64,000 nucleotides of DNA from Amycolatopsis sp. EV170708-02-1. GTDB lineage: Bacteria > Actinomycetota > Actinomycetes > Mycobacteriales > Pseudonocardiaceae. The notes below the pieces were generated by a model, which saw nothing but the letters and a program-made list of their open reading frames with translations, searched no databases and had not been told where the DNA came from. Shown here piece after piece: positions 1 through 64,000 of the stretch (the first letter of the stretch is position 1; each line of letters starts with the position of its first letter). The translations under genes were made by a program, and so were the position numbers. The stretch lies in assembly GCF_022479115.1 (NCBI RefSeq), contig NZ_CP092497.1:8618001-8682000 (forward strand), read 5' to 3'.

Positions 1-487
1 GGCCCGCGCCCAGCGGCAGCGATTCGGCCAGGTCCGGTTCCTCGTCGCGGCCCATCGCGATCTCGAGCGAGCCGCCGCCGATGTCGAGCACCAGCAGCTT
101 GCCCGCCGACCAGCCGAACCAGCGGCGCACGGCGAGGAAGGTGAGCCGGGACTCGTCGATCCCGGAAAGCACCTGGAGTTCGACTCCGGTCTGCTCCTGG
201 ACCTTCGCCAGCACCTTCGGGGCGTTCTTGGCTTCGCGGACCGCGGAGGTGGCGAACGCCATGACCTCTTCGCAGCCGAGCCGGGCCGCGGCCGCCTTCG
301 CCGATTCGACCGCGCGTACGAGGCTGTCCGCGCCCGCGCGGCTCAGGTCGCCGTTGCGGGTGATCTGCTCGGCGAGGCGGAGGACGGCCTTTTCGGAATG
401 CATCGGGGTCGGGTGGGCGCCACGGTGGGCGTCGACCACGAGCAGGTGGACGGTGTTGGAACCGACGTCGAGTACCCCTAGGCGCAC
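1..487 (-). CDS. ppx: Exopolyphosphatase / Ppx-GppA family phosphatase, N-terminal part
   Basis: The gene runs off the left edge, so only about the first 162 residues are visible. The GTG start at 487 gives [19 protein letters not shown], the phosphate-1 motif of the sugar-kinase/Hsp70-like actin fold, and a second glycine motif [15 protein letters not shown] lies near residues 140-155. The family hydrolyses polyphosphate or pppGpp in the cytoplasm. Position downstream of senX3-regX3 on the same strand matches ppx1 (Rv0496) in mycobacteria and fits a phosphate-responsive role. The catalytic C-terminal half cannot be judged. Family assignment is firm; substrate (polyP versus pppGpp) is inferred. 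Confidence 0.9.
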
Positions 488-562
488 GAGCGTCTACGGT
501 ACCCGCCCCCACGTCAGGTCACGAAACCGTAACCGTGATCTGTATCGCAGGAGGCCGGGGGC

Positions 563-607
563 TGAAGGACGCTTTCCCCGCATGCGATGCGACGAAAGCG
601 TCCTTCA
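563..607. terminator. Palindrome, GAAGGACGCTTTC family, copy 1
   Basis: Perfect 14-bp arms TGAAGGACGCTTTC and GAAAGCGTCCTTCA enclose a 17-nt loop that itself can pair (CGCAT-gcg-ATGCG). It sits between the 3' end of regX3 and the start of ppx on the minus strand. Likely a terminator or RNA-stabilising hairpin. Related copies occur at 4384, 15292, 26246 and 50407. No U-tract follows. Confidence 0.6.
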
Positions 608-630
608 CCGCTCCATCCATGCCCTTCAGC

Positions 631-1320
631 TCACGTCTCGAACTTGTAGCCCAGGCCCCGGACGGTGACCAGGTGCCGGGGCGAGCCCGGGTCCGGCTCG
701 ATCTTCGACCGCAGCCGCTTCACGTGGACGTCGAGCGTCTTGGTGTCGCCGACGTAGTCCGCGCCCCACACCCGGTCGATCAGCTGCCCGCGGGTGAGCA
801 CGCGGCCCACGTTGCGCAGCAGGTACTCGAGCAGGTCGAACTCCTTGAGCGGCAAGGACACCTCCTGGCCGTCGACGGTCACCACATGCCGCTCGACGTC
901 CATCCGCACCGGCCCGGCGGTGAGCACGAGCGGGGCCAGGTCGCCTTCCGAGCCCGGCTCGCCGCCGCGGCGCAGCACCGCCCGCACCCGCGCGATGAGC
1001 TCACGGGCCGAATACGGCTTGGTGACGTAGTCGTCGGCGCCCAGTTCCAGCCCGACGACCTTGTCGATCTCGCTGTCACGCGCGGTCACCATGATCACCG
1101 GTACCGCGGACCGCTGCCTCAGCTGCTTGCAGACGTCGGTGCCGCTCATACCGGGGAGCATGAGGTCGAGCAGGACGATGTCGGCGCCGTTGCGGTCGAA
1201 CTCCTCGAGCGCCTGCTGCCCCGTCACGGCGACGGCGGCGGTGAAGCCCTCTTTGCGGAGCAAGAACGCGAGCGGGTCGGCGAACGACTCTTCGTCCTCG
1301 ACGATGAGAACCCTCGTCAC
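631..1320 (-). CDS. regX3: Response regulator RegX3 (PhoB-like, OmpR family)
   Basis: DNA-binding response regulator of 229 residues, partner of the upstream histidine kinase. The receiver domain (about 1-120) has the acidic pair in VLIVEDEE, phospho-acceptor Asp in DIVLLDLMLPG, and the conserved Lys in DDYVTKPY. The C-terminal winged helix (about 130-227) carries LPLKEFDLLEYLLRNVGRVLTRGQLIDRVWG. The GTG start at 1320 is preceded by GAGGAA and overlaps the kinase stop codon by 4 nt (GTGA), so the two are translationally coupled. In mycobacteria SenX3-RegX3 controls the phosphate-starvation response, and the ppx and gpmA neighbours match that locus. Confidence 0.95.
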   Translation of the reverse strand: MTRVLIVEDEESFADPLAFLLRKEGFTAAVAVTGQQALEEFDRNGADIVLLDLMLPGMSGTDVCKQLRQRSAVPVIMVTARDSEIDKVVGLELGADDYVTKPYSARELIARVRAVLRRGGEPGSEGDLAPLVLTAGPVRMDVERHVVTVDGQEVSLPLKEFDLLEYLLRNVGRVLTRGQLIDRVWGADYVGDTKTLDVHVKRLRSKIEPDPGSPRHLVTVRGLGYKFET

Positions 1321-2549
1321 AGGTTTCCTCCATGGTCGGGGCTTTCTTGCCCTGTTGCCACGAGACGGGGTGTCCGCTCGGGGGTCTTCTCCGGCCGGGA
1401 CACCGGCGGAGCCTGTTTCACGGGCGCGGCCGGTTCGGCGGGGATGTGCGCGGGGATGCGCAGGGTGAACGTCGACCCGGTGCCGGGACGGCTCCACAGG
1501 CCGACCGAACCGCCGTGGTTGGCGGCCACGTGCTTGACGATCGCCAGCCCCAGCCCGGTGCCGCCGGTCGCCCGCGACCGCGCCTTGTCCGCGCGGTAGA
1601 ACCGCTCGAAGACGCGCTGCTGCTCGTCCTCGGCGATCCCGATACCGCGGTCGGTCACCGCGATCTCGACCTTGCCGTCGACCAGGCGCCTGCTGATCGA
1701 CACCGGGCTGCCCGCCGGCGAGTACGCGACGGCGTTCTCCAGCAGGTTCGAAAGCGCGGTGACCATCAGCGTCCGGTCGCCCTCGATGAGCAGCCCGCTG
1801 GCCGCGTCGGTGGTGATGGTGATCTCGGCGGATTCCGCCGAAAGCGTCGTCCGGCCGAGTGCCTCGCGGACCACGGCGTCGACCTCGACGACGTTCAGGT
1901 CGGGCAGCCGCTCGGCGCCCTGCAGCCGGGACAGCGCGATCAATTCGGTGACCAGCTGGCCCAGCCGGGTCGATTCGCGGAGGATCTTGCCGCCGAAGCG
2001 GCGGACCTCCTCGGTGTCCTCCGCGGCGTCGAGGACGGCCTCGGTGAGCAGCGCGATCGCGCCCACCGGCGTCTTCAGCTCGTGGCTCACGTTCGCGACG
2101 AAGTCCCGCCGGACGGCTTCGAGCCGGATCGCCTCGGAGTGGTCGACGGCCTCGACCACGGTGAACCCGTCGCCGAGCGGGCGGACCTCGCCGAGGACGG
2201 CCTCGGGCTGACGGCCCCTCGCCTCCAGCGGGGACAGGTCGATCTCCATCGGCTCGTCGGTCTCGACCACCTGCTCGGCGGCCTTGCGGGCCCGCGGATC
2301 GGCCTGGTTGACCTTCACCAGCCCCAGCTCGTAGGCGCGCGGATTGTGCAGGACCATGTCGCCGAACTTGTTGAGGACGACGACGCCGTTGTTGCTGGAC
2401 CGCACGAGGCGTTCCAGCAGTTCGGCCACGGTGGGGCCGATCGGCCGCCGCTCCTCGCGGCGGGCACGGCCCCTCGCGATCAGGAAGCCGAAAACCACAC
2501 CGACGATCAGTCCGCCGACGGCCAGGGCGAGTGCAACAGGCGTGGTCAC
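1317..2549 (-). CDS. senX3: Sensor histidine kinase SenX3
   Basis: Membrane-bound sensor kinase of 410 residues. An N-terminal membrane segment (LALAVGGLIVGVVFGFLIA) is followed by a PAS-like region (about 45-135) with VVVLNKFGDMVLHN, then HisKA with the phospho-acceptor His in FVANVSHELKTPVGAI, then HATPase with N-box NLLENAV, G1 DRGIGI and G2 TGLGLAIVKHV. The C-terminus is Pro-rich. It starts with GTG and is cotranscribed with regX3. A PHO-box-like repeat lies about 85-115 bp upstream (2633-2665). Expected to phosphorylate RegX3 under low phosphate. Confidence 0.94.
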   Translation of the reverse strand: MTTPVALALAVGGLIVGVVFGFLIARGRARREERRPIGPTVAELLERLVRSSNNGVVVLNKFGDMVLHNPRAYELGLVKVNQADPRARKAAEQVVETDEPMEIDLSPLEARGRQPEAVLGEVRPLGDGFTVVEAVDHSEAIRLEAVRRDFVANVSHELKTPVGAIALLTEAVLDAAEDTEEVRRFGGKILRESTRLGQLVTELIALSRLQGAERLPDLNVVEVDAVVREALGRTTLSAESAEITITTDAASGLLIEGDRTLMVTALSNLLENAVAYSPAGSPVSISRRLVDGKVEIAVTDRGIGIAEDEQQRVFERFYRADKARSRATGGTGLGLAIVKHVAANHGGSVGLWSRPGTGSTFTLRIPAHIPAEPAAPVKQAPPVSRPEKTPERTPRLVATGQESPDHGGNL

Positions 2550-2632
2550 AGGGGAATCGTAAGCGCGTGGGTAGTCTTTTGGCCTAGTCCCGGCCGCGTA
2601 CTCGTGATGCCTATGACACCTGGAGACACCCT

Positions 2633-2665
2633 GTTCGCCTGCAGGTCAGCCGCCGTTCACGTGGC
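2633..2665 (+). promoter_or_regulatory. PHO-box-like triple 11-bp direct repeat
   Basis: Three consecutive 11-bp units begin GTTCGCC, GGTCAGC and GTTCACG, each followed by a 4-nt spacer. This is the arrangement of PhoP/RegX3 boxes in actinomycetes (GTTCACC repeats at 11-bp pitch). It lies in the 272-bp gap between senX3 (minus) and the LuxR-type gene (plus). Suggests RegX3 autoregulation. Match to consensus is imperfect. Confidence 0.4.
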
Positions 2666-2821
2666 CGATCCCTGGCCGAGACCTCGTGGGTGAGGCGGGT
2701 CACCCGAAACGGGGACATCGTCGCCGTGTGATGCCCGGATCCCGACTTTCGTCGTGACTATCCACAGGCGAATAGCGACGTTCCCGTCACGGTCCCCGGG
2801 GAATGTTGGAAGACTGTCGCC

Positions 2822-3469
2822 GTGGAACTCGTCAGTGACATCTCCCTGATTCGCGGAGAAGAAGAGCTGTTCGACCGGACGGCTCATCTGTTCGTCGCGG
2901 CGACCGACATCGCGTGCGCGGCCGACGACCTCTACACGTGGGCGCTTTCGCGGCCGTCGCTCACGCGGCAGGGCGAACGGCTCGTGCACGACAAGCGGAT
3001 CCGCAAGCTGTACCGCCCCGGCGTCCTGCTGAACGAGCAGACCGCGCAGCATCTGCACCACCTGTCCGGGCTGGGCGCGCAGATCAGGATCGGCACCGAG
3101 GAGATCAACGAGACGATCCTGCTCGACGAGCGGGTCGCGATCATGGCCGGCGACGAGGGCAAGGCGGTGCGCTCCTACAGCGTCATCTCGCGGCCCGAGC
3201 TGGTGCAGGGCATCCTGTCGCTGTTCGAAACCGCCTGGCTCGCGTCCACCACCCTGGAGACGTTCGACGCGCGGTTCGCCGACATCCGGATGGAGGCACC
3301 GCAGATCCTCGAGTTCCTGACCACCGGCTGCAAGGACGAGAAGGCCGCGAAGAGCCTCGGAATGGGCGTGCGCACCTATCAGCGTCGCGTCTCGGAGCTG
3401 CTGGTCGCGCTCGGCGTGACGTCGCGCCTGCAGGTCGACGCGCGGGCACGGGAACTCGGCCTGCTGTGA
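2822..3469 (+). CDS. LuxR-type helix-turn-helix transcriptional regulator
   Basis: Cytoplasmic regulator of 215 residues with a GTG start. The N-terminal 150 residues form a TrmB/phospholipase-D-like effector region (ISLIRGEEELFDRTAHLFVAA, then a middle part that ends in ETFDARFADIRMEAPQILE). The C-terminus (about 160-215) is a LuxR-type HTH: ILEFLTTGCKDEKAAKSLGMGVRTYQRRVSELLVALGVTSR. There is no receiver phospho-site. The next gene overlaps it by 4 nt (GTGA), so the regulator and a lipoprotein form one operon. This pair sits between senX3 and gpmA, a place not occupied in mycobacteria as far as I recall. Target genes are unknown. Confidence 0.8.
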   Translation: MELVSDISLIRGEEELFDRTAHLFVAATDIACAADDLYTWALSRPSLTRQGERLVHDKRIRKLYRPGVLLNEQTAQHLHHLSGLGAQIRIGTEEINETILLDERVAIMAGDEGKAVRSYSVISRPELVQGILSLFETAWLASTTLETFDARFADIRMEAPQILEFLTTGCKDEKAAKSLGMGVRTYQRRVSELLVALGVTSRLQVDARARELGLL

Positions 3470-4383
3470 AGCGCTGGGCGGGGTTGGCCGTGCTGCTCGC
3501 GCTCGCGGGCTGCACCACCACGGTCTCCGGCACCGCCCGGCCCGAACCGGAGAGCCCGCCCGCGAATCTCGCGCTGGTCGATCCCGCTCGGACCGCATCG
3601 GTCCTGAACGCGGTGAAGACGGCCGCCGAAGCGGTGTTCTCCTACGACAGCACGGCCGTGCCCGCCTACGAGAAGGCGCTCGCCGACAACGTGACGCCGG
3701 GCGCGCGCGACGAGCTGGCGAAACTGTTCGCCGAGGTCCGGAAATCGCCCGAGCCGGTCAAGCTCGTGACCAAGGTGATCGTCTCGGCGGCGATCGAGCA
3801 GACGCCGGACAAGGCGCGGGTGCTGACCATGCTCGACCAGAGCAGCACCAGGGCCGGTGCCACCAGCAAGGGCGTCGCGTCGGTGCTGCTCGCGGCCGTG
3901 CGCGAGGGTGACCGCTGGCGGATCGGCGAGGTCAAGGTGAATCCGGCGGACTCCCCGCCCGCGGCGGAGAAGCCGGGCGCGGGCGACCGGGTGTTCGCGA
4001 GGGTGCGCGATTCCGCGCGCGATGGTGCGCTGCGTGCCGCGGAAGCCCTGCTGAACGTGAATCCGGCCGACCCCGAAGGCACGTACGCCCGCTACGAGTC
4101 CGTGTCGACCGGGCAGCTGCTGACCCAGTTTCAGCAGGACAAGGCGGCGCGGCTGAACCAGATCCGGTCCGGGGGCACGAAGGCGTCGCTGGCGCCGAAC
4201 CCGGCCGCCGCGGTCATGGAGGTCGTGGACGACAAGGCGAGTGTGCTGCTCTTCGCGACGTCGGACGTCACGGACGCGGCCGGGCAGGCGACGAAGCGGT
4301 ACCTGCCGCTCGTCCTGCGCCTCCAGCGGCTGCCGGACGGGTGGAAGGCGGCGGGCGTCGAGTCGGTCCAGCCCCTGCCCTGA
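3466..4383 (+). CDS. Putative lipoprotein of unknown function
   Basis: The GTG start at 3466 (overlapping the preceding stop) gives a 305-residue precursor with a lipoprotein signal: KRW, a hydrophobic stretch, and lipobox LALAGC with the lipid-attachment Cys near residue 16. The mature part has two similar-looking segments (about 35-165 and 180-305), each ending in a strand-rich stretch typical of Mce-associated/NTF2-like extracytoplasmic domains (DRWRIGEVKVN; DGWKAAGVESVQ). Probably anchored on the outer face of the membrane. Coupled to the LuxR-type regulator. No enzymatic motif seen. Confidence 0.75.
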   Translation: MKRWAGLAVLLALAGCTTTVSGTARPEPESPPANLALVDPARTASVLNAVKTAAEAVFSYDSTAVPAYEKALADNVTPGARDELAKLFAEVRKSPEPVKLVTKVIVSAAIEQTPDKARVLTMLDQSSTRAGATSKGVASVLLAAVREGDRWRIGEVKVNPADSPPAAEKPGAGDRVFARVRDSARDGALRAAEALLNVNPADPEGTYARYESVSTGQLLTQFQQDKAARLNQIRSGGTKASLAPNPAAAVMEVVDDKASVLLFATSDVTDAAGQATKRYLPLVLRLQRLPDGWKAAGVESVQPLP

Positions 4384-4460
4384 GCTGAAGGACGCTTTCC
4401 CCGCGTCTCATGCGATGAAGGGAGCTTTCACCGCGTGAGATGCGGTGAAAGCTCCCTTCA
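4384..4460. terminator. Palindrome, GAAGGACGCTTTC family, copy 2 (one and a half units)
   Basis: A perfect 19-bp stem (4416-4434 with 4442-4460; arm starts TGAAGGGAGCTTTCACCGC) has a 7-nt loop. It is preceded by a further half unit, GCTGAAGGACGCTTTC, at 4384-4399. Compared with copy 1 the stem carries GGGAG/CTCCC in place of GGACG/CGTCC, changed on both arms. It lies between convergent genes and probably works as a bidirectional terminator. Confidence 0.65.
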
Positions 4461-4474
4461 GCAATCTGGGGAGG

Positions 4475-5224
4475 TCAGCGGCCCTGGTTCGCCACGGCGG
4501 CCGCGGCTTCCTTGGCGGCCTCCGGGTCCAGGTAGGTCCCGCCGGCGGTGACCGGCTTGAGGTCTTCGGTCAGGTCGTAGCGCAGCGGGATACCGGTCGG
4601 GATGTTGAGCCCGGCGATCGCGTCGTCGGAGATGCCGTCAAGATGCTTCACCAGCGCGCGCAGCGAGTTCCCGTGCGCGGCGACCAGCACGGTCTTGCCC
4701 GCGCGCAGATCCGGCACGATCTCGGACTCCCAGTACGGCAGCAGCCGCGCGACGACGTCCTTGAGGCATTCGGTCAGCGGGGCGGCGTCGCCGAGGTCGG
4801 CGTAACGCGCGTCGCCCACCTGGCTGAACTCGTCGGCCGGGTCGATCGGGGGCGGCGGGGTGTCGTAGGAGCGGCGCCAGAGCATGAACTGCTCCTCGCC
4901 GAACTCGTCGAGGGTCTGCTTCTTGTTCTTGCCCTGCAGCGCGCCGTAGTGCCGCTCGTTGAGGCGCCAGTCGCGCTTCACCGGGATCCAGTGCCGGTCG
5001 GCGGCGTCGAGCGCCAGGTTGGCGGTCGAGATCGCCCGGCGCATCAGCGAGGTGTGCACGACGTCCGGCAGCAGGCCGGACTCCGCGAGGAGCTGCCCGC
5101 CCTTGCGCGCCTCCTGCTCGCCCTGCTCCGACAGCGGCACGTCCACCCAGCCGGTGAACAGGTTTTCCGCGTTCCACGTGCTCTGCCCGTGACGCAGCAG
5201 CACCAGAGTCCCAAGCTCAGCCAT
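4475..5224 (-). CDS. gpmA: 2,3-bisphosphoglycerate-dependent phosphoglycerate mutase
   Basis: Glycolytic/gluconeogenic enzyme of 249 residues interconverting 3- and 2-phosphoglycerate. The catalytic motif [20 protein letters not shown] is at about 7-26 (phospho-His in RHG). [17 protein letters not shown] carries the catalytic Glu region, and [14 protein letters not shown] the second catalytic His near residue 185. Length matches the family. Location near senX3 matches gpm1 (Rv0489). It converges on the lipoprotein gene and ends next to a family-type palindrome. Confidence 0.97.
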
Positions 5225-5599
5225 GGGGTTCAGCCTGCCAGAGGGAGCGGAAGCGCCGGTCAGAGGGCCGCACTCGACCTTGTTTCTACGGAGAGTGCGT
5301 TACCCGTGAGTAACACCTTCACCCGTCCAGAAGACGGGTTGCCAACAAGTCCCGATCCCCGGAAATCAGGCTGCACTCCGTTATCCCGGTTTTCGAAGTT
5401 CACTCGAACGGAGTAACCGGTAGTCTTGTGATTACAGGTGGAGATCTGACAGGTTGACTACGTCCCGCGCGGCCGGATTCCACGCACTCCCCGGCTCGAC
5501 GTGGGTGACGACCGCGACTCGTCTCCCCCCTGCCGAGTCGCGGCGCCCGCCGGCCCCGTTGGCATCCCCCTCGTCACCGGGTCCACCTTGGCGGGAACT
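5225..5599. other. Intergenic region upstream of gpmA
   Basis: About 375 bp without a convincing gene. It holds two small inverted repeats: ACCCGTC-cagaa-GACGGGT near 5322-5340, and ACTCCGTT (5375-5382) paired with AACGGAGT (5407-5414). The gpmA promoter must lie here. A TTG-started reading frame from 5454 with GGTGGAG in front runs antisense through the DUF4349 gene and was not accepted. Confidence 0.4.
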
Positions 5600-6585
5600 T
5601 CAGCGGGGCGGCTCGAGATCGCGACTCCCCCCTCCCTCGAGCCGTCCCGCCTGTTCATCTTCGGGGGCCGCAAAGTCCAGCGGAGGCGCGGACGGCAGAT
5701 CCGAAGCGGTCGCCATCGCGGGTTCCGCCGGACGGCGCCGCTTGCGCAGCCACCACACCAGCGCGGCCGCGGGAACGCCGAAGACCAGCAGGAACGGCGC
5801 CATCGCGCCGATCGCGGTCAGGAGGCCGCCGCCGAAGGTCAGGAAAGCGTCCCAGCCGCCGGCCAGCCCGCCGAGGAAGCCGCTGCGGGACTCCTCCGCC
5901 GCCGCGACCGTCTCCGCCTTCACCTGCAACGAGATCGTCGACATGGCGACACTGCCCGCCAGGCTTTCGCGACGCTTCTGGAGTGACTCGAGTTCGGCTT
6001 CCCGGCTCGTCAGCTCGCTCTCCACCGAGGCGATCTCCGAAACCGACGTCGCCCTCGCGAGCAGCGCGCGGATGCGCTCGACGCTCGCCCGCTGGGTGGC
6101 CAGCCGCGATTCGATGTCGACCATCTGCTCGGTCACGTCCGTCGCGGTGACCTCGCGTTTCACCTGCTTCCCGAGCTTCCCGAGCTGGTCCAGCACACCG
6201 TCGAGGCGTTCGGAGGGCACGATGACGTTGACCGACGCCCGCTTCTCCTGGGTGCTCTCCTGCCCGGTGTAGCCGGCGGCGCCCTGGGTGATGACGCGCA
6301 CCTGCGAGATCACGTCGGCGACGTTCGGGGCGGTGAGCTCCAGGCTCGCCGTGCGCACCAGCTTGCGGTCGGTGATCCCCGGCTGCCCCGCGGGCGCGGG
6401 GCCTTGCCCGAACCCGCGCTGTCGGTGGCTTCCTTCTTGGGCGCACCTTGGTTCGGCGCCGCTTGCTTCGTGTCGGCCGACATCGGCATCGCGGCCGACT
6501 CGCTGCTGCCGGAATCGTTCGCCGAGCAGCCCGCCAGCGCCAGCACGATGCCGGCCGCGGCGGCCCATCTCAATCCCTTGTGCAT
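5600..6585 (-). pseudogene. DUF4349 lipoprotein, interrupted by one apparent frameshift
   Basis: The ATG at 6585 has a strong GGAGGGAG ribosome site and starts a lipoprotein signal, MHKGLRWAAAAGIVLALAGC, followed by a Ser/Ala-rich linker. The rest of the protein is in another frame: ITDRKLVRTASLELTAPNV, a DUF4349 domain with a long coiled coil (VDIESRLATQRASVERIRALL onward), one membrane helix (AIGAMAPFLLVFGVPAAALVWWL) and a basic cytoplasmic tail. One extra G in the GGGG run at 6398-6401 would join SGKAP directly to APAGQPGITD. This is therefore either a 1-nt deletion in the strain or a sequencing indel. DUF4349 proteins are membrane-anchored and uncharacterised. Confidence 0.8.
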
Positions 6586-6653
6586 CAAAACCGTCTCCCT
6601 CCAGTGCTGCGGAAAGAGACGGAACGGACGACGGTGCCGTTGCACCGTTCGGG

Positions 6654-7169
6654 TCACGAGTCGGTCAAGGCTCCGGGTTCGTGCCCGTTCGAAGGCTCGA
6701 CGAGATGTTTGAACGCCTGGAGGTTCGCGAGCGACTCGCCACGGGAAACGCGCCAATCCCATTCGCGTTTGATCGATTCCGCGAAGCCGAGCTCCAGCAA
6801 CGTGTTGAAATCGCCGTCGGCGGCTTCCAGCACCTGCCCGAGGATCTTGTCCAATTCGGCTTCGGTGACCGTGTCCAGGCCGAACCGGCCGACCAGGTAG
6901 ATATCGCCCATCGCGTCCACGGTGTAGTGCACGCCGTACAGCTTCGCGTTGCGGCGCAACAGAAAGCGGTAAACGTCCTCATGGGACTCATCAGGACGGC
7001 GGCAGACGAAGGCTTCGACGGCGAAAGCGTGGTCACCGGCGACCAGCCAGCAGTTGGTCTGCAGCTTCTTGGTGCCGGGCAACGTGACGAAATACTTTCC
7101 CTCGCCACGCCTTTCGTATTCCAGGCCCGCACTGTCCAAAGAGGACCGCAAGGTCTCGTCGAGCGTCAA
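6654..7169 (-). CDS. YbjN domain-containing protein
   Basis: A 171-residue cytoplasmic protein. The TTG start at 7169 is chosen because GGAGGTGG precedes it and TTGA overlaps the mshA stop. It opens [21 protein letters not shown] and shows the YbjN/TY3-like fold pattern: [66 protein letters not shown]. The mycobacterial equivalent is Rv0487, also directly after mshA. YbjN-like domains resemble type III secretion chaperones; the actinobacterial function is not established. Translational coupling to mshA suggests a link to mycothiol metabolism, an inference from context only. Confidence 0.85.
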
Positions 7170-8470
7170 ACCGCCACCTCCGCGCGCTGTTCGAGGGCAC
7201 GCCGGAACGCGCCGGTCGCCTGAGCGTACGTGTCCAGCAGGCGGTCCGTCGTCCGGCGCCACGAGAAGCGCCGCGCGTGGACGACGGCGTTGGCCGAAAG
7301 CTCGGCCCGCCGATCGGGCCGCAACGCGATGTTCGCGAGCGCGCCCGCCCAGTCCTTCGCGTCGTGTGAGGGCACGAGCAGCCCGGAGACACCGTGCGGG
7401 ACGGCGACCGGCAGCCCGCCGACCTCGGCCGCGATCACCGGCGTCCCGCAGGCCTGCGCTTCGAGCGCGACCAGCCCGAACGACTCGTTGTAGCTCGGGA
7501 CGGCGACGACGTCGGCCGCCCGGTAGACGTCGACCAGCGACTGGCCTGGCTGCGGCGGCATGAACCGGGTCTGCGCCTCGATCCCGAGGGAACCGGCCAG
7601 TTCGCGCAGGGCCTGCGGCTGCTCCAGCCCGGTCCCGGACGGACCACCGACGATCAGCACCACCAGCCGCGACGCCAGCTCCGGCCGCTCGCGCAGCATT
7701 TCGGCCGCGGCCAGCAGGAGGACGTCCGGCGCCTTCAACGGCTGGATGCGGCCCGCGAAGGCCAGCACGATCGCGTCCGTCGGGAGCCCCAGCGCCCGGC
7801 GCGAGGCGGCCTGGGAGCCGGGCGTGAAGCGGTCGAGGTCGACGCCCGGCGGGATGGCGTGCACGGCGTGCGGGTCGGCTTCGTACAGCTCGATCAGCTC
7901 ACGGGCCTCGACTCTGGTGTTCGCGACCAGGCAGTCCGCCTCCTCGACCACCTGCTCCTCGCCGATCACCCGGGTGCGCGGCTCGGGGGTGTCGCCTTCG
8001 GCCAACGCGGCGTTCTTGACCTTCGCCAGGGTGTGCGCGGTGTGCACCAGCGGCACGCCCCAGCGGTCGCGGGCGAGCCAGCCCGCCTGGCCGGAAAGCC
8101 AGTAGTGCGAATGGATGAGGTCGTAGTAGCCCGGTTCGTGGAACGCCTCGGCCCGCAGCACGCCGGCGGTGAAGGCGCACAGCTGCGCGGGCAGCTCGTC
8201 GCGCCCCAGCGGCTCGAACGGCCCGGCCGGGATGTGCCGGACGAGCACGCCGGGCGCCAGTTCGGCGATCGGCGGCTGATCCGAGGACGTGGCCCGCGTG
8301 AACACCTCGACCTCGACGCCCCGGCGGGCCATCTCGGTGGCCGTCTGGCTCACGTAGACGTTCATGCCGCCGGCGTCGCCGGTACCCGGCTGCTCCAGCG
8401 GAGAAGTGTGCAACGACAGCACCGCGACGCGCCTGGGCGCGGCGTCGAACCCGTGCAGAGGGATCGTCAC
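7166..8470 (-). CDS. mshA: D-inositol-3-phosphate glycosyltransferase MshA
   Basis: GT-B glycosyltransferase (GT4) of 434 residues that makes 1-O-(N-acetylglucosaminyl)-inositol-3-phosphate from UDP-GlcNAc, the first step of mycothiol synthesis. The N-terminal domain has [20 protein letters not shown], the glycine loop that binds UDP-GlcNAc. The C-terminal domain has [15 protein letters not shown], and the donor-binding EX7E-type motif is in [19 protein letters not shown]. Length matches mycobacterial MshA (Rv0486). Downstream YbjN gene is coupled. Confidence 0.97.
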
Positions 8471-8491
8471 CTGGTCAACACTCCCGAAGTC

Positions 8492-9304
8492 CTACTGATC
8501 GGCGAACCCGCGCAGCAGTTCACCGAACTCGTCCGCCGCTTCGGCGAACGGCAGATGCCCCACCTCAGGTAGCCAACGCACGACGGCCCCCTGAATCTTC
8601 CCCGCCGCGTACTCCGACGCCGTCGGATCGATCACAGCGTCCGCGAGACCATGGACGATAAGTGCCGGTTTGTCCAGATCGCGAAGGACGTCCTCGCTCC
8701 CGACGTCACGCCGGAACAGCGCGGAGCGCACCGCGGGCGGCGTGGAAAGGCAGGCACCGAGCAGCGATTGGGCGAGCGTGCCGGACACCGGGGCGGCGGT
8801 CATCCGCGCGCTGAACTGCACCAACGCGGGAATCGCGACCGCCGGATCGTCCGAAAGCACCGCCGGGATGGCGTCGCGCATCGCGGGCCCGACCTTGCCG
8901 CCGGGGCGGTTCTTGCCGATTTCTGTGATAGCGCCCACAAAAACGACGCCGCCGAGCCGCGAAGAGCCGTGCACCCGGAGGTAGTCGGTGATGACCAGCC
9001 CGCCGTAGGACCAGCCGACGACGATCGCGTCCTCACCGGCGAAGTCGAGAACGGAGGCGAGATCCTCCGCCCACACCCTCGGATCGTCGTAGCCGGCGGA
9101 GGGCACTTCGGAATCCCCGTGACCTCGCAGATCCATCGCGACCAGGCGGAACCGCTCACTGAGCGCGGGATCCGCCAGCTGCGGCGCCCAGGCCCGGCCC
9201 GACTGGGCCCAGCCGTGCACGAACACGATCGGACGGGTGTTCTCGGCGCCCTCGACCCACAAACCGATCCGGGTCCCGCCGTAGCCGACTACCTCGGTCT
9301 TCAT
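8492..9304 (-). CDS. Alpha/beta hydrolase
   Basis: A 270-residue single-domain alpha/beta-hydrolase. The oxyanion region IVFVHGWAQSGRAW, nucleophile elbow GWSYGG (Ser near 97) and C-terminal catalytic His in WLPEVGHLPFAEAADEF are visible, with the acid in ALIVHGLADAVIDP. The substrate is unknown; the motif set fits esterase, haloperoxidase-like or lactonase members. It is separated from the upstream L,D-transpeptidase by a perfect palindrome and lies 21 bp upstream of mshA, so it may share a transcript with mshA. Confidence 0.85.
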   Translation of the reverse strand: MKTEVVGYGGTRIGLWVEGAENTRPIVFVHGWAQSGRAWAPQLADPALSERFRLVAMDLRGHGDSEVPSAGYDDPRVWAEDLASVLDFAGEDAIVVGWSYGGLVITDYLRVHGSSRLGGVVFVGAITEIGKNRPGGKVGPAMRDAIPAVLSDDPAVAIPALVQFSARMTAAPVSGTLAQSLLGACLSTPPAVRSALFRRDVGSEDVLRDLDKPALIVHGLADAVIDPTASEYAAGKIQGAVVRWLPEVGHLPFAEAADEFGELLRGFADQ

Positions 9305-9338
9305 GCCCGCAGCCTATGAGGTTCCGGTATGCGTGGGG

Positions 9339-9384
9339 CTCGTGAGTGGCAAGGACGGTTCTAACCGTCCTTGCCACTCACGAG
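9339..9384. terminator. Perfect 46-nt palindrome
   Basis: 22-bp arms (9339-9360 and 9363-9384) pair without a mismatch around a 2-nt CT centre; the arm begins CTCGTGAGTGGCAAGGACGG. It lies 10 nt after the L,D-transpeptidase stop on the minus strand and 35 nt before the hydrolase start. Most simply a terminator; as DNA it would also be a cruciform or dimer-binding site. Confidence 0.7.
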
Positions 9385-9393
9385 GCCGACCGG

Positions 9394-10566
9394 CTACTTG
9401 ATCGCCGAAAGCGCCTTCCAGGACTTCCAGTCGTAGAACCAGTTCTTGACGTCCGATTTGGTCGGGCTGCCCAGTTTCGAACCGGTGATCTCGACCGGGT
9501 CGCCGATCATCGCCGAGTCGAAGTACTTCTTGGCGTCCGCTTCGAGCAGGTTCACGCAGCCGTGCGAGGTGTTGGCCTTGCCGATGTTCGCCGCGTTGTC
9601 CTGGTTCTCGTGGATGTACTCGCCGTTGTTCGAGATCCGGCAGGACCACTTCTTGTTGACGTTGGTGTAGCCGTAGCGCGCGTTGTCGAACCGCGCCATC
9701 GGCTCCTTCGTCATCACGATGAACGTGCCGTTGGGGGTGTTGCGCTGGACGTCGGAGTCCAGTCCGTTCGAGCAGGGGTAGCTCGCCGATTCCGATCCGC
9801 CCCGGTAGACCTTCATCACGTGGTCCGGGGTGTTGATCTTGACCACCTGGTTGCGGCCGATCTTGAACTCGGTCGTCACGTCGGCCTTGCCGTACGCGCC
9901 GCCGCCGAGCGCGACGCCGTAGAGCTTCGCCTCGACGTTGACCTTGATGTTCGCCGGCCAGTACTCCTTGGGCCGCCAGTCGACCTGCGTATCCGACAGC
10001 CAGCCCCAGGAGCCCTCGACGTCCTTGTCGGTCTTCACCTTGAGCGCCTTCTCGGCGGCCGCCTTGTCCTTCACCGGGGACGCGAACTTCACGCTGATCG
10101 GCATCGCGACGCCGACCTCGGCGTCGTCGGTCGGGTTCAGCGTGGCGCGAACCTCCTTGGCGGGCTTGACCGTGCTGAACGAGCCCTTGAACTCGGCGGG
10201 CTTGTTGTCGCTGCCCGTGGCCTTCGCGGCGTACGTGTACGTCTTGCCGTAGCCGAGGACCTCGGTGCTGGTCCAGGTGAGTCCGTCGGGGGAAAGCTCG
10301 CCCTTCACGTCCTTGCCGCTGTCCCCGGTGACCTTGACCTCGGTGAGCTTGCCGTCGGCGACCTTCACCACGACCGGCGTCACCACGGACGCGTCCTTGG
10401 CGTCGGCGGCGGGTTCGGCGGTGATCTTCGCGACCGGGGCGGCGTTCTGCTCCCCGCCGCTGCCTTCCGGCTTGGCGTTCCCGTCTTCCCCGCTGGAGCA
10501 GGCAGCGGCCAGCATGGCCGCCCCCGCGGCGAGCGCGGCCTTGAACACCGAGCGCCGTTCGATCAC
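9394..10566 (-). CDS. L,D-transpeptidase lipoprotein (YkuD domain)
   Basis: Peptidoglycan 3-3 cross-linking enzyme on the outer membrane face, 390 residues. The GTG start at 10566 has GGAGG 6 nt upstream. The signal VIERRSVFKAALAAGAAM leads to lipobox LAAAC. Two Ig-like domains (about 50-250) precede the YkuD domain, whose catalytic motif reads HENQDN with the nucleophilic Cys in TSHGCVNLLEADAKKYF. Placement next to murB matches lprQ (Rv0483) of mycobacteria. A paralogue starts at 62914. Confidence 0.93.
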   Translation of the reverse strand: MIERRSVFKAALAAGAAMLAAACSSGEDGNAKPEGSGGEQNAAPVAKITAEPAADAKDASVVTPVVVKVADGKLTEVKVTGDSGKDVKGELSPDGLTWTSTEVLGYGKTYTYAAKATGSDNKPAEFKGSFSTVKPAKEVRATLNPTDDAEVGVAMPISVKFASPVKDKAAAEKALKVKTDKDVEGSWGWLSDTQVDWRPKEYWPANIKVNVEAKLYGVALGGGAYGKADVTTEFKIGRNQVVKINTPDHVMKVYRGGSESASYPCSNGLDSDVQRNTPNGTFIVMTKEPMARFDNARYGYTNVNKKWSCRISNNGEYIHENQDNAANIGKANTSHGCVNLLEADAKKYFDSAMIGDPVEITGSKLGSPTKSDVKNWFYDWKSWKALSAIK

Positions 10567-10703
10567 CGTGTACCTCCCATGAAGATCCCCGCGAGCTTCT
10601 ACCCGCTCAGCGCCGGGAACCTCTCCGACGTTACCCGCGGCGACGGAACTCACCCTCGCCCCTCAGAGGGATAGACGCACGAGGGTGGCGTGGGGTTGTT
10701 CGC

Positions 10704-11756
10704 TCAAAGCGCGCAGTTGATGAGCAGGGGTTCAGGGTGCAGCGAAACGCCGAAGCGCGCCTCGACGCCGTCGCGCACTTCGCGCGCCAGAGCGAGAAGG
10801 TCCTCGGTCGAGGCCTTGCCCCGGTTCGTGAGCGCGAGCGTGTGCTTCGTCGACAGCGAGACACGGCCGCCGGGCCCTTCGTGCCCCTTCGCGAACCCGG
10901 CGCGCTCGATCAGCCAGGCCGCGGACAGCTTCGTGCCGCCGGGCGCCGGGTACTGCGGCACGCGCACGTCCTCGCCGACCACGTCCACGATGCCCGCCAG
11001 CACCTTCGCCAGCCGCGCCTCCCCGATGATCGGGTTGGTGAAGAACGAGCCCGCGCTCCAGGTGTCGTGGTCGTCGGCGTCCAAGACCATGCCCTTGCCG
11101 CGACGCAGCCCGAGGACCGCTTCGCGCGCTTCGGCCGCCGGGACCCGGTCACCGATCTCGACGCCGAGCGTGCGGGCGAGTTCGGCGTAGCGGATCGGGG
11201 CGGAGAGGCCGTCCTCGTTGACCTTGAAACGCACCGTGAGCACGACGCCCGCGTCGGTCCCCTTCAGGATCGACGTGCGATACCCGAAGCCGAGCTCGTC
11301 GGCGGTCAGCGTGCGGATCTCGCGGGTGGCGCGGTCGTAGAGGTCGACCGAGACCAGAGATTCGGCCACCTCGCAGCCGTACGCGCCGACGTTCTGGATC
11401 GGCGTCGCGCCGACCGAACCGGGGATCCCGGAGAGGCATTCGAGCCCGCCGATGCCCTCGGCGACCAGGCCCTCGACGAAACCGTCCCAGTTCTCACCCG
11501 CCGCGACCTCGACGAGATCTCCGTCACGTGTCCAGCCGGTGTTGTCCACCTTCAGCACCGTGCCCTCGAAACCGTCGTCGGCGACGACGAGGTTCGAGCC
11601 GCCGCCGAGCAGCAGGACCGGCTCGCCCGCTTCGTCGGCTTCGCGGACCGCGTCGACCAGGTCCTGCACGGTCTTCGCCTCGGCATAACGCCGCGCCGGA
11701 CCGCCGAGACGCAACGTGGTGTGATCGGCGAGGGTGGGAGTTTCGGCAGTGCTCAC
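10704..11756 (-). CDS. murB: UDP-N-acetylenolpyruvoylglucosamine reductase MurB
   Basis: FAD-dependent NADPH reductase of 350 residues that completes UDP-MurNAc synthesis in the cytoplasm. The N-terminus TLADHTTLRLGGPARRYAEA and FAD-binding GEPVLLLGGGSNLVVADDGF are diagnostic. GLECLSGIPGSVGATPIQNVGAYG and the catalytic Ser region WSAGSFFTNPI follow. Length fits actinobacterial type I MurB. It is divergent from the DUF2505 gene with only 26 bp between starts, as in Rv0481c-Rv0482. Confidence 0.97.
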   Translation of the reverse strand: MSTAETPTLADHTTLRLGGPARRYAEAKTVQDLVDAVREADEAGEPVLLLGGGSNLVVADDGFEGTVLKVDNTGWTRDGDLVEVAAGENWDGFVEGLVAEGIGGLECLSGIPGSVGATPIQNVGAYGCEVAESLVSVDLYDRATREIRTLTADELGFGYRTSILKGTDAGVVLTVRFKVNEDGLSAPIRYAELARTLGVEIGDRVPAAEAREAVLGLRRGKGMVLDADDHDTWSAGSFFTNPIIGEARLAKVLAGIVDVVGEDVRVPQYPAPGGTKLSAAWLIERAGFAKGHEGPGGRVSLSTKHTLALTNRGKASTEDLLALAREVRDGVEARFGVSLHPEPLLINCAL

Positions 11757-11782
11757 GCCCGTGAACGGTACTGTCTGGCGCC

Positions 11783-12280
11783 ATGGCCTCCCGTATCGAG
11801 CACCGCTCAGCGTTCTCCGCAGACCTCGCGACCACGTTCGACGCGGTCGCCGGCGAGGCGGCGCTGCGGGCGAGGCTGGAGCAGATCGGCGGCGACGACG
11901 CGGAACTGCTGGAGTACGTCCCGGCCGAAGACGGAGTGCGCTACAAGCTGCGTCAGGGCATCAGCTCGGACAAGCTCCCGTCGGCCGTGCGGACGCTGCA
12001 CCGGGGCGACCTGATCGTCGAGCGCGAGCAGAGCTGGAAGGCGGCCGGGGACGGCTACACCGGCACCGCGACGGCGGTGGTCTCGGGCGTGCCGGGTGAG
12101 ATCACCGCGAAGACGTCGCTGACCGCCGAGGGCGGGCGGACGACGCTGGTGAACAGCGGCCAGGTCAAGGTGCGGATCCCGTTCGTCGGCGGAAAGCTGG
12201 AGGGCGTGATCGCCGAACAGGTCACCAAGCTGCTGGAGCGCGAGGCGGAATTCGTCGCGAAATGGCTGGCCGAGCGCTGA
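11783..12280 (+). CDS. DUF2505 domain-containing protein
   Basis: A 165-residue protein resembling polyketide cyclase/SRPBCC folds: MASRIEHRSAFSADLATTFDAVAGEAALRARL at the start, then alternating strands and the C-terminal helix GVIAEQVTKLLEREAEFVAKWL. DUF2505 is the family of Rv0481c, which is likewise divergent from murB. No catalytic residues are assigned. Its last 19 nt overlap the next gene's start, so the two are probably cotranscribed. Confidence 0.85.
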   Translation: MASRIEHRSAFSADLATTFDAVAGEAALRARLEQIGGDDAELLEYVPAEDGVRYKLRQGISSDKLPSAVRTLHRGDLIVEREQSWKAAGDGYTGTATAVVSGVPGEITAKTSLTAEGGRTTLVNSGQVKVRIPFVGGKLEGVIAEQVTKLLEREAEFVAKWLAER

Positions 12281-13059
12281 AACCGGTCGGGGCACCGACA
12301 CGGGGCACGACCAACCCCAACCGGCTCCGCCGCGTGGACCGGTGGCTCGCGAGCGATCCGGGAGCGACGCGGCTGCTGCGCGGCGCGGACGAACCGCTCG
12401 TGGTGGACCTCGGCTACGGCGCCTCACCGGTGACCACGGTCGAGATGGCGCGCCGGCTGCGCACGGTCCGTCGCGACGTCCGCGTGCTGGGCCTGGAGCT
12501 GGACGCCGAACGGGTCGCCGTCGCGCAATCCGCCGTCGACCGGCCGTGGCTGGACTTCCGGCGTGGCGGCTTCGAACTCGCCGGGACCCAGCCGGTGCTG
12601 GTGCGCGCGTTCAACGTCCTGCGGCAGTACGACGAAGCCGAGGTCCCGGGTGCCTGGTCGCTCATGCTGGACGCGATGGCACCGGGCGGACTGCTCGTCG
12701 AAGGCACCTGCGACGAGATCGGACGGCTGAGCACCTGGGTCGCCGTCGGGCGCGACGGGCCGCGCACGCTGACCCTGTCGGTCCATCTCGCCAGCCTGGA
12801 ACGTCCGTCCACAGTGGCCGAACGGCTGCCCAAGATCCTCATCCATCGCAACGTTCCCGGCGAACGGGTCCACGAACTACTGTCCACTTTGGATACTTGT
12901 TGGGCGACGGCGGCACCGCATCAGAACTTCGGCGTCCGTGCCCGCTGGGCGCACGCCGTCCACCTGCTGACTGCCCGGGGCTGGCCGGTGCTGAACCGCC
13001 CGTCGCGGTGGCGGCTGGGTGAACTCACGGTGCCGTGGTCGTCGGTGGCCCCGGAGTAG
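12262..13059 (+). CDS. SAM-dependent methyltransferase-like protein
   Basis: A 265-residue class I methyltransferase-like protein. The SAM-binding strand is PLVVDLGYGASPVTTVEMARRL (about 45-65), followed by VLGLELDAERVAVAQSAV, where the acidic residue usually contacts the ribose. Later parts (FNVLRQYDEAEVPGAWSLMLDAMAPGGLLVEGTCDEIGR) fit motif IV-V. The usual DxGxG is altered to DLGYGAS, so activity is not certain. The start at 12262 overlaps the DUF2505 gene by 19 nt. Substrate unknown. Confidence 0.75.
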   Translation: MAGRALKPVGAPTRGTTNPNRLRRVDRWLASDPGATRLLRGADEPLVVDLGYGASPVTTVEMARRLRTVRRDVRVLGLELDAERVAVAQSAVDRPWLDFRRGGFELAGTQPVLVRAFNVLRQYDEAEVPGAWSLMLDAMAPGGLLVEGTCDEIGRLSTWVAVGRDGPRTLTLSVHLASLERPSTVAERLPKILIHRNVPGERVHELLSTLDTCWATAAPHQNFGVRARWAHAVHLLTARGWPVLNRPSRWRLGELTVPWSSVAPE

Positions 13060-13122
13060 GAATTCACCGGTCGAACCCCGCTCCGTCACCCCAAAGCGAC
13101 CTGCGGTGATCACCATGGAACC

Positions 13123-13782
13123 GTGGAACTGCTGGAGTACGTCACCGGGCTGCTCGAGGGCACGCTCGGATCGCCCTGGCTGTGGGTGATCGTGTTCCTC
13201 GTGTCCGGGTTGGACGCGCTCCTCCCGTTCATGCCGAGCGAGACCACCGTCATCACCGTCGCCGTCCTGATCGGCACGGACTTCTCCTTGCTGGCGCTGC
13301 TCGCGCTGATCGCCGCGCTCGGGGCCTGGCTGGGCGACTGTCTCGGCTACACCGTCGGCGCCGCCGCGGGCCCGCGGGCGCTGGCCCGGCTGCAGCGCGG
13401 CCCGGACGGGGTCCGGCGCTACGAATGGGCGAAGATCCAGGTGCGGCGCAACGCGGTCCTGCTGATCCTCGCCGCCCGCTACCTGCCCGGCGGCCGCGTC
13501 GCGAGCGGGCTCGCCAACGGCAGCCTCGGCTACCCGCCACGCAAATTCATCCCGCTCGACGCCCTCGGCGCGGGCATCTGGGCGGTGTACAGCGTCCTGA
13601 TCGGGCTCGTCGGCGGAGCCGCCTTCGCGGACGAACCGGAGAAGGGCCTTCTGCTGTCCTTCGCGCTCGGCCTCCTGCTGGTCGCGGCGATCGAGATCGG
13701 GCGGCGCGTCCGCGTCCGCATCCTGACCCGGCGCCACGCCGCGGCCGGGACCAGCGACAATGGTGTGCGTGTCGAACCCTGA
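13123..13782 (+). CDS. DedA family membrane protein
   Basis: Polytopic membrane protein of 219 residues, GTG start. SPWLWVIVFLVSGLDALLPFMPSETTV and the downstream glycine/arginine motif VLLILAARYLPGGRVASGLANG are DedA/VTT-domain hallmarks. Four to five membrane segments can be read. The family is tied to undecaprenyl-phosphate or phospholipid flipping and membrane-potential homeostasis. The C-terminal basic tail overlaps the purU start by 23 nt. Confidence 0.9.
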   Translation: MELLEYVTGLLEGTLGSPWLWVIVFLVSGLDALLPFMPSETTVITVAVLIGTDFSLLALLALIAALGAWLGDCLGYTVGAAAGPRALARLQRGPDGVRRYEWAKIQVRRNAVLLILAARYLPGGRVASGLANGSLGYPPRKFIPLDALGAGIWAVYSVLIGLVGGAAFADEPEKGLLLSFALGLLLVAAIEIGRRVRVRILTRRHAAAGTSDNGVRVEP

Positions 13783-14644
13783 ACGTCGCTATGTGATCTC
13801 CTTCGGCTGCCCTGACCGCACCGGCATCATCGCCCGCATCTCGGGTTTCCTCGCCGAGCACGGCGGCTGGATCGTCGAAGCGGCGTACCACACGGACCCC
13901 GACACCGGCTGGTTCTTCACGCGCCAGGTCGTGCGCGCCGATTCGCTCCCGTTCGACGCCGCCGAGCTGCGTACGCGCTTCGCCGAGGTCGCGAAATCGC
14001 TTTCGGACGAGTCGAGCTGGCAGGTCAGCGACACCGGCGAGCGCCGCCGCGCGGTGATCCTCGTCTCCAAGGCCGGGCACTGCCTCTACGACCTGCTCGG
14101 CCGGGTCGCGTCCGGGGAGCTGGACGTCGACGTCGCCGCCGTCATCGGCAACCACGCCTCCCTGGGCGACATCACCCGCGCCCACGGCATCCCGTTCCAC
14201 CACGTCCCGTTCCCCGCCGGCGACCCGGCCGCCAAGGCGTCCGCGTTCGCCGAAGTACGGAAACTGGTCGACGAGCACGACCCGCACGCAGTCGTCCTCG
14301 CAAGATTCATGCAGGTCCTGCCCCCGGAACTGTGCGAGGCGTGGGCCGGGCGGGCGCTCAACATCCACCACAGCTTCCTGCCGTCGTTCGTCGGCGCGCG
14401 GCCGTATCACCAGGCCCACGCGCGCGGCGTGAAACTCATCGGCGCGACCTGCCACTACGTCACCGCCGACCTCGACGCGGGCCCGATCGTCGACCAGGAC
14501 GTCATCCGCGTCGACCACGGCGACTCGGTCGAGGACATGGTCCGCAAGGGCCGCGACATCGAGAAGGTGACGCTGGCGCGCGGGCTCCGGTGGCATCTGG
14601 AGGGCCGCGTGCTGGTGCACGGGAACCGGACTGTCGTGTTCTAG
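13760..14644 (+). CDS. purU: Formyltetrahydrofolate deformylase
   Basis: Hydrolyses 10-formyl-THF to formate and THF, balancing one-carbon pools. The 294-residue protein has an N-terminal ACT domain (RRYVISFGCPDRTGIIARISGFLAEHGGWIVEA) and a C-terminal formyltransferase fold. The catalytic region is LNIHHSFLPSFVGARPYHQAHARGVKLIGATCHYV, followed by the key Asp in LDAGPIVDQDV. Length is typical. The ATG at 13760 is used; GTGs a few codons later are alternatives. Confidence 0.96.
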   Translation: MVCVSNPERRYVISFGCPDRTGIIARISGFLAEHGGWIVEAAYHTDPDTGWFFTRQVVRADSLPFDAAELRTRFAEVAKSLSDESSWQVSDTGERRRAVILVSKAGHCLYDLLGRVASGELDVDVAAVIGNHASLGDITRAHGIPFHHVPFPAGDPAAKASAFAEVRKLVDEHDPHAVVLARFMQVLPPELCEAWAGRALNIHHSFLPSFVGARPYHQAHARGVKLIGATCHYVTADLDAGPIVDQDVIRVDHGDSVEDMVRKGRDIEKVTLARGLRWHLEGRVLVHGNRTVVF

Positions 14645-14659
14645 TGGTTCACTGTCGTT

Positions 14660-15289
14660 ATGGGGACCTCAGAGATCAAAGTGATCGAGACGCACGAAGC
14701 GCTGCGTGAGCATCTCGGCCACCCGGCCGAGCGCACCAAGGGGAAGATCATCCCCTTCCTCGATCCGCACGCGCGCACGCTGATCGAGCACTCGCCGTTC
14801 TACCTGCTGGCGACGGCGTCGTCCGACGGGACCTGTGACGTCTCCCCGCGGGGCGACCCGGCCGGTTCGGTGAAGGTGCTCGACGACAAGACGCTGGTGC
14901 TGGCGGACAGGCCGGGCAACAAACTGCTCGACAGCCAGACCAACATCCTCGAAAACCCGCACGCCGGGCTGCTGTTCCTGGTGCCGGGGATGAACGAGAC
15001 CCTGCGGATCAACGGCCGCGCGAAACTGGTCGCGGACGGGCCGTTCTTCGACGATCTCGTGGTCAAGGGGAAGCGGCCGGCGCTGGCGATCCTGGTCGAG
15101 GTCGAAGAGCTGTACATGCACTGTGCCAAGGCTTTCCTGCGGTCGTCGCTGTGGAAGCCGGAGACGTGGCCGGAGCGGTCCAGCCTGCCGACCGCGGGCC
15201 AGATCTTCCGTGACCAGATGAAGCTGGACATGTCGGCGGAGGCACTGGACGCCGCGCTGACCGAAGGCGCGCTCACGACGCAGTACTGA
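14660..15289 (+). CDS. Pyridoxamine 5'-phosphate oxidase family (FMN-binding) protein
   Basis: A 209-residue split-barrel flavoprotein. FYLLATASSDGTCDVSPRGDPAGSVKVLD is the FMN-phosphate contact strand pair, and LLFLVPGMNETLRINGRAKL and VEELYMHCAKAFLRSSLW are typical of the MSMEG_1061-type FMN-dependent PPOX subfamily. True pyridoxine oxidase is unlikely because PLP-site residues are not evident. It follows purU by 15 nt, so one operon is likely. Physiological substrate unknown. Confidence 0.85.
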   Translation: MGTSEIKVIETHEALREHLGHPAERTKGKIIPFLDPHARTLIEHSPFYLLATASSDGTCDVSPRGDPAGSVKVLDDKTLVLADRPGNKLLDSQTNILENPHAGLLFLVPGMNETLRINGRAKLVADGPFFDDLVVKGKRPALAILVEVEELYMHCAKAFLRSSLWKPETWPERSSLPTAGQIFRDQMKLDMSAEALDAALTEGALTTQY

Positions 15290-15291
15290 GC

Positions 15292-15336
15292 CGAAGGACG
15301 CCTTCCTCGCATGAGATGCGGGGAAAGCGTCCTTCG
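15292..15336. terminator. Palindrome, GAAGGACGCTTTC family, copy 3
   Basis: A 45-nt near-perfect hairpin: arm CGAAGGACGCCTTCCTCGCAT and its partner differ by isolated mismatches, loop GAG. It begins 2 nt after the stop of the plus-strand gene and ends 8 nt before the end of the minus-strand oxidoreductase. Convergent position suggests bidirectional termination. Confidence 0.6.
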
Positions 15337-15344
15337 CTTCAGGG

Positions 15345-16343
<999 letters not shown>

Positions 16344-16442
16344 GAGGTAACTCCAAGTCTGTTGCCGAAGCGGGGCGATCGCCCCGTATTCACGTCGGGT
16401 ACAACGAGGGAACCGGGGCGACCATTCCGGTTGTGGCGAGCG

Positions 16443-16877
16443 CTACACGACCTCGGCGAGCTTGCCGAGCACGCCCTCGTAGATGCGCTTGAGCCCACCG
16501 GGCGCGAACGTCTTCTCGAAGAAGCCACCGATGCCGCCCGCGCCGTCCCAGGTGGTCTCGATGCGGACGAGGCTGCCGCCCGGCACCTCGCGGACGGTCC
16601 AGGTGGTGACCATGCTGGAGTTCGCGTCGGTCTCGACGAGGGTGCCTTCGGACGGCTCGGTCACCGTCGCGGCGACGTCACGCACGCGCTTCGACGTGGC
16701 CTGCAGCTTCCAGCGCGCCTTCGTGCCCGCGCCGGCGCCGCCTTCCGTGACCTCGTAGTCGCGGTAGTGCTCCGTCAGCAGCTTCGGCCGGGTTTCGGCG
16801 TAGTCCGCGACGAGCGCCCTGACCTTGTCCGCCGGCGCCTCGATGGTGCGCTCCGCGACGGCCGTGACCTTTCCCAT
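16443..16877 (-). CDS. SRPBCC / polyketide cyclase-like protein
   Basis: A 144-residue START-like protein. The ATG at 16877 follows a GGGAGTGG ribosome site, which excludes upstream in-frame starts inside the palindrome at 16966. AERTIEAPADKVRALVADYAETRPKLLTEHYRDYEV opens the fold and GGIGGFFEKTFAPGGLKRIYEGVLGKL is the long C-terminal helix that covers the ligand cavity. Such proteins bind hydrophobic ligands; no substrate can be named. Confidence 0.85.
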   Translation of the reverse strand: MGKVTAVAERTIEAPADKVRALVADYAETRPKLLTEHYRDYEVTEGGAGAGTKARWKLQATSKRVRDVAATVTEPSEGTLVETDANSSMVTTWTVREVPGGSLVRIETTWDGAGGIGGFFEKTFAPGGLKRIYEGVLGKLAEVV

Positions 16878-16965
16878 CCCACTCCCTTTCACCCGTGTTG
16901 CAAGACAGCGTCCACGATTCCACCGCTGCTCGCAGGGGGAGCGCGCACCCCCTGCCCCGGACGCG

Positions 16966-17012
16966 ATGAAAGGTCCCTTCCTCGCGAATTTCGCAAGGCA
17001 GGGACCTTTCAT
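16966..17012. terminator. 47-nt palindrome, variant of the GAAGG family
   Basis: The arm starts ATGAAAGGTCCCTTCCTCGC and pairs with its partner with two mismatches over 23 bp. It lies 18 nt after the stop codon of the betaine-binding protein gene (minus strand). The order of the stem is as in the GAAGGACGCTTTC copies but with GGTCCC substituted on both sides. Likely terminator. Confidence 0.6.
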
Positions 17013-17029
17013 AGCGCGTGCGATGGGAG

Positions 17030-17956
17030 CTAAATGAGGGACTTCTCCTTCAGCCAGTCCTTCGCGACGTCTCCCGGCTTCTCGCCGTCCGAGTCGACGC
17101 GCTTGTTCAGCTCACGCAGCTGCCCGGTGTCGAGCGCCTTGCTCACCGCGTTGACGACGGCCGCGAAGTCGGCGCCGCGTTCGTCGAGGACCTTCTTGTT
17201 CACCGCGGGAACGACGTTCTCGGTCGGCACGATGGCGAGGTCGTCCTCCAGCGCCACGAACTGCGGGTCGCCGACGAGCGGGCTCACCGAGTCGACCGGG
17301 ATGACGGTGACCTTGCCGGACCGCAGCTGCTCGACGCGCGGCCCCGCCTCCTGCACCGTCTGGAACGTGGCCTTCAGCTTGTAGACGTCGGTGAAGCCCT
17401 TGAAGCAGGGAAGCCGTTCCGCGCACTCCGGAGCGCCGGCGACGGTGACCTGGCCGACCTTGGCCAGATCGCTGATCTTCGCCAGCCCCTTCTCCTTGGC
17501 GAGATCGGCCTTCACGATGTAGGTGTTCTTGTTCTCCGCCGGCGAGTAGTCCAGCAGGCCGATGCCGGACGGCTCGAACAGCTTCTTGAGCTGTTCGTGC
17601 TCGCCCGCCGCGTCCTTCGCGGCCTCCTTGCCGAAGCCGGTGCTGATGGCGGCGCCCTGGTACTCCGGGACGAACTGGAGCTCGCCGGACTTCAGCGCCG
17701 GGTACATCAGCTCGCGCGAACCGAGGTTCAGCTTGCGGGTGATCGGATAACCCTTGGCCTCCAACGCGTTCGCGTACAGCTCGGCGAGGATCACGCTGTC
17801 GGTGAAGTTGAAGGAGGCGACCACGATCGGCGCCCCGCCCTTGCTCTGCGCGGCCGGGGCCGCCGCGTCGTCGCCACCCCCACAGGCGGTCATACCGAGG
17901 ACGGCGGCGGCGAGCACCGCGCCCACTCGAACATTCCGTGTCCAGCGCACGTGCAC
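17030..17956 (-). CDS. Glycine betaine/choline ABC transporter substrate-binding lipoprotein
   Basis: A 308-residue lipoprotein with signal peptide and lipobox GMTAC (Cys near 25). The mature part is an OpuAC/OpuBC-type type II binding fold: PIVVASFNFTDSVILAELYANALEAKGYPI, RELMYPALKSGELQFVPEYQGAAI, and KLKATFQTVQEAGPRVEQLRSGKVTVIPVDSVSPLVGDPQFVALEDD. These bind quaternary ammonium osmolytes. It is transcribed divergently from two permease genes. No ATPase gene is adjacent, which is unusual. Confidence 0.9.
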   Translation of the reverse strand: MHVRWTRNVRVGAVLAAAVLGMTACGGGDDAAAPAAQSKGGAPIVVASFNFTDSVILAELYANALEAKGYPITRKLNLGSRELMYPALKSGELQFVPEYQGAAISTGFGKEAAKDAAGEHEQLKKLFEPSGIGLLDYSPAENKNTYIVKADLAKEKGLAKISDLAKVGQVTVAGAPECAERLPCFKGFTDVYKLKATFQTVQEAGPRVEQLRSGKVTVIPVDSVSPLVGDPQFVALEDDLAIVPTENVVPAVNKKVLDERGADFAAVVNAVSKALDTGQLRELNKRVDSDGEKPGDVAKDWLKEKSLI

Positions 17957-18084
17957 ACTCCTATGACTCGTTCAGAGGAATGGACAGTATCTCCGGGTCA
18001 CGACAGAATCCACATTTTGAGAGTTGCACCCCTTGCGCTCCCAGAGAACGGAATCCGGCGCCCCGAACGGGGTAAGGTCGGCCG

Positions 18085-18786
18085 GTGCGCGCCTCCTCCG
18101 TGTTCCCCGTTCCCGCCCAGGGCGGACGGCCGCTCTTCGAGTGGCGGTGGGTGGACCGCCACCTCGACGAGATCTTCGAGCGGCTCGGTGAGCACATCAC
18201 CCTGACCGCGGCGGCGCTCGCCATCGGGCTGGTGGTGTCGATCGGTGTTTCCGCGATTTCGCTGCGTCGCCGATGGTTCTACGTGATCGCGTTGGGCACG
18301 GCCGGTTCCTTGTACGTCATCCCAAGTCTCGGCGCCTTCGCCGTTCTGGTTCCCTTCACCGGCTTGACGTCCTTCACCACCGCGGTGATCCCGTTGGCGA
18401 CGTACACGTTGCTGATCCTCATCCGCAACATCGTCACCGGCGTCGAACAAGTACCCAAGGAAGTCCGCGAAGCCGCGATAGGTATGGGTTTCACGCGGTC
18501 TCGCTTGCTGTGGCAGGTCGAACTCCCGCTCGCGCTGCCGGTGGTGGTCGCGGGCCTGCGGGTCGCGGCGGTGACCACGATCGGGCTCGTGACGGTGACT
18601 TCGATGCTCGGCAAGGGCGGCCTGGGGTACTTCATCCGCAACGGCATCCAGACCGCGACACCGAACCCGACGTCGATCATCGTCGGCGTCGTGCTTTCCG
18701 TGGTACTGGCCGTGGTGGTGGATCTGCTGCTGTGGCTCGGTGGGCGCGCGCTCGCGCCGTGGTCGCGGAAGGCGGCGTCGCGATGA
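18085..18786 (+). CDS. ABC transporter permease (glycine betaine type), subunit 1
   Basis: A 233-residue inner-membrane permease, GTG start. After VDRHLDEIFERLGEHITLTAAALAIGL it has five to six membrane helices. The coupling loop is EVPKEVREAAIGMGFTRSRLLWQVELPLALP (EAA motif), the docking site for the ATPase. The stop overlaps the next start (ATGA). Probable partner of the divergent binding protein. The pair of permeases implies a heterodimeric channel. Confidence 0.92.
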   Translation: MRASSVFPVPAQGGRPLFEWRWVDRHLDEIFERLGEHITLTAAALAIGLVVSIGVSAISLRRRWFYVIALGTAGSLYVIPSLGAFAVLVPFTGLTSFTTAVIPLATYTLLILIRNIVTGVEQVPKEVREAAIGMGFTRSRLLWQVELPLALPVVVAGLRVAAVTTIGLVTVTSMLGKGGLGYFIRNGIQTATPNPTSIIVGVVLSVVLAVVVDLLLWLGGRALAPWSRKAASR

Positions 18787-19499
18787 GCATCATCGACCAG
18801 ACCATCGAGTGGCTCGGCGAACCGAACCGCTGGAGCTGGACGGATCCGGCGGGTGTGCCGTACCGGACGGTCGAACATCTCCAGTTCTCCTTGCTGGCCT
18901 TGGCGATCTCGGCCGTGCTGACGATCCCGCCCGCGTTGTGGCTGGCGCACTACCGCCGCGCGCAGTTCCTCGCAACGAGCGCGGTGAACATCGGCCGCGC
19001 GATCCCCAGCTTCGGGCTCGTGATCCTGTTCTGGTTCCTGGCTTCCCGGCTCGAAGCCGACACGACGTTCTGGCCGTTGATGCTCGCGCTGGTGGCACTG
19101 GCGCTGCCGCCGTTGTTCACGAACACCTACGCGGGCGTCATCCAGCTGGAGCAGGAAACCGTCGACGCCGCGCGCGGAACCGGCTACCGGGAGTGGCAGA
19201 TCATGCTGCGGCTGGAGTTGCCGCTCGCGTCGCCGGTCATCCTGGCGGGTGCCCGCGTCGCGTTCCTGCAACTGGTGGCGACGGTCGCGATCGGCGCGAT
19301 CGTCAACGACGGCGGCGGGCTCGGACGGTACATTGTGGACGGTTTCGCCCTCGGCGATCCCGGCCACGGCGAGATCCTGGCGGGTGGCATCGCGGTCGTC
19401 GTCCTGGCTTTGGTGTGCGAAGGCGTTTTCGCGCTCGTCACGCGTTGGGTGACCCCGCGCGGGCTGGCGATCCAGTCCCGCGCGGAAACCCGGACCTAG
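18783..19499 (+). CDS. ABC transporter permease (glycine betaine type), subunit 2
   Basis: A 238-residue permease homologous to the preceding one. VEHLQFSLLALAISAVLTIPPALWLAHYRR begins the membrane domain and the EAA loop reads QETVDAARGTGYREWQIMLRLELPLASPVI. GGGLGRYIVDGFALGD follows. It is translationally coupled to subunit 1. The gene overlaps by 4 nt the convergent lyase-like gene. No nucleotide-binding subunit follows, so the ATPase must be encoded elsewhere. Confidence 0.92.
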   Translation: MSIIDQTIEWLGEPNRWSWTDPAGVPYRTVEHLQFSLLALAISAVLTIPPALWLAHYRRAQFLATSAVNIGRAIPSFGLVILFWFLASRLEADTTFWPLMLALVALALPPLFTNTYAGVIQLEQETVDAARGTGYREWQIMLRLELPLASPVILAGARVAFLQLVATVAIGAIVNDGGGLGRYIVDGFALGDPGHGEILAGGIAVVVLALVCEGVFALVTRWVTPRGLAIQSRAETRT

Positions 19500-20929
19500 T
19501 CCAAGGTCGTCAGGTCGTTGAAGTACGAATCCCGCAGCACGGCGATCAACGCGGTCACCTCGGGCCCCAGCGGCCGGTCCTCCGTGAGCGGTGGAACGAG
19601 CCCGCTCAGCCACTCGTAAGCGGCACGGAGCCGAGGCGAACCCTCCCCGTGCGCCAGGAATCGCGCCTGCGAACCCGTGATCAGCTCGCAGGCCGTGATG
19701 GCGAACATCCGCGCGCAAGCGTCACGGAGCTGGTTCCCCGCCGCCCAAGCGAACGCCTGCACGTCCTCCTGCCCGCCGGACGTGTCGACGGAACCCAACG
19801 TCGCGGGTGTGGCCAGCCGCCGCAGCGCGTGCAGCTCCCCCACCGCGCGTTTGTGCAAGGGGACCAGCCCCGCCTGCGGCCCAGGATCCATCGCGAGCTG
19901 TGCGGGAAGACCGCTGAACCGCTCGTCGAGCAACCGGTGCGTCCGCTGCACGCTCACTTCGCCGAGATGCGCCAGCGCCGCCGTCACCGCGTCCATCCGC
20001 AACCCGAGCTCGACGGCGTGGAACCCCGTGGTGGACACGAATTCACCGTCGAGGAAGGCAGGCGAGTCCGTCGGCGCCGAGCGCCGCAGGACATCGTCCA
20101 ACTCGCCGTTCACCCGCGTCAGGTGAGCGATCGCGCGCGGCGCGACACGCACGGAGACCGGCGCCTGGACGACTCCCTGGCGCACGGTGGCACTGTCGAG
20201 CAAGCCGCCGATCTCGTACAGCACCGACTCCAGCACCTGATCGTCTCCCGCCGACGCCGGGCGATAGATCGCTTGCGGCGCACCGAGGACGTCGATCGCG
20301 ATCGCGGCGGCCAGCGTCTGGAGGTCCACCACCTGCTGGACCTCGGTCCGCGCGAAGGCGGCGAGCGTCTCCGCCAGCGGCGAGCCCTGGATGAGGGTCG
20401 CGGCCTCCTTGAGACCTGGCTCGTACGGCTCCGCCAGCACCTCCGACGCGGGTGTCTCGACGCCGTCCACCAGCACGGTCCCGACGCCGAGGAAGGTCTG
20501 GAAGGCGTGCGCCAGCGGGATGATCTCGCCGGCACTGCCCAGGCCCGTCCGCGGTACGGCGGGGGTGAACCCCTCGTTCAGCCGGTCGACGAGGAACGTC
20601 ACCAGCTCCGGGCTCGCGCCCGCCTCGGGCGCGAGCAGATCCCGCAGGCGCACCAGTAGCAGCCAGCGCACTTCCCCGGCCGACAGCCAGGGCGGGCCGC
20701 CGACGGCGCGGCCGATCAGGAGGTTCCGCTGGTGTGCGCTCGACGCGGGCGCGGCGACCCCGGCGAGGCGCCCCATCCCGGTGTTCACGCCGTAGACGGG
20801 GCGCTCGGTCAGCGCGGCGAGGACGCGGGCACGGTTCTCACCGAGGGCGGCGAGCAACGCGGCGTCGATCTCCAGGTGTCCGGCCTCGAAGGCGGAGGCC
20901 AGTGGGAAGTCCTTTGTGGACAGCCTCAC
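19496..20929 (-). CDS. Aromatic amino acid lyase family protein with altered MIO triad
   Basis: A 477-residue homologue of histidine/phenylalanine/tyrosine ammonia-lyases. The GTG start at 20929 overlaps the upstream stop (GTGA). The catalytic Tyr loop is intact (VYGVNTGMG, 45-53). The sequence that should form the electrophilic MIO cofactor, normally Ala-Ser-Gly, reads Ser-Ala-Gly at about 132-134 (GLGSAGEIIPLAHAF). The family LLNGT motif is LIQGS (about 179-183), with Gln in place of Asn. The C-terminal all-helical part is complete. With no Ser at the central position the usual MIO cannot form, so it may be inactive as a lyase, a mutase-like enzyme of other chemistry, or a binding protein. 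Coupled to a YbaK-type protein. Confidence 0.8.
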   Translation of the reverse strand: MRLSTKDFPLASAFEAGHLEIDAALLAALGENRARVLAALTERPVYGVNTGMGRLAGVAAPASSAHQRNLLIGRAVGGPPWLSAGEVRWLLLVRLRDLLAPEAGASPELVTFLVDRLNEGFTPAVPRTGLGSAGEIIPLAHAFQTFLGVGTVLVDGVETPASEVLAEPYEPGLKEAATLIQGSPLAETLAAFARTEVQQVVDLQTLAAAIAIDVLGAPQAIYRPASAGDDQVLESVLYEIGGLLDSATVRQGVVQAPVSVRVAPRAIAHLTRVNGELDDVLRRSAPTDSPAFLDGEFVSTTGFHAVELGLRMDAVTAALAHLGEVSVQRTHRLLDERFSGLPAQLAMDPGPQAGLVPLHKRAVGELHALRRLATPATLGSVDTSGGQEDVQAFAWAAGNQLRDACARMFAITACELITGSQARFLAHGEGSPRLRAAYEWLSGLVPPLTEDRPLGPEVTALIAVLRDSYFNDLTTLD

Positions 20930-21480
20930 TCGACGGGACGCGCGAGCCCGTCGATCACCTCGGCGCCCGGCAAGGACGCGAGGACCCGGCCCGGGATCAG
21001 CAGCTTGCCGCCGCGGATACCGCTGCCGATGACCAGTTCGGGTTCGTCGGCGACGCGCTGGTCGATCAGGATCGGCCATTCCCCGGGCAGGCCGACCGGC
21101 GTGATGCCGCCGTACTCCATTCCGGTGAGCGAGACGGCCTCGTCCATCGGGGCGAAGGAGGCCTTGCGGACGTCGAGACGGCGCTTGATCACGCCGTTCA
21201 CGTCGGCGCGGGTGGTGGCGAGGATCATCGCGGCGGCGAAGCGGACCTCGCCGGCGCGTTTGCCGGCGACGACGACGCAGTTCGCGGACGCGGAAAGCGG
21301 TGAGCCGTATGCCTCGCAGAAGGCGGCGGTGTCGGCCAGCTCGGCGTCGATCTCGACGACGCCGACGGCGTCCGGATCGGGCAGGGCGGCGAGCGCCTTG
21401 GCGACGGACTCGGCGAGCAGATCCGTGCGGGTGAGGGCGGGGACGACGGTGAGGGTTCCGGCGATGGTCCAGTCAGTCAC
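20926..21480 (-). CDS. YbaK/EbsC family aminoacyl-tRNA deacylase-like protein
   Basis: A 184-residue YbaK/ProX-domain protein that would hydrolyse mischarged aminoacyl-tRNA or act on a related ester. PDAVGVVEIDAELADTAAFCEAYG opens the region, and SANCVVVAGKRAGEVRFAAAMILATTRADVNGVIKRRLDVRKASFAP includes the conserved basic residue of the active-site pocket. GITPVGLPGEWPILIDQRV is the family's GG-x-P loop. Its stop overlaps the start of the lyase-like gene, so these two are made together. Confidence 0.88.
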   Translation of the reverse strand: MTDWTIAGTLTVVPALTRTDLLAESVAKALAALPDPDAVGVVEIDAELADTAAFCEAYGSPLSASANCVVVAGKRAGEVRFAAAMILATTRADVNGVIKRRLDVRKASFAPMDEAVSLTGMEYGGITPVGLPGEWPILIDQRVADEPELVIGSGIRGGKLLIPGRVLASLPGAEVIDGLARPVE

Positions 21481-21493
21481 AGGCCCACCCTAA

Positions 21494-21787
21494 TCACCAG
21501 TTGCGGCCGCCACGTTGCACCTCGATGAGCTTGGGGCGGACGTCCACGAGGTAGACCAGGACCGCGACCAGCGCGGGCAGCCACAGGATCATGCCGCCGC
21601 CGTAGAACTGGAAGAACGTCAGCACCACGGTGGACCCACCGGTGATGAGCATCCAGATGGGTTTGGTCTTCCGATCGGCGGCCGAATACGCGTCCGCACG
21701 CTGCAACAGCGCGTGCACGAACGCGAACAGCCCCGTCAGCGCGCCGCCCCAATGGATGGCGATGAGGATCCAGGTGGCAACGAACAC
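21494..21787 (-). CDS. DUF2516 family small membrane protein
   Basis: A 97-residue protein with a GTG start and three hydrophobic segments: WILIAIHWGGALTGLFAFVHALL, IWMLITGGSTVVLTFFQFYGGGM and WLPALVAVLVYLVDVRP. The C-terminus is short and polar. The same family (Rv0476) lies next to hbhA in mycobacteria. Function unknown. Confidence 0.85.
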   Translation of the reverse strand: MFVATWILIAIHWGGALTGLFAFVHALLQRADAYSAADRKTKPIWMLITGGSTVVLTFFQFYGGGMILWLPALVAVLVYLVDVRPKLIEVQRGGRNW

Positions 21788-21873
21788 GAACTCAGCTTAC
21801 GTCAAACCGGGCGAATGACCCGGGCCCCCGGCACCGAAGCGGGTGCCGAGGGCCCTGGGATTCACGCGGACCT

Positions 21874-22548
21874 TTACTTCTCGGTGGTCTTCGGCGCGGT
21901 GGCCGGCTTCTTGGCGGCCGGGCTGGAGGTGGTGCGGCGCGCGGTGGCCGTGGTCTTCGGCGCGGTCTTGTTGGCGACCTTGCGCGAAGCCGAGCGGGTC
22001 TCGTGCGCGAGGTCGTCGCCGAGCTCCTCGACCTCGTCGGCGATCTCGCCGGCGACCTCGGTCACCTTGCGGGCGGTCTTCTCGCCCGCCGAGCGGGTGC
22101 CCTTGGTGACCTTGCCGAGCACGGTGTCGATGCGCTCACGGGCGTCGGTGGTCGCACCCTCGACGCGGTCCTGCGCGGTGCTGATCGCGTCTTCGAGCTG
22201 CTCGATGGCCTTCTTGACCTGCGGCTGCGCGGCGATCTTGTCCCACGCCTGCTCGCCGGACTCGGCCAGCTTGTTGTACAGCTTCAGCGCGGCCTCGGTG
22301 TACTCGTCGATGACCTTGCGCAGCTCGGCCGGGTCGAGCTTCTCGCGGAGGCCCTCGACGTCGTGCGGGAGCTCTTCGATGTTCTTGCGGGCGGTCTCGC
22401 TGCCCTCGACGACCTTCTCCTTGGCCTTCGACACGGCGTCGACGACGGCCTGGCCCGCCAGGTTGCCGGCGCCCAGCGCGGCCAGCAGCGGCGTGCGGAC
22501 CTGGTCGAGGGCGGTGTGCTTGCGTTCGGTCTTGGTGGCCGTGGTCAT
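21874..22548 (-). CDS. hbhA: Heparin-binding hemagglutinin-like protein HbhA
   Basis: A 224-residue, strongly helical protein. The N-terminus DQVRTPLLAALGAGNLAGQAVVDAV is amphipathic; a coiled coil follows (KEKVVEGSETARKNIEELPHDVEGLREKL), then Lys/Ala/Thr-rich repeats to KKPATAPKTTEK. In mycobacteria HbhA is a surface or lipid-associated adhesin that binds heparan sulfate through its C-terminal lysines. In a soil actinomycete a structural or lipid-inclusion role is more plausible. Its ATG overlaps the stop of the upstream XRE regulator. Confidence 0.88.
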   Translation of the reverse strand: MTTATKTERKHTALDQVRTPLLAALGAGNLAGQAVVDAVSKAKEKVVEGSETARKNIEELPHDVEGLREKLDPAELRKVIDEYTEAALKLYNKLAESGEQAWDKIAAQPQVKKAIEQLEDAISTAQDRVEGATTDARERIDTVLGKVTKGTRSAGEKTARKVTEVAGEIADEVEELGDDLAHETRSASRKVANKTAPKTTATARRTTSSPAAKKPATAPKTTEK

Positions 22549-22994
22549 GCTGACTCCTTGGTTTCGGTGGCTTCTGTTTTCGCCTCGGCCGCCTGCTCGG
22601 GTTTCGCGGCGGCGTTCTCGCGGCGGAACGATTCGTAGACGTCGAGCAGGACCTGCTTCTGCCGTTCGGTCAGCTCGGTGTCGGCGCGGATCGCGTCGCC
22701 GACCGGGCCACCTGTCGGCAGATCGAGGATTCCCGCTTGCACGTAGAGCGCCTCGGCCGAGATACGCAGGCCCTTGGCGATCTGCTGCAGGATCTCCGCG
22801 CTGGGTTTGCGGACCCCGCGCTCGATCTGGCTCAGGTACGGATTGGACACGCCGGCGAGTTTCGACAGCTGCCGCAAGGAGATCTTCGCGTTGCTGCGCT
22901 GCTGGCGGATGTACTCGCCGATGTCGGAAGCGATGTCCGCGACCTTCTCCATCGGTCCGCCCGATGTGGGCTGATCCCGGTCGGTGTCTGACAT
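22545..22994 (-). CDS. XRE-family transcriptional regulator upstream of hbhA
   Basis: A 149-residue regulator. The HTH lies at about 32-80 (YIRQQRSNAKISLRQLSKLAGVSNPYLSQIERGVRKPSAEILQQIAKGL). The C-terminal tail is Ala/Glu-rich. A very strong ribosome site GAGGAGGTGA precedes the ATG at 22994. It corresponds to Rv0474, also just before hbhA. Overlapping stop/start with hbhA shows one operon. A dyad at 23031-23063 upstream is a likely autoregulatory operator. Confidence 0.92.
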   Translation of the reverse strand: MSDTDRDQPTSGGPMEKVADIASDIGEYIRQQRSNAKISLRQLSKLAGVSNPYLSQIERGVRKPSAEILQQIAKGLRISAEALYVQAGILDLPTGGPVGDAIRADTELTERQKQVLLDVYESFRRENAAAKPEQAAEAKTEATETKESA

Positions 22995-23030
22995 CGGTCA
23001 CCTCCTCGCGACGTCTTCAACGCTACGCCC

Positions 23031-23063
23031 GAGTGCTAGCAATTGCAAGCACTCTGCTTGCAA
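23031..23063. promoter_or_regulatory. Overlapping inverted repeats, candidate operator of the XRE-hbhA operon
   Basis: TTGCAAGCA-CTC-TGCTTGCAA (23043-23063) is a perfect 9-bp dyad. It overlaps a second, near-perfect dyad GAGTGCTaGCAATTGCaAGCACTC-like (23031-23054, one A/A mismatch pair). It lies 37-69 bp upstream of the XRE start and 41-73 bp upstream of the divergent methyltransferase start, so it could act on both. Confidence 0.55.
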
Positions 23064-23103
23064 CCATCGGGTGTGTTGGTGCTCACCCCGCTACCGTGGA
23101 GGG

Positions 23104-24234
23104 ATGTCGAACGCCACGCGGCTGCGGCGGCGCCTCGTCGAGCACCTGCTCGCCGAGGGCGTGCTGCACGACGCGCGCTGGATGACCGCGTTCCGCTCCG
23201 TGCCGAGGCACGTCTTCCTGCCGCGGTTCTTCGTCCCGGCGGCGAACGGCTGGGCCGCGGTCGAGCACGGCGACGACGAGTGGCTCAGGCGCGTCTACTC
23301 CCCCGACGTACTGGTCGTGCAGCTGGACGACGATTCCGGGCTCTGGGAACGGGCGCGCTGTCTCGGCGCGCAGCCGGGAACGCCGACGAGCTCGTCCAGC
23401 CAGCCGTCGATCATGGCGATCATGCTCGAAGAGCTCCGCGTCGCCGACGGACATCGCGTACTGGAGATCGGCACGGGCACCGGGTACAACACCGCGTTGC
23501 TGTGCCATCGGCTCGGTGCCGGGCTCGTGTACACAGTGGACATCGACCCGGAACTCGTCGACGCCGCGCGCAAACGGCTCGCGGAGATCGGGTACGTACC
23601 TTCGTGCGCGGCCGCCGACGGCGCCGAAGGCTTCCCGGCGGGAGTGCTCTACGACCGGGTGATCTGCACCTGTTCGGTCTCGTCGATCCCGCCCGCGTGG
23701 CTGGCGCAGACGATGCCCGGCGGGCTGATCCTCACCACGCTGAACCGGCCGATCGGCGGCGGGCTCGTCCGGATCGTCGCGGGCGAAGGCGCCACGGGGC
23801 ATGGACGGGTGCTCGCCCGCGACGGGCGCTTCATGCCGCTGCGCGCGCACCGGTTCAAGCAGTCGAAGGTGCCGGACGGCGCCGTCACCTGGCGGCCGAC
23901 GCGGCTGCCGATGGGGGTGATCACCGAGGTCCGCAGCCGGTTCGAGTTCTTCGCCGGGCTCTGCCTCCCGGGCGTGACCGCCTCACGAGACGACCAGGGC
24001 ACGGCCTTGGTTCATCCGGACGGCTCATGGCTGCGCCATCGACAGGCGGGCGACGAGTTCGAAGTGGCCGAAGGCGGCCCGCGGCGGCTGTGGGAGATCG
24101 TCGAAGCCGCGTACGAAGAATGGCTCGACCTCGGCCAGCCGGGACGGGACCGATTCGGGCTCAGCCTCGACGGGGACGAGCAGGTGATCTGGCTGGATTC
24201 ACCCGAGGGCCGCACGTGGCCGCTGGGCTCCTGA
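23104..24234 (+). CDS. Protein-L-isoaspartate O-methyltransferase-like methyltransferase
   Basis: A 376-residue SAM-dependent enzyme. ATG at 23104 after GGAGGG. TAFRSVPRHVFLPRFFVPA and SQPSIMAIMLEELRVADGHRVLEIGTGTGYNTALL are the PCMT signature and SAM motif I; YTVDIDPELVDAARKRL is motif II. The extra 170 residues after the catalytic domain resemble the long C-terminal part of actinobacterial FxLD/lanthipeptide-type isoaspartyl methyltransferases, but no peptide precursor gene is adjacent. It could repair aged proteins. Its 3' end overlaps the convergent kinase gene by 36 nt. Confidence 0.85.
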   Translation: MSNATRLRRRLVEHLLAEGVLHDARWMTAFRSVPRHVFLPRFFVPAANGWAAVEHGDDEWLRRVYSPDVLVVQLDDDSGLWERARCLGAQPGTPTSSSSQPSIMAIMLEELRVADGHRVLEIGTGTGYNTALLCHRLGAGLVYTVDIDPELVDAARKRLAEIGYVPSCAAADGAEGFPAGVLYDRVICTCSVSSIPPAWLAQTMPGGLILTTLNRPIGGGLVRIVAGEGATGHGRVLARDGRFMPLRAHRFKQSKVPDGAVTWRPTRLPMGVITEVRSRFEFFAGLCLPGVTASRDDQGTALVHPDGSWLRHRQAGDEFEVAEGGPRRLWEIVEAAYEEWLDLGQPGRDRFGLSLDGDEQVIWLDSPEGRTWPLGS

Positions 24235-24855
24235 AAGCAGGCCTCGCACCCACTTCTCGACATGGTCGACGGCGTCGCCGACCGGGATGTGGGTGGTGTC
24301 GAACAGCTCGACCGGCGGCTCCATCGCGGACGCTTCCGCTTGCAGCCACGCGTTGAACTCCAGCATCTCCTCGACGCGCTCCTCGTCCCACTCGCGCCAG
24401 GCGGGCCGCGCGAGCAAACGCTTGCGCAACGCGTCGGGCTCGCTGACGAGCGCCAGGTAGTGGATGTCGGAGAAGAAGACGCGCTCGGGCAACCGCTCGA
24501 ATTCGGGCGGCGCGACGGTGCCGCACAGCACGACCGGCCGTCCGTTCTGGTGCAGCATCGCCGCCATCCGCAACCAGGTCGAGCGGAACGCGGGATGGCC
24601 GGGGACGTCGTCGCGCAAGGCCCCGGTCCACAGCACGTCCTGCTCGACCACGAGCGCGAGATCGCCGAGCCGTCGCGCCAGGAGCGGCCCGACCGTCGAC
24701 TTGCCCGCCCCGCTCGGGCCGGTCAGCGCGAACAGCGGAAGGCGCCGGAACGGCCACCGGTGCGCGCACACCGCGCACACCAGCAGCCCGCTCTCGACTC
24801 GTGGCCGTTCGGCGCGATCACCGCAGGCCGGGCAGATCTTGAGATCGAGGACCAC
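24199..24855 (-). CDS. P-loop nucleoside/nucleotide-kinase-like ATPase with N-terminal zinc ribbon
   Basis: A 218-residue protein. The first 32 residues form a zinc ribbon (ICPACG and LLVCAVCAHRW). Walker A is LTGPSGAGKSTVGPLLARRL (about 43-62). The pattern VVEQDVLWTGAL and later RLLARPAWREWDEERVEEMLEFNAWL resembles small-molecule kinases such as shikimate, gluconate or adenylylsulfate kinase-like families. The zinc ribbon on this fold is not one I can match to a named enzyme. Its 3' end is antisense to the methyltransferase end. It follows the zf-TFIIB gene by 2 nt. Confidence 0.8.
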   Translation of the reverse strand: MVLDLKICPACGDRAERPRVESGLLVCAVCAHRWPFRRLPLFALTGPSGAGKSTVGPLLARRLGDLALVVEQDVLWTGALRDDVPGHPAFRSTWLRMAAMLHQNGRPVVLCGTVAPPEFERLPERVFFSDIHYLALVSEPDALRKRLLARPAWREWDEERVEEMLEFNAWLQAEASAMEPPVELFDTTHIPVGDAVDHVEKWVRGLLSGAQRPRAALG

Positions 24856-24857
24856 GG

Positions 24858-25238
24858 TCAGTCGAAGAGGCCTTCGAGGAAGCCACCCTTACGACGCTTG
24901 TGGCCGTAGCCGTGCGGAGAGTCCGCGTACCCGCCGCGGTACCCCTTGGGCGAGTCGGCGTATCCACCCCGGTAGCCCTTCGGCGAGTCGGCGTACCCGC
25001 CGCGATGCGGCCGCGGGGAGTCCGGACGGCCGTAGTGCGGCGCCGGCGCGTGCCCACCCCCCTGATACGGCGGAGGAGGCTGGTGTCCACCGCCGCCGTA
25101 GTACGAGGTCTCGGCGTTGGTGATGGCTTCCAGCTCACCCCGGTCCAGGAAGATGCCGCGGCATCCCTGGCACTGGTCGATGTGGATACCGTTCTTGTCG
25201 ACGGTCTTCATGGCGTTCTGGCACTTCGGACAAATCAC
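24858..25238 (-). CDS. zf-TFIIB domain protein with Gly-Tyr-rich tandem repeats
   Basis: A 126-residue protein. The N-terminus is a TFIIB-type zinc ribbon (MICPKCQNAM...IDQCQGCRGIFLDRGELEAI). Residues 46-115 are low complexity, rich in Gly, Tyr, Pro and His, and contain 11-residue repeats GGYADSPKGYR twice exactly and a third degenerate copy. The end is basic (GHKRRKGGFLEGLF). Such tails can drive phase separation or nucleic-acid binding. It is followed at 2 nt by the zinc-ribbon kinase gene, so both are likely cotranscribed. Confidence 0.88.
   Translation of the reverse strand: MICPKCQNAMKTVDKNGIHIDQCQGCRGIFLDRGELEAITNAETSYYGGGGHQPPPPYQGGGHAPAPHYGRPDSPRPHRGGYADSPKGYRGGYADSPKGYRGGYADSPHGYGHKRRKGGFLEGLFD
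24903..25001 (-). repeat. 33-bp in-frame tandem repeat, 3 copies
   Basis: The repeat encodes the 11-residue unit GGYADSPKGYR (residues 80-90, 91-101) and GGYADSPHGYG (102-112) in the zf-TFIIB protein. The DNA copies have drifted at third positions while the peptide stays fixed, which suggests selection on the protein. Confidence 0.8.
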
Positions 25239-25271
25239 GTATCAGAGATTACGCATTTTTCTCGCCCGGGG

Positions 25272-25640
25272 TCAGCAGGCGCACAGACAAAACGGGTGTC
25301 CCGCCGGATCCGCGTAGACCCGGAAGGTCTCCGGCGAGTCGTCGAGCAGCTTCGCGCCGATGGTCAGCGCGCGCTCGTGGGCGGCTTCCATGTCGGTGAC
25401 GTCGAGGTCGACGTGGGCCTGCTGCGGGTTCTCGGCGGACGGCCACGCGGGCGGCCGGTAGTCCGGCACGCGCTGGAACGAGAACCGCGCGCCGCCCTCC
25501 GGGTTCCGCAGGGTCACCCAATGGCCGTCTTCGGCGACTTCGGCCGCCTTCCAGTCGAGCAGCTCGCGGTAGAACTCCGCCAGCGCGACCGGATCCGGGC
25601 AGTCGAGAGCCACCGCGCCGAAGGTCGGTACCGCACCCAT
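25272..25640 (-). CDS. VOC family (glyoxalase/bleomycin-resistance-like) protein
   Basis: A 122-residue single-unit VOC protein. The start GAVALDCPDPVALAEFYRELLDWK and the end LDVTDMEAAHERALTIGAKLLDD...FRVYADPAGHPFCLC show the paired beta-alpha-beta modules with the usual metal-site positions (Asp/His near the N-terminus, His in AHVDLDV, Glu/Asp late). Actinobacteria have many such proteins with unassigned substrates. It is divergent from the CGNR regulator with about 60 bp between them. Confidence 0.88.
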   Translation of the reverse strand: MGAVPTFGAVALDCPDPVALAEFYRELLDWKAAEVAEDGHWVTLRNPEGGARFSFQRVPDYRPPAWPSAENPQQAHVDLDVTDMEAAHERALTIGAKLLDDSPETFRVYADPAGHPFCLCAC

Positions 25641-25700
25641 GGTTCAGCCTCCAGAATGATCGAGTAACCAGTGAAACGAGTATGAGGGTTATCAAAGCCG

Positions 25701-26201
25701 ATGACAACCGGTCTCGCCCGTACACTGGGCGAGGTGAACACCGACGCGTCCCTGGTGGTCGAGTTTCTGAACACGGTGAACGTCGAACGCGGCACCGACC
25801 TCCTGGACGAGCTGGAGTCCTGGCAACGTTGGGCCCGCGATCACCGGCTGCGTGCGGATACCCCCGCGGCCGCGCGCGAAACCCGGGACGCGCTGCGGGC
25901 CGCGATCGGCGACCCGCGACTCCCCCGCCTCGGCCTGCGCGCGCCGGCGGAGATCGTCCTCGGCGCCGAAGGCCCGCTCCTGGTCTCGGAAACGGTCTGC
26001 GAGGCGGTGCTGGCGGCTTCGACCCGGCTGACCGTGCTCGGCGAATGGATCCGGCTCAAGATCTGCCCGGCGGACGACTGCCTGTGGGCGTTCTACGACG
26101 AATCGCGGAACCGGTCGAGGACGTGGTGCTCGATGCGGGCCTGCGGGAACCGCGAAAAGGCGCGGGCCTGGCGCGCCCGGACCGCGGACGTCTCGACCTG
26201 A
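25701..26201 (+). CDS. CGNR zinc-finger (ABATE domain) transcriptional regulator
   Basis: A 166-residue regulator. The N-terminal ABATE domain begins DASLVVEFLNTVNVERG, and the C-terminal CGNR finger is ICPADDCLWAFYDESRNRSRTWCSMRACGNREKARAWR, with the four Cys ligands present. Possible starts are ATG 25701 or GTG 25734. The family is thought to be a stress-type regulator. The divergent VOC gene is a natural candidate target. Confidence 0.9.
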   Translation: MTTGLARTLGEVNTDASLVVEFLNTVNVERGTDLLDELESWQRWARDHRLRADTPAAARETRDALRAAIGDPRLPRLGLRAPAEIVLGAEGPLLVSETVCEAVLAASTRLTVLGEWIRLKICPADDCLWAFYDESRNRSRTWCSMRACGNREKARAWRARTADVST

Positions 26202-26245
26202 CCCGCGGCCCGGACTGAGGTGCGGCCCGGGCTGAGGTGCGGCGT

Positions 26246-26328
26246 GGGCTGAAAGCGTCCTTCACCGCATCTCACGCGGTGAAGGACGCTTTCGTCGCGT
26301 GAGATGCGGTGAAAGCGTCCTTCAGCCC
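26246..26328. repeat. Triple GAAAGCGTCCTTC palindrome, copy 4
   Basis: Three half units in alternating orientation. 26251-26268 pairs perfectly (18 bp) with 26276-26293 (arm GAAAGCGTCCTTCACCGC, loop ATCTCAC). 26280-26293 can instead pair with 26311-26324, and the outer GGGCTGAA/TTCAGCCC also match. Two mutually exclusive hairpins are therefore possible. Located between convergent genes. Confidence 0.7.
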
Positions 26329-26404
26329 CCGCTCGACCCATGACCCGCCGGACCCGAACGACCACAACTTCTGGTGTCACCCACCCCCGAGTTACCCCCA
26401 GGGG

Positions 26405-26478
26405 TTGTGCACACCGTTAGGCCAAAAACGTGAAAAGCTGTGGATAACCCTGGGGATGACTCCACTTCCTGTGGACAA
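26405..26478. promoter_or_regulatory. Cluster of three DnaA-box-like 9-mers
   Basis: TTGTGCACA (26405-26413, plus), TTATCCACA (26439-26447, minus strand) and TTGTCCACA (26470-26478, minus strand) lie within 74 bp. The last two match the E. coli and Streptomyces consensus boxes. The rest of the 318-bp gap 26202-26519 holds the triple palindrome and no gene. There is no dnaA or dnaN nearby, so a titration or regulatory site is more likely than an origin. Confidence 0.45.
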
Positions 26479-26519
26479 CTCCCGGTGCGGCCTCCGGAGT
26501 GTGGTATACGCGTGGCCGC

Positions 26520-27818
26520 TCAGAAGAGCAGCTGCGCGACCGTGTAGATGACCAGGCCGGCGAGCGCGCCGACCACCGTGCCGTTGATCCGGATGAACTG
26601 CAGATCCCGGCCGACCTGGAGCTCGATCTTGCGTGAGGTCTCCTCGGCGTCCCAGCGCTCCACCGTGTCGGTGATGATCGTGGTGATCTCCTTGGAGTAG
26701 TGCGTGACGACGTACGCCGCCGCACCCTCCACCCAAGTGTCCACTTTGGACCGGATGTGCTCGTCGGAGACCAGCCGCTCCCCGAGCGTCTCGAGGCCCG
26801 TGCGCACGCGGCGCCGCAGCTCGCTCGACGGGTCCTCGGCGGCGTTGAGCAGCATCTCCTTCGCCGTCGCCCACGCCGAGCCGATCAGCTTCTGCACCTC
26901 GTCGTGCCCCAGCATCTGGGACTTCACCTGCTCGGCGCGCGCCATCACCTCGGGGTCGGTCTGCAGATCCTGGGCGAACTCGCCGAGGAACTTGTCCAGC
27001 GCCAGCCGCATGGGGTGGTTGACGTCGGTCTTCACCGCCCAGACGAACGACAGCACCTCGCCGTAGACCTTGTCCGCGAGCATCTCGTCGACGAATTTCG
27101 GCGACCAGCTCGGCGCCCGGTCCGACACCACGCGCAGCATCGTCGTGTGGTTGTCCCGCACCCATTCGTAGGCGCGGTCGCACATCAGGTCCACCAGCTT
27201 GTGGTGCGCCCCGTCGGCGAACACGCCTTCCAGGATCTTGCCGAGCGGCGGCCCCCACGGCTTGTCCACGATCCGCTTGACCACGGCCTGTTCCATGATC
27301 GCCTGGACGTCCTCGTCGCGGAGCACCTTGACCGCCGCCCGCACGACGGTGGCCAGCTCGGACGTCACGCGTTCGGCGTTGGCGGGCTGCGAGAGCCAGC
27401 CGCCGAGCCGCTTCGAGACCTCGACCCGGCTCAGTTTCTCGCGGACCACGGACTCGGACAGGAAGTTCGAGCCGACGAAGTCACCGAGGCTGCTGCCCAG
27501 CGCGTCCTTCTTGTTCGGGATGATCGCGGTGTGCGGGATCTTGATCCGCAGCGGATGCCGGAACAGCGCCGTCACCGCGAACCAGTCGGCGAGCGCGCCC
27601 ACCATCCCGGCCTCGGCGGCCGCGCGGACGTAGCCGACCCAGGCGGGCCAGCCCGCGGCCTCGGCCCAGCTGGTCAGCAGGAAGATCACCGTCGCGCCGA
27701 GCAGGAACGACAGCGCGACCATCTTCATCTTGCGCAGGCCGCGGCGCTTCTCCTCCTCGGCGGCGGTGCCACCGGGCGGATCGGCTGGGGTCACCTTGGC
27801 GGGCGTCAGTTGCTCCAC
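26520..27818 (-). CDS. DUF445 family membrane-associated protein
   Basis: A 432-residue protein. An N-terminal membrane hairpin (ALSFLLGATVIFLLTSW; YVRAAAEAGMVGALADWFAVTALFRHPL) is followed by a long helical region and a C-terminal membrane helix (IRINGTVVGALAGLVIYTVAQLLF). GALADWFAVTALFRHP and IPHTAIIPNKKDALGSSLGDFVGSNFLS are family signatures. DUF445 proteins (YjiN/YheB) are of unknown function, probably envelope-related. It is divergent from the aminotransferase with 29 bp between starts. Confidence 0.9.
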   Translation of the reverse strand: MEQLTPAKVTPADPPGGTAAEEEKRRGLRKMKMVALSFLLGATVIFLLTSWAEAAGWPAWVGYVRAAAEAGMVGALADWFAVTALFRHPLRIKIPHTAIIPNKKDALGSSLGDFVGSNFLSESVVREKLSRVEVSKRLGGWLSQPANAERVTSELATVVRAAVKVLRDEDVQAIMEQAVVKRIVDKPWGPPLGKILEGVFADGAHHKLVDLMCDRAYEWVRDNHTTMLRVVSDRAPSWSPKFVDEMLADKVYGEVLSFVWAVKTDVNHPMRLALDKFLGEFAQDLQTDPEVMARAEQVKSQMLGHDEVQKLIGSAWATAKEMLLNAAEDPSSELRRRVRTGLETLGERLVSDEHIRSKVDTWVEGAAAYVVTHYSKEITTIITDTVERWDAEETSRKIELQVGRDLQFIRINGTVVGALAGLVIYTVAQLLF

Positions 27819-27847
27819 ACCGCCATTGTCCGTGAGGATGGCTGATC

Positions 27848-29011
27848 GTGCGCGAACCTGTCCTCGTACCCCGCCTCCAGCCCTTCACGTCGACCATCTT
27901 CGCGGAGATGACGGCACTCGCCGTCCGCCACGAAGCCGTCAACCTCGGCCAGGGTTTCCCCGACACCGACGGGCCCGCCGGAATGCTCGACGCCGCCAAG
28001 AACGCGCTGTTCGGGGGTGCGAACCAGTATCCGCCGGGTCCGGGACGGCCCGAGCTGCGCGCGGCGATCGCGCGGCACCGGCTCCGCTACGGCGTCGAGT
28101 ACGACCGCGACACGGAGATCCTGGTCACCGCCGGTGCCACCGAGGCCATCACGGCGTCGCTGATCGCGCTCACGCAGGCGGGTGACGAGGTGATCGTCAT
28201 CGAGCCGTACTACGACTCGTACGCGGCCGCCGTCGCCATGGCGGGTGCGGAGCGGCGTGTCGTCGGCCTGGTGGAACGCGACGGCCGGTTCGCGCTGGAC
28301 GTCGAGGGCCTGCGCGCCGCGGTGACCGGGCGGACCAGGGCGATCCTGATCAACTCGCCGCACAACCCGACCGGCACGGTGTTCACCCGCGCCGAGCTGG
28401 AAGCCGTCGCCGCGCTCTGCGTGGAGCACGACCTGATCGCGATCACCGACGAGGTGTACGAGCATCTGGTGTTCGACGACGCCGAGCATGTCCCGCTGGC
28501 GACCTTCCCCGGGATGCGCGACCGCACCGTGTCGATCTCCAGCGCGGGCAAGACGTTCAACTGCACCGGCTGGAAGATCGGCTGGGTCTGCGCGAGCCCC
28601 GAACTGGTCGCGGCGGTGAAAGCGGCGAAGCAGTTCATCACCTTCGTCTCGGGCGGCCCGTTCCAGCCCGCCGTCGCCCACGCGCTGGACCACGAACTGC
28701 CGTGGGCCGAGGAGCTGCGCACGAGCCTTCAGGGCAAGCGGGACCGGCTCGCGGCCGGCCTCGCGGAGGCGGGCTTCGCCGTCCGGCCGACCGCCGGGAC
28801 GTACTTCGTCTGCGTCGACGTCCGCCCGCTCGGCTTCGACGACGCCGCGGAGCTGGCCTGGGAGCTCCCCGAACGGGTGGGGGTGGCGGCCGTGCCCGTA
28901 AAGGTGTTCACCGATCACCCGGAAGAGTGGAAACACCTTCTGCGCTTCGCGTTCTGCAAACGCAACGAGGTCATCGACGAAGCGGTCACCCGATTGCGCA
29001 AACTGCGGTGA
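27848..29011 (+). CDS. Class I/II PLP-dependent aminotransferase (DapC-like)
   Basis: A 387-residue aminotransferase with a GTG start. FAEMTALAVRHEAVNLGQGFPD, NSPHNPTGTVF, ITDEVYEHLVFDD, the PLP lysine in SSAGKTFNCTGWKIGW, and the terminal Arg in HLLRFAFCKR are all present. From memory it resembles Rv0858c (annotated DapC, N-succinyldiaminopimelate aminotransferase), but methionine or kynurenine aminotransferases share these motifs. The substrate is therefore tentative. Confidence 0.9.
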   Translation: MREPVLVPRLQPFTSTIFAEMTALAVRHEAVNLGQGFPDTDGPAGMLDAAKNALFGGANQYPPGPGRPELRAAIARHRLRYGVEYDRDTEILVTAGATEAITASLIALTQAGDEVIVIEPYYDSYAAAVAMAGAERRVVGLVERDGRFALDVEGLRAAVTGRTRAILINSPHNPTGTVFTRAELEAVAALCVEHDLIAITDEVYEHLVFDDAEHVPLATFPGMRDRTVSISSAGKTFNCTGWKIGWVCASPELVAAVKAAKQFITFVSGGPFQPAVAHALDHELPWAEELRTSLQGKRDRLAAGLAEAGFAVRPTAGTYFVCVDVRPLGFDDAAELAWELPERVGVAAVPVKVFTDHPEEWKHLLRFAFCKRNEVIDEAVTRLRKLR

Positions 29012-29023
29012 CCCGTCCGATGT

Positions 29024-29497
29024 TCACGCCCAGCCGCCCTTTTCGAGTAGCCGTCCGAGCCGGTCCAAACACCGTCTTCGGAGCCTGCCGACACTGGCCG
29101 GACTGACGCCCAGCTCCTCCGCGATCTGGGCGTAGGACAGCTCCGGCCGGTACGCGAGGAGCCGCACCAGCCTCCGCTGCGAGTCCGGCAGGCGATCGAC
29201 CGCCGCCCAGAGCGCGCGGTCCCGTTCGACACGGACGATTTCGGCCTCCGGGGTCGTCTCCGTACCGGGCAGCGGACGCGGCGTTTCGCGCCTGTTCCTG
29301 GTGATCATCCGAAGCGCGCGCCGCCGCGCCGTGGTGGTCAGCCAAGCTCCAAGCTTCGCTTCGTCGCGTAGCGCGCCGGGCACGCGAAGCAGTTCCAGCC
29401 AGGCGTCCTGGCAGATGTCCTTGGCGTCGGCTTCGCTCAGCCGGTAGGTCTTCAGCACCTTGAGCACCGCCGCCGACACCGCGTTCACGTCCCACAT
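29024..29497 (-). CDS. Sigma-70 family RNA polymerase sigma factor (ECF-like)
   Basis: A 157-residue sigma factor with region 2 (LKTYRLSEADAKDICQDAWLELLRVPGALRDEAKLGAWLTTTARRRALR) and region 4 (LPDSQRRLVRLLAYRPELSYAQIAEELGVSPASVGRLRRRCLDRL). Length is normal for ECF factors. No anti-sigma gene is adjacent. The divergent gene 350 bp away encodes a secreted protein and may be a target. Convergent with the aminotransferase, 12 bp between stops. Confidence 0.9.
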   Translation of the reverse strand: MWDVNAVSAAVLKVLKTYRLSEADAKDICQDAWLELLRVPGALRDEAKLGAWLTTTARRRALRMITRNRRETPRPLPGTETTPEAEIVRVERDRALWAAVDRLPDSQRRLVRLLAYRPELSYAQIAEELGVSPASVGRLRRRCLDRLGRLLEKGGWA

Positions 29498-29850
29498 CCC
29501 GGACCTTCCCCTCCCGGCGGCTTGCGGCCGCCACGCCGATCACCGAACGCGACTTCGACGGCACGCACCGCAGCAAGGATCCGGAAAAGGTCAGGTCACC
29601 GAGGATTTGAGTAGTTCCACCCGTCCCCGGATGGCCGCCGGGCACATACCGAGAGTGATCAACTTCGGTACTCCAGGCACCGGAGCCGGTTGCGTCGTTC
29701 CGCCTAACGGGCTGGATCGTTGGCGGCTGAGGTGAAACACTCCCCTCCGGTGCTAAAACTGGTGCAGCCCCGGGGGAACTGCGACCTGACCGGAAGAGAC
29801 CCCAAGAAAGATCGAACTCACGCGGAAAACGTGGGTTTCAGGCGCGGACG
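29498..29850. other. Intergenic region between sigma factor and secreted protein
   Basis: About 350 bp with no credible gene on either strand. It must contain the promoters of the two divergent genes and gives a long leader (over 100 nt) for the plus-strand gene. I could not match it to a known riboswitch by eye. Confidence 0.4.
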
Positions 29851-30930
29851 GTGGTGATTGCTGTGAGTGGTCCGGCAGTCGTGCGCCGTCACGCCCCCAC
29901 CTCTTGGAAGACCGGCACGCGAATTCTTTTCGCGGGCGGGCTCGCGCTCACCGGCTGGCTCCTCGGCGCCGTTTTGAGCACCCCGGCTTCGGCCGACGAA
30001 CAGCCCCCCGTGACGCCGGAGACTTCCGTGGTGCAGCCCGCGGACGAAGCCGGAACCGGGAAAACGACTACTCCGAACGAGTCCACTTCGGACTCCAGCG
30101 CGACCGAGACCACGAAACCCGCCGAGCCCACCGAAACCTCGAAAGAACCCGAGGCCGCTAAGGCCACTGTGGAGAACGAAGCGGTTTCGAGCACGAGTTC
30201 CGTCGAGAAAACCGCTTCTCCGGAACCGGAAACGCAAACCGCGAAGCCGCAGGCGTCCAACGGTTTGCTGGGCGGCCTCATCGGTGGCGTGCTGAACGTG
30301 GTCACGACCACGGTCGGCGGCGTCGTCGAAACCGTCGGCGGGGTCGTCGGTGTCGTCGACAGAATCGGCGACCAGGTCGTCACGCCGATCATCACGCCGA
30401 ATCCCTGCTGCACCGGCGGTCCGGCGATCCTGCCGGGCACCGGCGACATGCTCGACCCCGTCTTCGGCGGCGGCTCCGGCGAGTCGGCGGGCGGCTCGGT
30501 CACCATCGCCGTCCCGGCGAAGGCCGTCACGCCGCCCGCGCCCGCCACGCCGGACCCGCGTCCGCTCGTCCCCGCCGAGAAACCCGTTCCGGTCGCGGCG
30601 AGCCAGAACCACCGCGTCACGCTGCCCGTCCGGGTCGAGCACGACGCCAAGCCCGCTCCGGCCGCACCCGCCGAGTCCGACACGCACGCGTCCCCGGACG
30701 GCGGCGGCTCGGGCGGCGGCGGTGGCCTGCCGAGCGCACCGGTGGCCCCGGTCGCGCCCACGACGACCGTCCAGCCCGGACACGACAACACCGGCGGCGG
30801 CCGCGGGCCGCTCGCCGTGCTCGACTCCGGAATCCCCGCCACGCAGCTGAAGCTCCTCGGGACCGGCTGCGACCACGAAGGCGAGCGCACCGGCCGGGAA
30901 GCCGCGCTTCCCGCCACCTCCCCCGACTGA
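29851..30930 (+). CDS. Secreted Pro/Thr/Glu-rich protein of unknown function
   Basis: A 359-residue protein, GTG start. Signal peptide: TGTRILFAGGLALTGWLLGAVLSTPASAD, cleavage after ASA. The mature region starts with a Thr/Glu/Ser-rich stretch (about 50-130), then a hydrophobic Gly/Val segment (GLLGGLIGGVLNVVTTTVGGVVETVGG), a CC pair in TPNPCCTGGPAI, and Pro/Ala/Gly-rich linkers to the end. No catalytic motif, LPXTG-membrane anchor or lipobox is seen. It may be a developmental surface protein; the Gly/Val segment loosely recalls chaplin-like hydrophobic blocks. A 530-codon antisense frame is judged spurious. Confidence 0.7.
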   Translation: MVIAVSGPAVVRRHAPTSWKTGTRILFAGGLALTGWLLGAVLSTPASADEQPPVTPETSVVQPADEAGTGKTTTPNESTSDSSATETTKPAEPTETSKEPEAAKATVENEAVSSTSSVEKTASPEPETQTAKPQASNGLLGGLIGGVLNVVTTTVGGVVETVGGVVGVVDRIGDQVVTPIITPNPCCTGGPAILPGTGDMLDPVFGGGSGESAGGSVTIAVPAKAVTPPAPATPDPRPLVPAEKPVPVAASQNHRVTLPVRVEHDAKPAPAAPAESDTHASPDGGGSGGGGGLPSAPVAPVAPTTTVQPGHDNTGGGRGPLAVLDSGIPATQLKLLGTGCDHEGERTGREAALPATSPD

Positions 30931-31444
30931 CCTGACCGGGTCGCCGGGGAGAACCACGTCCAAACCAAGATCAACTTCTGGTTTCGACGGCTGCTGAATC
31001 CTCTGGCACAAGCCGTTTTCGCCTGCCCCTTTTTTCAGGCAACCCACTGTCTTTCCGAACGGCCGACCGCGCCCGGCCGGTTCGGATCCCGGCCCCGGCG
31101 CCGCGCTGCCCCTGCGGCGCCGGGACCAGCACCGGGTGGACTCCGGGGGCTTCTGCTCACCGCGCCGAGCAGGAGCCGGCCAAGCTCGAAGTCCGCCTGA
31201 ACCGCGGGCGGTTCCCGGCACGTCGAGGGGCTGTGCCGGGTAACCGCCGCGGTGCCCGTCCCGAGGTTTCGGCCTCGGGACGGGCCGGATAGCCGGTGCG
31301 CTGGTCGTGCGGCGCCGATGCCCTCCCTGGAGCATCGGCCGCCCCGCCGGCGCACCGGCTATTTCCGTTCCCGGCCCGCGTTTCGTCCTCTGGATGCGGT
31401 ACTTGCACACGCAACTACCGCATCCAGAGGACGAAACGCGGGGG
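30931..31444. other. Highly structured convergent intergenic region
   Basis: This 514-bp gap contains several perfect dyads: CCCGGCGCCGC/GCGGCGCCGGG (31094-31104/31114-31124), GCCCGTCCCGAGG with its 13-nt partner (31254-31266/31273-31285), ATAGCCGGTGCGC/GCGCACCGGCTAT (31289-31301/31350-31362) enclosing GCCGATGC/GCATCGGC, and a 27-bp hairpin at 31375. No credible coding frame. Could be a double terminator zone or a structured non-coding RNA. Confidence 0.55.
31375..31442. terminator. 27-bp-arm hairpin after the MocR gene
   Basis: Arms 31375-31401 and 31416-31442 pair perfectly; the left arm begins CCCGCGTTTCGTCCTCTGGA. The 14-nt loop has an inner TTGC/GCAA pair. It begins 2 nt after the minus-strand MocR stop, so it would end that transcript, and could also stop transcription from the plus strand. 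Confidence 0.7.
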
Positions 31445-32899
31445 TCAGGTGACCTGGACGGCGACCGGGGCGGCGACGGCAGGGGTCGCGGCCACCGAAG
31501 CCGCCGCCACGCCCAGCCGTCGCACGGCCTCGAAGAGCGTCTCGGCCGGAAGCGCGTACGGCAGCCTCAGCCAGCGCTCCAGTCCACCGTGGACACCGAA
31601 CCGCGAGCCCGGCGCCACCTGCACCCCGTGCCCCGCCGCCGCGACGGCCAGCCGCGTGCTCATCGGCTCCGGCAGACGGCACCACAGCGATAGCCCGCCG
31701 GGCGGGACGGTGAACGTCCACTCCGGGCAGTACCAGTTGAGCGCCCCGGTCATCGCGTCGCGCAGGGCCAGCGCCTCCTGGCGGCGGTGCGCCAGCGCGG
31801 CCCCGCCGTCGTCGAGCAGCTCCGCGAGGACGAGCTGCTCGAACACCGGCGACCCCAGGTCGACGGCGAACCGAGCGGCGATGAGCCGCCCGATGACATC
31901 CTCGGAGGCGCGGATCCAGCCGAGCCGCAGGCCCGCCCAATGCGATTTGGACGCCGAGCCGATCGTGATGCCGAGATCGCCCAGGAACGCGCCCAGCGGC
32001 GGTGGCCCGTCCACCGGATCGCCTTCGAGGTCCAGCTCGACCAGCGTCTCGTCGATGATCGCCGGTGTCCGAGCGCGGTTCAGCGCGGCCGCGAGCCGCT
32101 CCCGGCCCGCGGCGTCCATGCGCAGGCCGGTCGGGTTCTGGAAGTCCGCGACGAAGTACGCGAGCCTCGGCGCGGACTGGCGCAGCGCGGCTTCGATCCC
32201 GACGACGTCCCATCCGGTGACCGGATCCAACGGCACCGGCACCCCGATCGCGTGCGCGGCGCCGATGGCCTCCAGCGAATTCGGGTACGTCGGCTGCTCG
32301 ACCAGGACACGGTCGCCTGGCCCGGCCAGCATGCGCAGGACCTGCACGAACGCGTGATGCGCGCCGTTGGTGACCATCACCTGGTCGGCGTTGGTCGGCA
32401 GGCCGCGTTCGGTGTAGCGGCGGGCGATCCGCTCGCGCAGGATCCGCAGGCCGCGTACCTGGTAGCCGGTCTCGCCGAGGTGGTCCACCAGCGCCTTCCG
32501 CGCGGCGTCCACGGCCGGGACCAGGCCGGCGACGGCGGGCGGGCAGGCCTGGGCGAGGTCGATGAGGTCCTCGCCGGTCGGCAGGATCGCGCTCCGGCCC
32601 CGGCCGCCGGGGGCCGCGATCCACGAGCCCGCCCCTCGACGGCTGGCGACCAGGCCGTCGGCACGCAGTTTGTCCAGCGCGGCGCCGATCAGCGTGCGGC
32701 TGACGTCCAGCGCTTCGGCGAGCTCCCGTTCGGCGGGCAGTTTCGTGCCGAGCGGCAGCCTGCCGTCGAGGACCAGCAGCTCGACGGCGGCCGCCAGATC
32801 CGCGGCACCGTGTCGAGAACCACTCTGCCGCCAACTCCCCAGCAAAAGGGCCAATTTCGTCCCTGAAACGCGTCCAGTCAGCGGGATCAGCGGCTCCAT
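31445..32899 (-). CDS. MocR-family (GntR-aminotransferase fusion) regulator, YczR type
   Basis: A 484-residue regulator. ATG at 32899. The N-terminal GntR winged helix (about 20-85: AVELLVLDGRLPLGTKLPAERELAEALDVSRTLIGAALDKLRADGLV) is joined to a fold-type I aminotransferase domain with NPTG in FVADFQNPTGLRM and the PLP lysine in GSASKSHWAGLRLGWI. It is divergent from yczE, a known pairing (YczR-YczE) in MocR biology. A dyad lies between the genes. Effector is probably PLP or a PLP-derived adduct. Confidence 0.92.
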   Translation of the reverse strand: MEPLIPLTGRVSGTKLALLLGSWRQSGSRHGAADLAAAVELLVLDGRLPLGTKLPAERELAEALDVSRTLIGAALDKLRADGLVASRRGAGSWIAAPGGRGRSAILPTGEDLIDLAQACPPAVAGLVPAVDAARKALVDHLGETGYQVRGLRILRERIARRYTERGLPTNADQVMVTNGAHHAFVQVLRMLAGPGDRVLVEQPTYPNSLEAIGAAHAIGVPVPLDPVTGWDVVGIEAALRQSAPRLAYFVADFQNPTGLRMDAAGRERLAAALNRARTPAIIDETLVELDLEGDPVDGPPPLGAFLGDLGITIGSASKSHWAGLRLGWIRASEDVIGRLIAARFAVDLGSPVFEQLVLAELLDDGGAALAHRRQEALALRDAMTGALNWYCPEWTFTVPPGGLSLWCRLPEPMSTRLAVAAAGHGVQVAPGSRFGVHGGLERWLRLPYALPAETLFEAVRRLGVAAASVAATPAVAAPVAVQVT

Positions 32900-32901
32900 A
32901 A

Positions 32902-32923
32902 GGCCAATTGTTCCAGATTGGCC
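32902..32923. promoter_or_regulatory. Candidate MocR operator between mocR and yczE
   Basis: GGCCAAT (32902-32908) and ATTGGCC (32917-32923) form a perfect 7-bp inverted repeat with 8 bp between. It sits 3 nt upstream of the MocR start and 38 bp upstream of the yczE start. MocR proteins usually bind two spaced sites. Confidence 0.5.
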
Positions 32924-32960
32924 ATGGTCAAGATAGCCACTTACCCCCGATGGTGCACTC

Positions 32961-33593
32961 GTGGCACTCAAACTCGACCTCAAGCCTGTCGTCATCTCCC
33001 AGGACACCACCCGCCGTTCGATCCAGCTCGTCGGCGGGCTCGCCCTCTACGGCGGCAGCATGGCCATGCTGACCAGGTCGGGACTCGGCCTCGACCCGTG
33101 GGACGTGCTCCACGAAGGCCTGATGAAGATCACCGGTCTCTCGTTCGGCACGGTCACCGCGATCGCGTCGGTCCTCGTACTCCTGCTGTGGATCCCGCTG
33201 CGGCAGCGGCCCGGGATCGGGACCGCGGCCAACGTCGTGGTCATCTCGCTCACCGTCGACCTCGTGCGGATCTTCCTGCCCGAGCAGGACGTGCTCGGCT
33301 GGCAGATCTTCAACCTGGTCGCCGGCGTGGTGCTCAACGGCCTCGCCGCCGCGATCTACGTCGGCGCGCGGCTCGGCCCCGGCCCCCGCGACGGGCTGAT
33401 GACCGGACTCTCGGCGCGGACCGGCAAGTCGATCCGCCTCGTCCGGACCCTCATCGAGATCACCGTGCTGGCCGCGGGCTGGCTGCTCGGCGGCACGGTC
33501 GGCGTCGGCACGGTCCTGTACGCGCTCGCCATCGGCCCGCTGACGCAGGCCTTCCTGCCTTATGTCGTCTGGCGGGAGCGCGCTCGCCCGTGA
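32961..33593 (+). CDS. yczE: YczE-like membrane protein
   Basis: A 210-residue membrane protein with five to six helices, GTG start. QLVGGLALYGGSMAMLTRSGLGLDPWDVLHEGL is the family signature (G-x-G-LDPWDV), and ARLGPGPRDGLMTGLSARTGKSIRLVRTLIEI the second. In Bacillus yczE lies next to yczR, and the same divergent layout occurs here. The function is probably transport of a small molecule (perhaps a vitamin-B6-related or peptide compound), unproven. Confidence 0.88.
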   Translation: MALKLDLKPVVISQDTTRRSIQLVGGLALYGGSMAMLTRSGLGLDPWDVLHEGLMKITGLSFGTVTAIASVLVLLLWIPLRQRPGIGTAANVVVISLTVDLVRIFLPEQDVLGWQIFNLVAGVVLNGLAAAIYVGARLGPGPRDGLMTGLSARTGKSIRLVRTLIEITVLAAGWLLGGTVGVGTVLYALAIGPLTQAFLPYVVWRERARP

Positions 33594-33627
33594 TCGGCAA
33601 GGACCGCCGGTGCGCGGTCGGCGGCTT

Positions 33628-33861
33628 CGCGTGACTGGATGGACGACACCCGTGACGGGATGGACGACATACGTGATTGGGCGGACGGCTCGCGTCGTTG
33701 CCCCGGCCGCGAGCGTGTCGTCCATCCCGTCACGCGTGTCGTCCGTCGGATCACGCGTGTCGTCCACCAGGTCACGCGTAATCGCGGGGCACATCTCGTG
33801 CTCGGAGGCGTAACTCGCGTGCTTGAAGACCGCACTCGCGTGCTCGGAGGCGTAACTCGCG
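33628..33861. repeat. 21-bp periodic repeat array with central inversion
   Basis: Seven units from 33716 have 21-nt pitch (one is 20 nt). Units 1-3 begin TGTCGTCC and end TCACGCG; units 5-7 begin TGCT and end ACTCGCG, and units 5 and 7 are identical. Units to the left (33628-33690) are the reverse complement of unit 1: the unit at 33628-33648 matches it at 20 of 21 positions and that at 33649-33669 at 19 of 21. It fills the gap between convergent genes. Confidence 0.75.
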
Positions 33862-33875
33862 TGTGCGGGGGTTGA

Positions 33876-34403
33876 TCAGCTGGCTTCCCGCTGCTCCAGC
33901 AGGCGCCGGACGGCGAGGTAGTCGATGCCCCGCTGCGCGAGCACGTCGGCGGCCGCGCCGGGAACGCCCGTCAGCGCGAGCAGGAGGTGCTCTCCTTCGA
34001 TGCGCTTGCTGCCGACATCGATGGCTTCGCGCAGGCTCTTTTCAAGCACCTTCTTCGCCTCCGGCGTGAACGGCCGATGGCCGCGTCCGGTGCGCCGCCC
34101 ACCGGTCAGCGCGCCGGGGCCGTGGGTCTGCTCGACCCGCTCGACGATGTGCTCGACGTCGATGCCGAACCCGCTCAGGGCTTCGACGTCGGCGTCGCTC
34201 ATCCCGCCCCGGCGGCGGACGCGCCGGAGGTCGTCGGCCAGTTCGTCCGCCGGGCACCCCAGGGCGGCGAGGACGCCGGTGTGCCGGGAGAGGGACGTCA
34301 GCAGATGCAGCGGATCGACGTTCCCGGACGCCTCGTCAGACGCGACGCGCTGAGCCCCGACGACCGTTTCGCGCAGTTCGGGCGTGAAGCGTTCGAACAT
34401 CAA
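33876..34403 (-). CDS. Clp N-terminal domain protein (stand-alone Clp_N)
   Basis: A 175-residue protein consisting of two ClpA/ClpC-type N-domain repeats without AAA modules. Repeat 1 is MMFERFTPELRETVVGAQRVASDEASGNVDPLHLLTSL; repeat 2 is FTPEAKKVLEKSLREAIDVGSKRIEGEHLLLALTGVPG. In ClpC these domains bind adaptors, substrates or phosphoarginine. The gene overlaps by 4 nt (ATGA) the preceding small HTH gene. A fused version of the same two domains is encoded at 50482-51204, which implies that these two proteins work together. Likely stress-linked regulator. Confidence 0.9.
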   Translation of the reverse strand: MMFERFTPELRETVVGAQRVASDEASGNVDPLHLLTSLSRHTGVLAALGCPADELADDLRRVRRRGGMSDADVEALSGFGIDVEHIVERVEQTHGPGALTGGRRTGRGHRPFTPEAKKVLEKSLREAIDVGSKRIEGEHLLLALTGVPGAAADVLAQRGIDYLAVRRLLEQREAS

Positions 34404-34609
34404 TGCCTCCCGTACTTCTTGTGCACCGCTTGCCTGCTGACCCCCAGCTCGGCCGCGATCTCCTGCCAGGACCAGCCGTGCACCCGCGCGCTGCGGACCT
34501 GCACGGCCTCGAGTTGTTCCAACAGCCGGCGCAAGGCGGCGACGGCGCGCAATCCCACCCGGGGATCGCGGTCACCGGCTCGCGCGGCCAGATCTGTCGC
34601 TTCGGTCAT
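34400..34609 (-). CDS. Small helix-turn-helix protein coupled to Clp_N
   Basis: A 69-residue protein. N-terminal helix AVAALRRLLEQLEAVQVRSAR, then the HTH WSWQEIAAELGVSRQAVHKKYG (about 46-67). The ATG at 34609 has no ribosome site; a promoter with TTGACA, 17-bp spacer and TAGGTT places the transcript start at the ATG itself, so it is probably leaderless. Twin GTCAAC-N4-GTTGAC dyads at 34613-34655 overlap this promoter and suggest autorepression. Confidence 0.85.
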   Translation of the reverse strand: MTEATDLAARAGDRDPRVGLRAVAALRRLLEQLEAVQVRSARVHGWSWQEIAAELGVSRQAVHKKYGRH

Positions 34610-34612
34610 GAC

Positions 34613-34655
34613 GTCAACCTACGTTGACATCTCGCCCATGTCAACCTCAGTTGAC
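34613..34655. promoter_or_regulatory. Twin operator and leaderless promoter of the HTH-Clp_N operon
   Basis: GTCAACCTACGTTGAC (34613-34628) and GTCAACCTCAGTTGAC (34640-34655), centres 27 bp apart. On the minus strand the -35 (TTGACA, 34644-34639) and -10 (TAGGTT, 34621-34616) lie inside the two dyads with a 17-bp spacer. The second dyad ends 15 bp before the divergent PP2C-like gene. The same layout is at 51208-51252. Confidence 0.75.
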
Positions 34656-34670
34656 AGTTAGGGTCGGGGC

Positions 34671-35444
34671 ATGGCCGAAATCGCAGTGGCGGAAAGGGAC
34701 GGAGTGGGCGCGGACGGATCGACGCGCCCGACCGAGGACCACGTCGCCGTCCTCGGCAACGCCGTGGTGGTGCTGGACGGGGCGACCGCGCCGCGGCCGG
34801 ATCTGCCGTCCGGCGGCTGGTACGCGAGCCTCCTCGTGCACAGCCTGTCGCGGGCGCTGAGCGCGGAACCCCAGGCCGATCTCGCGGTGTTGCTGGCCGA
34901 GTCGATCGCTGACGTCGCCCAGCGCGAAGGCCTCGAACCGGGACGTTCGCCGTCGAGCACGGTCGCGATCGCGCGCTGGACGGACGACACCGTCGACGGG
35001 CTGGTGCTCGCCGACAGCCCCATCGTCGCCTTCGGCCCTTCCGGCGCCGACCCGCTCACCGACGACAGGCTCGTCTCGCTGCGCGAAAGCGGTCAGCTCC
35101 GCACCGGCGCCGACGTCCGCGCGAAACGCAACGCGCCGGACGGCTTCTGGGTCGCCGAAGCGGAACCCAGGGCCGCCGCCGAAGCCGTCCGCCGCAGTTG
35201 GCCGCGCTCGGAGGTCGACGCCCTGCTGCTGGCCACCGACGGCGTCGCGATCGGTGTCGACGAGTACGGCCTGTTCGACTGGCCGGAGGTGCTCGCCATC
35301 AGCCGGGAGCGTGGCCCGGACGCCGTCCTCGACGCGGTGCGCACGGCCGAGAAACAGGATCCCGACGGCGAGCGCTGGCCCCGCGCGAAAAGGCACGATG
35401 ACCAGCTACTGGTACTCGTCGACTTCGGGGTAGCCCCAGGGTAA
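34671..35444 (+). CDS. PP2C-like serine/threonine phosphatase family protein
   Basis: A 257-residue PP2C-fold protein. TEDHVAVLGNAVVVLDGATAPRPDLPSGGWYA has the metal-binding Asp-Gly, DALLLATDGVAIGVDEYGLFDW the second Asp, and AKRHDDQLLVLVDFG the terminal Asp pair. The N-terminal Arg/Asp motif differs from classic PP2C (no RxxNED), so activity may be altered. It is divergent from the HTH-Clp_N operon, and the shared 60-bp gap contains the twin operator, so co-regulation is likely. Confidence 0.8.
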   Translation: MAEIAVAERDGVGADGSTRPTEDHVAVLGNAVVVLDGATAPRPDLPSGGWYASLLVHSLSRALSAEPQADLAVLLAESIADVAQREGLEPGRSPSSTVAIARWTDDTVDGLVLADSPIVAFGPSGADPLTDDRLVSLRESGQLRTGADVRAKRNAPDGFWVAEAEPRAAAEAVRRSWPRSEVDALLLATDGVAIGVDEYGLFDWPEVLAISRERGPDAVLDAVRTAEKQDPDGERWPRAKRHDDQLLVLVDFGVAPG

Positions 35445-35497
35445 AACCGGGGGCTTCCCGGATCGGAAAACCGCGTCCGCGCGAGCACGCTGGACGC

Positions 35498-36397
35498 ATG
35501 ACGTTCCCTGGGGAGAGATCGCGGGCGAGACCCTGGCTGATCGCGTCGGGCGCGGCCATCGGCTGGGCACTGTTCACCATGGTGGTGCTGCACCTGATCA
35601 GCTCACGCGATCCGGTGTTCGACACGCTGTCCAGCTACGCCTATGTCGACCGCGGCACCGGCATGCTCGGGGCCAGCGTGCTCTCCCTCTCCATCGGCTC
35701 ACTCACCGCGCTCGGCGCGCTGGCCGCGGCCGGGATCCCGCTCAGCCGCACCACGAAACTGCTGTTCGTGCTGTGGTCACTCGGGCTGGCGGCGGCCGCG
35801 ATCTTCCCGGCGAGCTACCCGGAGTTCCCGGATCCGGTCAGCGGCGAGATCCACCTGTACGCGTGTCTCATCGCGTTCCTCAGCCTGCCCGCCGCCGGTT
35901 TCACCCTGCGCGACAACCTGCGCGGCACCCCCGCGGCCAGGCTGATCGGCCGCCTGGCCTGGGGCAGCGCCGCCGGGCTGATCGTCTTCGGGCTCAGCTT
36001 CATCTTCGTGCGCCTGGCCGACATCCCGTTCTTCAAGACCTTGACCGACATCGCGCCGGTCGGCGTCATGCAGCGGGTTTCCCTGGTGGCACACGTGATC
36101 CTGATCGCCGGGATGCTGAAGGTCGCGTCAGCCGCGCACCGCGTCGGCGAATTCGGGGGCGTACCCGTAGAGGCCGGGCAGCCCGCCCGTGTGCAGGAAG
36201 ACAACGTGCTCGTCGGGCGCGAAATGGCCTTCGGCGGCCCAGCGGATCAGCGCGGCACCCACTTTGCCGGTGTACACGGGATCGAGCGCGATTCCTTCCG
36301 TGCGGCCGAAAAGCCGCACCGCGTCCCACGTCTCGCCGGTCGGGATCCCGTAGCCGGGGCCGATCGTGCGGTCGTCGATGCGCAGACCTTCGAGTGA
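35498..36397 (+). CDS. DUF998 family membrane protein with antisense C-terminal extension
   Basis: The first 210 residues are a DUF998-type protein with six membrane helices (WLIASGAAIGWALFTMVVLHLIS, MLGASVLSLSIGSLTALGALAAAG, LLFVLWSLGLAAAAIFPAS and others) and FPASYPEFPDPVSGEIHLYACLIAFLSLPAAG. The frame has no stop at the expected end (about 36130) and runs 270 nt antisense into the desulfhydrase gene, adding about 90 residues of non-hydrophobic sequence. The extension is probably not a conserved domain; a nearby indel or natural stop loss are possible. Function of DUF998 unknown. Confidence 0.75.
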   Translation: MTFPGERSRARPWLIASGAAIGWALFTMVVLHLISSRDPVFDTLSSYAYVDRGTGMLGASVLSLSIGSLTALGALAAAGIPLSRTTKLLFVLWSLGLAAAAIFPASYPEFPDPVSGEIHLYACLIAFLSLPAAGFTLRDNLRGTPAARLIGRLAWGSAAGLIVFGLSFIFVRLADIPFFKTLTDIAPVGVMQRVSLVAHVILIAGMLKVASAAHRVGEFGGVPVEAGQPARVQEDNVLVGREMAFGGPADQRGTHFAGVHGIERDSFRAAEKPHRVPRLAGRDPVAGADRAVVDAQTFE

Positions 36398-37141
36398 CGG
36401 CGGCTCAGTGCCGAGCAGCACGGAGGCGGCGATGGTGAGATCGGCCAGATTGTCGAGGGCTTCGTCGACCGGATGGCTGACGCAGGCGATGTCCAGCGTC
36501 AGCCGGTCGAGGCCGGCCGTGCCGACGACGAGCCCGGCGGACGTCCCGCCGCTGGCGTGCGGAGCGACCAGCCGCGCCTCGGTGATCCCCAGCTCGGCGA
36601 GCTGCCCCTCGATCTCCTGCGCGGCCGCGACGTAGCCGAGCGCCCCGACACCGTCGGAGCCGCCGACGGGGAACGTCGCCACCTGCCGCCCCTCTGCCGC
36701 GGCCTCGGTGATCAGCCGGTCGTAAGTCCTGCCGGTCTCCTCACCGTCGCGGCAGATGTGCACGTTCGCGCCGAAGAGGTGGTCGAGGGAGACGTTGCCG
36801 GACCGCTCGTACGCGTCGCCGTCGCGAGGGACCTTCGCGGTCAGCACGAGCTCGCATCGCAACCCGAGCTTCGCGCAGGCGGCCGCGGTCTGGCGGCCAT
36901 GGTTGGTCTGCAGCGCGCCGAAGGTGATCACCGTGTCGGCGCCGTTCTCGATCGCCGCGCCGAGCAGGAACTCGAGTTTGCGCAGCTTGTTGCCGCCCAC
37001 GCCAAGCGGATGCACGTCGTCCCGTTTGAGCAGCAGATTCGGCAGTCCGAGTGCCTCGCCCAGCCGGGGCGCGGGATGCAGCGGCGTCGGATAGCCGCCG
37101 AGGTCGACGCGGGGGAAGCGATCGAGGTTCATGAACTTCAC
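36128..37141 (-). CDS. D-cysteine desulfhydrase / ACC deaminase family PLP enzyme
   Basis: A 337-residue fold-type II PLP enzyme. FPRVDLGGYPTPLHPAPRLGEALG, the PLP lysine in HPLGVGGNKLRKLEFLLG and TFGALQTNHGRQTAAACAKLG are diagnostic. The phosphate-binding loop is APHASGGTSAGLVVG. Likely converts D-cysteine (or a D-amino acid/ACC) to pyruvate or 2-oxobutyrate and ammonia; DcyD is favoured. Divergent from the amidase operon with the TetR-type dyad at 37170 between, so it may be in the same regulon. Confidence 0.88.
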   Translation of the reverse strand: MKFMNLDRFPRVDLGGYPTPLHPAPRLGEALGLPNLLLKRDDVHPLGVGGNKLRKLEFLLGAAIENGADTVITFGALQTNHGRQTAAACAKLGLRCELVLTAKVPRDGDAYERSGNVSLDHLFGANVHICRDGEETGRTYDRLITEAAAEGRQVATFPVGGSDGVGALGYVAAAQEIEGQLAELGITEARLVAPHASGGTSAGLVVGTAGLDRLTLDIACVSHPVDEALDNLADLTIAASVLLGTEPPSLEGLRIDDRTIGPGYGIPTGETWDAVRLFGRTEGIALDPVYTGKVGAALIRWAAEGHFAPDEHVVFLHTGGLPGLYGYAPEFADAVRG

Positions 37142-37169
37142 GTAACCACACCGAGGCTACTCGGTGGTA

Positions 37170-37189
37170 TCGTTCGTTTGAACGAACGA
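37170..37189. promoter_or_regulatory. TetR-type operator
   Basis: TCGTTCGTT-TG-AACGAACGA, a perfect 9-bp dyad, lies 28 bp upstream of the desulfhydrase start and 19 bp upstream of the amidase start. The size and AACGAACG sequence are typical of TetR-family operators. The TetR gene at 38588 belongs to the amidase operon, so autoregulation is expected. Confidence 0.7.
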
Positions 37190-37208
37190 GAACCTGCAGG
37201 GGGAGCCC

Positions 37209-38591
37209 ATGACCACCTCGAAGGCGGACCTCGCGTTCACCGGCCTCGCCGAACAGGCCTCGATGCTCACCGCCGGAGCCACGACATCCGTCGAGCTCAC
37301 GCGCTTGGCGCTCGAAAAGGCCGAAGCCAGCCAGCCCGTTCTCAACGCCTTCAAATGCCTTCGCGCGGAAGAAGCCCTTCGCGAGGCCGAGGCGGCCGAC
37401 CGGCGGCTGGCCGACGGCGAATCCGCTCCCCTGCTCGGCGTCCCCACCGCGATCAAGGACGACCTCGACGTCACCGGCCTGCCGACAGCGTTCGGTTGCG
37501 AAGGCGATTTCTCCGTCGCGACAACGGATTCCCCGCCCGTCGCCGCGCTCCGCGAGGCGGGCGCGGTGCTCATCGGCAAGACCAACACCCCGGAACTCGG
37601 CCAATGGCCCTTCACCGAAGGCCCGGCGTTCGGCGCGACCCGCAATCCGTGGGACACCGAACGCACCCCGGGCGGTTCCTCCGGCGGCGCGGCGGCGGCC
37701 ATCGCGTCGGGGGTGATCGCCGCCGCGCTGGGTTCCGACGGGGCGGGGTCGATCCGGATCCCGGCCGCGTGGACCGATCTGGTCGGGATCAAACCGCAGC
37801 GTGGCCGCGTCCCGACCGAACGCGAACTCTTCCACGGCCTGACCGTGGTCGGCCCGCTCGCGCGCACCGTCGCCGACGCGGCGCTGCTGCTCGACGTCGC
37901 CGCCGGCACCGGCACCGCGTTCCAGGCCGCCGCCCGCCGCGAGCCGGGCCGGATGCGGATCGGGTTGTCCAAGCGGATCCCTTTCACCGCGACGAAAACC
38001 AAACTCGAACCGCAGGCGCACGCGGCCGTCGTCCGGCTCGCGGAGCGGTTCGCCGAACTCGGCCACGAGATCGTCGAGATCGAACCCGACTACCGGCTGA
38101 TCGGCCTCACCTTCCTGCCTCGTTCGCTCGTCGGCGTGCGCGACTGGTCCCGTCGCGTCCCGGACCAGGCTCGGCTCGACCCGCGCACACGCGCCAACGC
38201 ACGGCAGGGTTCCGCACTGGCCGGGCCGGCCCTGCGGCTCGCCCGCGCCACGGAACCGTTGCTGCAACGGCAGATCGGCTCGGTGTTCGGCCGGGTGGAC
38301 GTCGTGCTCACGCCCACCACCGCCACGCCGCCACCGCGGATCGGCACCTTCGACAAGCTCTCCGGCTGGCAGACCGACCAGGCCATGATCGCCGCGTGCC
38401 CCTACGCTTGGCCGTGGAACGTGCTGGGCTGGCCGGGGGTCAACGTCCCCGCCGGGCTGAGCCCGGAAGGCCTGCCGCTCGGCGGTCAGCTGCTCGGTCC
38501 CTCGCATTCCGAGGAGCGGCTGATCTCGCTGGCCGCGCAACTGGAAGAGGTCGAACGGTGGCAGGACCGCAAACCCGAGACCGCTTGGTGA
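37209..38591 (+). CDS. Amidase (amidase-signature family)
   Basis: A 460-residue amidase hydrolysing an amide to acid and ammonia. The Ser-cisSer-Lys triad is visible: Lys near 83 in TAIKDDLDV, cis-Ser near 157 in GGSSGGAAAAIASG, nucleophile Ser near 181 in GSDGAGSIRIPAAW. The ribosome site AGGGGGAG precedes the ATG. First gene of an operon with TetR (GTGA overlap) and an MpaB-type oxygenase. The substrate is not evident; the oxygenase and the TetR regulator suggest a catabolic or detoxifying route. Confidence 0.93.
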   Translation: MTTSKADLAFTGLAEQASMLTAGATTSVELTRLALEKAEASQPVLNAFKCLRAEEALREAEAADRRLADGESAPLLGVPTAIKDDLDVTGLPTAFGCEGDFSVATTDSPPVAALREAGAVLIGKTNTPELGQWPFTEGPAFGATRNPWDTERTPGGSSGGAAAAIASGVIAAALGSDGAGSIRIPAAWTDLVGIKPQRGRVPTERELFHGLTVVGPLARTVADAALLLDVAAGTGTAFQAAARREPGRMRIGLSKRIPFTATKTKLEPQAHAAVVRLAERFAELGHEIVEIEPDYRLIGLTFLPRSLVGVRDWSRRVPDQARLDPRTRANARQGSALAGPALRLARATEPLLQRQIGSVFGRVDVVLTPTTATPPPRIGTFDKLSGWQTDQAMIAACPYAWPWNVLGWPGVNVPAGLSPEGLPLGGQLLGPSHSEERLISLAAQLEEVERWQDRKPETAW

Positions 38592-39136
38592 ACACCCGCG
38601 AGGCCATTCTCCACGCCGCCCTCAAGGTGGTCGGGGAACAAGGTGTCGGCGGGCTGACCAACCGCCGGATCGCGCGGCAGGCCGAGGTCTCGCTCGGCAC
38701 GCTGACCTACCACTTCCCCAGCCAGACGGCCTTGCTGCGCGAGGCGATGCTGCTGTTCGTGGAAGAAGAGACCACGAAGCTGACCGGGTTCGTCGACGCG
38801 TACCGCGAGCAGGGCCTGAGTGTCGAGCAGGCCGCGTCGGTGGTCGAGCAGGTCATCGAGCAACTGCCGTTCGGCACCGACGAACTCGGCGCGCACGAGC
38901 TGTACCTGCAGGCCGCGCGCGACCCGGAACTCCAGGACGCGGCCGCCCGCTGTTTCGCCGCGTACGACGAACTCGCGCTGGTGATCCTGAAAACGCTCGG
39001 CGTGCCGTCGCCGGAACGGCTGACCGGTCCGGTCGTCGCGCTGATCGCCGGGTTGCAGTTGCGCAGGCTGGCCACGGGCGACGACGGCGTCGGGGTGGCG
39101 CAGTCGCTGATGATGCTCGTCCGCGGCGCGTCATGA
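38588..39136 (+). CDS. TetR-family transcriptional regulator
   Basis: A 182-residue regulator with GTG start overlapping the amidase stop. The HTH is at 1-47: REAILHAALKVVGEQGVGGLTNRRIARQAEVSLGTLTYHFPSQTALL. The C-terminal ligand domain includes ELYLQAARDPELQDAAARCFAAYDELALVILKTLG. It probably represses its own operon through the dyad at 37170-37189. The stop overlaps the next start (ATGA). Confidence 0.93.
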   Translation: MNTREAILHAALKVVGEQGVGGLTNRRIARQAEVSLGTLTYHFPSQTALLREAMLLFVEEETTKLTGFVDAYREQGLSVEQAASVVEQVIEQLPFGTDELGAHELYLQAARDPELQDAAARCFAAYDELALVILKTLGVPSPERLTGPVVALIAGLQLRRLATGDDGVGVAQSLMMLVRGAS

Positions 39137-39984
39137 CCGGTCCGCCGATCGTCAAGGGGACGGCGGCGTGGAAGTACTTCGGCGACTTCCGGGCCGGGCT
39201 GCTGGCGGGCCAGGTGCTGGTGCTGCAGGTCGCGCATCCGGTCGTCGCGGCCGGGGTGCGGGATCATTCCGACTACGTCGAGGATCCGTGGACCCGGCTC
39301 ATGCGCACGGCCGCGTCGCTGTCCATCTACATCTACGGCGGCCCGGAGGGCGCGCGGTACGAGGCGGACCGGCTGCGCGCGCTGCACCGGTCGTTCACCG
39401 GCGTCGACGGCGGGCGCCGCTACAGCGCGCTGAACCCGCACGCGTACGCCTGGGTGCACGCCACGCTCGTCATGGTTCCCGTTGACACACAACGGTTCTA
39501 CGGCACCCCGATGACACCGTCCGAATTGGACGAGTACTACGCGCAGATGCGCGACGTCGGACGGCTGCTCGGCCTGCGTGAGCAGGACATGCCACCCACA
39601 TGGCCCGAATTCGAGCGGTACTACGCGGAGATGATCGACGGGTTCGGCCCGAACGAAACGATTTCGACATTGTTCGAAACGATTCGGACGGTGAAGAAAC
39701 CGTGGAGATGGCTGCCCGACAAACGCTGGATTCGGCTTCAGCGATGGCAGCATCGGGGGCAGATGTTCGTCATCCGCGCCACACTGCCGCCCGCACTGCG
39801 TGATCGCCTCGGTCTACAGTGGACTAGTCGTGACCAGCGCCGATTCGACCGGTTCCGTCGCGTGGTGCGCTTCCTGGGCGGCCTGGTGCCGGTGACGCTG
39901 CGTTCGTCGCTCGTGCGGAGGATCGGCAGGCTCAACGTCTGGTTCCGGGCGCATCCCCGCGCGTATCGTTTCCTCGGGGGCTGA
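39133..39984 (+). CDS. DUF2236 / MpaB-type oxygenase family protein
   Basis: A 283-residue protein of the ER-bound oxygenase MpaB / rubber oxygenase (Lcp-like) family. GLLAGQVLVLQVAHPVVAAGVRDHSDYVEDPWTRLMRTA contains the conserved His region used for haem binding, and SALNPHAYAWVHATLVMVPVDTQRFYGTPMTPSELDEYYAQMRDV continues it. Actinobacteria have many such proteins, with oxidation of hydrophobic substrates inferred. Translationally coupled to the TetR gene. Confidence 0.9.
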   Translation: MTGPPIVKGTAAWKYFGDFRAGLLAGQVLVLQVAHPVVAAGVRDHSDYVEDPWTRLMRTAASLSIYIYGGPEGARYEADRLRALHRSFTGVDGGRRYSALNPHAYAWVHATLVMVPVDTQRFYGTPMTPSELDEYYAQMRDVGRLLGLREQDMPPTWPEFERYYAEMIDGFGPNETISTLFETIRTVKKPWRWLPDKRWIRLQRWQHRGQMFVIRATLPPALRDRLGLQWTSRDQRRFDRFRRVVRFLGGLVPVTLRSSLVRRIGRLNVWFRAHPRAYRFLGG

Positions 39985-40008
39985 CCCCCCCACCGGAGTA
40001 AGGGACGT

Positions 40009-40028
40009 GGTCCCCTGTACGGGGGACC
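40009..40028. promoter_or_regulatory. Inverted repeat before the YtkA/FixH-type cluster
   Basis: GGTCCCC-tgtacg-GGGGACC is a perfect 7-bp dyad, 56 bp upstream of the first gene of the cluster. G/C-tract dyads of this kind resemble metal-sensor (CsoR-like) operators, but the match is only general. It could also be the terminator of the preceding operon, although no U-tract follows. Confidence 0.35.
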
Positions 40029-40084
40029 CCGATTCCCCCGCGCTGTGACGCTTTCCCGGGCCGTCGTCGTTAACTTCGGCCGGG

Positions 40085-41533
40085 ATGGGGAATTCACCGA
40101 GGGGGCGGCGCACGGCGCCGATGGTCATCGCCCGCGTACTCGTGCTCTGCGCGCTGGCGTCCGTTCTGCTGTCCGGCACCGCGCAGGCGGACGGCGTGTC
40201 GAGCGGCGCGGACGTCCAGGTCGCGCAGACGCTCGGCACGCGGGATCTCACGGTCATCCTGCGGCGGATGGACATCGCGCCCGGACCGCTGCACGTCGAC
40301 GTCGTCACGCATACCGGAAGCGCGCCGGGAACGCTGAAACTGCGCGCGTCCACCGCCGGAACGACGTTTTCCGAAACGACGGTGCCGCTGGACGGGAAAC
40401 CCGGAGCCCATGCGGCGCGGCTTCAGGTCGATCAGCCGGGGCCGTGGGAACTCGGCCTGGACGACGGGACGGATACCGCCTCGATCCCGTTCATCGTTCC
40501 GGCCAGGGTCATCCCTCCGTGGGAGAAGGCCACCTTCGGCGGCTTCGTCGCCGCGGGTGTGTTCCTGGTGCTCGGCCTCGTCGTCGCGATGCGCGTCAAA
40601 CGGCCGCAGCTCGCGCTGATCCCGGCGGGCGGGATGGTCGCCGCGCTAGCGGTCGCGGTCACCGGCGCGATGCTGTCGGCGTCCACTCCGCCGCCGCCCG
40701 CGCCCGGTGCGGCGCTGGATCCGACGATCGACAACATCCGGGACCCGTACGCGAACGCGCAGATGTCCACAGTGGACTTCTCGCGTCCGCCGGTGAATCT
40801 GGCCGTGCGTTCGCCGAACGCGCGGACGGGCGCTCTCGCCGAAGTGCGTCTCGCCCTCGCCGACGGCTCGACCGGCCGCCCCGTCGACGACCTACTGGTG
40901 CACGACAACGCTTTGATCCACCTCGTCGTCATCTCGCCGACGGGCAGGCTCTGGCATCTGCATCCGGTGCGCGTCGGCCCTGGTGACTACCGGGTGAAGT
41001 TCACCCCGCCCGAGGCCGGGACCTACGCCGTCGCCGCGGAACTCGCCCGGCGAGGCGGTGGCGTGCAGCTGCTCCGCACCACACTGGGTGTCGCGGCCGG
41101 AACGGACTCCCCGGCCGAACCCGTCCCCGCCGGAGCCGGAAAGCGGGTCGTGCAAGGGAATCCGGTCGACGTCGAGATCCGGCCGGGTACGCCGGCCACG
41201 ATCACCGCGCGGTTCGCCCACGCGGATCTCCAACCCTGGCTGGGCATGCTCGGCCACCTCATCGTCGTCGGCCCGATCACCGGCGACCACCGGGTCGGCG
41301 CGGATGCCGCTGCCGCGCCGACCTGGGCCCATGTGCACTCGATGATCCCGCAGGCACCGGGAATGCCGGGCAAACCCGACGAAACCGTCGCCGCGTACGG
41401 TCCCGACGTCCCGTTCACGTACACCTTCGCCGCGCCTGGAAAGTACCGCGTCTGGCTGCAGGCCGAGCGCGGCTACACGGTGCTGACCGTGCCCATGCAG
41501 ATCGAGGTCCCGGCGGAAGGGGCACCACAGTGA
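40085..41533 (+). CDS. Large exported/membrane protein with His-rich extracytoplasmic domain
   Basis: A 482-residue protein. Signal-like helix VIARVLVLCALASVLLSGTAQA, an extracytoplasmic domain (about 37-140), two membrane helices (ATFGGFVAAGVFLVLGLVVAM; LALIPAGGMVAALAVAVTGAML), then a C-terminal domain with several His motifs (HDNALIHLVVISPTGRLWHLHPV; FAHADLQPWLGMLGHLIVVGP; WAHVHSM) and a beta-sandwich end. These resemble YtkA/FixH and copper-binding modules. First of four overlapping genes. A copper or metal role is inferred; no transport ATPase is present. Confidence 0.75.
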   Translation: MGNSPRGRRTAPMVIARVLVLCALASVLLSGTAQADGVSSGADVQVAQTLGTRDLTVILRRMDIAPGPLHVDVVTHTGSAPGTLKLRASTAGTTFSETTVPLDGKPGAHAARLQVDQPGPWELGLDDGTDTASIPFIVPARVIPPWEKATFGGFVAAGVFLVLGLVVAMRVKRPQLALIPAGGMVAALAVAVTGAMLSASTPPPPAPGAALDPTIDNIRDPYANAQMSTVDFSRPPVNLAVRSPNARTGALAEVRLALADGSTGRPVDDLLVHDNALIHLVVISPTGRLWHLHPVRVGPGDYRVKFTPPEAGTYAVAAELARRGGGVQLLRTTLGVAAGTDSPAEPVPAGAGKRVVQGNPVDVEIRPGTPATITARFAHADLQPWLGMLGHLIVVGPITGDHRVGADAAAAPTWAHVHSMIPQAPGMPGKPDETVAAYGPDVPFTYTFAAPGKYRVWLQAERGYTVLTVPMQIEVPAEGAPQ

Positions 41534-41937
41534 ATTCCACAGTGGACGGACGCAGACCCGTCCTGCTCATCTCCGTGGTCGCCGTGCTCGCGGCGGCGAT
41601 CGTGGCCTGGCTGGTGTGGCCGAGCGGCGGCGGGGAACAGACACAGCGCTCGACGCAGGGCCCGTACACGGTGCAGTTGTCGGTCGAAGATCCGCACCAG
41701 GGCGGCAATGTCTTCGCGCTGACCGTCACCGGTGCCGCGCCGGACGTCGTCACGCTCGAACCCGTGATGCCCCAGATGGGGCACGCGCTCGCGCCGTCGC
41801 CCGCGATCGCGGAGGGGCCGGGCCGGTTCCGCACCGGCGACGTCCTGCTGCCGATGTCGGGGCAATGGGAGATCACCGTTTCACTGCGCGGGCCGTCCGG
41901 CGCCACGCAGCACGTTTTTCCTTTGCTGGTCAAGTAA
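41530..41937 (+). CDS. YtkA/FixH-like membrane-anchored protein
   Basis: A 135-residue protein with GTG start overlapping the previous stop. One N-terminal membrane anchor (PVLLISVVAVLAAAIVAWLVW) is followed by a small beta-sandwich: YTVQLSVEDPHQGGNVFALTVTG, EPVMPQMGHALAPSPAIAEGPGRFRTGDVLLPMSGQWEITVSL. The MPxMGH motif and MSGQWEI are typical of YtkA-like/FixH copper-related domains, where Met and His could bind Cu(I). Confidence 0.8.
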   Translation: MNSTVDGRRPVLLISVVAVLAAAIVAWLVWPSGGGEQTQRSTQGPYTVQLSVEDPHQGGNVFALTVTGAAPDVVTLEPVMPQMGHALAPSPAIAEGPGRFRTGDVLLPMSGQWEITVSLRGPSGATQHVFPLLVK

Positions 41938-41955
41938 GAGAGGGAGGTCGGGGGT

Positions 41956-43089
41956 ATGGATCTCACCGCGGGAGGGGCGCGGGTCGCCTCGGTGGCGCGA
42001 AGTGAACGCACCGGTCTCGTACCGGCGGGCACGGTGCTGGCCGGATCGGTGATCTTGCTGATCGGGCTGACCTGGGACATCCAGTGGCACGGCGACGTCG
42101 GCCCGGACACGTTCTTCACGATGCCGCATCTGTTCCTGTATTCGGGCAGCGCGATCTCCGGGCTCGCGAGCCTCGTGGTCGTGCTGATGACCACGGCCGC
42201 GCGCCGGGCGGGGCGGCCGGTCGACGCGCGGGTCGGCGGCCGCGCGATCAACGTCTTCGGCAAGATCTTCGCCGCGCCCGCCGGCTACCTGGTGACCGGG
42301 ACGGGCGCGGCGATGTTCCTGCTGTACGGCCTGTGGGACCAGTGGTGGCACGGCCTGTACGGCTTCGACGCCGTGATCGACTCGCCGCCGCATATCGGGC
42401 TGCTGCTGTCGATCACGCTGAGCATCATCGGCACGGTGATGGTGTTCGCGGCCGCGCGGGAACACCGCTGGGGCACCGTCGGCGTGGTCGGCAGCCTCGG
42501 CGTGCTGATCGCGTTCAGCACGGTGACCGTGCTGGGGCTGCAGCAGATCGACGTCGACGGGCTCGACGTCGTCTCCGTCGGCATCGCGCTGCTTTCGGTG
42601 CTGCTGGTCTCGGCGGGCGCCGGGTTCTGGGGACGGCCGGGCGGAGCGGTCCGGGTCGCCGCGGCGCTGGCGGTGATCCAGGCGATCACCTGGTGGTTCT
42701 CACCGTGGGCCGCCGAGGCGTACGCGAGCGCCGTCGGCCTGCCGATGCGCGACTACATCGACGGCGTTCCCGCGATGCCCTCGATGATGCCGATGGCGCT
42801 GCTGCCGATCGCGGCCGTACTCGAAGCGGTGTATCTGCTTTCGCGCCGCGGCTGGTCCGCGGGCCGGGTTTCGGTGCTGGCCGGCGCGGTCGGCGGGCTC
42901 CTGGTCGGAGCGAGCATGCCGATCCAGAACGCGATCGTCTACAGCGCCGACCGGATGCCCTGGGCGGTCGTGTTCGCGACGGGCGCCGCAGGCGCGGTGG
43001 TCGGGCTGCTCGGCGGCTTCGCCGGGTGGCGGTTCGGCGGGATGCTGAGGCTGCTGGCCCCGGCGAAGGGGGAGAACGCGCATGCGTAA
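41956..43089 (+). CDS. Polytopic membrane protein, possible metal channel
   Basis: A 377-residue protein with about nine membrane helices. Two repeated motifs mark it: LTWDIQWHGDVGPDTFFTMPHLFLYSG and LWDQWWHGLYGFDAVIDSPPHIGLLL, each with W-x-x-x-WH and PH, plus a Met-rich loop PAMPSMMPMALLP. GAGGGAGG precedes its ATG. The repeated WH...PH elements suggest internal duplication and a metal or proton path. I cannot name the family with certainty. It overlaps the next gene by 8 nt. Confidence 0.75.
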   Translation: MDLTAGGARVASVARSERTGLVPAGTVLAGSVILLIGLTWDIQWHGDVGPDTFFTMPHLFLYSGSAISGLASLVVVLMTTAARRAGRPVDARVGGRAINVFGKIFAAPAGYLVTGTGAAMFLLYGLWDQWWHGLYGFDAVIDSPPHIGLLLSITLSIIGTVMVFAAAREHRWGTVGVVGSLGVLIAFSTVTVLGLQQIDVDGLDVVSVGIALLSVLLVSAGAGFWGRPGGAVRVAAALAVIQAITWWFSPWAAEAYASAVGLPMRDYIDGVPAMPSMMPMALLPIAAVLEAVYLLSRRGWSAGRVSVLAGAVGGLLVGASMPIQNAIVYSADRMPWAVVFATGAAGAVVGLLGGFAGWRFGGMLRLLAPAKGENAHA

Positions 43090-43630
43090 GACATTGCTGG
43101 CCTTGGCGGCGGCGATCGGGTTGCTGTTCGCGACCACGCCCGCGGCGAACGCCTACGAACCGGTGAACATCGTCCACACCGAACGGGTCCAGGTCGGACC
43201 GTACGGGATGACCGTCGGCTTCAGCACCTGGCCGTTGCGCGCCATGCAATCGCTGGACTCCACGTTCATCCCGGACGACGGGATCGCCGGGAAGTCGGGG
43301 ACGCTCGCGTTCCTCAATCCGGAGACCGGGCGGCTGGGGCGTCCCCAGCCGCTGGCGAAGCATCCGCGGAAACTGGAGGTGTGGGGACTGGACATCCGGG
43401 CCCTGCAGACCCAGGGCTCGTGGACGTTCCGGTTCGAGATCGACGGGCCCGCGGGCAAGGGCTCGGGAGAACTCCGTGATCTGGCGGTGCTGGAACAGCC
43501 GGGGCCGCCGATGGCGGTGAGCTGGTCGATCAGCCTGATCCCGCTGATCGTCCTCGCCGTCCTGATCGCCGTCGCCTGGCGGCGTACGAAATCCCGGCTG
43601 CGGGGGAACGGGCTCGCCGCGACGGTGTGA
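43082..43630 (+). CDS. Exported membrane-anchored protein of the YtkA/FixH cluster
   Basis: A 182-residue protein. Signal peptide MRKTLLALAAAIGLLFATTPAANA, an extracytoplasmic domain (YEPVNIVHTERVQVGPYGMTVGFSTWPLRAMQSLDSTFIPDDGIAG...) and a C-terminal anchor (VSWSISLIPLIVLAVLIAVAW) with a basic tail. It looks like a periplasmic-type beta-sandwich held on the outer membrane face. Last gene of the four; a strong terminator follows. Function unknown. Confidence 0.78.
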   Translation: MRKTLLALAAAIGLLFATTPAANAYEPVNIVHTERVQVGPYGMTVGFSTWPLRAMQSLDSTFIPDDGIAGKSGTLAFLNPETGRLGRPQPLAKHPRKLEVWGLDIRALQTQGSWTFRFEIDGPAGKGSGELRDLAVLEQPGPPMAVSWSISLIPLIVLAVLIAVAWRRTKSRLRGNGLAATV

Positions 43631-43653
43631 CTCGAAGTGACCGATGATCGGCT

Positions 43654-43683
43654 GGCTCGCGTGTCCCGATGGGCACGCGAGCC
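43654..43683. terminator. Bidirectional terminator
   Basis: GGCTCGCGTG (43654-43663) pairs with CACGCGAGCC (43674-43683), and CCC/GGG can pair inside the loop; TTT follows on the plus strand. It lies between the end of the four-gene cluster and the end of the convergent DUF397 gene. Confidence 0.8.
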
Positions 43684-43688
43684 TTTCG

Positions 43689-43942
43689 TCATGGGCTCAA
43701 ATCGAACTGTCCGGCCTTGACCGCCTTGAGAAAGGCGTTCCACTCACCGGAATCGAAGACGAAGACGGGGCTGTTGGCCAGTTTGGTGTCACGGACCCCC
43801 ACCAGGCCTTCGCGCGCGAGGTTGACCTCGACACAGTTCCCCCGTTGGGCTCGCTCGCGAAGGACTTCTCCCACGCGGAGTCGTCGAACAGCGACACGGC
43901 CGTGGTCGGATCGTAATCCGCCGCCGATGGATAATCGGCCAT
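43689..43942 (-). pseudogene. DUF397 protein, interrupted by one apparent frameshift
   Basis: ATG at 43942 behind GGAGG starts MADYPSAADYDPTTAVSLFDDSAWEKSFASEPNGG. The diagnostic DUF397 C-terminus, NCVEVNLAREGLVGVRDTKLANSPVFVFDSGEWNAFLKAVKAGQFDLSP, is in another frame. One more base in the C5 run at 43839-43843 would restore an uninterrupted protein of about 84 residues reading PNGGNCVEV. Either a 1-nt deletion or a sequencing error. DUF397 proteins are small partners of XRE/DUF5753 regulators; one lies at 46486. Confidence 0.82.
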
Positions 43943-44248
43943 TGGTCGTACCTCCGAACGTCGGTCGGGGGTGCGGGCCGCGACCTGCGCGAACCGTCAC
44001 CGTCCCGGCTTCTCCCTGCCTCAACGGGACTATCCCGCACGGCCAAGTGGGTGATCAACTCCGCCCACCCTCGACATGAAGATTATTCCAGGAGTAGGAT
44101 TAATCGCAGCGGCCGGGGCTCGGTTGTTGGTGAATCGCTCGCAGTACGTTTCACCGTTTCGGCAGGCCATCGACGGCAGATGACCGGCAGGGACGTCTGC
44201 CCCGCGGCGCATGACCACCCACCGCCGACCTCGTGGGGGAGGATCAGC
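43943..44248. other. Intergenic region before the small zinc-like genes
   Basis: About 300 bp without a supported gene, less GC-rich than its surroundings near 44090 (attattccaggagtaggatt). Holds the promoters of DUF397 (minus) and of the plus-strand small genes. A plus frame from 44051 reads in but has no ribosome site. Confidence 0.4.
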
Positions 44249-44521
44249 GTGATCATTCAGGACACCATGCCGGCGACGGTACTCGCCGTCGGCAGGCTCA
44301 TGGCCGGGACGGCGGGCGAAAGCCGCCGCTCCGCGCATCTTTTCGACTTGCACTCCGGGGGTTCGCACCCCGAGTTCCTGCACGCCCGGTGCGGCGCGGC
44401 GATGCCTTACGACCACCTGGAATGGGTCCCCGTCGGTTCGGGGATGCCTTGTGAACGTTGCCTCGGCCTAGCCGGTTCGGCCGATCAGGCGCGGCTGCCG
44501 CGTCCGAGCCGGGGGGTGTGA
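44249..44521 (+). CDS. Small Cys/His-rich protein of unknown function
   Basis: A 90-residue protein. GTG at 44249 is chosen because GGGGGAGG precedes it by 6 nt. HLFDLHSGGSHPEFLHARCGAAMPYDHLEWVPVGSGMPCERCLGLAG contains His, CxxC and a further Cys, a likely zinc site. I recall similar short proteins near DUF397/XRE-DUF5753 genes in actinomycetes, without known function. Its stop overlaps the next start (GTGA). Confidence 0.65.
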   Translation: MIIQDTMPATVLAVGRLMAGTAGESRRSAHLFDLHSGGSHPEFLHARCGAAMPYDHLEWVPVGSGMPCERCLGLAGSADQARLPRPSRGV

Positions 44522-44790
44522 CCGCCGTGGCCGTCCGCCTCACCACGCTGCTGTTCCGCCGTGAGGACGAACGCCTGGCCTCGGCGAAGCACCACCACCG
44601 CACCATCGGGCTGGAACTGCGTCAGCGGTTCGGGTTCAGCCTCATCCAGGCTCCGTTGCGCAAGCAGCCGCCGTGGAACTCCGAAATCGATTCGCCGGGC
44701 GCGCACCGGGACCTGATCAGGACCGGCCGGCCGCTCGAAGGTCAGTTCGAGCTGACGCCCCTGATCGGGCATCTGACCGGCCGGGCCTGA
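44518..44790 (+). CDS. Small hypothetical protein
   Basis: A 90-residue protein starting at GTG 44518, coupled to the preceding gene. Basic N-terminus with KHHHRTIGLELRQRFGFSLIQAPLRKQPPW; no membrane segment. No family recognised. It converges on the DUF574 methyltransferase gene with 6 bp between. Confidence 0.6.
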   Translation: MTAVAVRLTTLLFRREDERLASAKHHHRTIGLELRQRFGFSLIQAPLRKQPPWNSEIDSPGAHRDLIRTGRPLEGQFELTPLIGHLTGRA

Positions 44791-44796
44791 CGAGGA

Positions 44797-45654
44797 TCAG
44801 GGCTTGCGGCCCAAGCCGCCGAGCCCGCCGGTGAACGTCGGGTCGTCCGCGAACCGGTCGCTGGCACGGGAATCCGCCTCGTCGAGATGCCAGGTGGCCA
44901 TCCAGTCGATCCCCGGCTCGACCATCTCCAGTCCGTCGAAGAACGAGGCGAACTCGGCGCGGGACCGCAGATGGAACGGCGCGCTGGTCTTCTTGTACAG
45001 CTCCTGGACGTTCTCCCGGTTGTCGCCTTCCTTGCGCGTGACGCCGTCCTCGGTCAGATGCGAGGACAGGAAGTACGAACCCGACGGCAGGAAATCGAGA
45101 TAGCGCTGGACCATCTCGTACACGGGCTCGTCCGGGCCGAGGAAGTACAGCAGGCCCACCAGTACCAGCCCGATCGGCTGGCGCGGGTCGATCACGCCGG
45201 TCTCGAGGGCGCGTTTCCAGATGTCGGCGGGATCCCGGACGTCGCCCTGCAGGACCGCGTGCCGCCCGAGCAGCCCCTCACGTTCCAGCAGCAGCTGGGA
45301 ATGCGCGACGGCGACCGGCTCGATGTCGACGTAGACGACCCGGCTGTCCGGGTTGACCGCGCTCGCGATCTGGTGGACGTTGCCGACGGTGGGCACGCCG
45401 GAACCGATGTCGAGGAACTGCGTGATCCCCTGGCGGGCCAGGTATCCCACGCCGCGGCCGAGGAAGTCGCGGCCGACGCGGGCGAACGTCTTGACCTCTG
45501 GGAACTGCTTGAGCACCTGCGAGCCGAACTCGCGGTCGATGGCCCAGTTGGCCGAACCGCCGAGGAACCAGTCGTACACCCTGGCCACGTTGGGTCGTTC
45601 GAGATCGACCCCCTCGGGGGCCACCGGGTCGATGGGGTCGTGCTGCGTCGTCAT
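44797..45654 (-). CDS. DUF574 SAM-dependent methyltransferase, copy A
   Basis: A 285-residue member of the actinomycete DUF574 family. The start EGVDLERPNVARVYDWFLGGSANWAIDREFG and SAM motif FLDIGSGVPTVGNVHQIASAVNPDSRVVYVDIEPVAVAHS are diagnostic. GSYFLSSHLTEDGV and a C-terminal domain follow. Streptomyces have dozens of these, often near XRE-DUF5753/DUF397 genes; substrate unknown. Last of three minus-strand genes. Confidence 0.92.
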   Translation of the reverse strand: MTTQHDPIDPVAPEGVDLERPNVARVYDWFLGGSANWAIDREFGSQVLKQFPEVKTFARVGRDFLGRGVGYLARQGITQFLDIGSGVPTVGNVHQIASAVNPDSRVVYVDIEPVAVAHSQLLLEREGLLGRHAVLQGDVRDPADIWKRALETGVIDPRQPIGLVLVGLLYFLGPDEPVYEMVQRYLDFLPSGSYFLSSHLTEDGVTRKEGDNRENVQELYKKTSAPFHLRSRAEFASFFDGLEMVEPGIDWMATWHLDEADSRASDRFADDPTFTGGLGGLGRKP

Positions 45655-45668
45655 ACCGTCACACCTCG

Positions 45669-46484
45669 TCAGGAAGCGGGTTTGCGGGCGACCCCGCCGA
45701 TGGCGCAGTCAACCGCAGGCGGGCGGGGGTCGTCCAGCCGCCATGCGCCGACCGGGACCAGACCCGGTGTCACGAGGTCGAAATCCCCGAAGAAACCGAG
45801 GATCTCTTCCTTGTCGCGGAAGGACGCGGGCGTGCTCGACTGTTCGTACTGCTTCACGACGCGCTGGATCTGGGCCAGCTCGTCACCCTCCACGCCGGAC
45901 ATCGTGACGTGGGACAGGACGTAGAAGGAACCGGCGGGCAGCAGCCTCCGGTAACGGGCGATGACGTCGGAGAGTTCGGGGCCCGGCACGAAATGCAGGA
46001 CCGCGACGGTGAGCAGGGCGACCGGTTTCGCCGGGTCGAGCACGCCTGTGTCGAAGGCGTGTTCCCAGATGTCGTCCGCGTCGCGCAGGTCGCCGCCGAT
46101 CACCGCGTGCCTGGCGGGATCCCCGTTCCGCTCCAGCAGGATCCTGGCGTGCGCGACGGCGACCGGTTCGTTGTCGACGTACACGCACCGGCTGTCGCCG
46201 TCGACCTCGTCGGCGATCTCGTGGACGTTGCCGACTGTCGGCACGCCTGAACCCAGGTCGAGGAACTGGGTCACGCCGTGCTCGGCGCAATACCGGACGG
46301 CGCGGCCGAGGAAGGCCCTGTTCGCCCTGGCTGCGGTGCGCACCAGCGGGAAGGTCTTGACCAGCTGCTCGCCGAATTCCCGGTCCACGGCCCAGTTCGC
46401 GGTGCCGCCGAGCGCCCAGTCGTAGATCCGGGCGGCGTTGGGCCGCTCGAGATCCACGCCTTCGGGGAGGAACCGCGGGTCCAT
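45669..46484 (-). CDS. DUF574 SAM-dependent methyltransferase, copy B
   Basis: A 271-residue paralogue of copy A. ATG at 46484 gives MDPRFLPEGVDLERPNAARIYDWALGG. Motif I is FLDLGSGVPTVGNVHEIADEV, then CVYVDNEPVAVAHARILLERNG. Asp replaced by Asn at VDNEP relative to copy A (VDIEP) may alter cofactor contact. It begins 1 nt after the XRE-DUF5753 gene and is followed at 14 nt by copy A. A tandem duplication is likely. Confidence 0.9.
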   Translation of the reverse strand: MDPRFLPEGVDLERPNAARIYDWALGGTANWAVDREFGEQLVKTFPLVRTAARANRAFLGRAVRYCAEHGVTQFLDLGSGVPTVGNVHEIADEVDGDSRCVYVDNEPVAVAHARILLERNGDPARHAVIGGDLRDADDIWEHAFDTGVLDPAKPVALLTVAVLHFVPGPELSDVIARYRRLLPAGSFYVLSHVTMSGVEGDELAQIQRVVKQYEQSSTPASFRDKEEILGFFGDFDLVTPGLVPVGAWRLDDPRPPAVDCAIGGVARKPAS

Positions 46485-46485
46485 C

Positions 46486-47343
46486 TCAGGCTTGCATCTG
46501 TGTTCTGTACAGCTCGGCGAGTTCCTTGAGGAACTGCCGGGTTTCCTGGCGTTCCAGCGCGGCGCCGCGCAACCTGTCCCAAGAGTCCACGAAGATGTTG
46601 AAGTCCTTGACGTCGTCGAGGTACAGCCCGCCGGCGGAATGTTCGATGTAGACGAAATCCCGGGTGCGGTCCGGGAAACGCATGATGGTGAAGTCGTTGG
46701 GCACGGCGGCGAGCCGCGCACCGAACGGCAGCACGTGCACGTACACGCGCGGATGCTTGTCCAACGCCAGCAGATGCTCGACCTGGTCCAGCATCACCGC
46801 CGGGGCGGAACCACCGGGAGCGCGGCGCAAGGCGCCCTCGCTGATGATGAACCGGTAGTAGGGCGGCTGCTGCTGCTCGAAGACGGCCTTGCGGTCCAAG
46901 CGGTTGCGGACCAGCGAAGTGACGTCGGTGGCGCCGGCTTCGGTGAACTGCTTGAGCATGTAGTGCTCGGACTGCAACGGGCCGGGGATGCGCTCACCGT
47001 GCCAGGTGAGGATCTCCGCGGCCGCGGGTTCGAGGTCGGTGAAGGTGCGGAACCAGTGCGGCACCACGGATCGGTAGCCGGACCAGTGGCCGCGCTGCCC
47101 GGCCGCGGCGCGGGCCAGGTTCATCAACGTGTCGGCCTCGTCGCCGTTGATCCCGAACGCGTTCAGCATCGATCGCACATCCCCGAGCTTGACCCCGACG
47201 GCACCGGACTCGATCTTGTTGACCTTGCCCTGGGTGCAGCCGAGCACTTCGGCGACCTGCTGCTGTGTCATCCGCGCGGCGTTGCGGGCATGCCGGAGCT
47301 CGTTCCCGAGCTGCTTCCGGCGCGAGGTGACGGTGCTGGCCAT
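46486..47343 (-). CDS. XRE-family regulator with DUF5753 domain
   Basis: A 285-residue regulator. HTH at about 12-65 (LGNELRHARNAARMTQQQVAEVLGCTQGKVNKIESGAVGVKLGDVRSML), then the DUF5753 domain (about 95-275) with ERIPGPLQSEHYMLKQF and LPFGARLAAVPNDFTIMRFPDRTRDFVYIEH. In Streptomyces such proteins act with DUF397 partners (BldB/WhiJ-like systems). It heads the operon with two DUF574 methyltransferases, and a DUF397 gene lies 2.5 kb away. Confidence 0.92.
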   Translation of the reverse strand: MASTVTSRRKQLGNELRHARNAARMTQQQVAEVLGCTQGKVNKIESGAVGVKLGDVRSMLNAFGINGDEADTLMNLARAAAGQRGHWSGYRSVVPHWFRTFTDLEPAAAEILTWHGERIPGPLQSEHYMLKQFTEAGATDVTSLVRNRLDRKAVFEQQQPPYYRFIISEGALRRAPGGSAPAVMLDQVEHLLALDKHPRVYVHVLPFGARLAAVPNDFTIMRFPDRTRDFVYIEHSAGGLYLDDVKDFNIFVDSWDRLRGAALERQETRQFLKELAELYRTQMQA

Positions 47344-47560
47344 CGCCTTGCTCTCCCGGACATAGACCAGGACCGCGGTTGCCCGCCGTCCTGCGCGCGA
47401 ATACTCGAACCCACCCAGGGTACTTCACCTTGCGGGGTTCGATGATGACATTGCGCAGCGTTCCAGGAAACGCCCGAAAACACCAGTCACCTGGTACGTC
47501 ACCCTGGTGGCGGAGCGATCTCGTCACATTTCGGGCACGCCGGTCGGGCATAGTGACCGA

Positions 47561-48469
47561 GTGGACCAATCCCCCTTCGCCGAGCAGGTCACCGATGGTG
47601 TGTTCGGGTACGTCCAACCCGACGGCTCGTGGTGGATCAACAACTGCGGCTTCGTCGCCGCGGGCGATCACACGGTGGTGATCGACACGTGTTCGACCGA
47701 ACGGCGCACCAGGGCGCTGCTGGCGACGGCCGAAGCGACCGGCGGGGCGCCGGTGACCACTGTGGTCAACACGCATCACCACGGCGACCACACGAACGGC
47801 AACTACCTGGCGACCGGTGCGACGATCGTCGGGCACCGGAAGACGCGCGAGGTGATGGTCGCGACCGGGATCAACACCTATGGGAACTCGTTCACCGGGA
47901 ACGACTGGGGCCATCTGGAGCTTCGGCCACCCGACGTGCTGTTCGACGACCGGCTGACCGTGCATGCCGGCGACGTCCGGCTGGAGCTGATCCACCCCGG
48001 ACACGCCGCGCACACCACCAACGACGTCCTCGTCTGGCTGCCGGAGCGGCGGGTGCTGTTCGTCGGGGACCTGATCTTCAACGGCGGCAGCCCCTTCGCG
48101 CTGATGGGCTCGCCCGCCGGCTGGCGGCGGGCGCTGGACCTGGTCCGCGAACTCGAACCGGAGACGATCGTGCCGGGCCACGGCCCGATCTGCGGCCCCG
48201 AGGCGATCGACGTCGTCGACGGATACCTGGGTTTCCTGCAGAAACTCGCTTCGTACGGGAAGGCCGCCGGGTTGACTCCCCTTCAGGCCGCTCGCGAAGC
48301 GGATCTGGGGCCTTACGAGGCACTGTCCGAACAGGAACGGCTTCCGGCGAACCTGCACCGGGCTTACGCCGAACTGGACGGTCTGGAGTGGGGTGGGGCG
48401 ATCGATCTGGGGGCTGCGCTGACGGACATGGTCACCTTCAACGGCGCGCCCATCCGGTGCTTCTCCTGA
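47561..48469 (+). CDS. MBL-fold metallo-hydrolase
   Basis: A 302-residue metallo-beta-lactamase-fold protein. The GTG at 47561 is preferred because the fold starts soon after (EQVTDGVFGYVQPDG). The binuclear zinc motif is NTHHHGDHTNGNYL; the third His is in IHPGHAAHTTNDVLVW, the bridging Asp in VLFVGDLIFNGG, and the last His in IVPGHGPICG. The GHAAHTTND stretch resembles alkyl-sulfatase/quinoprotein-relay-type hydrolases. Substrate unknown. Confidence 0.88.
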   Translation: MDQSPFAEQVTDGVFGYVQPDGSWWINNCGFVAAGDHTVVIDTCSTERRTRALLATAEATGGAPVTTVVNTHHHGDHTNGNYLATGATIVGHRKTREVMVATGINTYGNSFTGNDWGHLELRPPDVLFDDRLTVHAGDVRLELIHPGHAAHTTNDVLVWLPERRVLFVGDLIFNGGSPFALMGSPAGWRRALDLVRELEPETIVPGHGPICGPEAIDVVDGYLGFLQKLASYGKAAGLTPLQAAREADLGPYEALSEQERLPANLHRAYAELDGLEWGGAIDLGAALTDMVTFNGAPIRCFS

Positions 48470-48607
48470 CGCTCTCGCCCCGGCGTGTTGCGAGAGTGGC
48501 TTTCGCAACACTTCTTCAGCGCGCCGGACGTCAGGAAAGGAGCGTTCAAGACCTCCGAACGCCCCGTCCGCGGCCTTCGCACTCTCGCTCGCTTCGCCCC
48601 GCCACGT

Positions 48608-48668
48608 GCGTGTTCCCAATGTCGCATCAGAGACCCTCAGCGTCCCAAATGCGACATTGGGAACACGC
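48608..48668. repeat. 20-bp-arm palindrome
   Basis: Arm 48608-48627 (core GTGTTCCCAATGTCGCAT) pairs perfectly with 48649-48668; the loop is 21 nt and repeats part of the arm as TCCCAA. Located between metallo-hydrolase and gnd on the same strand. Terminator or mobile-repeat remnant. Confidence 0.6.
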
Positions 48669-48845
48669 GTCTCGCCGCAACCCCGCACGCCCCGAAGGCC
48701 CCCTTCAAGACGTCCAGCGTCCCCAAGGCCCCTTCAAAACACCCAAAATCCCGCTCGGAGCCCCCACACGCAGCCCCCACCCGTCCCTGGGGGCGACCCC
48801 GATCCCAGCGTACCGCCGCAAGTGCCGCGTCAGGCCCCGTGAGCC

Positions 48846-48881
48846 GAGTTGTCCACAGGCGGGCCCGGTTGTGGACAACTC
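48846..48881. promoter_or_regulatory. Inverted pair of TTGTCCACA (DnaA-box) sites
   Basis: GAGTTGTCCACA (48846-48857) and TGTGGACAACTC (48870-48881) form a perfect 12-bp dyad with 12 bp between. Each arm contains TTGTCCACA, the preferred Streptomyces DnaA box. Located about 80 bp upstream of gnd. Confidence 0.5.
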
Positions 48882-48962
48882 CCGGTTGATCCCTTCCCGT
48901 CCCGGCGCCGTATCCCTCAACGGGGATAGGCTCGGCACGGGAATCGAAGCGGAAGGGTGCGG

Positions 48963-50402
48963 ATGAGCAAGAAGGCGAGCATCGGGGTCACCGGCCTGGC
49001 GGTCATGGGCCGCAACCTGGCCAGGAACCTGGCGAGGCACGGGCACACGGTGGCCCTGCACAACCGCTCCGAGCAGCGGACGAAGGAACTGGTCGACCAG
49101 TTCGGCGACGAAGGCGACTTCATCCCGGCGTACTCGGCGCAGGAGTTCGTCGACGCGCTGGAGCGTCCGCGCCAGGTCGTGATCATGGTCAAGGCCGGCG
49201 CACCGACGGACGCGGTGATCGACGAGTTCGTCCCGCTCCTCGAAAAGGGCGACGTGATCGTCGACGCGGGCAACGCGCACTTCGCGGACACGCGGCGCCG
49301 CGAGGCCGCGCTGCGCGAGAAGGGCATCCACTTCGTCGGCACCGGCGTGTCCGGCGGCGAGGAGGGCGCGCTGCACGGGCCGAGCATCATGCCGGGCGGC
49401 TCCAAGGAGTCGTACCAGTCGCTCGGGCCGCTGTTCGAGGACATCTCGGCGAAGGTCGACGGCGAGCCGTGCTGCACGCATGTGGGCGCCGACGGCGCAG
49501 GGCACTTCGTGAAGATGGTGCACAACGGCATCGAGTACGCCGACATGCAGTTGATCGCCGAATCGTTCGACCTCCTGCGCGGCGCGGGCGGCTACTCCCC
49601 CGCCGAGATCGCCGAGGTCTTCCGCACCTGGAACTCGGGGCGCCTGGACTCGTACCTGATCGAGATCACCTCGCAGGTGCTGGCCCACACCGACGCCGCG
49701 TCCGGCAAACCGTTCGTCGACATCGTGGCGGACCAGGCCGAGCAGAAGGGCACCGGCCGCTGGACCGTCCAAATCGGACTGGACCTCGGCGTGCCGATCA
49801 GCGGCATCGCCGAAGCCGTCTTCGCACGCTCGCTGTCCGGTTCGTCGAGCCTGCGCGAGGCCTCCCGCGGTCTCGGCGGTCCCTCGCGCGCGCCGCTGAC
49901 GGGGTCCGCTTTGGACACTTTCGCGGACGACGTCGAGCAGGCGTTGTACGCGTCGAAGGTGGTGGCGTACGCCCAGGGCTTCAACCAGATCCAGGCCGGC
50001 GGCGCCGAATACGGCTGGGACATCGACCTCGGCAAGGTCGCGTCCATCTGGCGCGGCGGCTGCATCATCCGCGCGAAGTTCCTGAACGACATCACGGCCG
50101 CGTACGCCGAAGAGCCCGCGCTGCCGACGCTGCTGACTTCGGGCGGATTCCGCAAGGCTGTCGAGGACGCCCAGGACTCCTGGCGTTCGGTGATCTCCAC
50201 GGCGGTGCGGCTGGGCATCCCGACACCGGGCTTCTCGACCGCGCTGGCCTACTACGACGGTCTGCGCGCGGAGCGGCTCCCCGCCGCGCTGGTGCAGGGG
50301 CAGCGGGACTACTTCGGTGCCCACACGTACCGCCGCGTCGACCACGAGGGCTCGTTCCACACCGCCTGGGCCGCCGACGGCCGCCCGGAATCCCCCGCCT
50401 GA
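48963..50402 (+). CDS. gnd: 6-phosphogluconate dehydrogenase (decarboxylating)
   Basis: Pentose-phosphate enzyme of 479 residues, converting 6-phosphogluconate to ribulose-5-phosphate with NADPH formation. The ATG at 48963 is preferred (GAAGGG 6 nt upstream). The coenzyme fold ASIGVTGLAVMGRNLARNLARHGHTVALHNRS has GxAxMGxN; FVGTGVSGGEEGALHGPSIMPGG and GAGHFVKMVHNGIEYADMQLIAE contain the catalytic Lys and Asn. Length is the long-chain form. It converges on the HTH-Clp_N gene. Confidence 0.97.
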   Translation: MSKKASIGVTGLAVMGRNLARNLARHGHTVALHNRSEQRTKELVDQFGDEGDFIPAYSAQEFVDALERPRQVVIMVKAGAPTDAVIDEFVPLLEKGDVIVDAGNAHFADTRRREAALREKGIHFVGTGVSGGEEGALHGPSIMPGGSKESYQSLGPLFEDISAKVDGEPCCTHVGADGAGHFVKMVHNGIEYADMQLIAESFDLLRGAGGYSPAEIAEVFRTWNSGRLDSYLIEITSQVLAHTDAASGKPFVDIVADQAEQKGTGRWTVQIGLDLGVPISGIAEAVFARSLSGSSSLREASRGLGGPSRAPLTGSALDTFADDVEQALYASKVVAYAQGFNQIQAGGAEYGWDIDLGKVASIWRGGCIIRAKFLNDITAAYAEEPALPTLLTSGGFRKAVEDAQDSWRSVISTAVRLGIPTPGFSTALAYYDGLRAERLPAALVQGQRDYFGAHTYRRVDHEGSFHTAWAADGRPESPA

Positions 50403-50406
50403 CGGG

Positions 50407-50483
50407 GGCTGAAGGGGACTTTCCCCGCATCGCATGCGACGAAAGCGTCCTTCACCCCGTCTGACGAGGTGAAGGACGCTTTC
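50407..50483. terminator. Palindrome, GAAGGACGCTTTC family, copy 5
   Basis: GAAAGCGTCCTTCACC (50441-50456) pairs perfectly with 50468-50483, 11-nt loop with an inner CGTC/GACG. A further variant half unit, GGGCTGAAGGGGACTTTCCC, precedes it at 50407. The stop codon of the minus-strand Clp_N gene (50482-50484) is part of the repeat. Between convergent genes. Confidence 0.65.
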
Positions 50484-51204
50484 AGCCCTCCCCGCGCGCC
50501 GCGACGATCTCCGCCAGCGCCCGCAGAATCACCGCCTCGGTGTTCTCCTTCGTGAGGCCGAGCCCGGTCAGCAGATCGTCGCCGAGTTCGAACAGGGCCA
50601 ACAGGATGTGCTCGGTGCCGATGTAGTTGTGCCCGAGCCGCAGCGACTCCCGCATGGTCAGCTCCAGCGCCTTCTTGGCCTGCGCGCCGAACGCCATCTT
50701 CGCCGCCTCCGGCGGTTCGGCGGCGGGTTCCGGCAGCTTCGCCTCCGCGGCCTCGCGGACGGCTTCGAGAGTCACCTTCTGCGCCACGATCGCCCCGGCG
50801 GCGAGGGCCGCCGGTTCGGAGAGCAGCCCGAGGACCAGATGCGCGGGCTCGATCTGCGGGCTCTTCGCCGAGACAGCGGCATCGCGCGCCGCGACGACGA
50901 CTTGCCGCGCCCGATCCGTGTAGCGGCTGAACACCTTCACCAGGTCTTCCAGCGACGAGCCGCTGGAGTCGACAAAGCGCTTCTGCGCCGCCTGCTTGGA
51001 CACCCCCATGTTCTTGCCGATTTCGGTCCAGGACGCGCCGGACCGCCGCGCCTGGTCGACGAAGTGGCCGATCAGGTGGTCGGCCACTTCGCCGAGGTGC
51101 TCGCCGAGGAAGACCGCGTCGGACAGCTGGCCGAGCACGTCGCCGTCGGGATGCTGCTGCTTGATGTGGGAGATGAGGTCGTCGAGCCGGACTGGATTCG
51201 TCAT
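50482..51204 (-). CDS. HTH-Clp_N fusion regulator
   Basis: A 240-residue protein. Residues 1-57 are helical; 58-77 form an HTH (SWTEIGKNMGVSKQAAQKRF) matching the small HTH protein at 34400 (SWQEIAAELGVSRQAVHKKY). From about 88 come two Clp_N repeats (FSRYTDRARQVVVAARDAAV...IEPAHLVLGLLSEP; MAFGAQAKKALELTMRESLRLGHNYIGTEHILLALFELG). No ATPase domain. The ATG at 51204 lacks a ribosome site; -35 TTGACG, 17 bp and -10 TAAAGT place the start of RNA at the ATG. Twin dyads overlap this promoter. Confidence 0.9.
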   Translation of the reverse strand: MTNPVRLDDLISHIKQQHPDGDVLGQLSDAVFLGEHLGEVADHLIGHFVDQARRSGASWTEIGKNMGVSKQAAQKRFVDSSGSSLEDLVKVFSRYTDRARQVVVAARDAAVSAKSPQIEPAHLVLGLLSEPAALAAGAIVAQKVTLEAVREAAEAKLPEPAAEPPEAAKMAFGAQAKKALELTMRESLRLGHNYIGTEHILLALFELGDDLLTGLGLTKENTEAVILRALAEIVAARGEG

Positions 51205-51207
51205 GCC

Positions 51208-51252
51208 GTCAACTTTAGGTTGACGACCATGAATCGTCAACCCCGGGTTGAC
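51208..51252. promoter_or_regulatory. Twin operator and leaderless promoter of the HTH-Clp_N fusion gene
   Basis: GTCAACTTTAGGTTGAC (51208-51224) and GTCAACCCCGGGTTGAC (51236-51252), centres 28 bp apart, overlap the -10 (51217-51212) and -35 (51240-51235) respectively on the minus strand. The second dyad also encodes the last codons and stop (51237-51239) of the flavin reductase gene. Same arrangement as 34613-34655. Confidence 0.75.
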
Positions 51253-52450
51253 GCTACGGTCGCCTTGAGGTCGAAGCCGTTGGCCTCCAGCGTCTCGAAC
51301 CGCGGCGCCGGATCCGCGGCGAACAGCCGTCGCGCGGCGATGTGGTCCGGTGGCCGGTTCACCGATTCGACCCCGGCGAGCACGCCGTCGCGGAACGACA
51401 GCACCGAGAACTTCCCGCCCTCCCGGTCCCCGGTCACGACGGTCTTCTCCGCCCCGGTCAGGATCCCGGCGATCTGCAGTTTCGCGCCGAGCTGGTCGGT
51501 CCAGAACCACGGCAGGCTGTCGTAGGGCGCGGGTTCGCCGGCGATCACCGCCGCCACCGCCCGCGCCTGGTCGACGGCGTTCTGCACCGACTCGAGCCGA
51601 GTCGCCGTTCCCGCTTGGACACACGGGAAGTTCGCGCAGTCCCCGACCGCCGAGATCTTCGGGTCGCTCGTGCGCAGATGCTCGTCGACGACGACACCGT
51701 TCGCCACCGCCAGCCCCGCCCTTCGGCGAGCCGTGTCCGCGGCTCCACCCCGACCCCGACCAGCACCAGGTCGGCGGGCAGCAGGCTGCCGTCGCTCAGT
51801 TCCACCTCGGCCACCCGGCCCTCGCCGCGCAGGGCGGCGACGCCCTTGCCGAGCAGGATCGTGTGGCCTGCTCCTTCGTGCAGAGCGGCGAAATACGCCG
51901 AGACCTCCGGAGTCGCGACACGGGCCATCAGCCTGTCCTGCGCCTCGACGATCGTCACGGGCCGCCCGGCGTGCGCGGCGAACTCCAGCCCGATGAACCC
52001 GCCCCCGACCACGACCACGTTTTCCGCGCTCTCCAGCGCGGCACGCAGGACATCGGCCTCGTCCTTGGTGCGCAAGGTGAACACACCGTCCAAAGTGGAC
52101 CCGGGTACCGGAAGCACCCGGTTGACCGAGCCCGTCGCCAGCACCAGATGGTCGTACTCGTGAGCGCTCCCGTCCTCGAGCACCACCTTCGCCCCGTCGC
52201 GATCCACCGACGCGACGCGGCCCGGGACCAGCTCGATGTTCTTCTCCGCGAAGAAATCCTCGGGCCGCAACCGCAGCTGGGCGTCGCCGGCGGTCCCGGC
52301 GAGATAGCCCTTCGACAACGGAGGCCGTTGGTACGGCAGGCCGGGTTCGTCACCGATCAGCACCACCCGCCCGCCGAACCCCTTGTCCCGCAGCGAGGTC
52401 GCCACTCCGAACCCGCTCTGCCCGGCCCCTACGACGAGGACGGTCTCCAT
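51237..52450 (-). pseudogene. FAD-dependent ferredoxin/rubredoxin reductase, interrupted by one apparent frameshift
   Basis: The N-terminal 240 residues show an FAD Rossmann motif (METVLVVGAGQSGFGVATSLRDKGF), YQRPPLSKGYL, and the NAD motif NVVVVGGGFIGLEFAAHAGR. After VLVGVGVEPRTRLAEG the frame is lost; the C-terminal part (LAVANGVVVDEHLRTSDPKISAVGDCANFP, then the reductase dimer domain) is in another frame. One added base in the CCC run at 51719-51721 restores LAEGAGLAVANG. Such enzymes reduce ferredoxins for P450s or oxygenases. Deletion or sequencing error. Confidence 0.85.
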
Positions 52451-52533
52451 CGGCGCTCCTTCCGTTGTGCCCGATCCCCATTCAACACAGCTCCGGCCTT
52501 TTCGACACGTGATCCTGACGCGGCGCTACGGTC

Positions 52534-53889
52534 ATGCCCATGAGCCGTCCCGAGGTCCACCCGGTGGACGCCCGCCCGCCGCTGCCGAAACTGACGCTGC
52601 TCGGCCTGCAGCACATGACGATCATGTACGCGGGCTCCGTGGCCGTCCCGCTCGTCGTGGGCAGCGCGCTGAAACTGGACGCGGCGACGATCGCGTTGCT
52701 GGTCAACGCGGATCTGCTGGTCGCGGGCATCGCGACGCTGATACAGGCGGTCGGGATCGGGCGGATCTTCGGCATCCGGCTGCCGGTGGTGGCGGGCGCG
52801 ACGTTCACCGTGGTCAACCCGATGATCATGATCGCGTCCCAGTACGGCATGCAGGCCGTCTACGGCGCGATGATCGCGTCGGGGGTGTTCGGCCTGCTCA
52901 TCGCGAAGCCGTTCGCGAAGATGATCCGCTTCTTCCCGCCGCTGGTTTCGGGCACGCTGCTCATGGTCATCGGCATCTCGCTCATCGGGCCGGGCGTCGG
53001 CCTGATCGCCGGCCACGACACCGGTTCGCCGGATTACGCGAAACCAGCCAACATCGCGCTGGCGTTCGGCGTGATCGCGGTGATCGTCCTGTTCACCCGG
53101 GTGCTGCGCGGGTTCGCGAGCCAGATCGGCCCGCTGCTGGCGCTGCTGATCGGCCTGGTCGCGGCGATCCCGATGGGCTTGGTGAGCTTCAAGGGCATCG
53201 CCGACGCCGAGTGGTTCGGCCTCGCGTCGCCGTTCCACTTCGGCCCGCCGACCTTTCCGATCGCGGCCGTGCTCTCGATGTGCGTCGTGATGCTGGTGAC
53301 CTACACCGAATCCACCGCGGACCTGGTCGCCGTCGGCGAGATCACCGGACGGCCGGCGACGGACTCCGACCTCGCCCGCGGTCTCGCCACCGACGGCCTC
53401 TCGGCCATCCTCGGCGGTGCGATGAACTCGTTCCCGGACACGGCTTTCGCGCAGAACGTCGGCCTTGTGCAGATGACCGGGGTGCGCAGCCGGTGGGTGG
53501 TCGCGATGGCGGGCAGCCTGCTCGTGCTGATGGGCCTGGTTCCGAAGGTCGGCGCCTTCGTCGCCGCCGTTCCGGAGCCGGTGATCGGCGCGGTCGCGGT
53601 GGTCATGTTCGCGATGGTCGCCGCGGTCGGCGTGCAGAACCTGAAGAAGGTGGAGTTCTCCGGCAACCACAACACCTTCATCGTCGCGGTGTCGGTCGGG
53701 GTCGGCCTGCTGCCCGCGTTCGCCACGAACCAGTTCGGGAACTCGATCTTCTTCCAGCATTTCCCGGCGTGGCTGCAGACCATCTGCGGCAGCCCGATCA
53801 CGGTCGCCGCGATCGTCGCCTTCACCCTCAACCTGCTGTTCAACCACCTCGGCAAACGCCGGGAGCCGGACCTACTGCGAGCGCCTTAA
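52534..53889 (+). CDS. NCS2 nucleobase (uracil/xanthine) permease
   Basis: A 451-residue proton-coupled nucleobase transporter with about 14 membrane segments. LTLLGLQHMTIMYAGSVAVPLVVGSAL opens TM1, and the family signature AFAQNVGLVQMTGVRSRWVV is near residue 310. Glu in YTESTADLVAVGEITGRP is a substrate contact. Uracil, xanthine and urate members cannot be separated by eye. No ribosome site before ATG 52534 or 52540; possibly leaderless. Stop overlaps the convergent gene by 4 nt. Confidence 0.93.
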   Translation: MPMSRPEVHPVDARPPLPKLTLLGLQHMTIMYAGSVAVPLVVGSALKLDAATIALLVNADLLVAGIATLIQAVGIGRIFGIRLPVVAGATFTVVNPMIMIASQYGMQAVYGAMIASGVFGLLIAKPFAKMIRFFPPLVSGTLLMVIGISLIGPGVGLIAGHDTGSPDYAKPANIALAFGVIAVIVLFTRVLRGFASQIGPLLALLIGLVAAIPMGLVSFKGIADAEWFGLASPFHFGPPTFPIAAVLSMCVVMLVTYTESTADLVAVGEITGRPATDSDLARGLATDGLSAILGGAMNSFPDTAFAQNVGLVQMTGVRSRWVVAMAGSLLVLMGLVPKVGAFVAAVPEPVIGAVAVVMFAMVAAVGVQNLKKVEFSGNHNTFIVAVSVGVGLLPAFATNQFGNSIFFQHFPAWLQTICGSPITVAAIVAFTLNLLFNHLGKRREPDLLRAP

Positions 53890-54407
53890 CAGAAGAGCCA
53901 CTTCGGCCACAGGTTGCACTCTTCGGTCGGCGTCGTCGAGGGCGGCGGCGGGGTCGGGTTGGGCGGCTGCGGAACGACCGTGGACCCGGTGGTCCGCGGT
54001 GGATCGGCGGGCCCGTTCGACGACGTCGGCGTGGCCGGGTCCGGGGAGTCGGACGTCTGCACCGCCGAACTCGACGTGCGGCGGCTGGACGTCGTCCTGC
54101 TGGGTCGCGTCGAGGTCCCGCCATCACCGGTTTCGACCGTCTCGGTGGACGGGACGGCCGAAGTCGCGTCGGCGCCCCCGTTTTCCGAAGGCCGCTTCGG
54201 CATCTCGATGACGCTGATCGGGTTCGGCGCCGCATTCTGTTCGGGATCCGAATCGAACCCGACGAGAACGGCGGCCGCGCCGCAGGCGACGACCACGGCG
54301 ATCACCACCGCGATAACTCTCCAGCGTGACTTTGCCCGTGACTCCTCGTGGTCGTCCCAGCCCTCGCGAATAAGCAGGTCGGCGACCGAGACGTCGTCGT
54401 CATCCAC
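53886..54407 (-). CDS. Single-pass membrane protein with Ser/Thr/Pro-rich outer domain
   Basis: A 173-residue protein. An acidic cytoplasmic start (MDDDDVSVADLLIREGWDDHEESRAKSRWR) is followed by one membrane helix (VIAVVIAVVVACGAAAVLVGF) and a long Ser/Thr/Pro-rich outer part ending in Pro runs and ECNLWPKWLFC, two Cys that could form a disulfide. No enzyme motif. Many actinomycetes have such short-cytoplasm proteins of unknown role. Confidence 0.75.
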   Translation of the reverse strand: MDDDDVSVADLLIREGWDDHEESRAKSRWRVIAVVIAVVVACGAAAVLVGFDSDPEQNAAPNPISVIEMPKRPSENGGADATSAVPSTETVETGDGGTSTRPSRTTSSRRTSSSAVQTSDSPDPATPTSSNGPADPPRTTGSTVVPQPPNPTPPPPSTTPTEECNLWPKWLFC

Positions 54408-54541
54408 CAGCTGAAACCTTTCACACCGGGAACGAGCGAAGAGTAGTTTTACCGCAACTCACCGCCGAATGGGTGAAGTTAACCAAAAATTATTCACCCG
54501 ATGGAACACGCCAGCGTAGGGCAGTCACACAGCGTGTATTC

Positions 54542-54559
54542 ATATGCTTCCGCGCATAT
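54542..54559. promoter_or_regulatory. Short inverted repeat upstream of the GGDEF-EAL gene
   Basis: ATATGC-ttccgc-GCATAT, a perfect 6-bp dyad, 95 bp before the ATG at 54654, in a locally AT-richer stretch. Possible regulator site for the c-di-GMP gene; weak evidence. Confidence 0.3.
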
Positions 54560-54653
54560 CAGCGGTGACCCGCCTTCGGCTCGCGTATACAGCGCCCTCC
54601 GCGGGTGGTGTAATCGACGGTGCCAGCACCGGAAGAGGGGGTTCGGACGGATC

Positions 54654-57431
54654 ATGGAGGCTGACGCCCTCGCCGTGCCCGGGGCCGGGAATTCCGGTCG
54701 TCCGGCAGGCGCGCCGCTCGGGAACGAGCCGCTCGGCGATCTCGGCCTCGCGGGCGACCACGCCGCCATCTGGTCGTACGACTTCGAGGCGGAGACCCTG
54801 TCCTGGCTGCCAGGACTGGAGAACCTGCTGGGCGGAGGCACGCTGACCGAAGCCGAGATCGAGTCCAGGCTCGCCGATCTGGTGGCCCCACTGACCTCCG
54901 GCACCCGCACTTCGCCGCCTTGGCGCGAGTTCGAACTAGAGCAGTCGTTCCGGAATCCGGCGGGCGAGATCCGCTGGGTCCGCCTGCGCGCCCGCACCAT
55001 CGGCGACGACAGCGGCTCTTCGGGGCTGCTCGGCATCGCCACCGACGTGACCGACGTCCGCGAGAACCGGCAGGCCCTCGAAGATCTCACTGACCGTTAC
55101 CGGCTTTTGGTGGAACTCAGCCCCGACGCGGTCTGTGTCCACGAAGCCGGCGTCGTCACCTACGTGAACCGGGCCGCCCTCACCGCGCTCGGTGCGTCCT
55201 CGACCGCGGAGCTGATCGGGCGGCCGATCATGGACTTCGTCGCCGACGAGTCGCTTCCGGCCCTGCTGGACCGGATCGCGTCGCTGCACCGCCAGGGCGC
55301 GTCGACCGTTCCCGCCGACACCGTCATGCTCCGCCTCGACGGTACGAAGTACCTGGTCCAGAGCATCTCGGTACGCACGACCTGGGAAGGCAGGCCCGCG
55401 TTCCAGGTCATCATGCGCGACATCAGCGCGCAGAAGGCCGCCGAAGCGACGCTGCGCTACCAGGCCGCGCTGATCAGCCATGTCAGCGACGCGATCATCG
55501 CGACCAGCGGCAGCGGCGTGGTGACCAGCTGGAACCCCGCCGCCGAGAACGTCTACGGCTGGACAGCGGGCGAGGCGATCGGCGGCACGGTGAGCGATCT
55601 CGTCGGCGCCGCGCTCGACCCGGAAACGGTGCTGCGCAGAGGCGGTGTCATGCAGACGACCCACCGCCACCGCAACGGCTCGACCTTGGCCATCCGCATC
55701 TCGGCCGCGGAAATGAACGACGGTTTCGTCCTGGTCTGCGCCGACGAAACGGCTCGCCGACGAGCCGAACAGCACTACAGCACGGTGGTCGCGTCGCTCG
55801 ACGAAGGCGTGGTCGTGATCGGCCCCGGCGGGCTCATCGAATCGGCCAACCCCGCGGCGTGCCGGATCATCGGCGTCGGCCACGACGACCTCATCGGTGT
55901 CCCGTGCGTGACGCTGGAGCTGTACGACGAACAGGGCCGCATCCCGCCCGCCCGGATGCCGTCGGTGGTGACCCGGCGCACCGGGGCCACGCTGACCGGC
56001 CTCGTGCTGCGGCTGAGGAGGCCGGCGGGCGACGACGTCTGGATTTCGCTGACCTCGCGGCTGCTGACCCCGGAAGACCCGTCGGTCCAGGCGGTGGTCG
56101 CCTCGTTCACCGACATCACCGAACGCCGCGCCATCGGCGAGCGGCTCGCCCACGAGGCGACGCACGACCCGCTCACCGAACTCGCGAACCGGACGCTGGT
56201 GCTGGACAGTCTCGCCGAAGCATTGTCCGGCGCGGGCCGCGCCGAGCTGACCACGCTGCTGTTCATCGATCTCGACAAGTTCAAGGTGATCAACGATTCC
56301 CTCGGGCATTCCGTCGGCGACAAGGTGCTCCGCATCGCGGGCGAGCGGCTGCGCCGCGGCATCGGCGAGAACGATCTCGTCGGCAGGCTCGGCGGCGACG
56401 AATTCGTCGTCGTCACCGCGGAGATCACCGAACCGGACGAGATCAAGGCGCTGGCGGAACATCTGCGCGAAGCACTGACCGAGCCGATCACCGTCAACGG
56501 CAGGCAGCTGCACATCGACGCCAGCATCGGCATCGTCACCGCCGCCAACGACGACACCCGGACCGCCGAAGATCTGCTGCGGGACGCGGATGTCGCCATG
56601 TACCAAGCGAAAACGCTCGGCCGCGCGCGCTACGAGTTCTTCGACGTCGAGCTGCGCGAGCGGATGCAGCGGCGGCTGCGCATGGAGCAGGACCTGCGCG
56701 ACGCCCTGCAGAACGAGGAACTCTGGACGGCGTACCAGCCGGTCGTGGACATCGAATCCGGCGAGATGGTCGCGGTGGAGGCGTTGCTGCGCTGGAAACA
56801 TCCCGCGCACGGCACGATCTCGCCCGCCGAGTTCATCCCGCTGGCCGAGGAAAGCGATCTGATCAACCTGATCGGCAAGTACGTCCTGCGCACGACCACC
56901 CGCGAGATCGCCAGGCGGCGCGAGCAGCTCGGCATCGACCTCAACCTCAAGGTGAACCTCTCGGCCCGGCAGCTGGACGATCCGCATCTGGTGGCCGGGG
57001 TGCAGGACGCGCTGAAGACCACCGGGCTCCCGCCGCACGCGCTGACCCTCGAAGTCACCGAGAGCGCGCTGATGCGGGACCAGGCCGCGGCCGCCGAAGT
57101 CCTGACGTCGCTGCGCGATCTCGGTGTCTCCTTGGCGATCGACGATTTCGGCACCGGCTACTCGTCGCTCGCCCAGCTGCAACGGCTCCCGTTGGATACG
57201 CTCAAGATCGACCGCACCTTCGTCACCGGCATCGCGGAATCGCGTGACGCGGCCGCGATCGTCAAGAGCATCATCGCGATGGCGCACGCCGTCGACCTGA
57301 TCGTCGTCGCCGAAGGTGTCGAAGACGAAGAGCAGCTCGCGATTCTCCGTGAGCTGCACTGTGACCAGGCGCAGGGCTTCCACCTCGGTCGCCCCGCGCC
57401 GCCGGACGAACTTTTCGGAGCAGCTGGATGA
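54654..57431 (+). CDS. PAS-GGDEF-EAL c-di-GMP signalling protein
   Basis: A 925-residue cytoplasmic protein. ATG at 54654 after GGAAGAGGGG. Four PAS-type domains fill about 30-520 (for example YRLLVELSPDAVCVHEAG; ISHVSDAIIATSGSGVVTSWNPAAENVYGW; VVASLDEGVVVIGPGGL). The GGDEF domain has an intact GGDEF at about 580; the inhibitory I-site (RxxD) is replaced by GEND. The EAL domain has EALLRW near 709, DDFGTGYSSL and EGVEDEEQL, consistent with an active phosphodiesterase. It can make and degrade c-di-GMP, which controls development in actinomycetes. Coupled to a small GNAT gene. Confidence 0.95.
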   Translation: MEADALAVPGAGNSGRPAGAPLGNEPLGDLGLAGDHAAIWSYDFEAETLSWLPGLENLLGGGTLTEAEIESRLADLVAPLTSGTRTSPPWREFELEQSFRNPAGEIRWVRLRARTIGDDSGSSGLLGIATDVTDVRENRQALEDLTDRYRLLVELSPDAVCVHEAGVVTYVNRAALTALGASSTAELIGRPIMDFVADESLPALLDRIASLHRQGASTVPADTVMLRLDGTKYLVQSISVRTTWEGRPAFQVIMRDISAQKAAEATLRYQAALISHVSDAIIATSGSGVVTSWNPAAENVYGWTAGEAIGGTVSDLVGAALDPETVLRRGGVMQTTHRHRNGSTLAIRISAAEMNDGFVLVCADETARRRAEQHYSTVVASLDEGVVVIGPGGLIESANPAACRIIGVGHDDLIGVPCVTLELYDEQGRIPPARMPSVVTRRTGATLTGLVLRLRRPAGDDVWISLTSRLLTPEDPSVQAVVASFTDITERRAIGERLAHEATHDPLTELANRTLVLDSLAEALSGAGRAELTTLLFIDLDKFKVINDSLGHSVGDKVLRIAGERLRRGIGENDLVGRLGGDEFVVVTAEITEPDEIKALAEHLREALTEPITVNGRQLHIDASIGIVTAANDDTRTAEDLLRDADVAMYQAKTLGRARYEFFDVELRERMQRRLRMEQDLRDALQNEELWTAYQPVVDIESGEMVAVEALLRWKHPAHGTISPAEFIPLAEESDLINLIGKYVLRTTTREIARRREQLGIDLNLKVNLSARQLDDPHLVAGVQDALKTTGLPPHALTLEVTESALMRDQAAAAEVLTSLRDLGVSLAIDDFGTGYSSLAQLQRLPLDTLKIDRTFVTGIAESRDAAAIVKSIIAMAHAVDLIVVAEGVEDEEQLAILRELHCDQAQGFHLGRPAPPDELFGAAG

Positions 57432-57727
57432 GTGTCGAGATCAAAGCCGGAGAAGACCGCTACGACATCGTCGTGGACGGGAAACCCGCCGGGTTCCTGG
57501 AAACCCGCACGCGTACCGACGCGATCCTGTTCCTGCACACCGAGATCTCGGACGACTTCGCGGGCCAGGGCCTGGCGGGCAAGCTCGTGACCGCCGCGCT
57601 CGACGACGTCCGGTCGCAGGGCAGGTCCGTCCTGCCCTACTGCCCGTACGTGCGTTCCTTCATCGCGAAGCACCGTGAGTACGAGGACCTCGTGCCCGAG
57701 GACAAGCGCGCCGAATTCGAGCTTTGA
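57428..57727 (+). CDS. Small GNAT-type N-acetyltransferase (YidJ-like)
   Basis: A 99-residue protein starting inside the previous stop (ATGA). The motif FLHTEISDDFAGQGLAGKLVTAALDDVRSQGRSVLPYCPYVRSFIAKHREYEDLV is the short GNAT (GCN5-related, YjdJ) fold with acetyl-CoA loop GQGLAGKL. Acceptor unknown. Coupling to the c-di-GMP gene may only reflect transcription. Confidence 0.88.
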   Translation: MSVEIKAGEDRYDIVVDGKPAGFLETRTRTDAILFLHTEISDDFAGQGLAGKLVTAALDDVRSQGRSVLPYCPYVRSFIAKHREYEDLVPEDKRAEFEL

Positions 57728-57731
57728 GCCC

Positions 57732-58553
57732 TCATCCCGGGTAGATCGTCAGCAGTTTCGCGAGCTCGTCCTCGGTGAGGACGACGTCCAGCTCGCGCAG
57801 TGTCGCGTCGAGCCGCTCGGGCGGGATCGTGGTGGTCTCCTTGGTCCCGTCCGGGCGTTCGACGGTGAACTCTTCGCCGACCAGTTTGCGGCTGAGCCCT
57901 TCCTCCAGGCGCATGACCACCAGCTGCCCGGTGAACGGCGACCGCGGATGTGTCGACGTGTAGTGGTGGTAGACCTCGTAGTCGATCCGGTGCATCGGCG
58001 TGAGCGTGAAGGCGTGCAGGTCGGTCCAGTCTTCGCCCTCCTTCTTCTGCAGGCGCCACCAGTCGCCGTCGGCGACGAGCCGGTGCGGCCAGCCCGCCTG
58101 ATCCACCACCGCGCCGTCGACCAAGGGCATCGGCACCAGCATCCCGGCGCCGAAGCCGACGTCGACCAGGTGCTGGACGCCGTCCGCCTCGACCGCGAGC
58201 GTCATATGCGTGTACGGCCCGTTCTTCTGCGGCTGCACGCGGGCGACCAGGCGGCGCACGGGGTAGCCGAGCTGCTCGGCGGCCGCGGCGAAAAGGCTTC
58301 CGTGCTCGTAACAGTAGCCACCGCGATGACGGCCGACGAGTTTTCCGATCACGTCTTCGAGGGCGATTCCCTTGTGCTGCCCCAAAACCACGTCGACGTT
58401 CTCGAACGGGACGGCGAGGACGTGCGCCTTCGCCAGCTCTCGCAACGCGGCGGCGGAGGGCGTCTCGCGCTTCTGACCGATCCGGCCGAGGTACGCGTCG
58501 AGGTCGAGGGTGCCGACGGTCCATTCGTCGACCTGCTCAGGTGCGATTGTCAT
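57732..58553 (-). CDS. nat: Arylamine N-acetyltransferase
   Basis: A 273-residue NAT. The Cys-His-Asp triad is visible: Cys in HRGGYCYEHGSLFAAAA, His in YTHMTLAVE and Asp in HLVDVGFGAG. The end KLVGEEFTVERPDGTKETTTIPPERLDATLRELDVVL is the usual third domain. Transfers acetyl from acetyl-CoA to aromatic amines or hydrazines; in mycobacteria linked to lipid and xenobiotic metabolism, in some actinomycetes (RifF-like) to ansamycin ring closure. No polyketide genes here, so xenobiotic type is likelier. Confidence 0.93.
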   Translation of the reverse strand: MTIAPEQVDEWTVGTLDLDAYLGRIGQKRETPSAAALRELAKAHVLAVPFENVDVVLGQHKGIALEDVIGKLVGRHRGGYCYEHGSLFAAAAEQLGYPVRRLVARVQPQKNGPYTHMTLAVEADGVQHLVDVGFGAGMLVPMPLVDGAVVDQAGWPHRLVADGDWWRLQKKEGEDWTDLHAFTLTPMHRIDYEVYHHYTSTHPRSPFTGQLVVMRLEEGLSRKLVGEEFTVERPDGTKETTTIPPERLDATLRELDVVLTEDELAKLLTIYPG

Positions 58554-58710
58554 GCCCCGAGATTGACACCTCCACCTAACTCGAAGTCAAGGCCGGCCAA
58601 CTGGTAACTGGCAACGGCCACCGACTTTCGTCACTTCCACGGACGAGTGACGATTGGCCACCCTTCCGGAGTGAGCCGGTGAAACACACCGGCCTGGAAG
58701 GAGAAAGCAG

Positions 58711-59490
58711 ATGAGGACTCGTACCCTCGTCGCCGGTCTGCTGACCGGCGCGGCCGCCGTGCTCGGGTTGGCGATGCCTGCTGCCGCCGCCGAACCGCCC
58801 TCGGGCGTACAGCCGCTGATCGTGGGCGGTGTGGACGCGACCGAAACCTACAGCTTCATGGCGTCCATGCAGACCAAGAGCGGCGACCACAACTGTGGCG
58901 CGTCCCTGATCAGCCCGGAGTGGCTGGTGACCGCCGCGCACTGCGTCGAGGGTGAGCAGCCGTCGAACTGGCAGTACCGCATCAACACCACCGACCACAC
59001 CAAGGGCGGCGAGGTCGCCGAGGTGGACAAGTTCGTGGTCCACGAGAAGTACGACGGCTCCGGCCCGTACGACATCGCCCTGGTGCACCTGACCAAGCCG
59101 GCGGAGGCGGCGCCGATCGAGATCGGCCAGTCGCCGGCGGCGGGCACCGACGTGCGGGAGATCGGCTGGGGGCTGACCTGCCCCACGCGCGGCTGCGGTG
59201 AGGCGCCGGTGGTGCTCCAGCAGCTCGACACCAAGATCGCCGAAGACTCCGGATGCTCCGGCTCCGGCGCGTACGACGCGCAGAGCGAGCTCTGCATGGA
59301 CAACCAGGGTGGCAAGGCGAGCGCCTGCTACGGCGACTCGGGCGGCCCCGCCGTGGTCAAGAACGGCGACAAGTGGACGCTGGTCGGCGCCACCAGCCGC
59401 GGTCAGACCGCCAGCTGCCCGGAAATGCCGGGCATCTACACCGACGTGACCGCGTTCACCGACTGGATCAAGCAGCAGACCGGCAAGTAG
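58711..59490 (+). CDS. Secreted trypsin-like serine protease (S1)
   Basis: A 259-residue extracellular protease. Signal peptide RTLVAGLLTGAAAVLGLAMPAAA, short propeptide, mature start IVGG near 37. Triad: His in TAAHCVEG, Asp in YDIALVHL, Ser in CYGDSGGPAVV. Six Cys in mature form allow three disulfides. Ends in FTDWIKQQTGK as Streptomyces trypsins do. GGAGAAAG ribosome site. A long hairpin follows directly. Confidence 0.96.
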   Translation: MRTRTLVAGLLTGAAAVLGLAMPAAAAEPPSGVQPLIVGGVDATETYSFMASMQTKSGDHNCGASLISPEWLVTAAHCVEGEQPSNWQYRINTTDHTKGGEVAEVDKFVVHEKYDGSGPYDIALVHLTKPAEAAPIEIGQSPAAGTDVREIGWGLTCPTRGCGEAPVVLQQLDTKIAEDSGCSGSGAYDAQSELCMDNQGGKASACYGDSGGPAVVKNGDKWTLVGATSRGQTASCPEMPGIYTDVTAFTDWIKQQTGK

Positions 59491-59497
59491 ACACCGT

Positions 59498-59550
59498 CAG
59501 TGCGCGGTGGCGCCCGATACTCCTGCGATATCGGACGCCGCCGCGCACTG
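59498..59550 (+). terminator. Protease gene terminator
   Basis: A 53-nt hairpin: CAGTGCGCGG at the left pairs with CCGCGCACTG at the right, with GGCG/CGCC and CCGATA/TATCGG inside, a few mismatches, and an 8-9-nt loop. It starts 7 nt after the protease stop. Confidence 0.75.
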
Positions 59551-59573
59551 CTGTGTAATCGGCCTCAGGCATG

Positions 59574-59605
59574 AAAAAACCGCCTCGATGCTGATCGAGG
59601 CGGTT
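59574..59605 (-). terminator. Intrinsic terminator of the tRNA operon
   Basis: On the minus strand AACCGCCTCGAT, a 4-nt loop and ATCGAGGCGGTT are followed by a T-run (59579-59574). A classical rho-independent terminator, 11 nt after the tRNA-Phe end. Confidence 0.9.
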
Positions 59606-59615
59606 CGTTGAGCGG

Positions 59616-59689
59616 TGGCCAGGGCCGGGGTCGAACCGGCGACCTTCCGCTTTTCAGGCGGACGCTCGTACCAACTGAGCTACCTGGCC
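59616..59689 (-). tRNA. tRNA-Phe (GAA)
   Basis: 74 nt. Acceptor GGCCAGG/CCTGGCC, anticodon stem TCCGC/GCGGA with loop CTGAAAA giving anticodon GAA, TpsiC arm GGTTCGACC, discriminator A. No encoded CCA within the folded part. Last of three tRNA genes transcribed together on the minus strand. Confidence 0.96.
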
Positions 59690-59720
59690 GGGAACGCCGG
59701 CGAGGAGCCGAACGATCTTG

Positions 59721-59794
59721 CGACCCTGACGGGACTCGAACCCGCGACCTTCGCCGTGACAGGGCGACGCGCTAACCAACTGCGCCACAGGGCC
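59721..59794 (-). tRNA. tRNA-Asp (GTC)
   Basis: 74 nt. Acceptor GGCCCTG pairs with CAGGGTC, anticodon stem TCGCC/GGCGA with loop CTGTCAC giving GTC, TpsiC arm GGTTCGAGT, discriminator G. Middle gene of the cluster, 31 nt upstream of tRNA-Phe. Confidence 0.96.
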
Positions 59795-59822
59795 TTGCAT
59801 ACTGCTTTGTAACTGTACTGCG

Positions 59823-59895
59823 TACTCCCAACGGGATTCGAACCCGCGTTGCCGCCTTGAAAGGGCGGAGTCCTAGGCCGCTGGACGATGGGAGC
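59823..59895 (-). tRNA. tRNA-Glu (TTC)
   Basis: 73 nt. Acceptor GCTCCCA/TGGGAGT, anticodon stem CCGCC/GGCGG with loop CTTTCAA giving TTC, TpsiC arm GGTTCGAAT, discriminator A. First gene of the cluster. The Glu-Asp-Phe order is common in actinobacteria. Confidence 0.96.
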
Positions 59896-60040
59896 CCGGT
59901 TCGGTTTCGGCGAACCGACCGACCCGCGCTCTCCGGTGTCCCCGGGAGCGAACATAACTATAGGACACCCCCATTTCCGCTCCCGCACAGGGGGTCCTCT
60001 AGTTGTTCACAGGGCTGGGACCTGCGAGAACGCGGCGAGT

Positions 60041-60820
60041 TCAGGATATCAGGACCAAGGCGTCCTCGAGGGCTCCGAGGCGCCGCCGAAGCTCCTCCCG
60101 CTCGTCGCCCGTGAGAGTGACGGCGAGGAGCTCGGCCACGCGCCGATCGGTCAGGTCCTCCGCGTGCCGCCACCGCTGCCGCAGATCGCCCTTCGCCTCC
60201 GCCGCGGCGATCAGCCGGTCGGCGGCCTCCTCGGACCACGCGGTGCGCAGGAGGCGGGCGCGGCCGCCTTCCGGATCCGCGACGACCGCCTCGGGCACCG
60301 TCAGGCCCACCGCGCGAAGGGCGGCGAAGTGGAGGCCGCCACGAAACTCGCGGAAGACCATGAGCGCGAACGCCAGCCTTTCGACGTCGTCCACCGGACG
60401 TCCGGCGAGTTGCCAGCCGGCGAACAACGCGAGACCGCTCGCGTCCGCGGCGTCCACGAGACGGAACAGCAGCTCCGCCGGACGGCCGGGCTCGCCGGCA
60501 CCCGAAAGGTTGACGCGTGCCCAGTTGGCCAATGACCGCGAGTAGGCGCGGACCGCGGAGGCCGCGTCGAACGCCGCTGTCGCGGACGGGAGGGCGTACT
60601 CGAAGAGCCAAGACGGGAAGATCCCGAACAGCTCCGCGACCACCTTCGGCGGCGGGTCGCCCAGGACGGCGGACCGGCCGCGCAGGTACAGCGTCCGCGG
60701 TGACAGCCCCACCTCCGCCTCGACCGCGGCGAGCTCCGGAGAGGTCATGAACTTCCCGCCCAGCACCTGCACCGGACCCCGGATCTCCCGCGCCACCGCG
60801 ATCGCCGCTTCGTCGGCCAT
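60041..60820 (-). CDS. SCO6745-like protein (helix-rich, unknown function)
   Basis: A 259-residue protein. ATG at 60820 follows GGAAGGTG. REIRGPVQVLGGKFMTSPELAAVEAEVGLSPRTLYLRGRSAVLGDPPPKVVAELFGIFPSWLF and LLFRLVDAADASGLALFAGWQLAGRP match the pattern I recall for the SCO6745 family of actinobacteria. It lacks an obvious HTH or catalytic motif. A small dyad TAACA-G-TGTTA lies about 35 bp upstream. Role unknown. Confidence 0.72.
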   Translation of the reverse strand: MADEAAIAVAREIRGPVQVLGGKFMTSPELAAVEAEVGLSPRTLYLRGRSAVLGDPPPKVVAELFGIFPSWLFEYALPSATAAFDAASAVRAYSRSLANWARVNLSGAGEPGRPAELLFRLVDAADASGLALFAGWQLAGRPVDDVERLAFALMVFREFRGGLHFAALRAVGLTVPEAVVADPEGGRARLLRTAWSEEAADRLIAAAEAKGDLRQRWRHAEDLTDRRVAELLAVTLTGDEREELRRRLGALEDALVLIS

Positions 60821-60948
60821 GTCGCCACACCTTCCCGCCCGTTGTTTGATAACAGTGTTACACAACCGGCGGACGGGCGTCGAGGACAAAACGAAGGCCC
60901 GGCTGCGCGGCACACCCCGCGCGACCGGGCCTTCGTGAACGAACGAAC

Positions 60949-61206
60949 TCAGCGCTGAACGGGCGCCTGCCCGTCCTCGTCCAGCGTCAACCCCAGCATG
61001 TCCAGCAACTGGACGCAGTCATCGACGCCCAGCGCCCCGTTGGCCACCGCCAGCCGGGCGCGCCGCACCTGATCGTCGGACACGCGCTGAGCGTCCCCCT
61101 GACCCGTGCGCTGCGCCGGCAGACCACCGGCCAACGTCGTCGAGCTTCCCCCATCGGCACCTTCGTACCGAAGGAGGAACTGTCGCACTTCCACAGACCC
61201 ACCCAT
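60949..61206 (-). CDS. Small hypothetical protein
   Basis: An 85-residue protein. ATG at 61206 with GGAGG 4 nt upstream. VEVRQFLLRYEGADGGSS at the start and a C-terminal helical part VRRARLAVANGALGVDDCVQLLDMLGLTLDEDG. The composition is normal for coding DNA of this genome. No family recognised. Confidence 0.65.
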   Translation of the reverse strand: MGGSVEVRQFLLRYEGADGGSSTTLAGGLPAQRTGQGDAQRVSDDQVRRARLAVANGALGVDDCVQLLDMLGLTLDEDGQAPVQR

Positions 61207-61718
61207 GGTTCCTCCAGACGGCCAACGAACAGCTTGGCCGCGAGGCTAGCCAGAGCCGGCCGCGACACACAGCCCCCGGAGAGTGAACCTGTCGCCACGC
61301 TCCGCACAACGCAGAGCGATCACGCGCACACCCGCGCCACATGAACCACAGGCGAACCAGAGGTGGCGCCCCGACCGGAATTCTGCCCGCGCCCACTCGC
61401 CCTTCTCAGGAAACCGTGCAACAATCGATTTGCTGACACACCCCCGGTCAGCGCCTGTGGAGATCCCCTCCGACCCCCGCGTTCCTCCCCCTGGCGCGGG
61501 GTCGCTCCGTTTTCTGGGGGCCACCCCCAGACCCCAGGTTCCTTCAGGTGGCGGTTGGCAGCCCATGCCCGGTCCCGTTGATTTTTCCTCTTCCGGTTGC
61601 GGTTCGTGATCACGGGAAAAGGATTTCCTGTCGGCGTTGGGCCGTTCGAGACAAGAAAATCGGTGTGTCGTGGCTCACTGTGGTTGGTTTGCCGAGACCG
61701 AACCGTTATCGTGGCCCG
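61207..61718. other. Intergenic region with two G/C hairpins
   Basis: About 510 bp. Holds CCCCGCG/CGCGGGG (61475-61481/61495-61501) and TCTGGGGG-cca-CCCCCAGA (61513-61531). A minus-strand frame ending at 61246 has an interesting C-terminal stretch (LWFACGSCGAGVRVIALRC) but no usable start close to it, and was not accepted. Promoters of both flanking genes lie here. Confidence 0.4.
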
Positions 61719-62138
61719 GTGCCCCTTCCTTCCCTGAGCCGTCGTAGCGGCAGCCGCACGAACCTGAAGCCGGTCAACCCCGGTCGTCACCGCAACTCCC
61801 CCACCAAGGAGGCCGAAGCGGTCGTCGAAGACACGGAGCTCACCAGCTACCTTCGTGCCCTCGCCCCGGAGAACGACCCGGAAAGCACCGGCACCGGCAA
61901 GCGTTTCGGCGAAGCGCAGGTCTTCCAGCTGCGGATGAACCTCATCGCCTGCGAACAGCTCAAGGACGCCGCCGCCGAGCGCAACCTGTCGCCGCAGGCG
62001 CTGGCGCAGGAATGGATCCTCGAGCGCCTTTCGTGGGAGTCGCAGGCCAACTCGGCCCAGCAGCGCCGCCACGAAGAGGCCCACACCGACGAATTCCGCT
62101 TCGACGCCAACGCGTGGGATCAGCCCGTTCCGCGCTGA
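61719..62138 (+). CDS. Hypothetical actinobacterial protein
   Basis: A 139-residue protein from GTG 61719. No ribosome site, and TTATCG lies 7-12 nt upstream, so it may be leaderless. Basic N-terminus (LSRRSGSRTNLKPVNPGRHRNS), then a helical core (EAQVFQLRMNLIACEQLKDAAAERNLSPQALAQEWILERLSWE) resembling a ribbon-helix-helix or CopG-like arm, and an acidic tail. Possibly DNA-binding; not recognised with certainty. A strong terminator follows. Confidence 0.7.
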   Translation: MPLPSLSRRSGSRTNLKPVNPGRHRNSPTKEAEAVVEDTELTSYLRALAPENDPESTGTGKRFGEAQVFQLRMNLIACEQLKDAAAERNLSPQALAQEWILERLSWESQANSAQQRRHEEAHTDEFRFDANAWDQPVPR

Positions 62139-62188
62139 CTCTCACCCCGGAACGGAACAGCACAACAGAAGAAGCTTGAGCAGCAAAG

Positions 62189-62224
62189 GGAAAAGCCCCC
62201 GGCGAGATCGCCGGGGGCTTTTCC
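62189..62224. terminator. Bidirectional intrinsic terminator
   Basis: A 17-bp stem (GGAAAAGCCCCCGGCGA with its partner) around a 2-nt loop, with A-run on one side and T-run on the other. It serves the plus-strand hypothetical gene and the convergent cold-shock gene. Confidence 0.9.
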
Positions 62225-62255
62225 GATCAGTCTGAGCAACGCCTGAAGGGCGGAC

Positions 62256-62459
62256 TCAGATCGCGCGGACCTTCTGGGCCTGCGGGCCCTTCTGGCCCTG
62301 ACCGACCTCGAACTCCACTCGCTGGTTCTCCTCGAGCGTGCGGAAACCGCGCCCCTCGATCTCCGAGTAGTGAACGAAGACGTCGCCCTCGCCGCCATCC
62401 TGCGCGATGAAGCCGAAGCCCTTCTCCGCGTTGAACCACTTCACAGTGCCTTGCGCCAC
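62256..62459 (-). CDS. cspA: Cold-shock protein CspA-like
   Basis: A 67-residue single cold-shock domain. [36 protein letters not shown] shows RNP1 (KGFGFI) and RNP2 (VFVHY). Binds single-stranded RNA/DNA as an RNA chaperone. Length is exactly that of the family. The gap upstream is long (about 420 bp), so a long regulated 5' leader is possible. Confidence 0.97.
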
Positions 62460-62913
62460 CGCTTTACTCCTCGTTGCACATCCGCTTCGAGTGCCTCCGA
62501 AGCGACACCCAGACCGTCCCGGGCGGTTCCAACGAGTCGAGCGAAGAGCGCGTCACCGGCTCATGGCTCGCGTCAGAAGTTCCGCGAGTGTGAAGCCACG
62601 AACACGCAAAACGACGGCCTGATGGCAGCGTACCGGGATCTGGCCATATTTGAAGCCCGTGATCGGACTCTGGGCACCCCCAAGTACCAAGGTCACCGGA
62701 ACGTCGTATACCGATCCGGCTTCTGTCGGACCCCCTCGCTAGCCTGTCGCCGCACGCCGACCTCAGGTCATCGCCGGACACGGACCGAAGTCGGCCATGC
62801 CCCGATCGTGAACTACGATCCACCCGATTGTGACTCGCATCACTCTCGGTGGGATCAACTTACGGGGCTGTCCGGACGTCATGGTCGGTGTACAGGGGAG
62901 CAAAGGGGAAGCT
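62460..62913. other. Long divergent intergenic region between cspA and the L,D-transpeptidase
   Basis: Some 420-450 bp without a supported gene. It holds the cspA leader, a GATCGT-gaact-ACGATC dyad near 62805-62821 and a Crp-like site at 62829-62844. A 119-codon minus frame here looks like chance. Confidence 0.4.
62829..62844. promoter_or_regulatory. Crp-like site
   Basis: TGTGA-CTCGCA-TCACT matches the TGTGA-N6-TCACA consensus at nine of ten positions, 37-85 bp upstream of the possible starts of the L,D-transpeptidase gene. Candidate Crp/FNR-family site. Confidence 0.4.
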
Positions 62914-64000
62914 TTGAGGTTCACGGAAACCGCGCGCCGCCGGGCGGCGATCGCGGCACTGGGGTTGGTGGCCGTTCTGACGCTGGGGGCGTGCAGCAGC
63001 GAGCCGACCGTGTCGGCCAGCGGGCCGGACGGCGGCGGGCCGGTCAGCAGCGACACCGGCGGCAAGGCGCCCGCGCCCGCCAAGCTGACGTACGAGCCCG
63101 CCGCGGGCGCGCAGGACGTCGCGCCCGGGCAGCCCATCAAGGTCAGCGTCGCCGACGGCACGCTCGACCAGGTCGTGCTGACCAATCCGGACGGCAAGCA
63201 GGTCGCGGGGCAGCCGTCCGAGGACAAGAAGAGCTGGTCCACCACCGAGCAGCTCGGCTACGGCAAGTCCTACACGTGGTCCGGCAAGGCCACCGGCACC
63301 GACGGCAAGCCCGTCGACATCGGCGGCGCCTTCACCACGGTCAAGCCGCGCAAGCAGGTGGGCGCGAACATCAACGTCTTCGACGGGCAGACCTACGGCG
63401 TCGCCATGCCGATCACGCTGACGTTCCCGAGCAAGGTCACCGACAAGGCCTCCGTCGAGAAGGCGCTGTCGGTCGAGACCACGCCCAAGACCGAGGGTTC
63501 CTGGGCCTGGGTCCACGACGACACCTCGGTGCACTGGCGGCCGAAGGCGTACTGGCAGCCCGGCACCACGGTGAAGTTCAACGCCAAGATCTACGGCGTC
63601 AAGATCGGCGAAGGCGTGTACGGCAAGGAAGACCGCTCGGCGAGCTTCACGATCGGCCGCTCGCAGATCGTCAAGGGCAACACCCAGACCCACCGGCTCG
63701 TGGTGATCCGCGACGGGCAGCAGATCGCGGACTACCCGGCCAGCTACGGCCTCGACGCCGACCCGGGCCGCGTCACGCCGAGCGGCACGCACGTGGTGAT
63801 GTCCAAGCACGACACGTATTCGATGACCAACGAACGCTACGACTACGAGAACATCGTCGTGCCGTCCGCGGTGCGGTTCTCGACCAACGGCGAGTTCATC
63901 CACGGCTACGCGCCTTCGATCTGGGCGCAGGGCAAGAAGAACATCTCGCACGGCTGCGTGAACCTGGCGCCGGCGAACGCCAAGGCGTACATGGACGGCG
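62914..64000 (+). CDS. L,D-transpeptidase lipoprotein (YkuD), second copy, 3' end beyond window
   Basis: About 362 residues are visible. TTG at 62914 is preferred (AAGGGGAA 4-11 nt upstream) and gives RFTETARRRAAIAALGLVAV with lipobox TLGAC; ATG 62881 is an in-frame alternative. Two Ig-like domains (about 45-235) precede the YkuD domain; the catalytic set is HGYAPSIWAQGKKNISHGCVNLAPANAKAYM. It is a paralogue of the gene at 9394 but in another context. Makes 3-3 peptidoglycan cross-links on the outer membrane face. Confidence 0.93.
   Translation, partial: MRFTETARRRAAIAALGLVAVLTLGACSSEPTVSASGPDGGGPVSSDTGGKAPAPAKLTYEPAAGAQDVAPGQPIKVSVADGTLDQVVLTNPDGKQVAGQPSEDKKSWSTTEQLGYGKSYTWSGKATGTDGKPVDIGGAFTTVKPRKQVGANINVFDGQTYGVAMPITLTFPSKVTDKASVEKALSVETTPKTEGSWAWVHDDTSVHWRPKAYWQPGTTVKFNAKIYGVKIGEGVYGKEDRSASFTIGRSQIVKGNTQTHRLVVIRDGQQIADYPASYGLDADPGRVTPSGTHVVMSKHDTYSMTNERYDYENIVVPSAVRFSTNGEFIHGYAPSIWAQGKKNISHGCVNLAPANAKAYMDG

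What the first reader, a model, noticed from the sequence alone, without database searches (positions are those of the whole stretch)
34600..51252. Two HTH/Clp_N loci share a twin inverted-repeat operator fused to a leaderless promoter
Seen: 34613-34655 and 51208-51252 each hold two GTCAAC-N4/5-GTTGAC dyads, centres 27 and 28 bp apart. In both, the upstream dyad contains a -35 (TTGACA or TTGACG), the downstream dyad a -10 (TAGGTT or TAAAGT), spacer 17 bp, and the ATG sits 6-7 nt after the -10. No ribosome site is present, so both mRNAs should be leaderless. Both promoters drive genes with the same kind of HTH. Inference: the HTH binds GTCAAC-N4/5-GTTGAC and represses itself, possibly with cross-regulation between loci. 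The Clp_N part could sense damaged protein or arginine phosphorylation.
Basis: partly seen in the sequence, partly recalled or inferred. Interest (0 to 1): 0.78.

Follow-up and report, generated by a model that had tools for sequence, protein, structure and literature searches.

The report
Split and fused ClpC2-type autorepressors
Two neighbouring genes for stress-sensing repressors sit behind matching double DNA sites that most likely let each protein switch itself off; one copy is the known ClpC2 switch, the other is a common two-protein version, for which I found no description, whose DNA sites change in step with its DNA-reading helix.

Summary
In detail: four perfect GTCAAC-N4/5-GTTGAC dyads in two twin pairs, the only four in the 9.66 Mb genome. 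Locus B (P0001) is a fused HTH-Clp_N protein, a ClpC2 orthologue. Its kind of twin N5 operator, leaderless promoter and autorepression is published for mycobacterial ClpC2 (PMC10030653). Locus A is not one gene but a 69-aa HTH protein overlapping a separate Clp_N protein, behind an N4 operator. I found no description of this split form in open-licence papers (searches named in the report). It is common: 68 of 150 family genomes hold an HTH at least 75% identical. Among loci fetched by protein, not by site, a twin dyad precedes the HTH in 233 of 252; Clp_N follows in 260 of 268. Split loci use N4, fused ones N5. Half-site bases 5 and 6 vary with recognition-helix residues 61 and 64, the top-ranked of 240 and 233 HTH and Clp_N columns. 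This points to the HTH as the DNA reader, rather than the Clp_N arginines proposed in print. Cross-regulation between the loci looks unlikely. No binding was measured, and the tree-corrected covariation test lacks power.

The parts
34640..34655 (-). Operator A, promoter-distal dyad, GTCAAC-N4-GTTGAC; carries most of the -35 TTGACA (34644-34639)
34613..34628 (-). Operator A, promoter-proximal dyad, N4; carries the -10 TAGGTT (34621-34616); ends 3 nt before the ATG
34400..34609 (-). Locus A gene 1: 69-aa HTH protein (P0002), recognition helix GVSRQAVHKKY, start predicted leaderless
   Evidence: a copy at least 75% identical in 68 of 150 family genomes
33876..34400 (-). Locus A gene 2: 174-aa Clp_N protein (P0003); its ATG overlaps the HTH stop (TGATG) and follows a GGGAGG
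   Evidence: Clp_N 35.6 bits over cut-off 20.7
51236..51252 (-). Operator B, promoter-distal dyad, GTCAAC-N5-GTTGAC; carries most of the -35 TTGACG (51240-51235)
51208..51224 (-). Operator B, promoter-proximal dyad, N5; carries the -10 TAAAGT (51217-51212); ends 3 nt before the ATG
50482..51204 (-). Locus B: 240-aa fused HTH-Clp_N protein (P0001), ClpC2 orthologue, recognition helix GVSKQAAQKRF
34671..35444 (+). PP2C-like phosphatase gene diverging from operator A; possible second target
   Evidence: PP2C_2 28.1 bits, cut-off 24; a tblastn hit at E<=1e-5 in 55 held loci, which include overlapping copies of the window locus

Best explanation
Both loci are self-repressing sensors of the ClpC2 kind. 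An HTH dimer binds each of two dyads laid over the -35 and -10 of a leaderless promoter and blocks transcription. The recognition helix reads the half-site: residue 61 goes with base 5 and residue 64 with base 6. At locus B the HTH and the Clp_N sensor are one protein (ClpC2). At locus A they are two translationally coupled proteins, and I infer that the Clp_N protein acts on the HTH protein. When Clp_N binds its ligand (a ClpC1-binding cyclic peptide or unfolded protein, by analogy with ClpC2 and cyclomarin), repression is lifted and more Clp_N is made, which soaks up the ligand and shields ClpC. The two paralogues are kept apart by half-site spacing, N4 against N5. Shown here by sequence: anatomy, conservation, spacing split, covariation. 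Inferred: binding, repression, HTH-Clp_N contact, ligand, insulation.
For: Only four sites in the genome, all at these two loci; the genome holds four Clp_N genes, two long frames of 889 and 866 aa (presumably ClpC and ClpB) and these two. Twin dyads found without assuming a sequence: 249 of 268 distinct split loci, 0 of 268 shuffles, spacing even in 247 of 249; 16 of the 268 had been fetched by the site pattern, and without them the count is 233 of 252. Fused loci: odd axis in 35 of 37, 25 of 27 without pattern-fetched ones. Of 61 operator loci read, 10 of 10 N5 twins precede fused ClpC2 and 15 of 25 N4 twins precede HTH+Clp_N; 0 of 26 single sites lie by a tblastn match to either. Residue 61 A or G: base 5 is A in 222 of 222; residue 61 S or T: G in 22, A in 2, undecided in 11 of 35. 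The arm that forms the -35 keeps A (TTGAC) in 33 of those 35 while the other three arms carry G in 33, 27 and 29. Blind column scan: the best column for base 5 is HTH residue 61, for base 6 HTH residue 64, for base 1 HTH residue 42. Leaderless layout: TAnnnT 6 or 7 nt before the start in 235 of 257 split loci (12 of 257 shuffled); SD-like words before the HTH in 5 of 257 but before Clp_N in 130 of 252. Published: mycobacterial ClpC2 binds CGTCAAC-n5-GTTGACG and represses itself; cyclomarin lifts this (PMC10030653).
Against: No binding or expression data for either window protein. The association tests ignore shared descent; on the tree residue 61 and base 5 change four times each, residue 64 six and base 6 five times, and only two independent pairs per trait rest on well-supported branches, too few for significance. 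In 19 of 268 loci no clear twin was found. K64 tolerates T at base 6 (112 of 868 arms) and Q64 shows no clear preference. In fused loci TAnnnT sits 6 or 7 nt before the chosen start in only 27 of 37, partly from start choice. A published double mutant in the Clp_N half weakens DNA binding and repression, and one of the two arginines (R185) is kept in 201 of 259 split Clp_N proteins, so Clp_N matters in some way. Nine of 25 N4 twins lie at genes I could not tie to this family. Nothing here shows that P0002 and P0003 touch.
Confidence: 0.8

Rival explanations
1. The Clp_N half, through two arginines (R185/R189 of mycobacterial ClpC2), is the sequence-reading DNA-binding part, as proposed in print; the N-terminal part only dimerises.
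For: R185A/R189A lowers DNA binding in gel shift and the matching change raises clpC2 mRNA 2.0-fold in M. smegmatis (PMC10030653). Both arginines are well kept in fused ClpC2: 38 of 38 and 35 of 38 rows, the window's own counted twice; R185 is also kept in 201 of 259 split Clp_N proteins.
Against: R189 is kept in only 26 of 259 split proteins, and behind the same GTCAAC half-site both arginines occur in 17 of 200; P0003 has R and D. Four solo HTH loci with no Clp_N match in the next 1.1 kb (L034, L123, L125, L127) keep the GTCAAC-type N4 twin. Half-site bases 5, 6 and 1 each track an HTH column best. The solved N-terminal fragment 8ADA ends at MGV, just before the predicted recognition helix 70-77, so that helix was not seen there. 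In the same paper the R57A change, in the N-terminal part, derepressed more (4.6-fold).
Confidence: 0.1
2. The dyads are only promoter elements: conserved -35 TTGAC and -10, with the symmetry incidental.
For: A -10-like TAnnnT inside the proximal dyad is present in 235 of 257 split loci, mostly with TTGAC 17 or 18 bp upstream.
Against: The outer half-sites, which are not promoter hexamers, are equally conserved and change with the HTH helix. Single sites elsewhere are not by these genes. ClpC2 was shown to bind such a site.
Confidence: 0.04
3. The two loci form one cross-regulated circuit through a shared operator.
For: Identical half-sites, related helices (48% over 29 residues), 16.6 kb apart.
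Against: Spacing differs by 1 bp and the difference is kept across the class: even axis in split, odd axis in fused.
Confidence: 0.15
4. Locus A is a decaying or disrupted clpC2 copy rather than a real two-gene system.
For: Same domain order as ClpC2, split at the domain border.
Against: The HTH is 100% identical in the seven same-genus genomes of the sample, the window's own included; the layout recurs in 260 of 268 loci; a stop-start distance of -4 or -1 in 156 of 252 points to translational coupling.
Confidence: 0.02

Closest known systems
ClpC2 of mycobacteria (Rv2667 type), Taylor et al. 2023, PMC10030653 (passages, section 11 and part 1 of 8 of the text seen)
   Same: Domain order, twin dyads over -35 and -10, suggested leaderless transcript, half-site GTCAAC, N5 spacing at locus B, Clp_N pocket residues F2, F80, E89.
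   Different: Locus A is split into two proteins and uses N4. The paper assigns DNA contact to Clp_N arginines; the covariation here points to the HTH helix.
RelI antitoxin of the RelS-RelI system, NAR 2026, PMC13284704 (passages seen)
   Same: Short HTH protein that its authors relate to a ClpC2 HTH region; PDB 9sdc (RelI) matches P0002 at E 0.0013.
   Different: RelI is paired with a RelE-superfamily toxin, sits second in its operon, and the authors found no inverted repeats upstream; locus A is paired with Clp_N behind a twin operator.
ClpC1 N-terminal domain (PDB 3wdc and others)
   Same: Sequence and fold of the Clp_N half of P0001, with its ligand pocket residues.
   Different: No AAA+ modules in P0001 or P0003; not an unfoldase.

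Membership tests
ClpC2 | N-terminal helical/HTH part fused to one Clp_N domain, no AAA+ | tested here: met
   Locus B:
ClpC2 | Same fused architecture at locus A | tested here: not met
   Locus A is two overlapping genes, so it is ClpC2-like, not ClpC2
ClpC2 | Operator CGTCAAC-n5-GTTGACG one to two nt before the ORF, often twin | tested here: met
   Locus B: both dyads are CGTCAAC-N5-GTTGACG, twin; the seven-base arm ends 2 nt before the ATG
ClpC2 | n5 spacing at locus A | tested here: not met
   Both dyads are N4, as in the split family
ClpC2 | Cyclomarin-contact residues F2, F80, E89 | tested here: met
   P0001 and P0003 both F, F, E
ClpC2 | Arginines R185 and R189 | tested here: inconclusive
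   P0001 keeps both, P0003 has R and D
ClpC2 | Binds its operator and is released by cyclomarin | not testable with these tools
   Needs gel shift and expression assays
RelS-RelI toxin-antitoxin | HTH protein encoded next to a RelE-family toxin | tested here: not met
   The partner gene of P0002 is Clp_N

The most novel reading that the evidence does not exclude
Actinobacteria carry a large, undescribed family of two-protein sentinels for attack on ClpC: a small HTH repressor and a separate Clp_N sensor/sponge. Paralogues avoid cross-talk by a readable code, helix residues 61 and 64 (and residue 42) against half-site bases 5, 6 and 1, plus a one-base difference in half-site spacing between split and fused types. 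The DNA-reading role now assigned to the Clp_N domain of ClpC2 belongs to its N-terminal HTH, whose recognition helix is missing from the solved fragment.
Probability: 0.55. Interest if true: 0.72.

Novelty: new variant of a known kind. Interest (0 to 1): 0.58.

Why it matters
ClpC1 is the target of several antibacterial peptides, and ClpC2 is a known sensor that protects mycobacteria from one of them (PMC10030653). A split version found in many actinobacterial genomes gives natural variants in which sensor and repressor can be studied apart. The covariation makes the question of which domain of ClpC2 reads DNA directly testable with one pair of residue changes and a few short DNA probes.

Tried and rejected
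Single-sequence structure prediction of P0001 gave pLDDT 40.5 and was not used; a 39-row alignment gave 92.0. The first script for fused loci found none because of a bug of mine and was redone. One fused hit, L350, was dropped for lack of a start codon; the other 42 collapsed to 37 distinct. Two fused loci (L343, L359) show no twin at the start I picked, probably a start-picking error, and stay in the 37 as misses. For the covariation, 11 of 268 split loci were dropped: nine with weak twin fits (listed) and L122 and L129, where the fit fell on an unrelated sequence. Of the 268, 16 had been fetched by the site pattern itself; one search repeats the counts without them. Cross-regulation and chance were considered and set aside for the reasons given. 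Searches of the plasmid (E 1e-5) and phage (E 1e-2) collections found no P0002 relative. Rejected as a covariation artefact: register choice, because the spacing scan assumed no half-site. Phylogenetic correction was tried and is underpowered. Transcription-start tables of Streptomyces papers were not looked up (supplement cap 0), so leaderless starts rest on sequence alone.

Full report
Observation. The promoter reading is also right: -35 and -10 lie in the upstream and downstream dyads, the spacer is 17 bp, and the ATG follows the -10 by 6 nt (locus A) or 7 nt (locus B).

What the genes are. Locus B encodes a 240-aa protein whose C-terminal half matches ClpC2 and ClpC1 N-domain structures (9p2p 7e-42, 8ad9 1e-32) and whose N-terminal part matches the ClpC2 fragment 8ADA (3e-25). 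It is a ClpC2 orthologue; the nearest named relatives are from Amycolatopsis. Locus A is two genes: a 69-aa HTH protein (Sigma70_r4_2 and HTH_23 just above Pfam cut-offs) and a 174-aa Clp_N protein, joined as TGATG with GGGAGG just before. The genome has four Clp_N genes: two long frames (889 and 866 aa, presumably ClpC and ClpB) and these two.

What is known. Taylor et al. 2023 (PMC10030653; I saw the passages, part 1 of 8 of the text and section 11) report that mycobacterial ClpC2 represses itself at CGTCAAC-n5-GTTGACG, often twin, over putative -35 and -10 elements, with a transcript suggested to be leaderless, and that cyclomarin releases it. So locus B's arrangement is already known in kind. 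They place DNA contact in the Clp_N half (R185, R189). A 2026 paper on the antitoxin RelI (PMC13284704, passages) relates RelI to a ClpC2 HTH region. A second 2026 paper (PMC12913811, passages) repeats the ClpC2 autorepression model. Searches for the split form or for an HTH reading of the operator found no report (open-licence PMC papers only, so subscription papers are not excluded). PMC7159879 (passages) mentions ClpN repeats in other systems. PMC8068612 (passages) concerns cyclomarin-like clusters and suggests a ClpX-like gene, not Clp_N, as a possible self-resistance gene.

How common. Of 150 genomes sampled from the family, 132 hold at least one exact site, single sites included; 122 have some HTH relative of P0002 at E<=0.001, and 68 have one at least 75% identical. 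The HTH model from 17 rows hits 274 of 394 genomes of the class at E<=0.001, but this counts fused ClpC2 and other relatives too (the window's genome has three matches), so it is an upper bound for the split form. The short HTH is identical in the seven same-genus genomes of the sample and 93-100% identical in the Amycolatopsis records.

Which genes the sites serve. I read the surroundings of 61 operator loci: the window's two, the 30 loci returned, and 29 further sites from its listing. This is part of the 132 genomes, because the listing was cut; for six genomes only the first site is included, and one listed twin, held as L058, is not. Twin N5: 10, all at fused clpC2. Twin N4 (second dyad allowed one mismatch): 25, of which 15 at HTH+Clp_N, 1 at a solo HTH, 9 at other genes, one of these (L069) an HTH-like frame with a TAG. 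Single sites: 26, none with a tblastn match to P0001, P0002 or P0003 within 1.5 kb. Some of the nine other twins lie before alpha/beta-hydrolase-like genes (L006, L008, L071) or near a MoxR-like ATPase gene (L009, L070); these names are my reading of the sequence, not a family search.

Unbiased dyad search. Of 359 loci held, 321 had an HTH-model hit, 275 passed score and start rules, 268 are distinct in sequence, many of them near relatives. A scan that assumes no half-site and spacers 1-9 finds a twin dyad scoring 14 or more in 249 of 268 and in 0 of 268 shuffles; the axis is even in 247 of 249 (spacer 4 or its shifts 6, 8 and 2), centres are 26-29 bp apart. Sixteen of the 268 had been fetched by the site pattern; without them 233 of 252 have the twin. 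Among 37 distinct fused loci the axis is odd (spacer 5 or its inward shift 3) in 35; the other two, L343 and L359, show no twin at the start chosen; without pattern-fetched loci it is 25 of 27. So the family difference N4 against N5 is general, and cross-talk between loci A and B is unlikely, though not excluded.

Leaderless and coupled. Of 257 split loci with a usable fit, 235 have TAnnnT 6 or 7 nt before the start codon (12 of 257 have it in the same stretch after shuffling). SD-like words precede the HTH in 5 of 257, the Clp_N start in 130 of 252, random positions in 20 of 257. The Clp_N start lies at -4 from the end of the HTH stop in 122 and at -1 in 34 of 252. Among the 37 fused loci TAnnnT is found at 6 or 7 nt in 27. 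Clp_N follows the HTH in 260 of 268.

Who reads the DNA. Half-sites change with the recognition helix: QA.HKK with GTCAAC, QT.HRK with GTCAGC, QS.HEK with GTCAGG, QS.H(A/T/N)K mostly with GTCAGT or GTCAGG. Residue 61 A or G goes with base-5 A in 222 of 222 loci; S or T goes with G in 22, A in 2, undecided 11. Most undecided cases fit the promoter: in the 35 S/T loci the arm that forms the -35 keeps A in 33, while the other arms carry G in 33, 27 and 29. After thinning to 78 rows, the 71 with a decided base 5 give 57 A and 0 G for residue A/G against 1 A and 13 G for S/T (Fisher 2e-13); the 71 with a decided base 6 give K/R 59 C and 0 other, other residues 1 C and 11 other (5e-12); these values ignore descent. 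On a tree built without the helix, residue 61 and base 5 each change four times, residue 64 six and base 6 five times; only two independent pairs per trait lie on starred branches, with the base going the same way in 1.8 of 2 on average and never the other way, which cannot reach significance. As a control for descent I scanned HTH and Clp_N columns (240 for base 5, 233 for base 6): residue 61 then 64 rank first for base 5 (0.585, 0.492; next 0.137), 64 first for base 6 (0.385; next 0.218), 42 first for base 1 (0.701; next 0.378). Residue 42 aligns with R53 of P0001 (by eye), which aligns with position 57 of the 8ADA chain, apparently the dimer-interface R57 of the paper.

Against the published assignment: behind GTCAAC, split Clp_N proteins carry both arginines in 17 of 200 (R189 in 26 of 259 overall), solo HTH genes without Clp_N keep the operator, and the solved N-terminal fragment stops at MGV just before the recognition helix, residues 70-77 in the predicted model (pLDDT 92.0 overall). 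For the published view: R185A/R189A does weaken binding in the fused protein, and R185 is kept in 201 of 259 split proteins, so Clp_N may brace or position the dimer, or the residue may serve the pocket.

Sensor. The cyclomarin-contact residues are mostly kept in split Clp_N: F2 229, F80 201, E89 172 of 259. P0003 keeps all three. The ligand of the split system, and how Clp_N talks to a separate HTH, are open; a direct complex is my favoured guess.

Verdict. Observation confirmed; locus B already known in kind; locus A is a new variant of a known kind with an unusually clear sequence code. Interest 0.58.

Noticed in passing
34671-35444 (+): A PP2C-like phosphatase gene starts 15 nt beyond operator A on the other strand; similar genes are found in 55 held loci, overlapping copies included, so it may be co-regulated.
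   Followed up: partly
51237-52450 (-): The oxidoreductase-like gene just upstream of locus B appears as two frames (52450-51545 and 51707-51237), so it may carry a frameshift or sequencing error; the distal dyad lies at or in its end.
   Followed up: no
L034, L122, L123, L124, L125, L127, L129: A solo-HTH branch (75-78 aa) has no Clp_N match downstream; four keep a GTCAAC-type N4 twin, and hydrolase-like or MoxR-like genes sit next to some of them or behind similar twins in related genomes (L006, L008, L009, L070, L071).
   Followed up: partly
L128, L130, L131, L132, L321, L323, L328: A branch with half-site AGCAAC instead of GTCAAC but a QA.HKK-type helix; HTH residue 42 is the best-correlated column.
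   Followed up: partly
L125 upstream of the HTH: Three N4 dyads in a row (starts at -73, -46 and -19) instead of two.
   Followed up: no
L128 gene 2: The second gene of this split locus seems to continue beyond a shortened Clp_N part into another domain (alignment A2).
   Followed up: no
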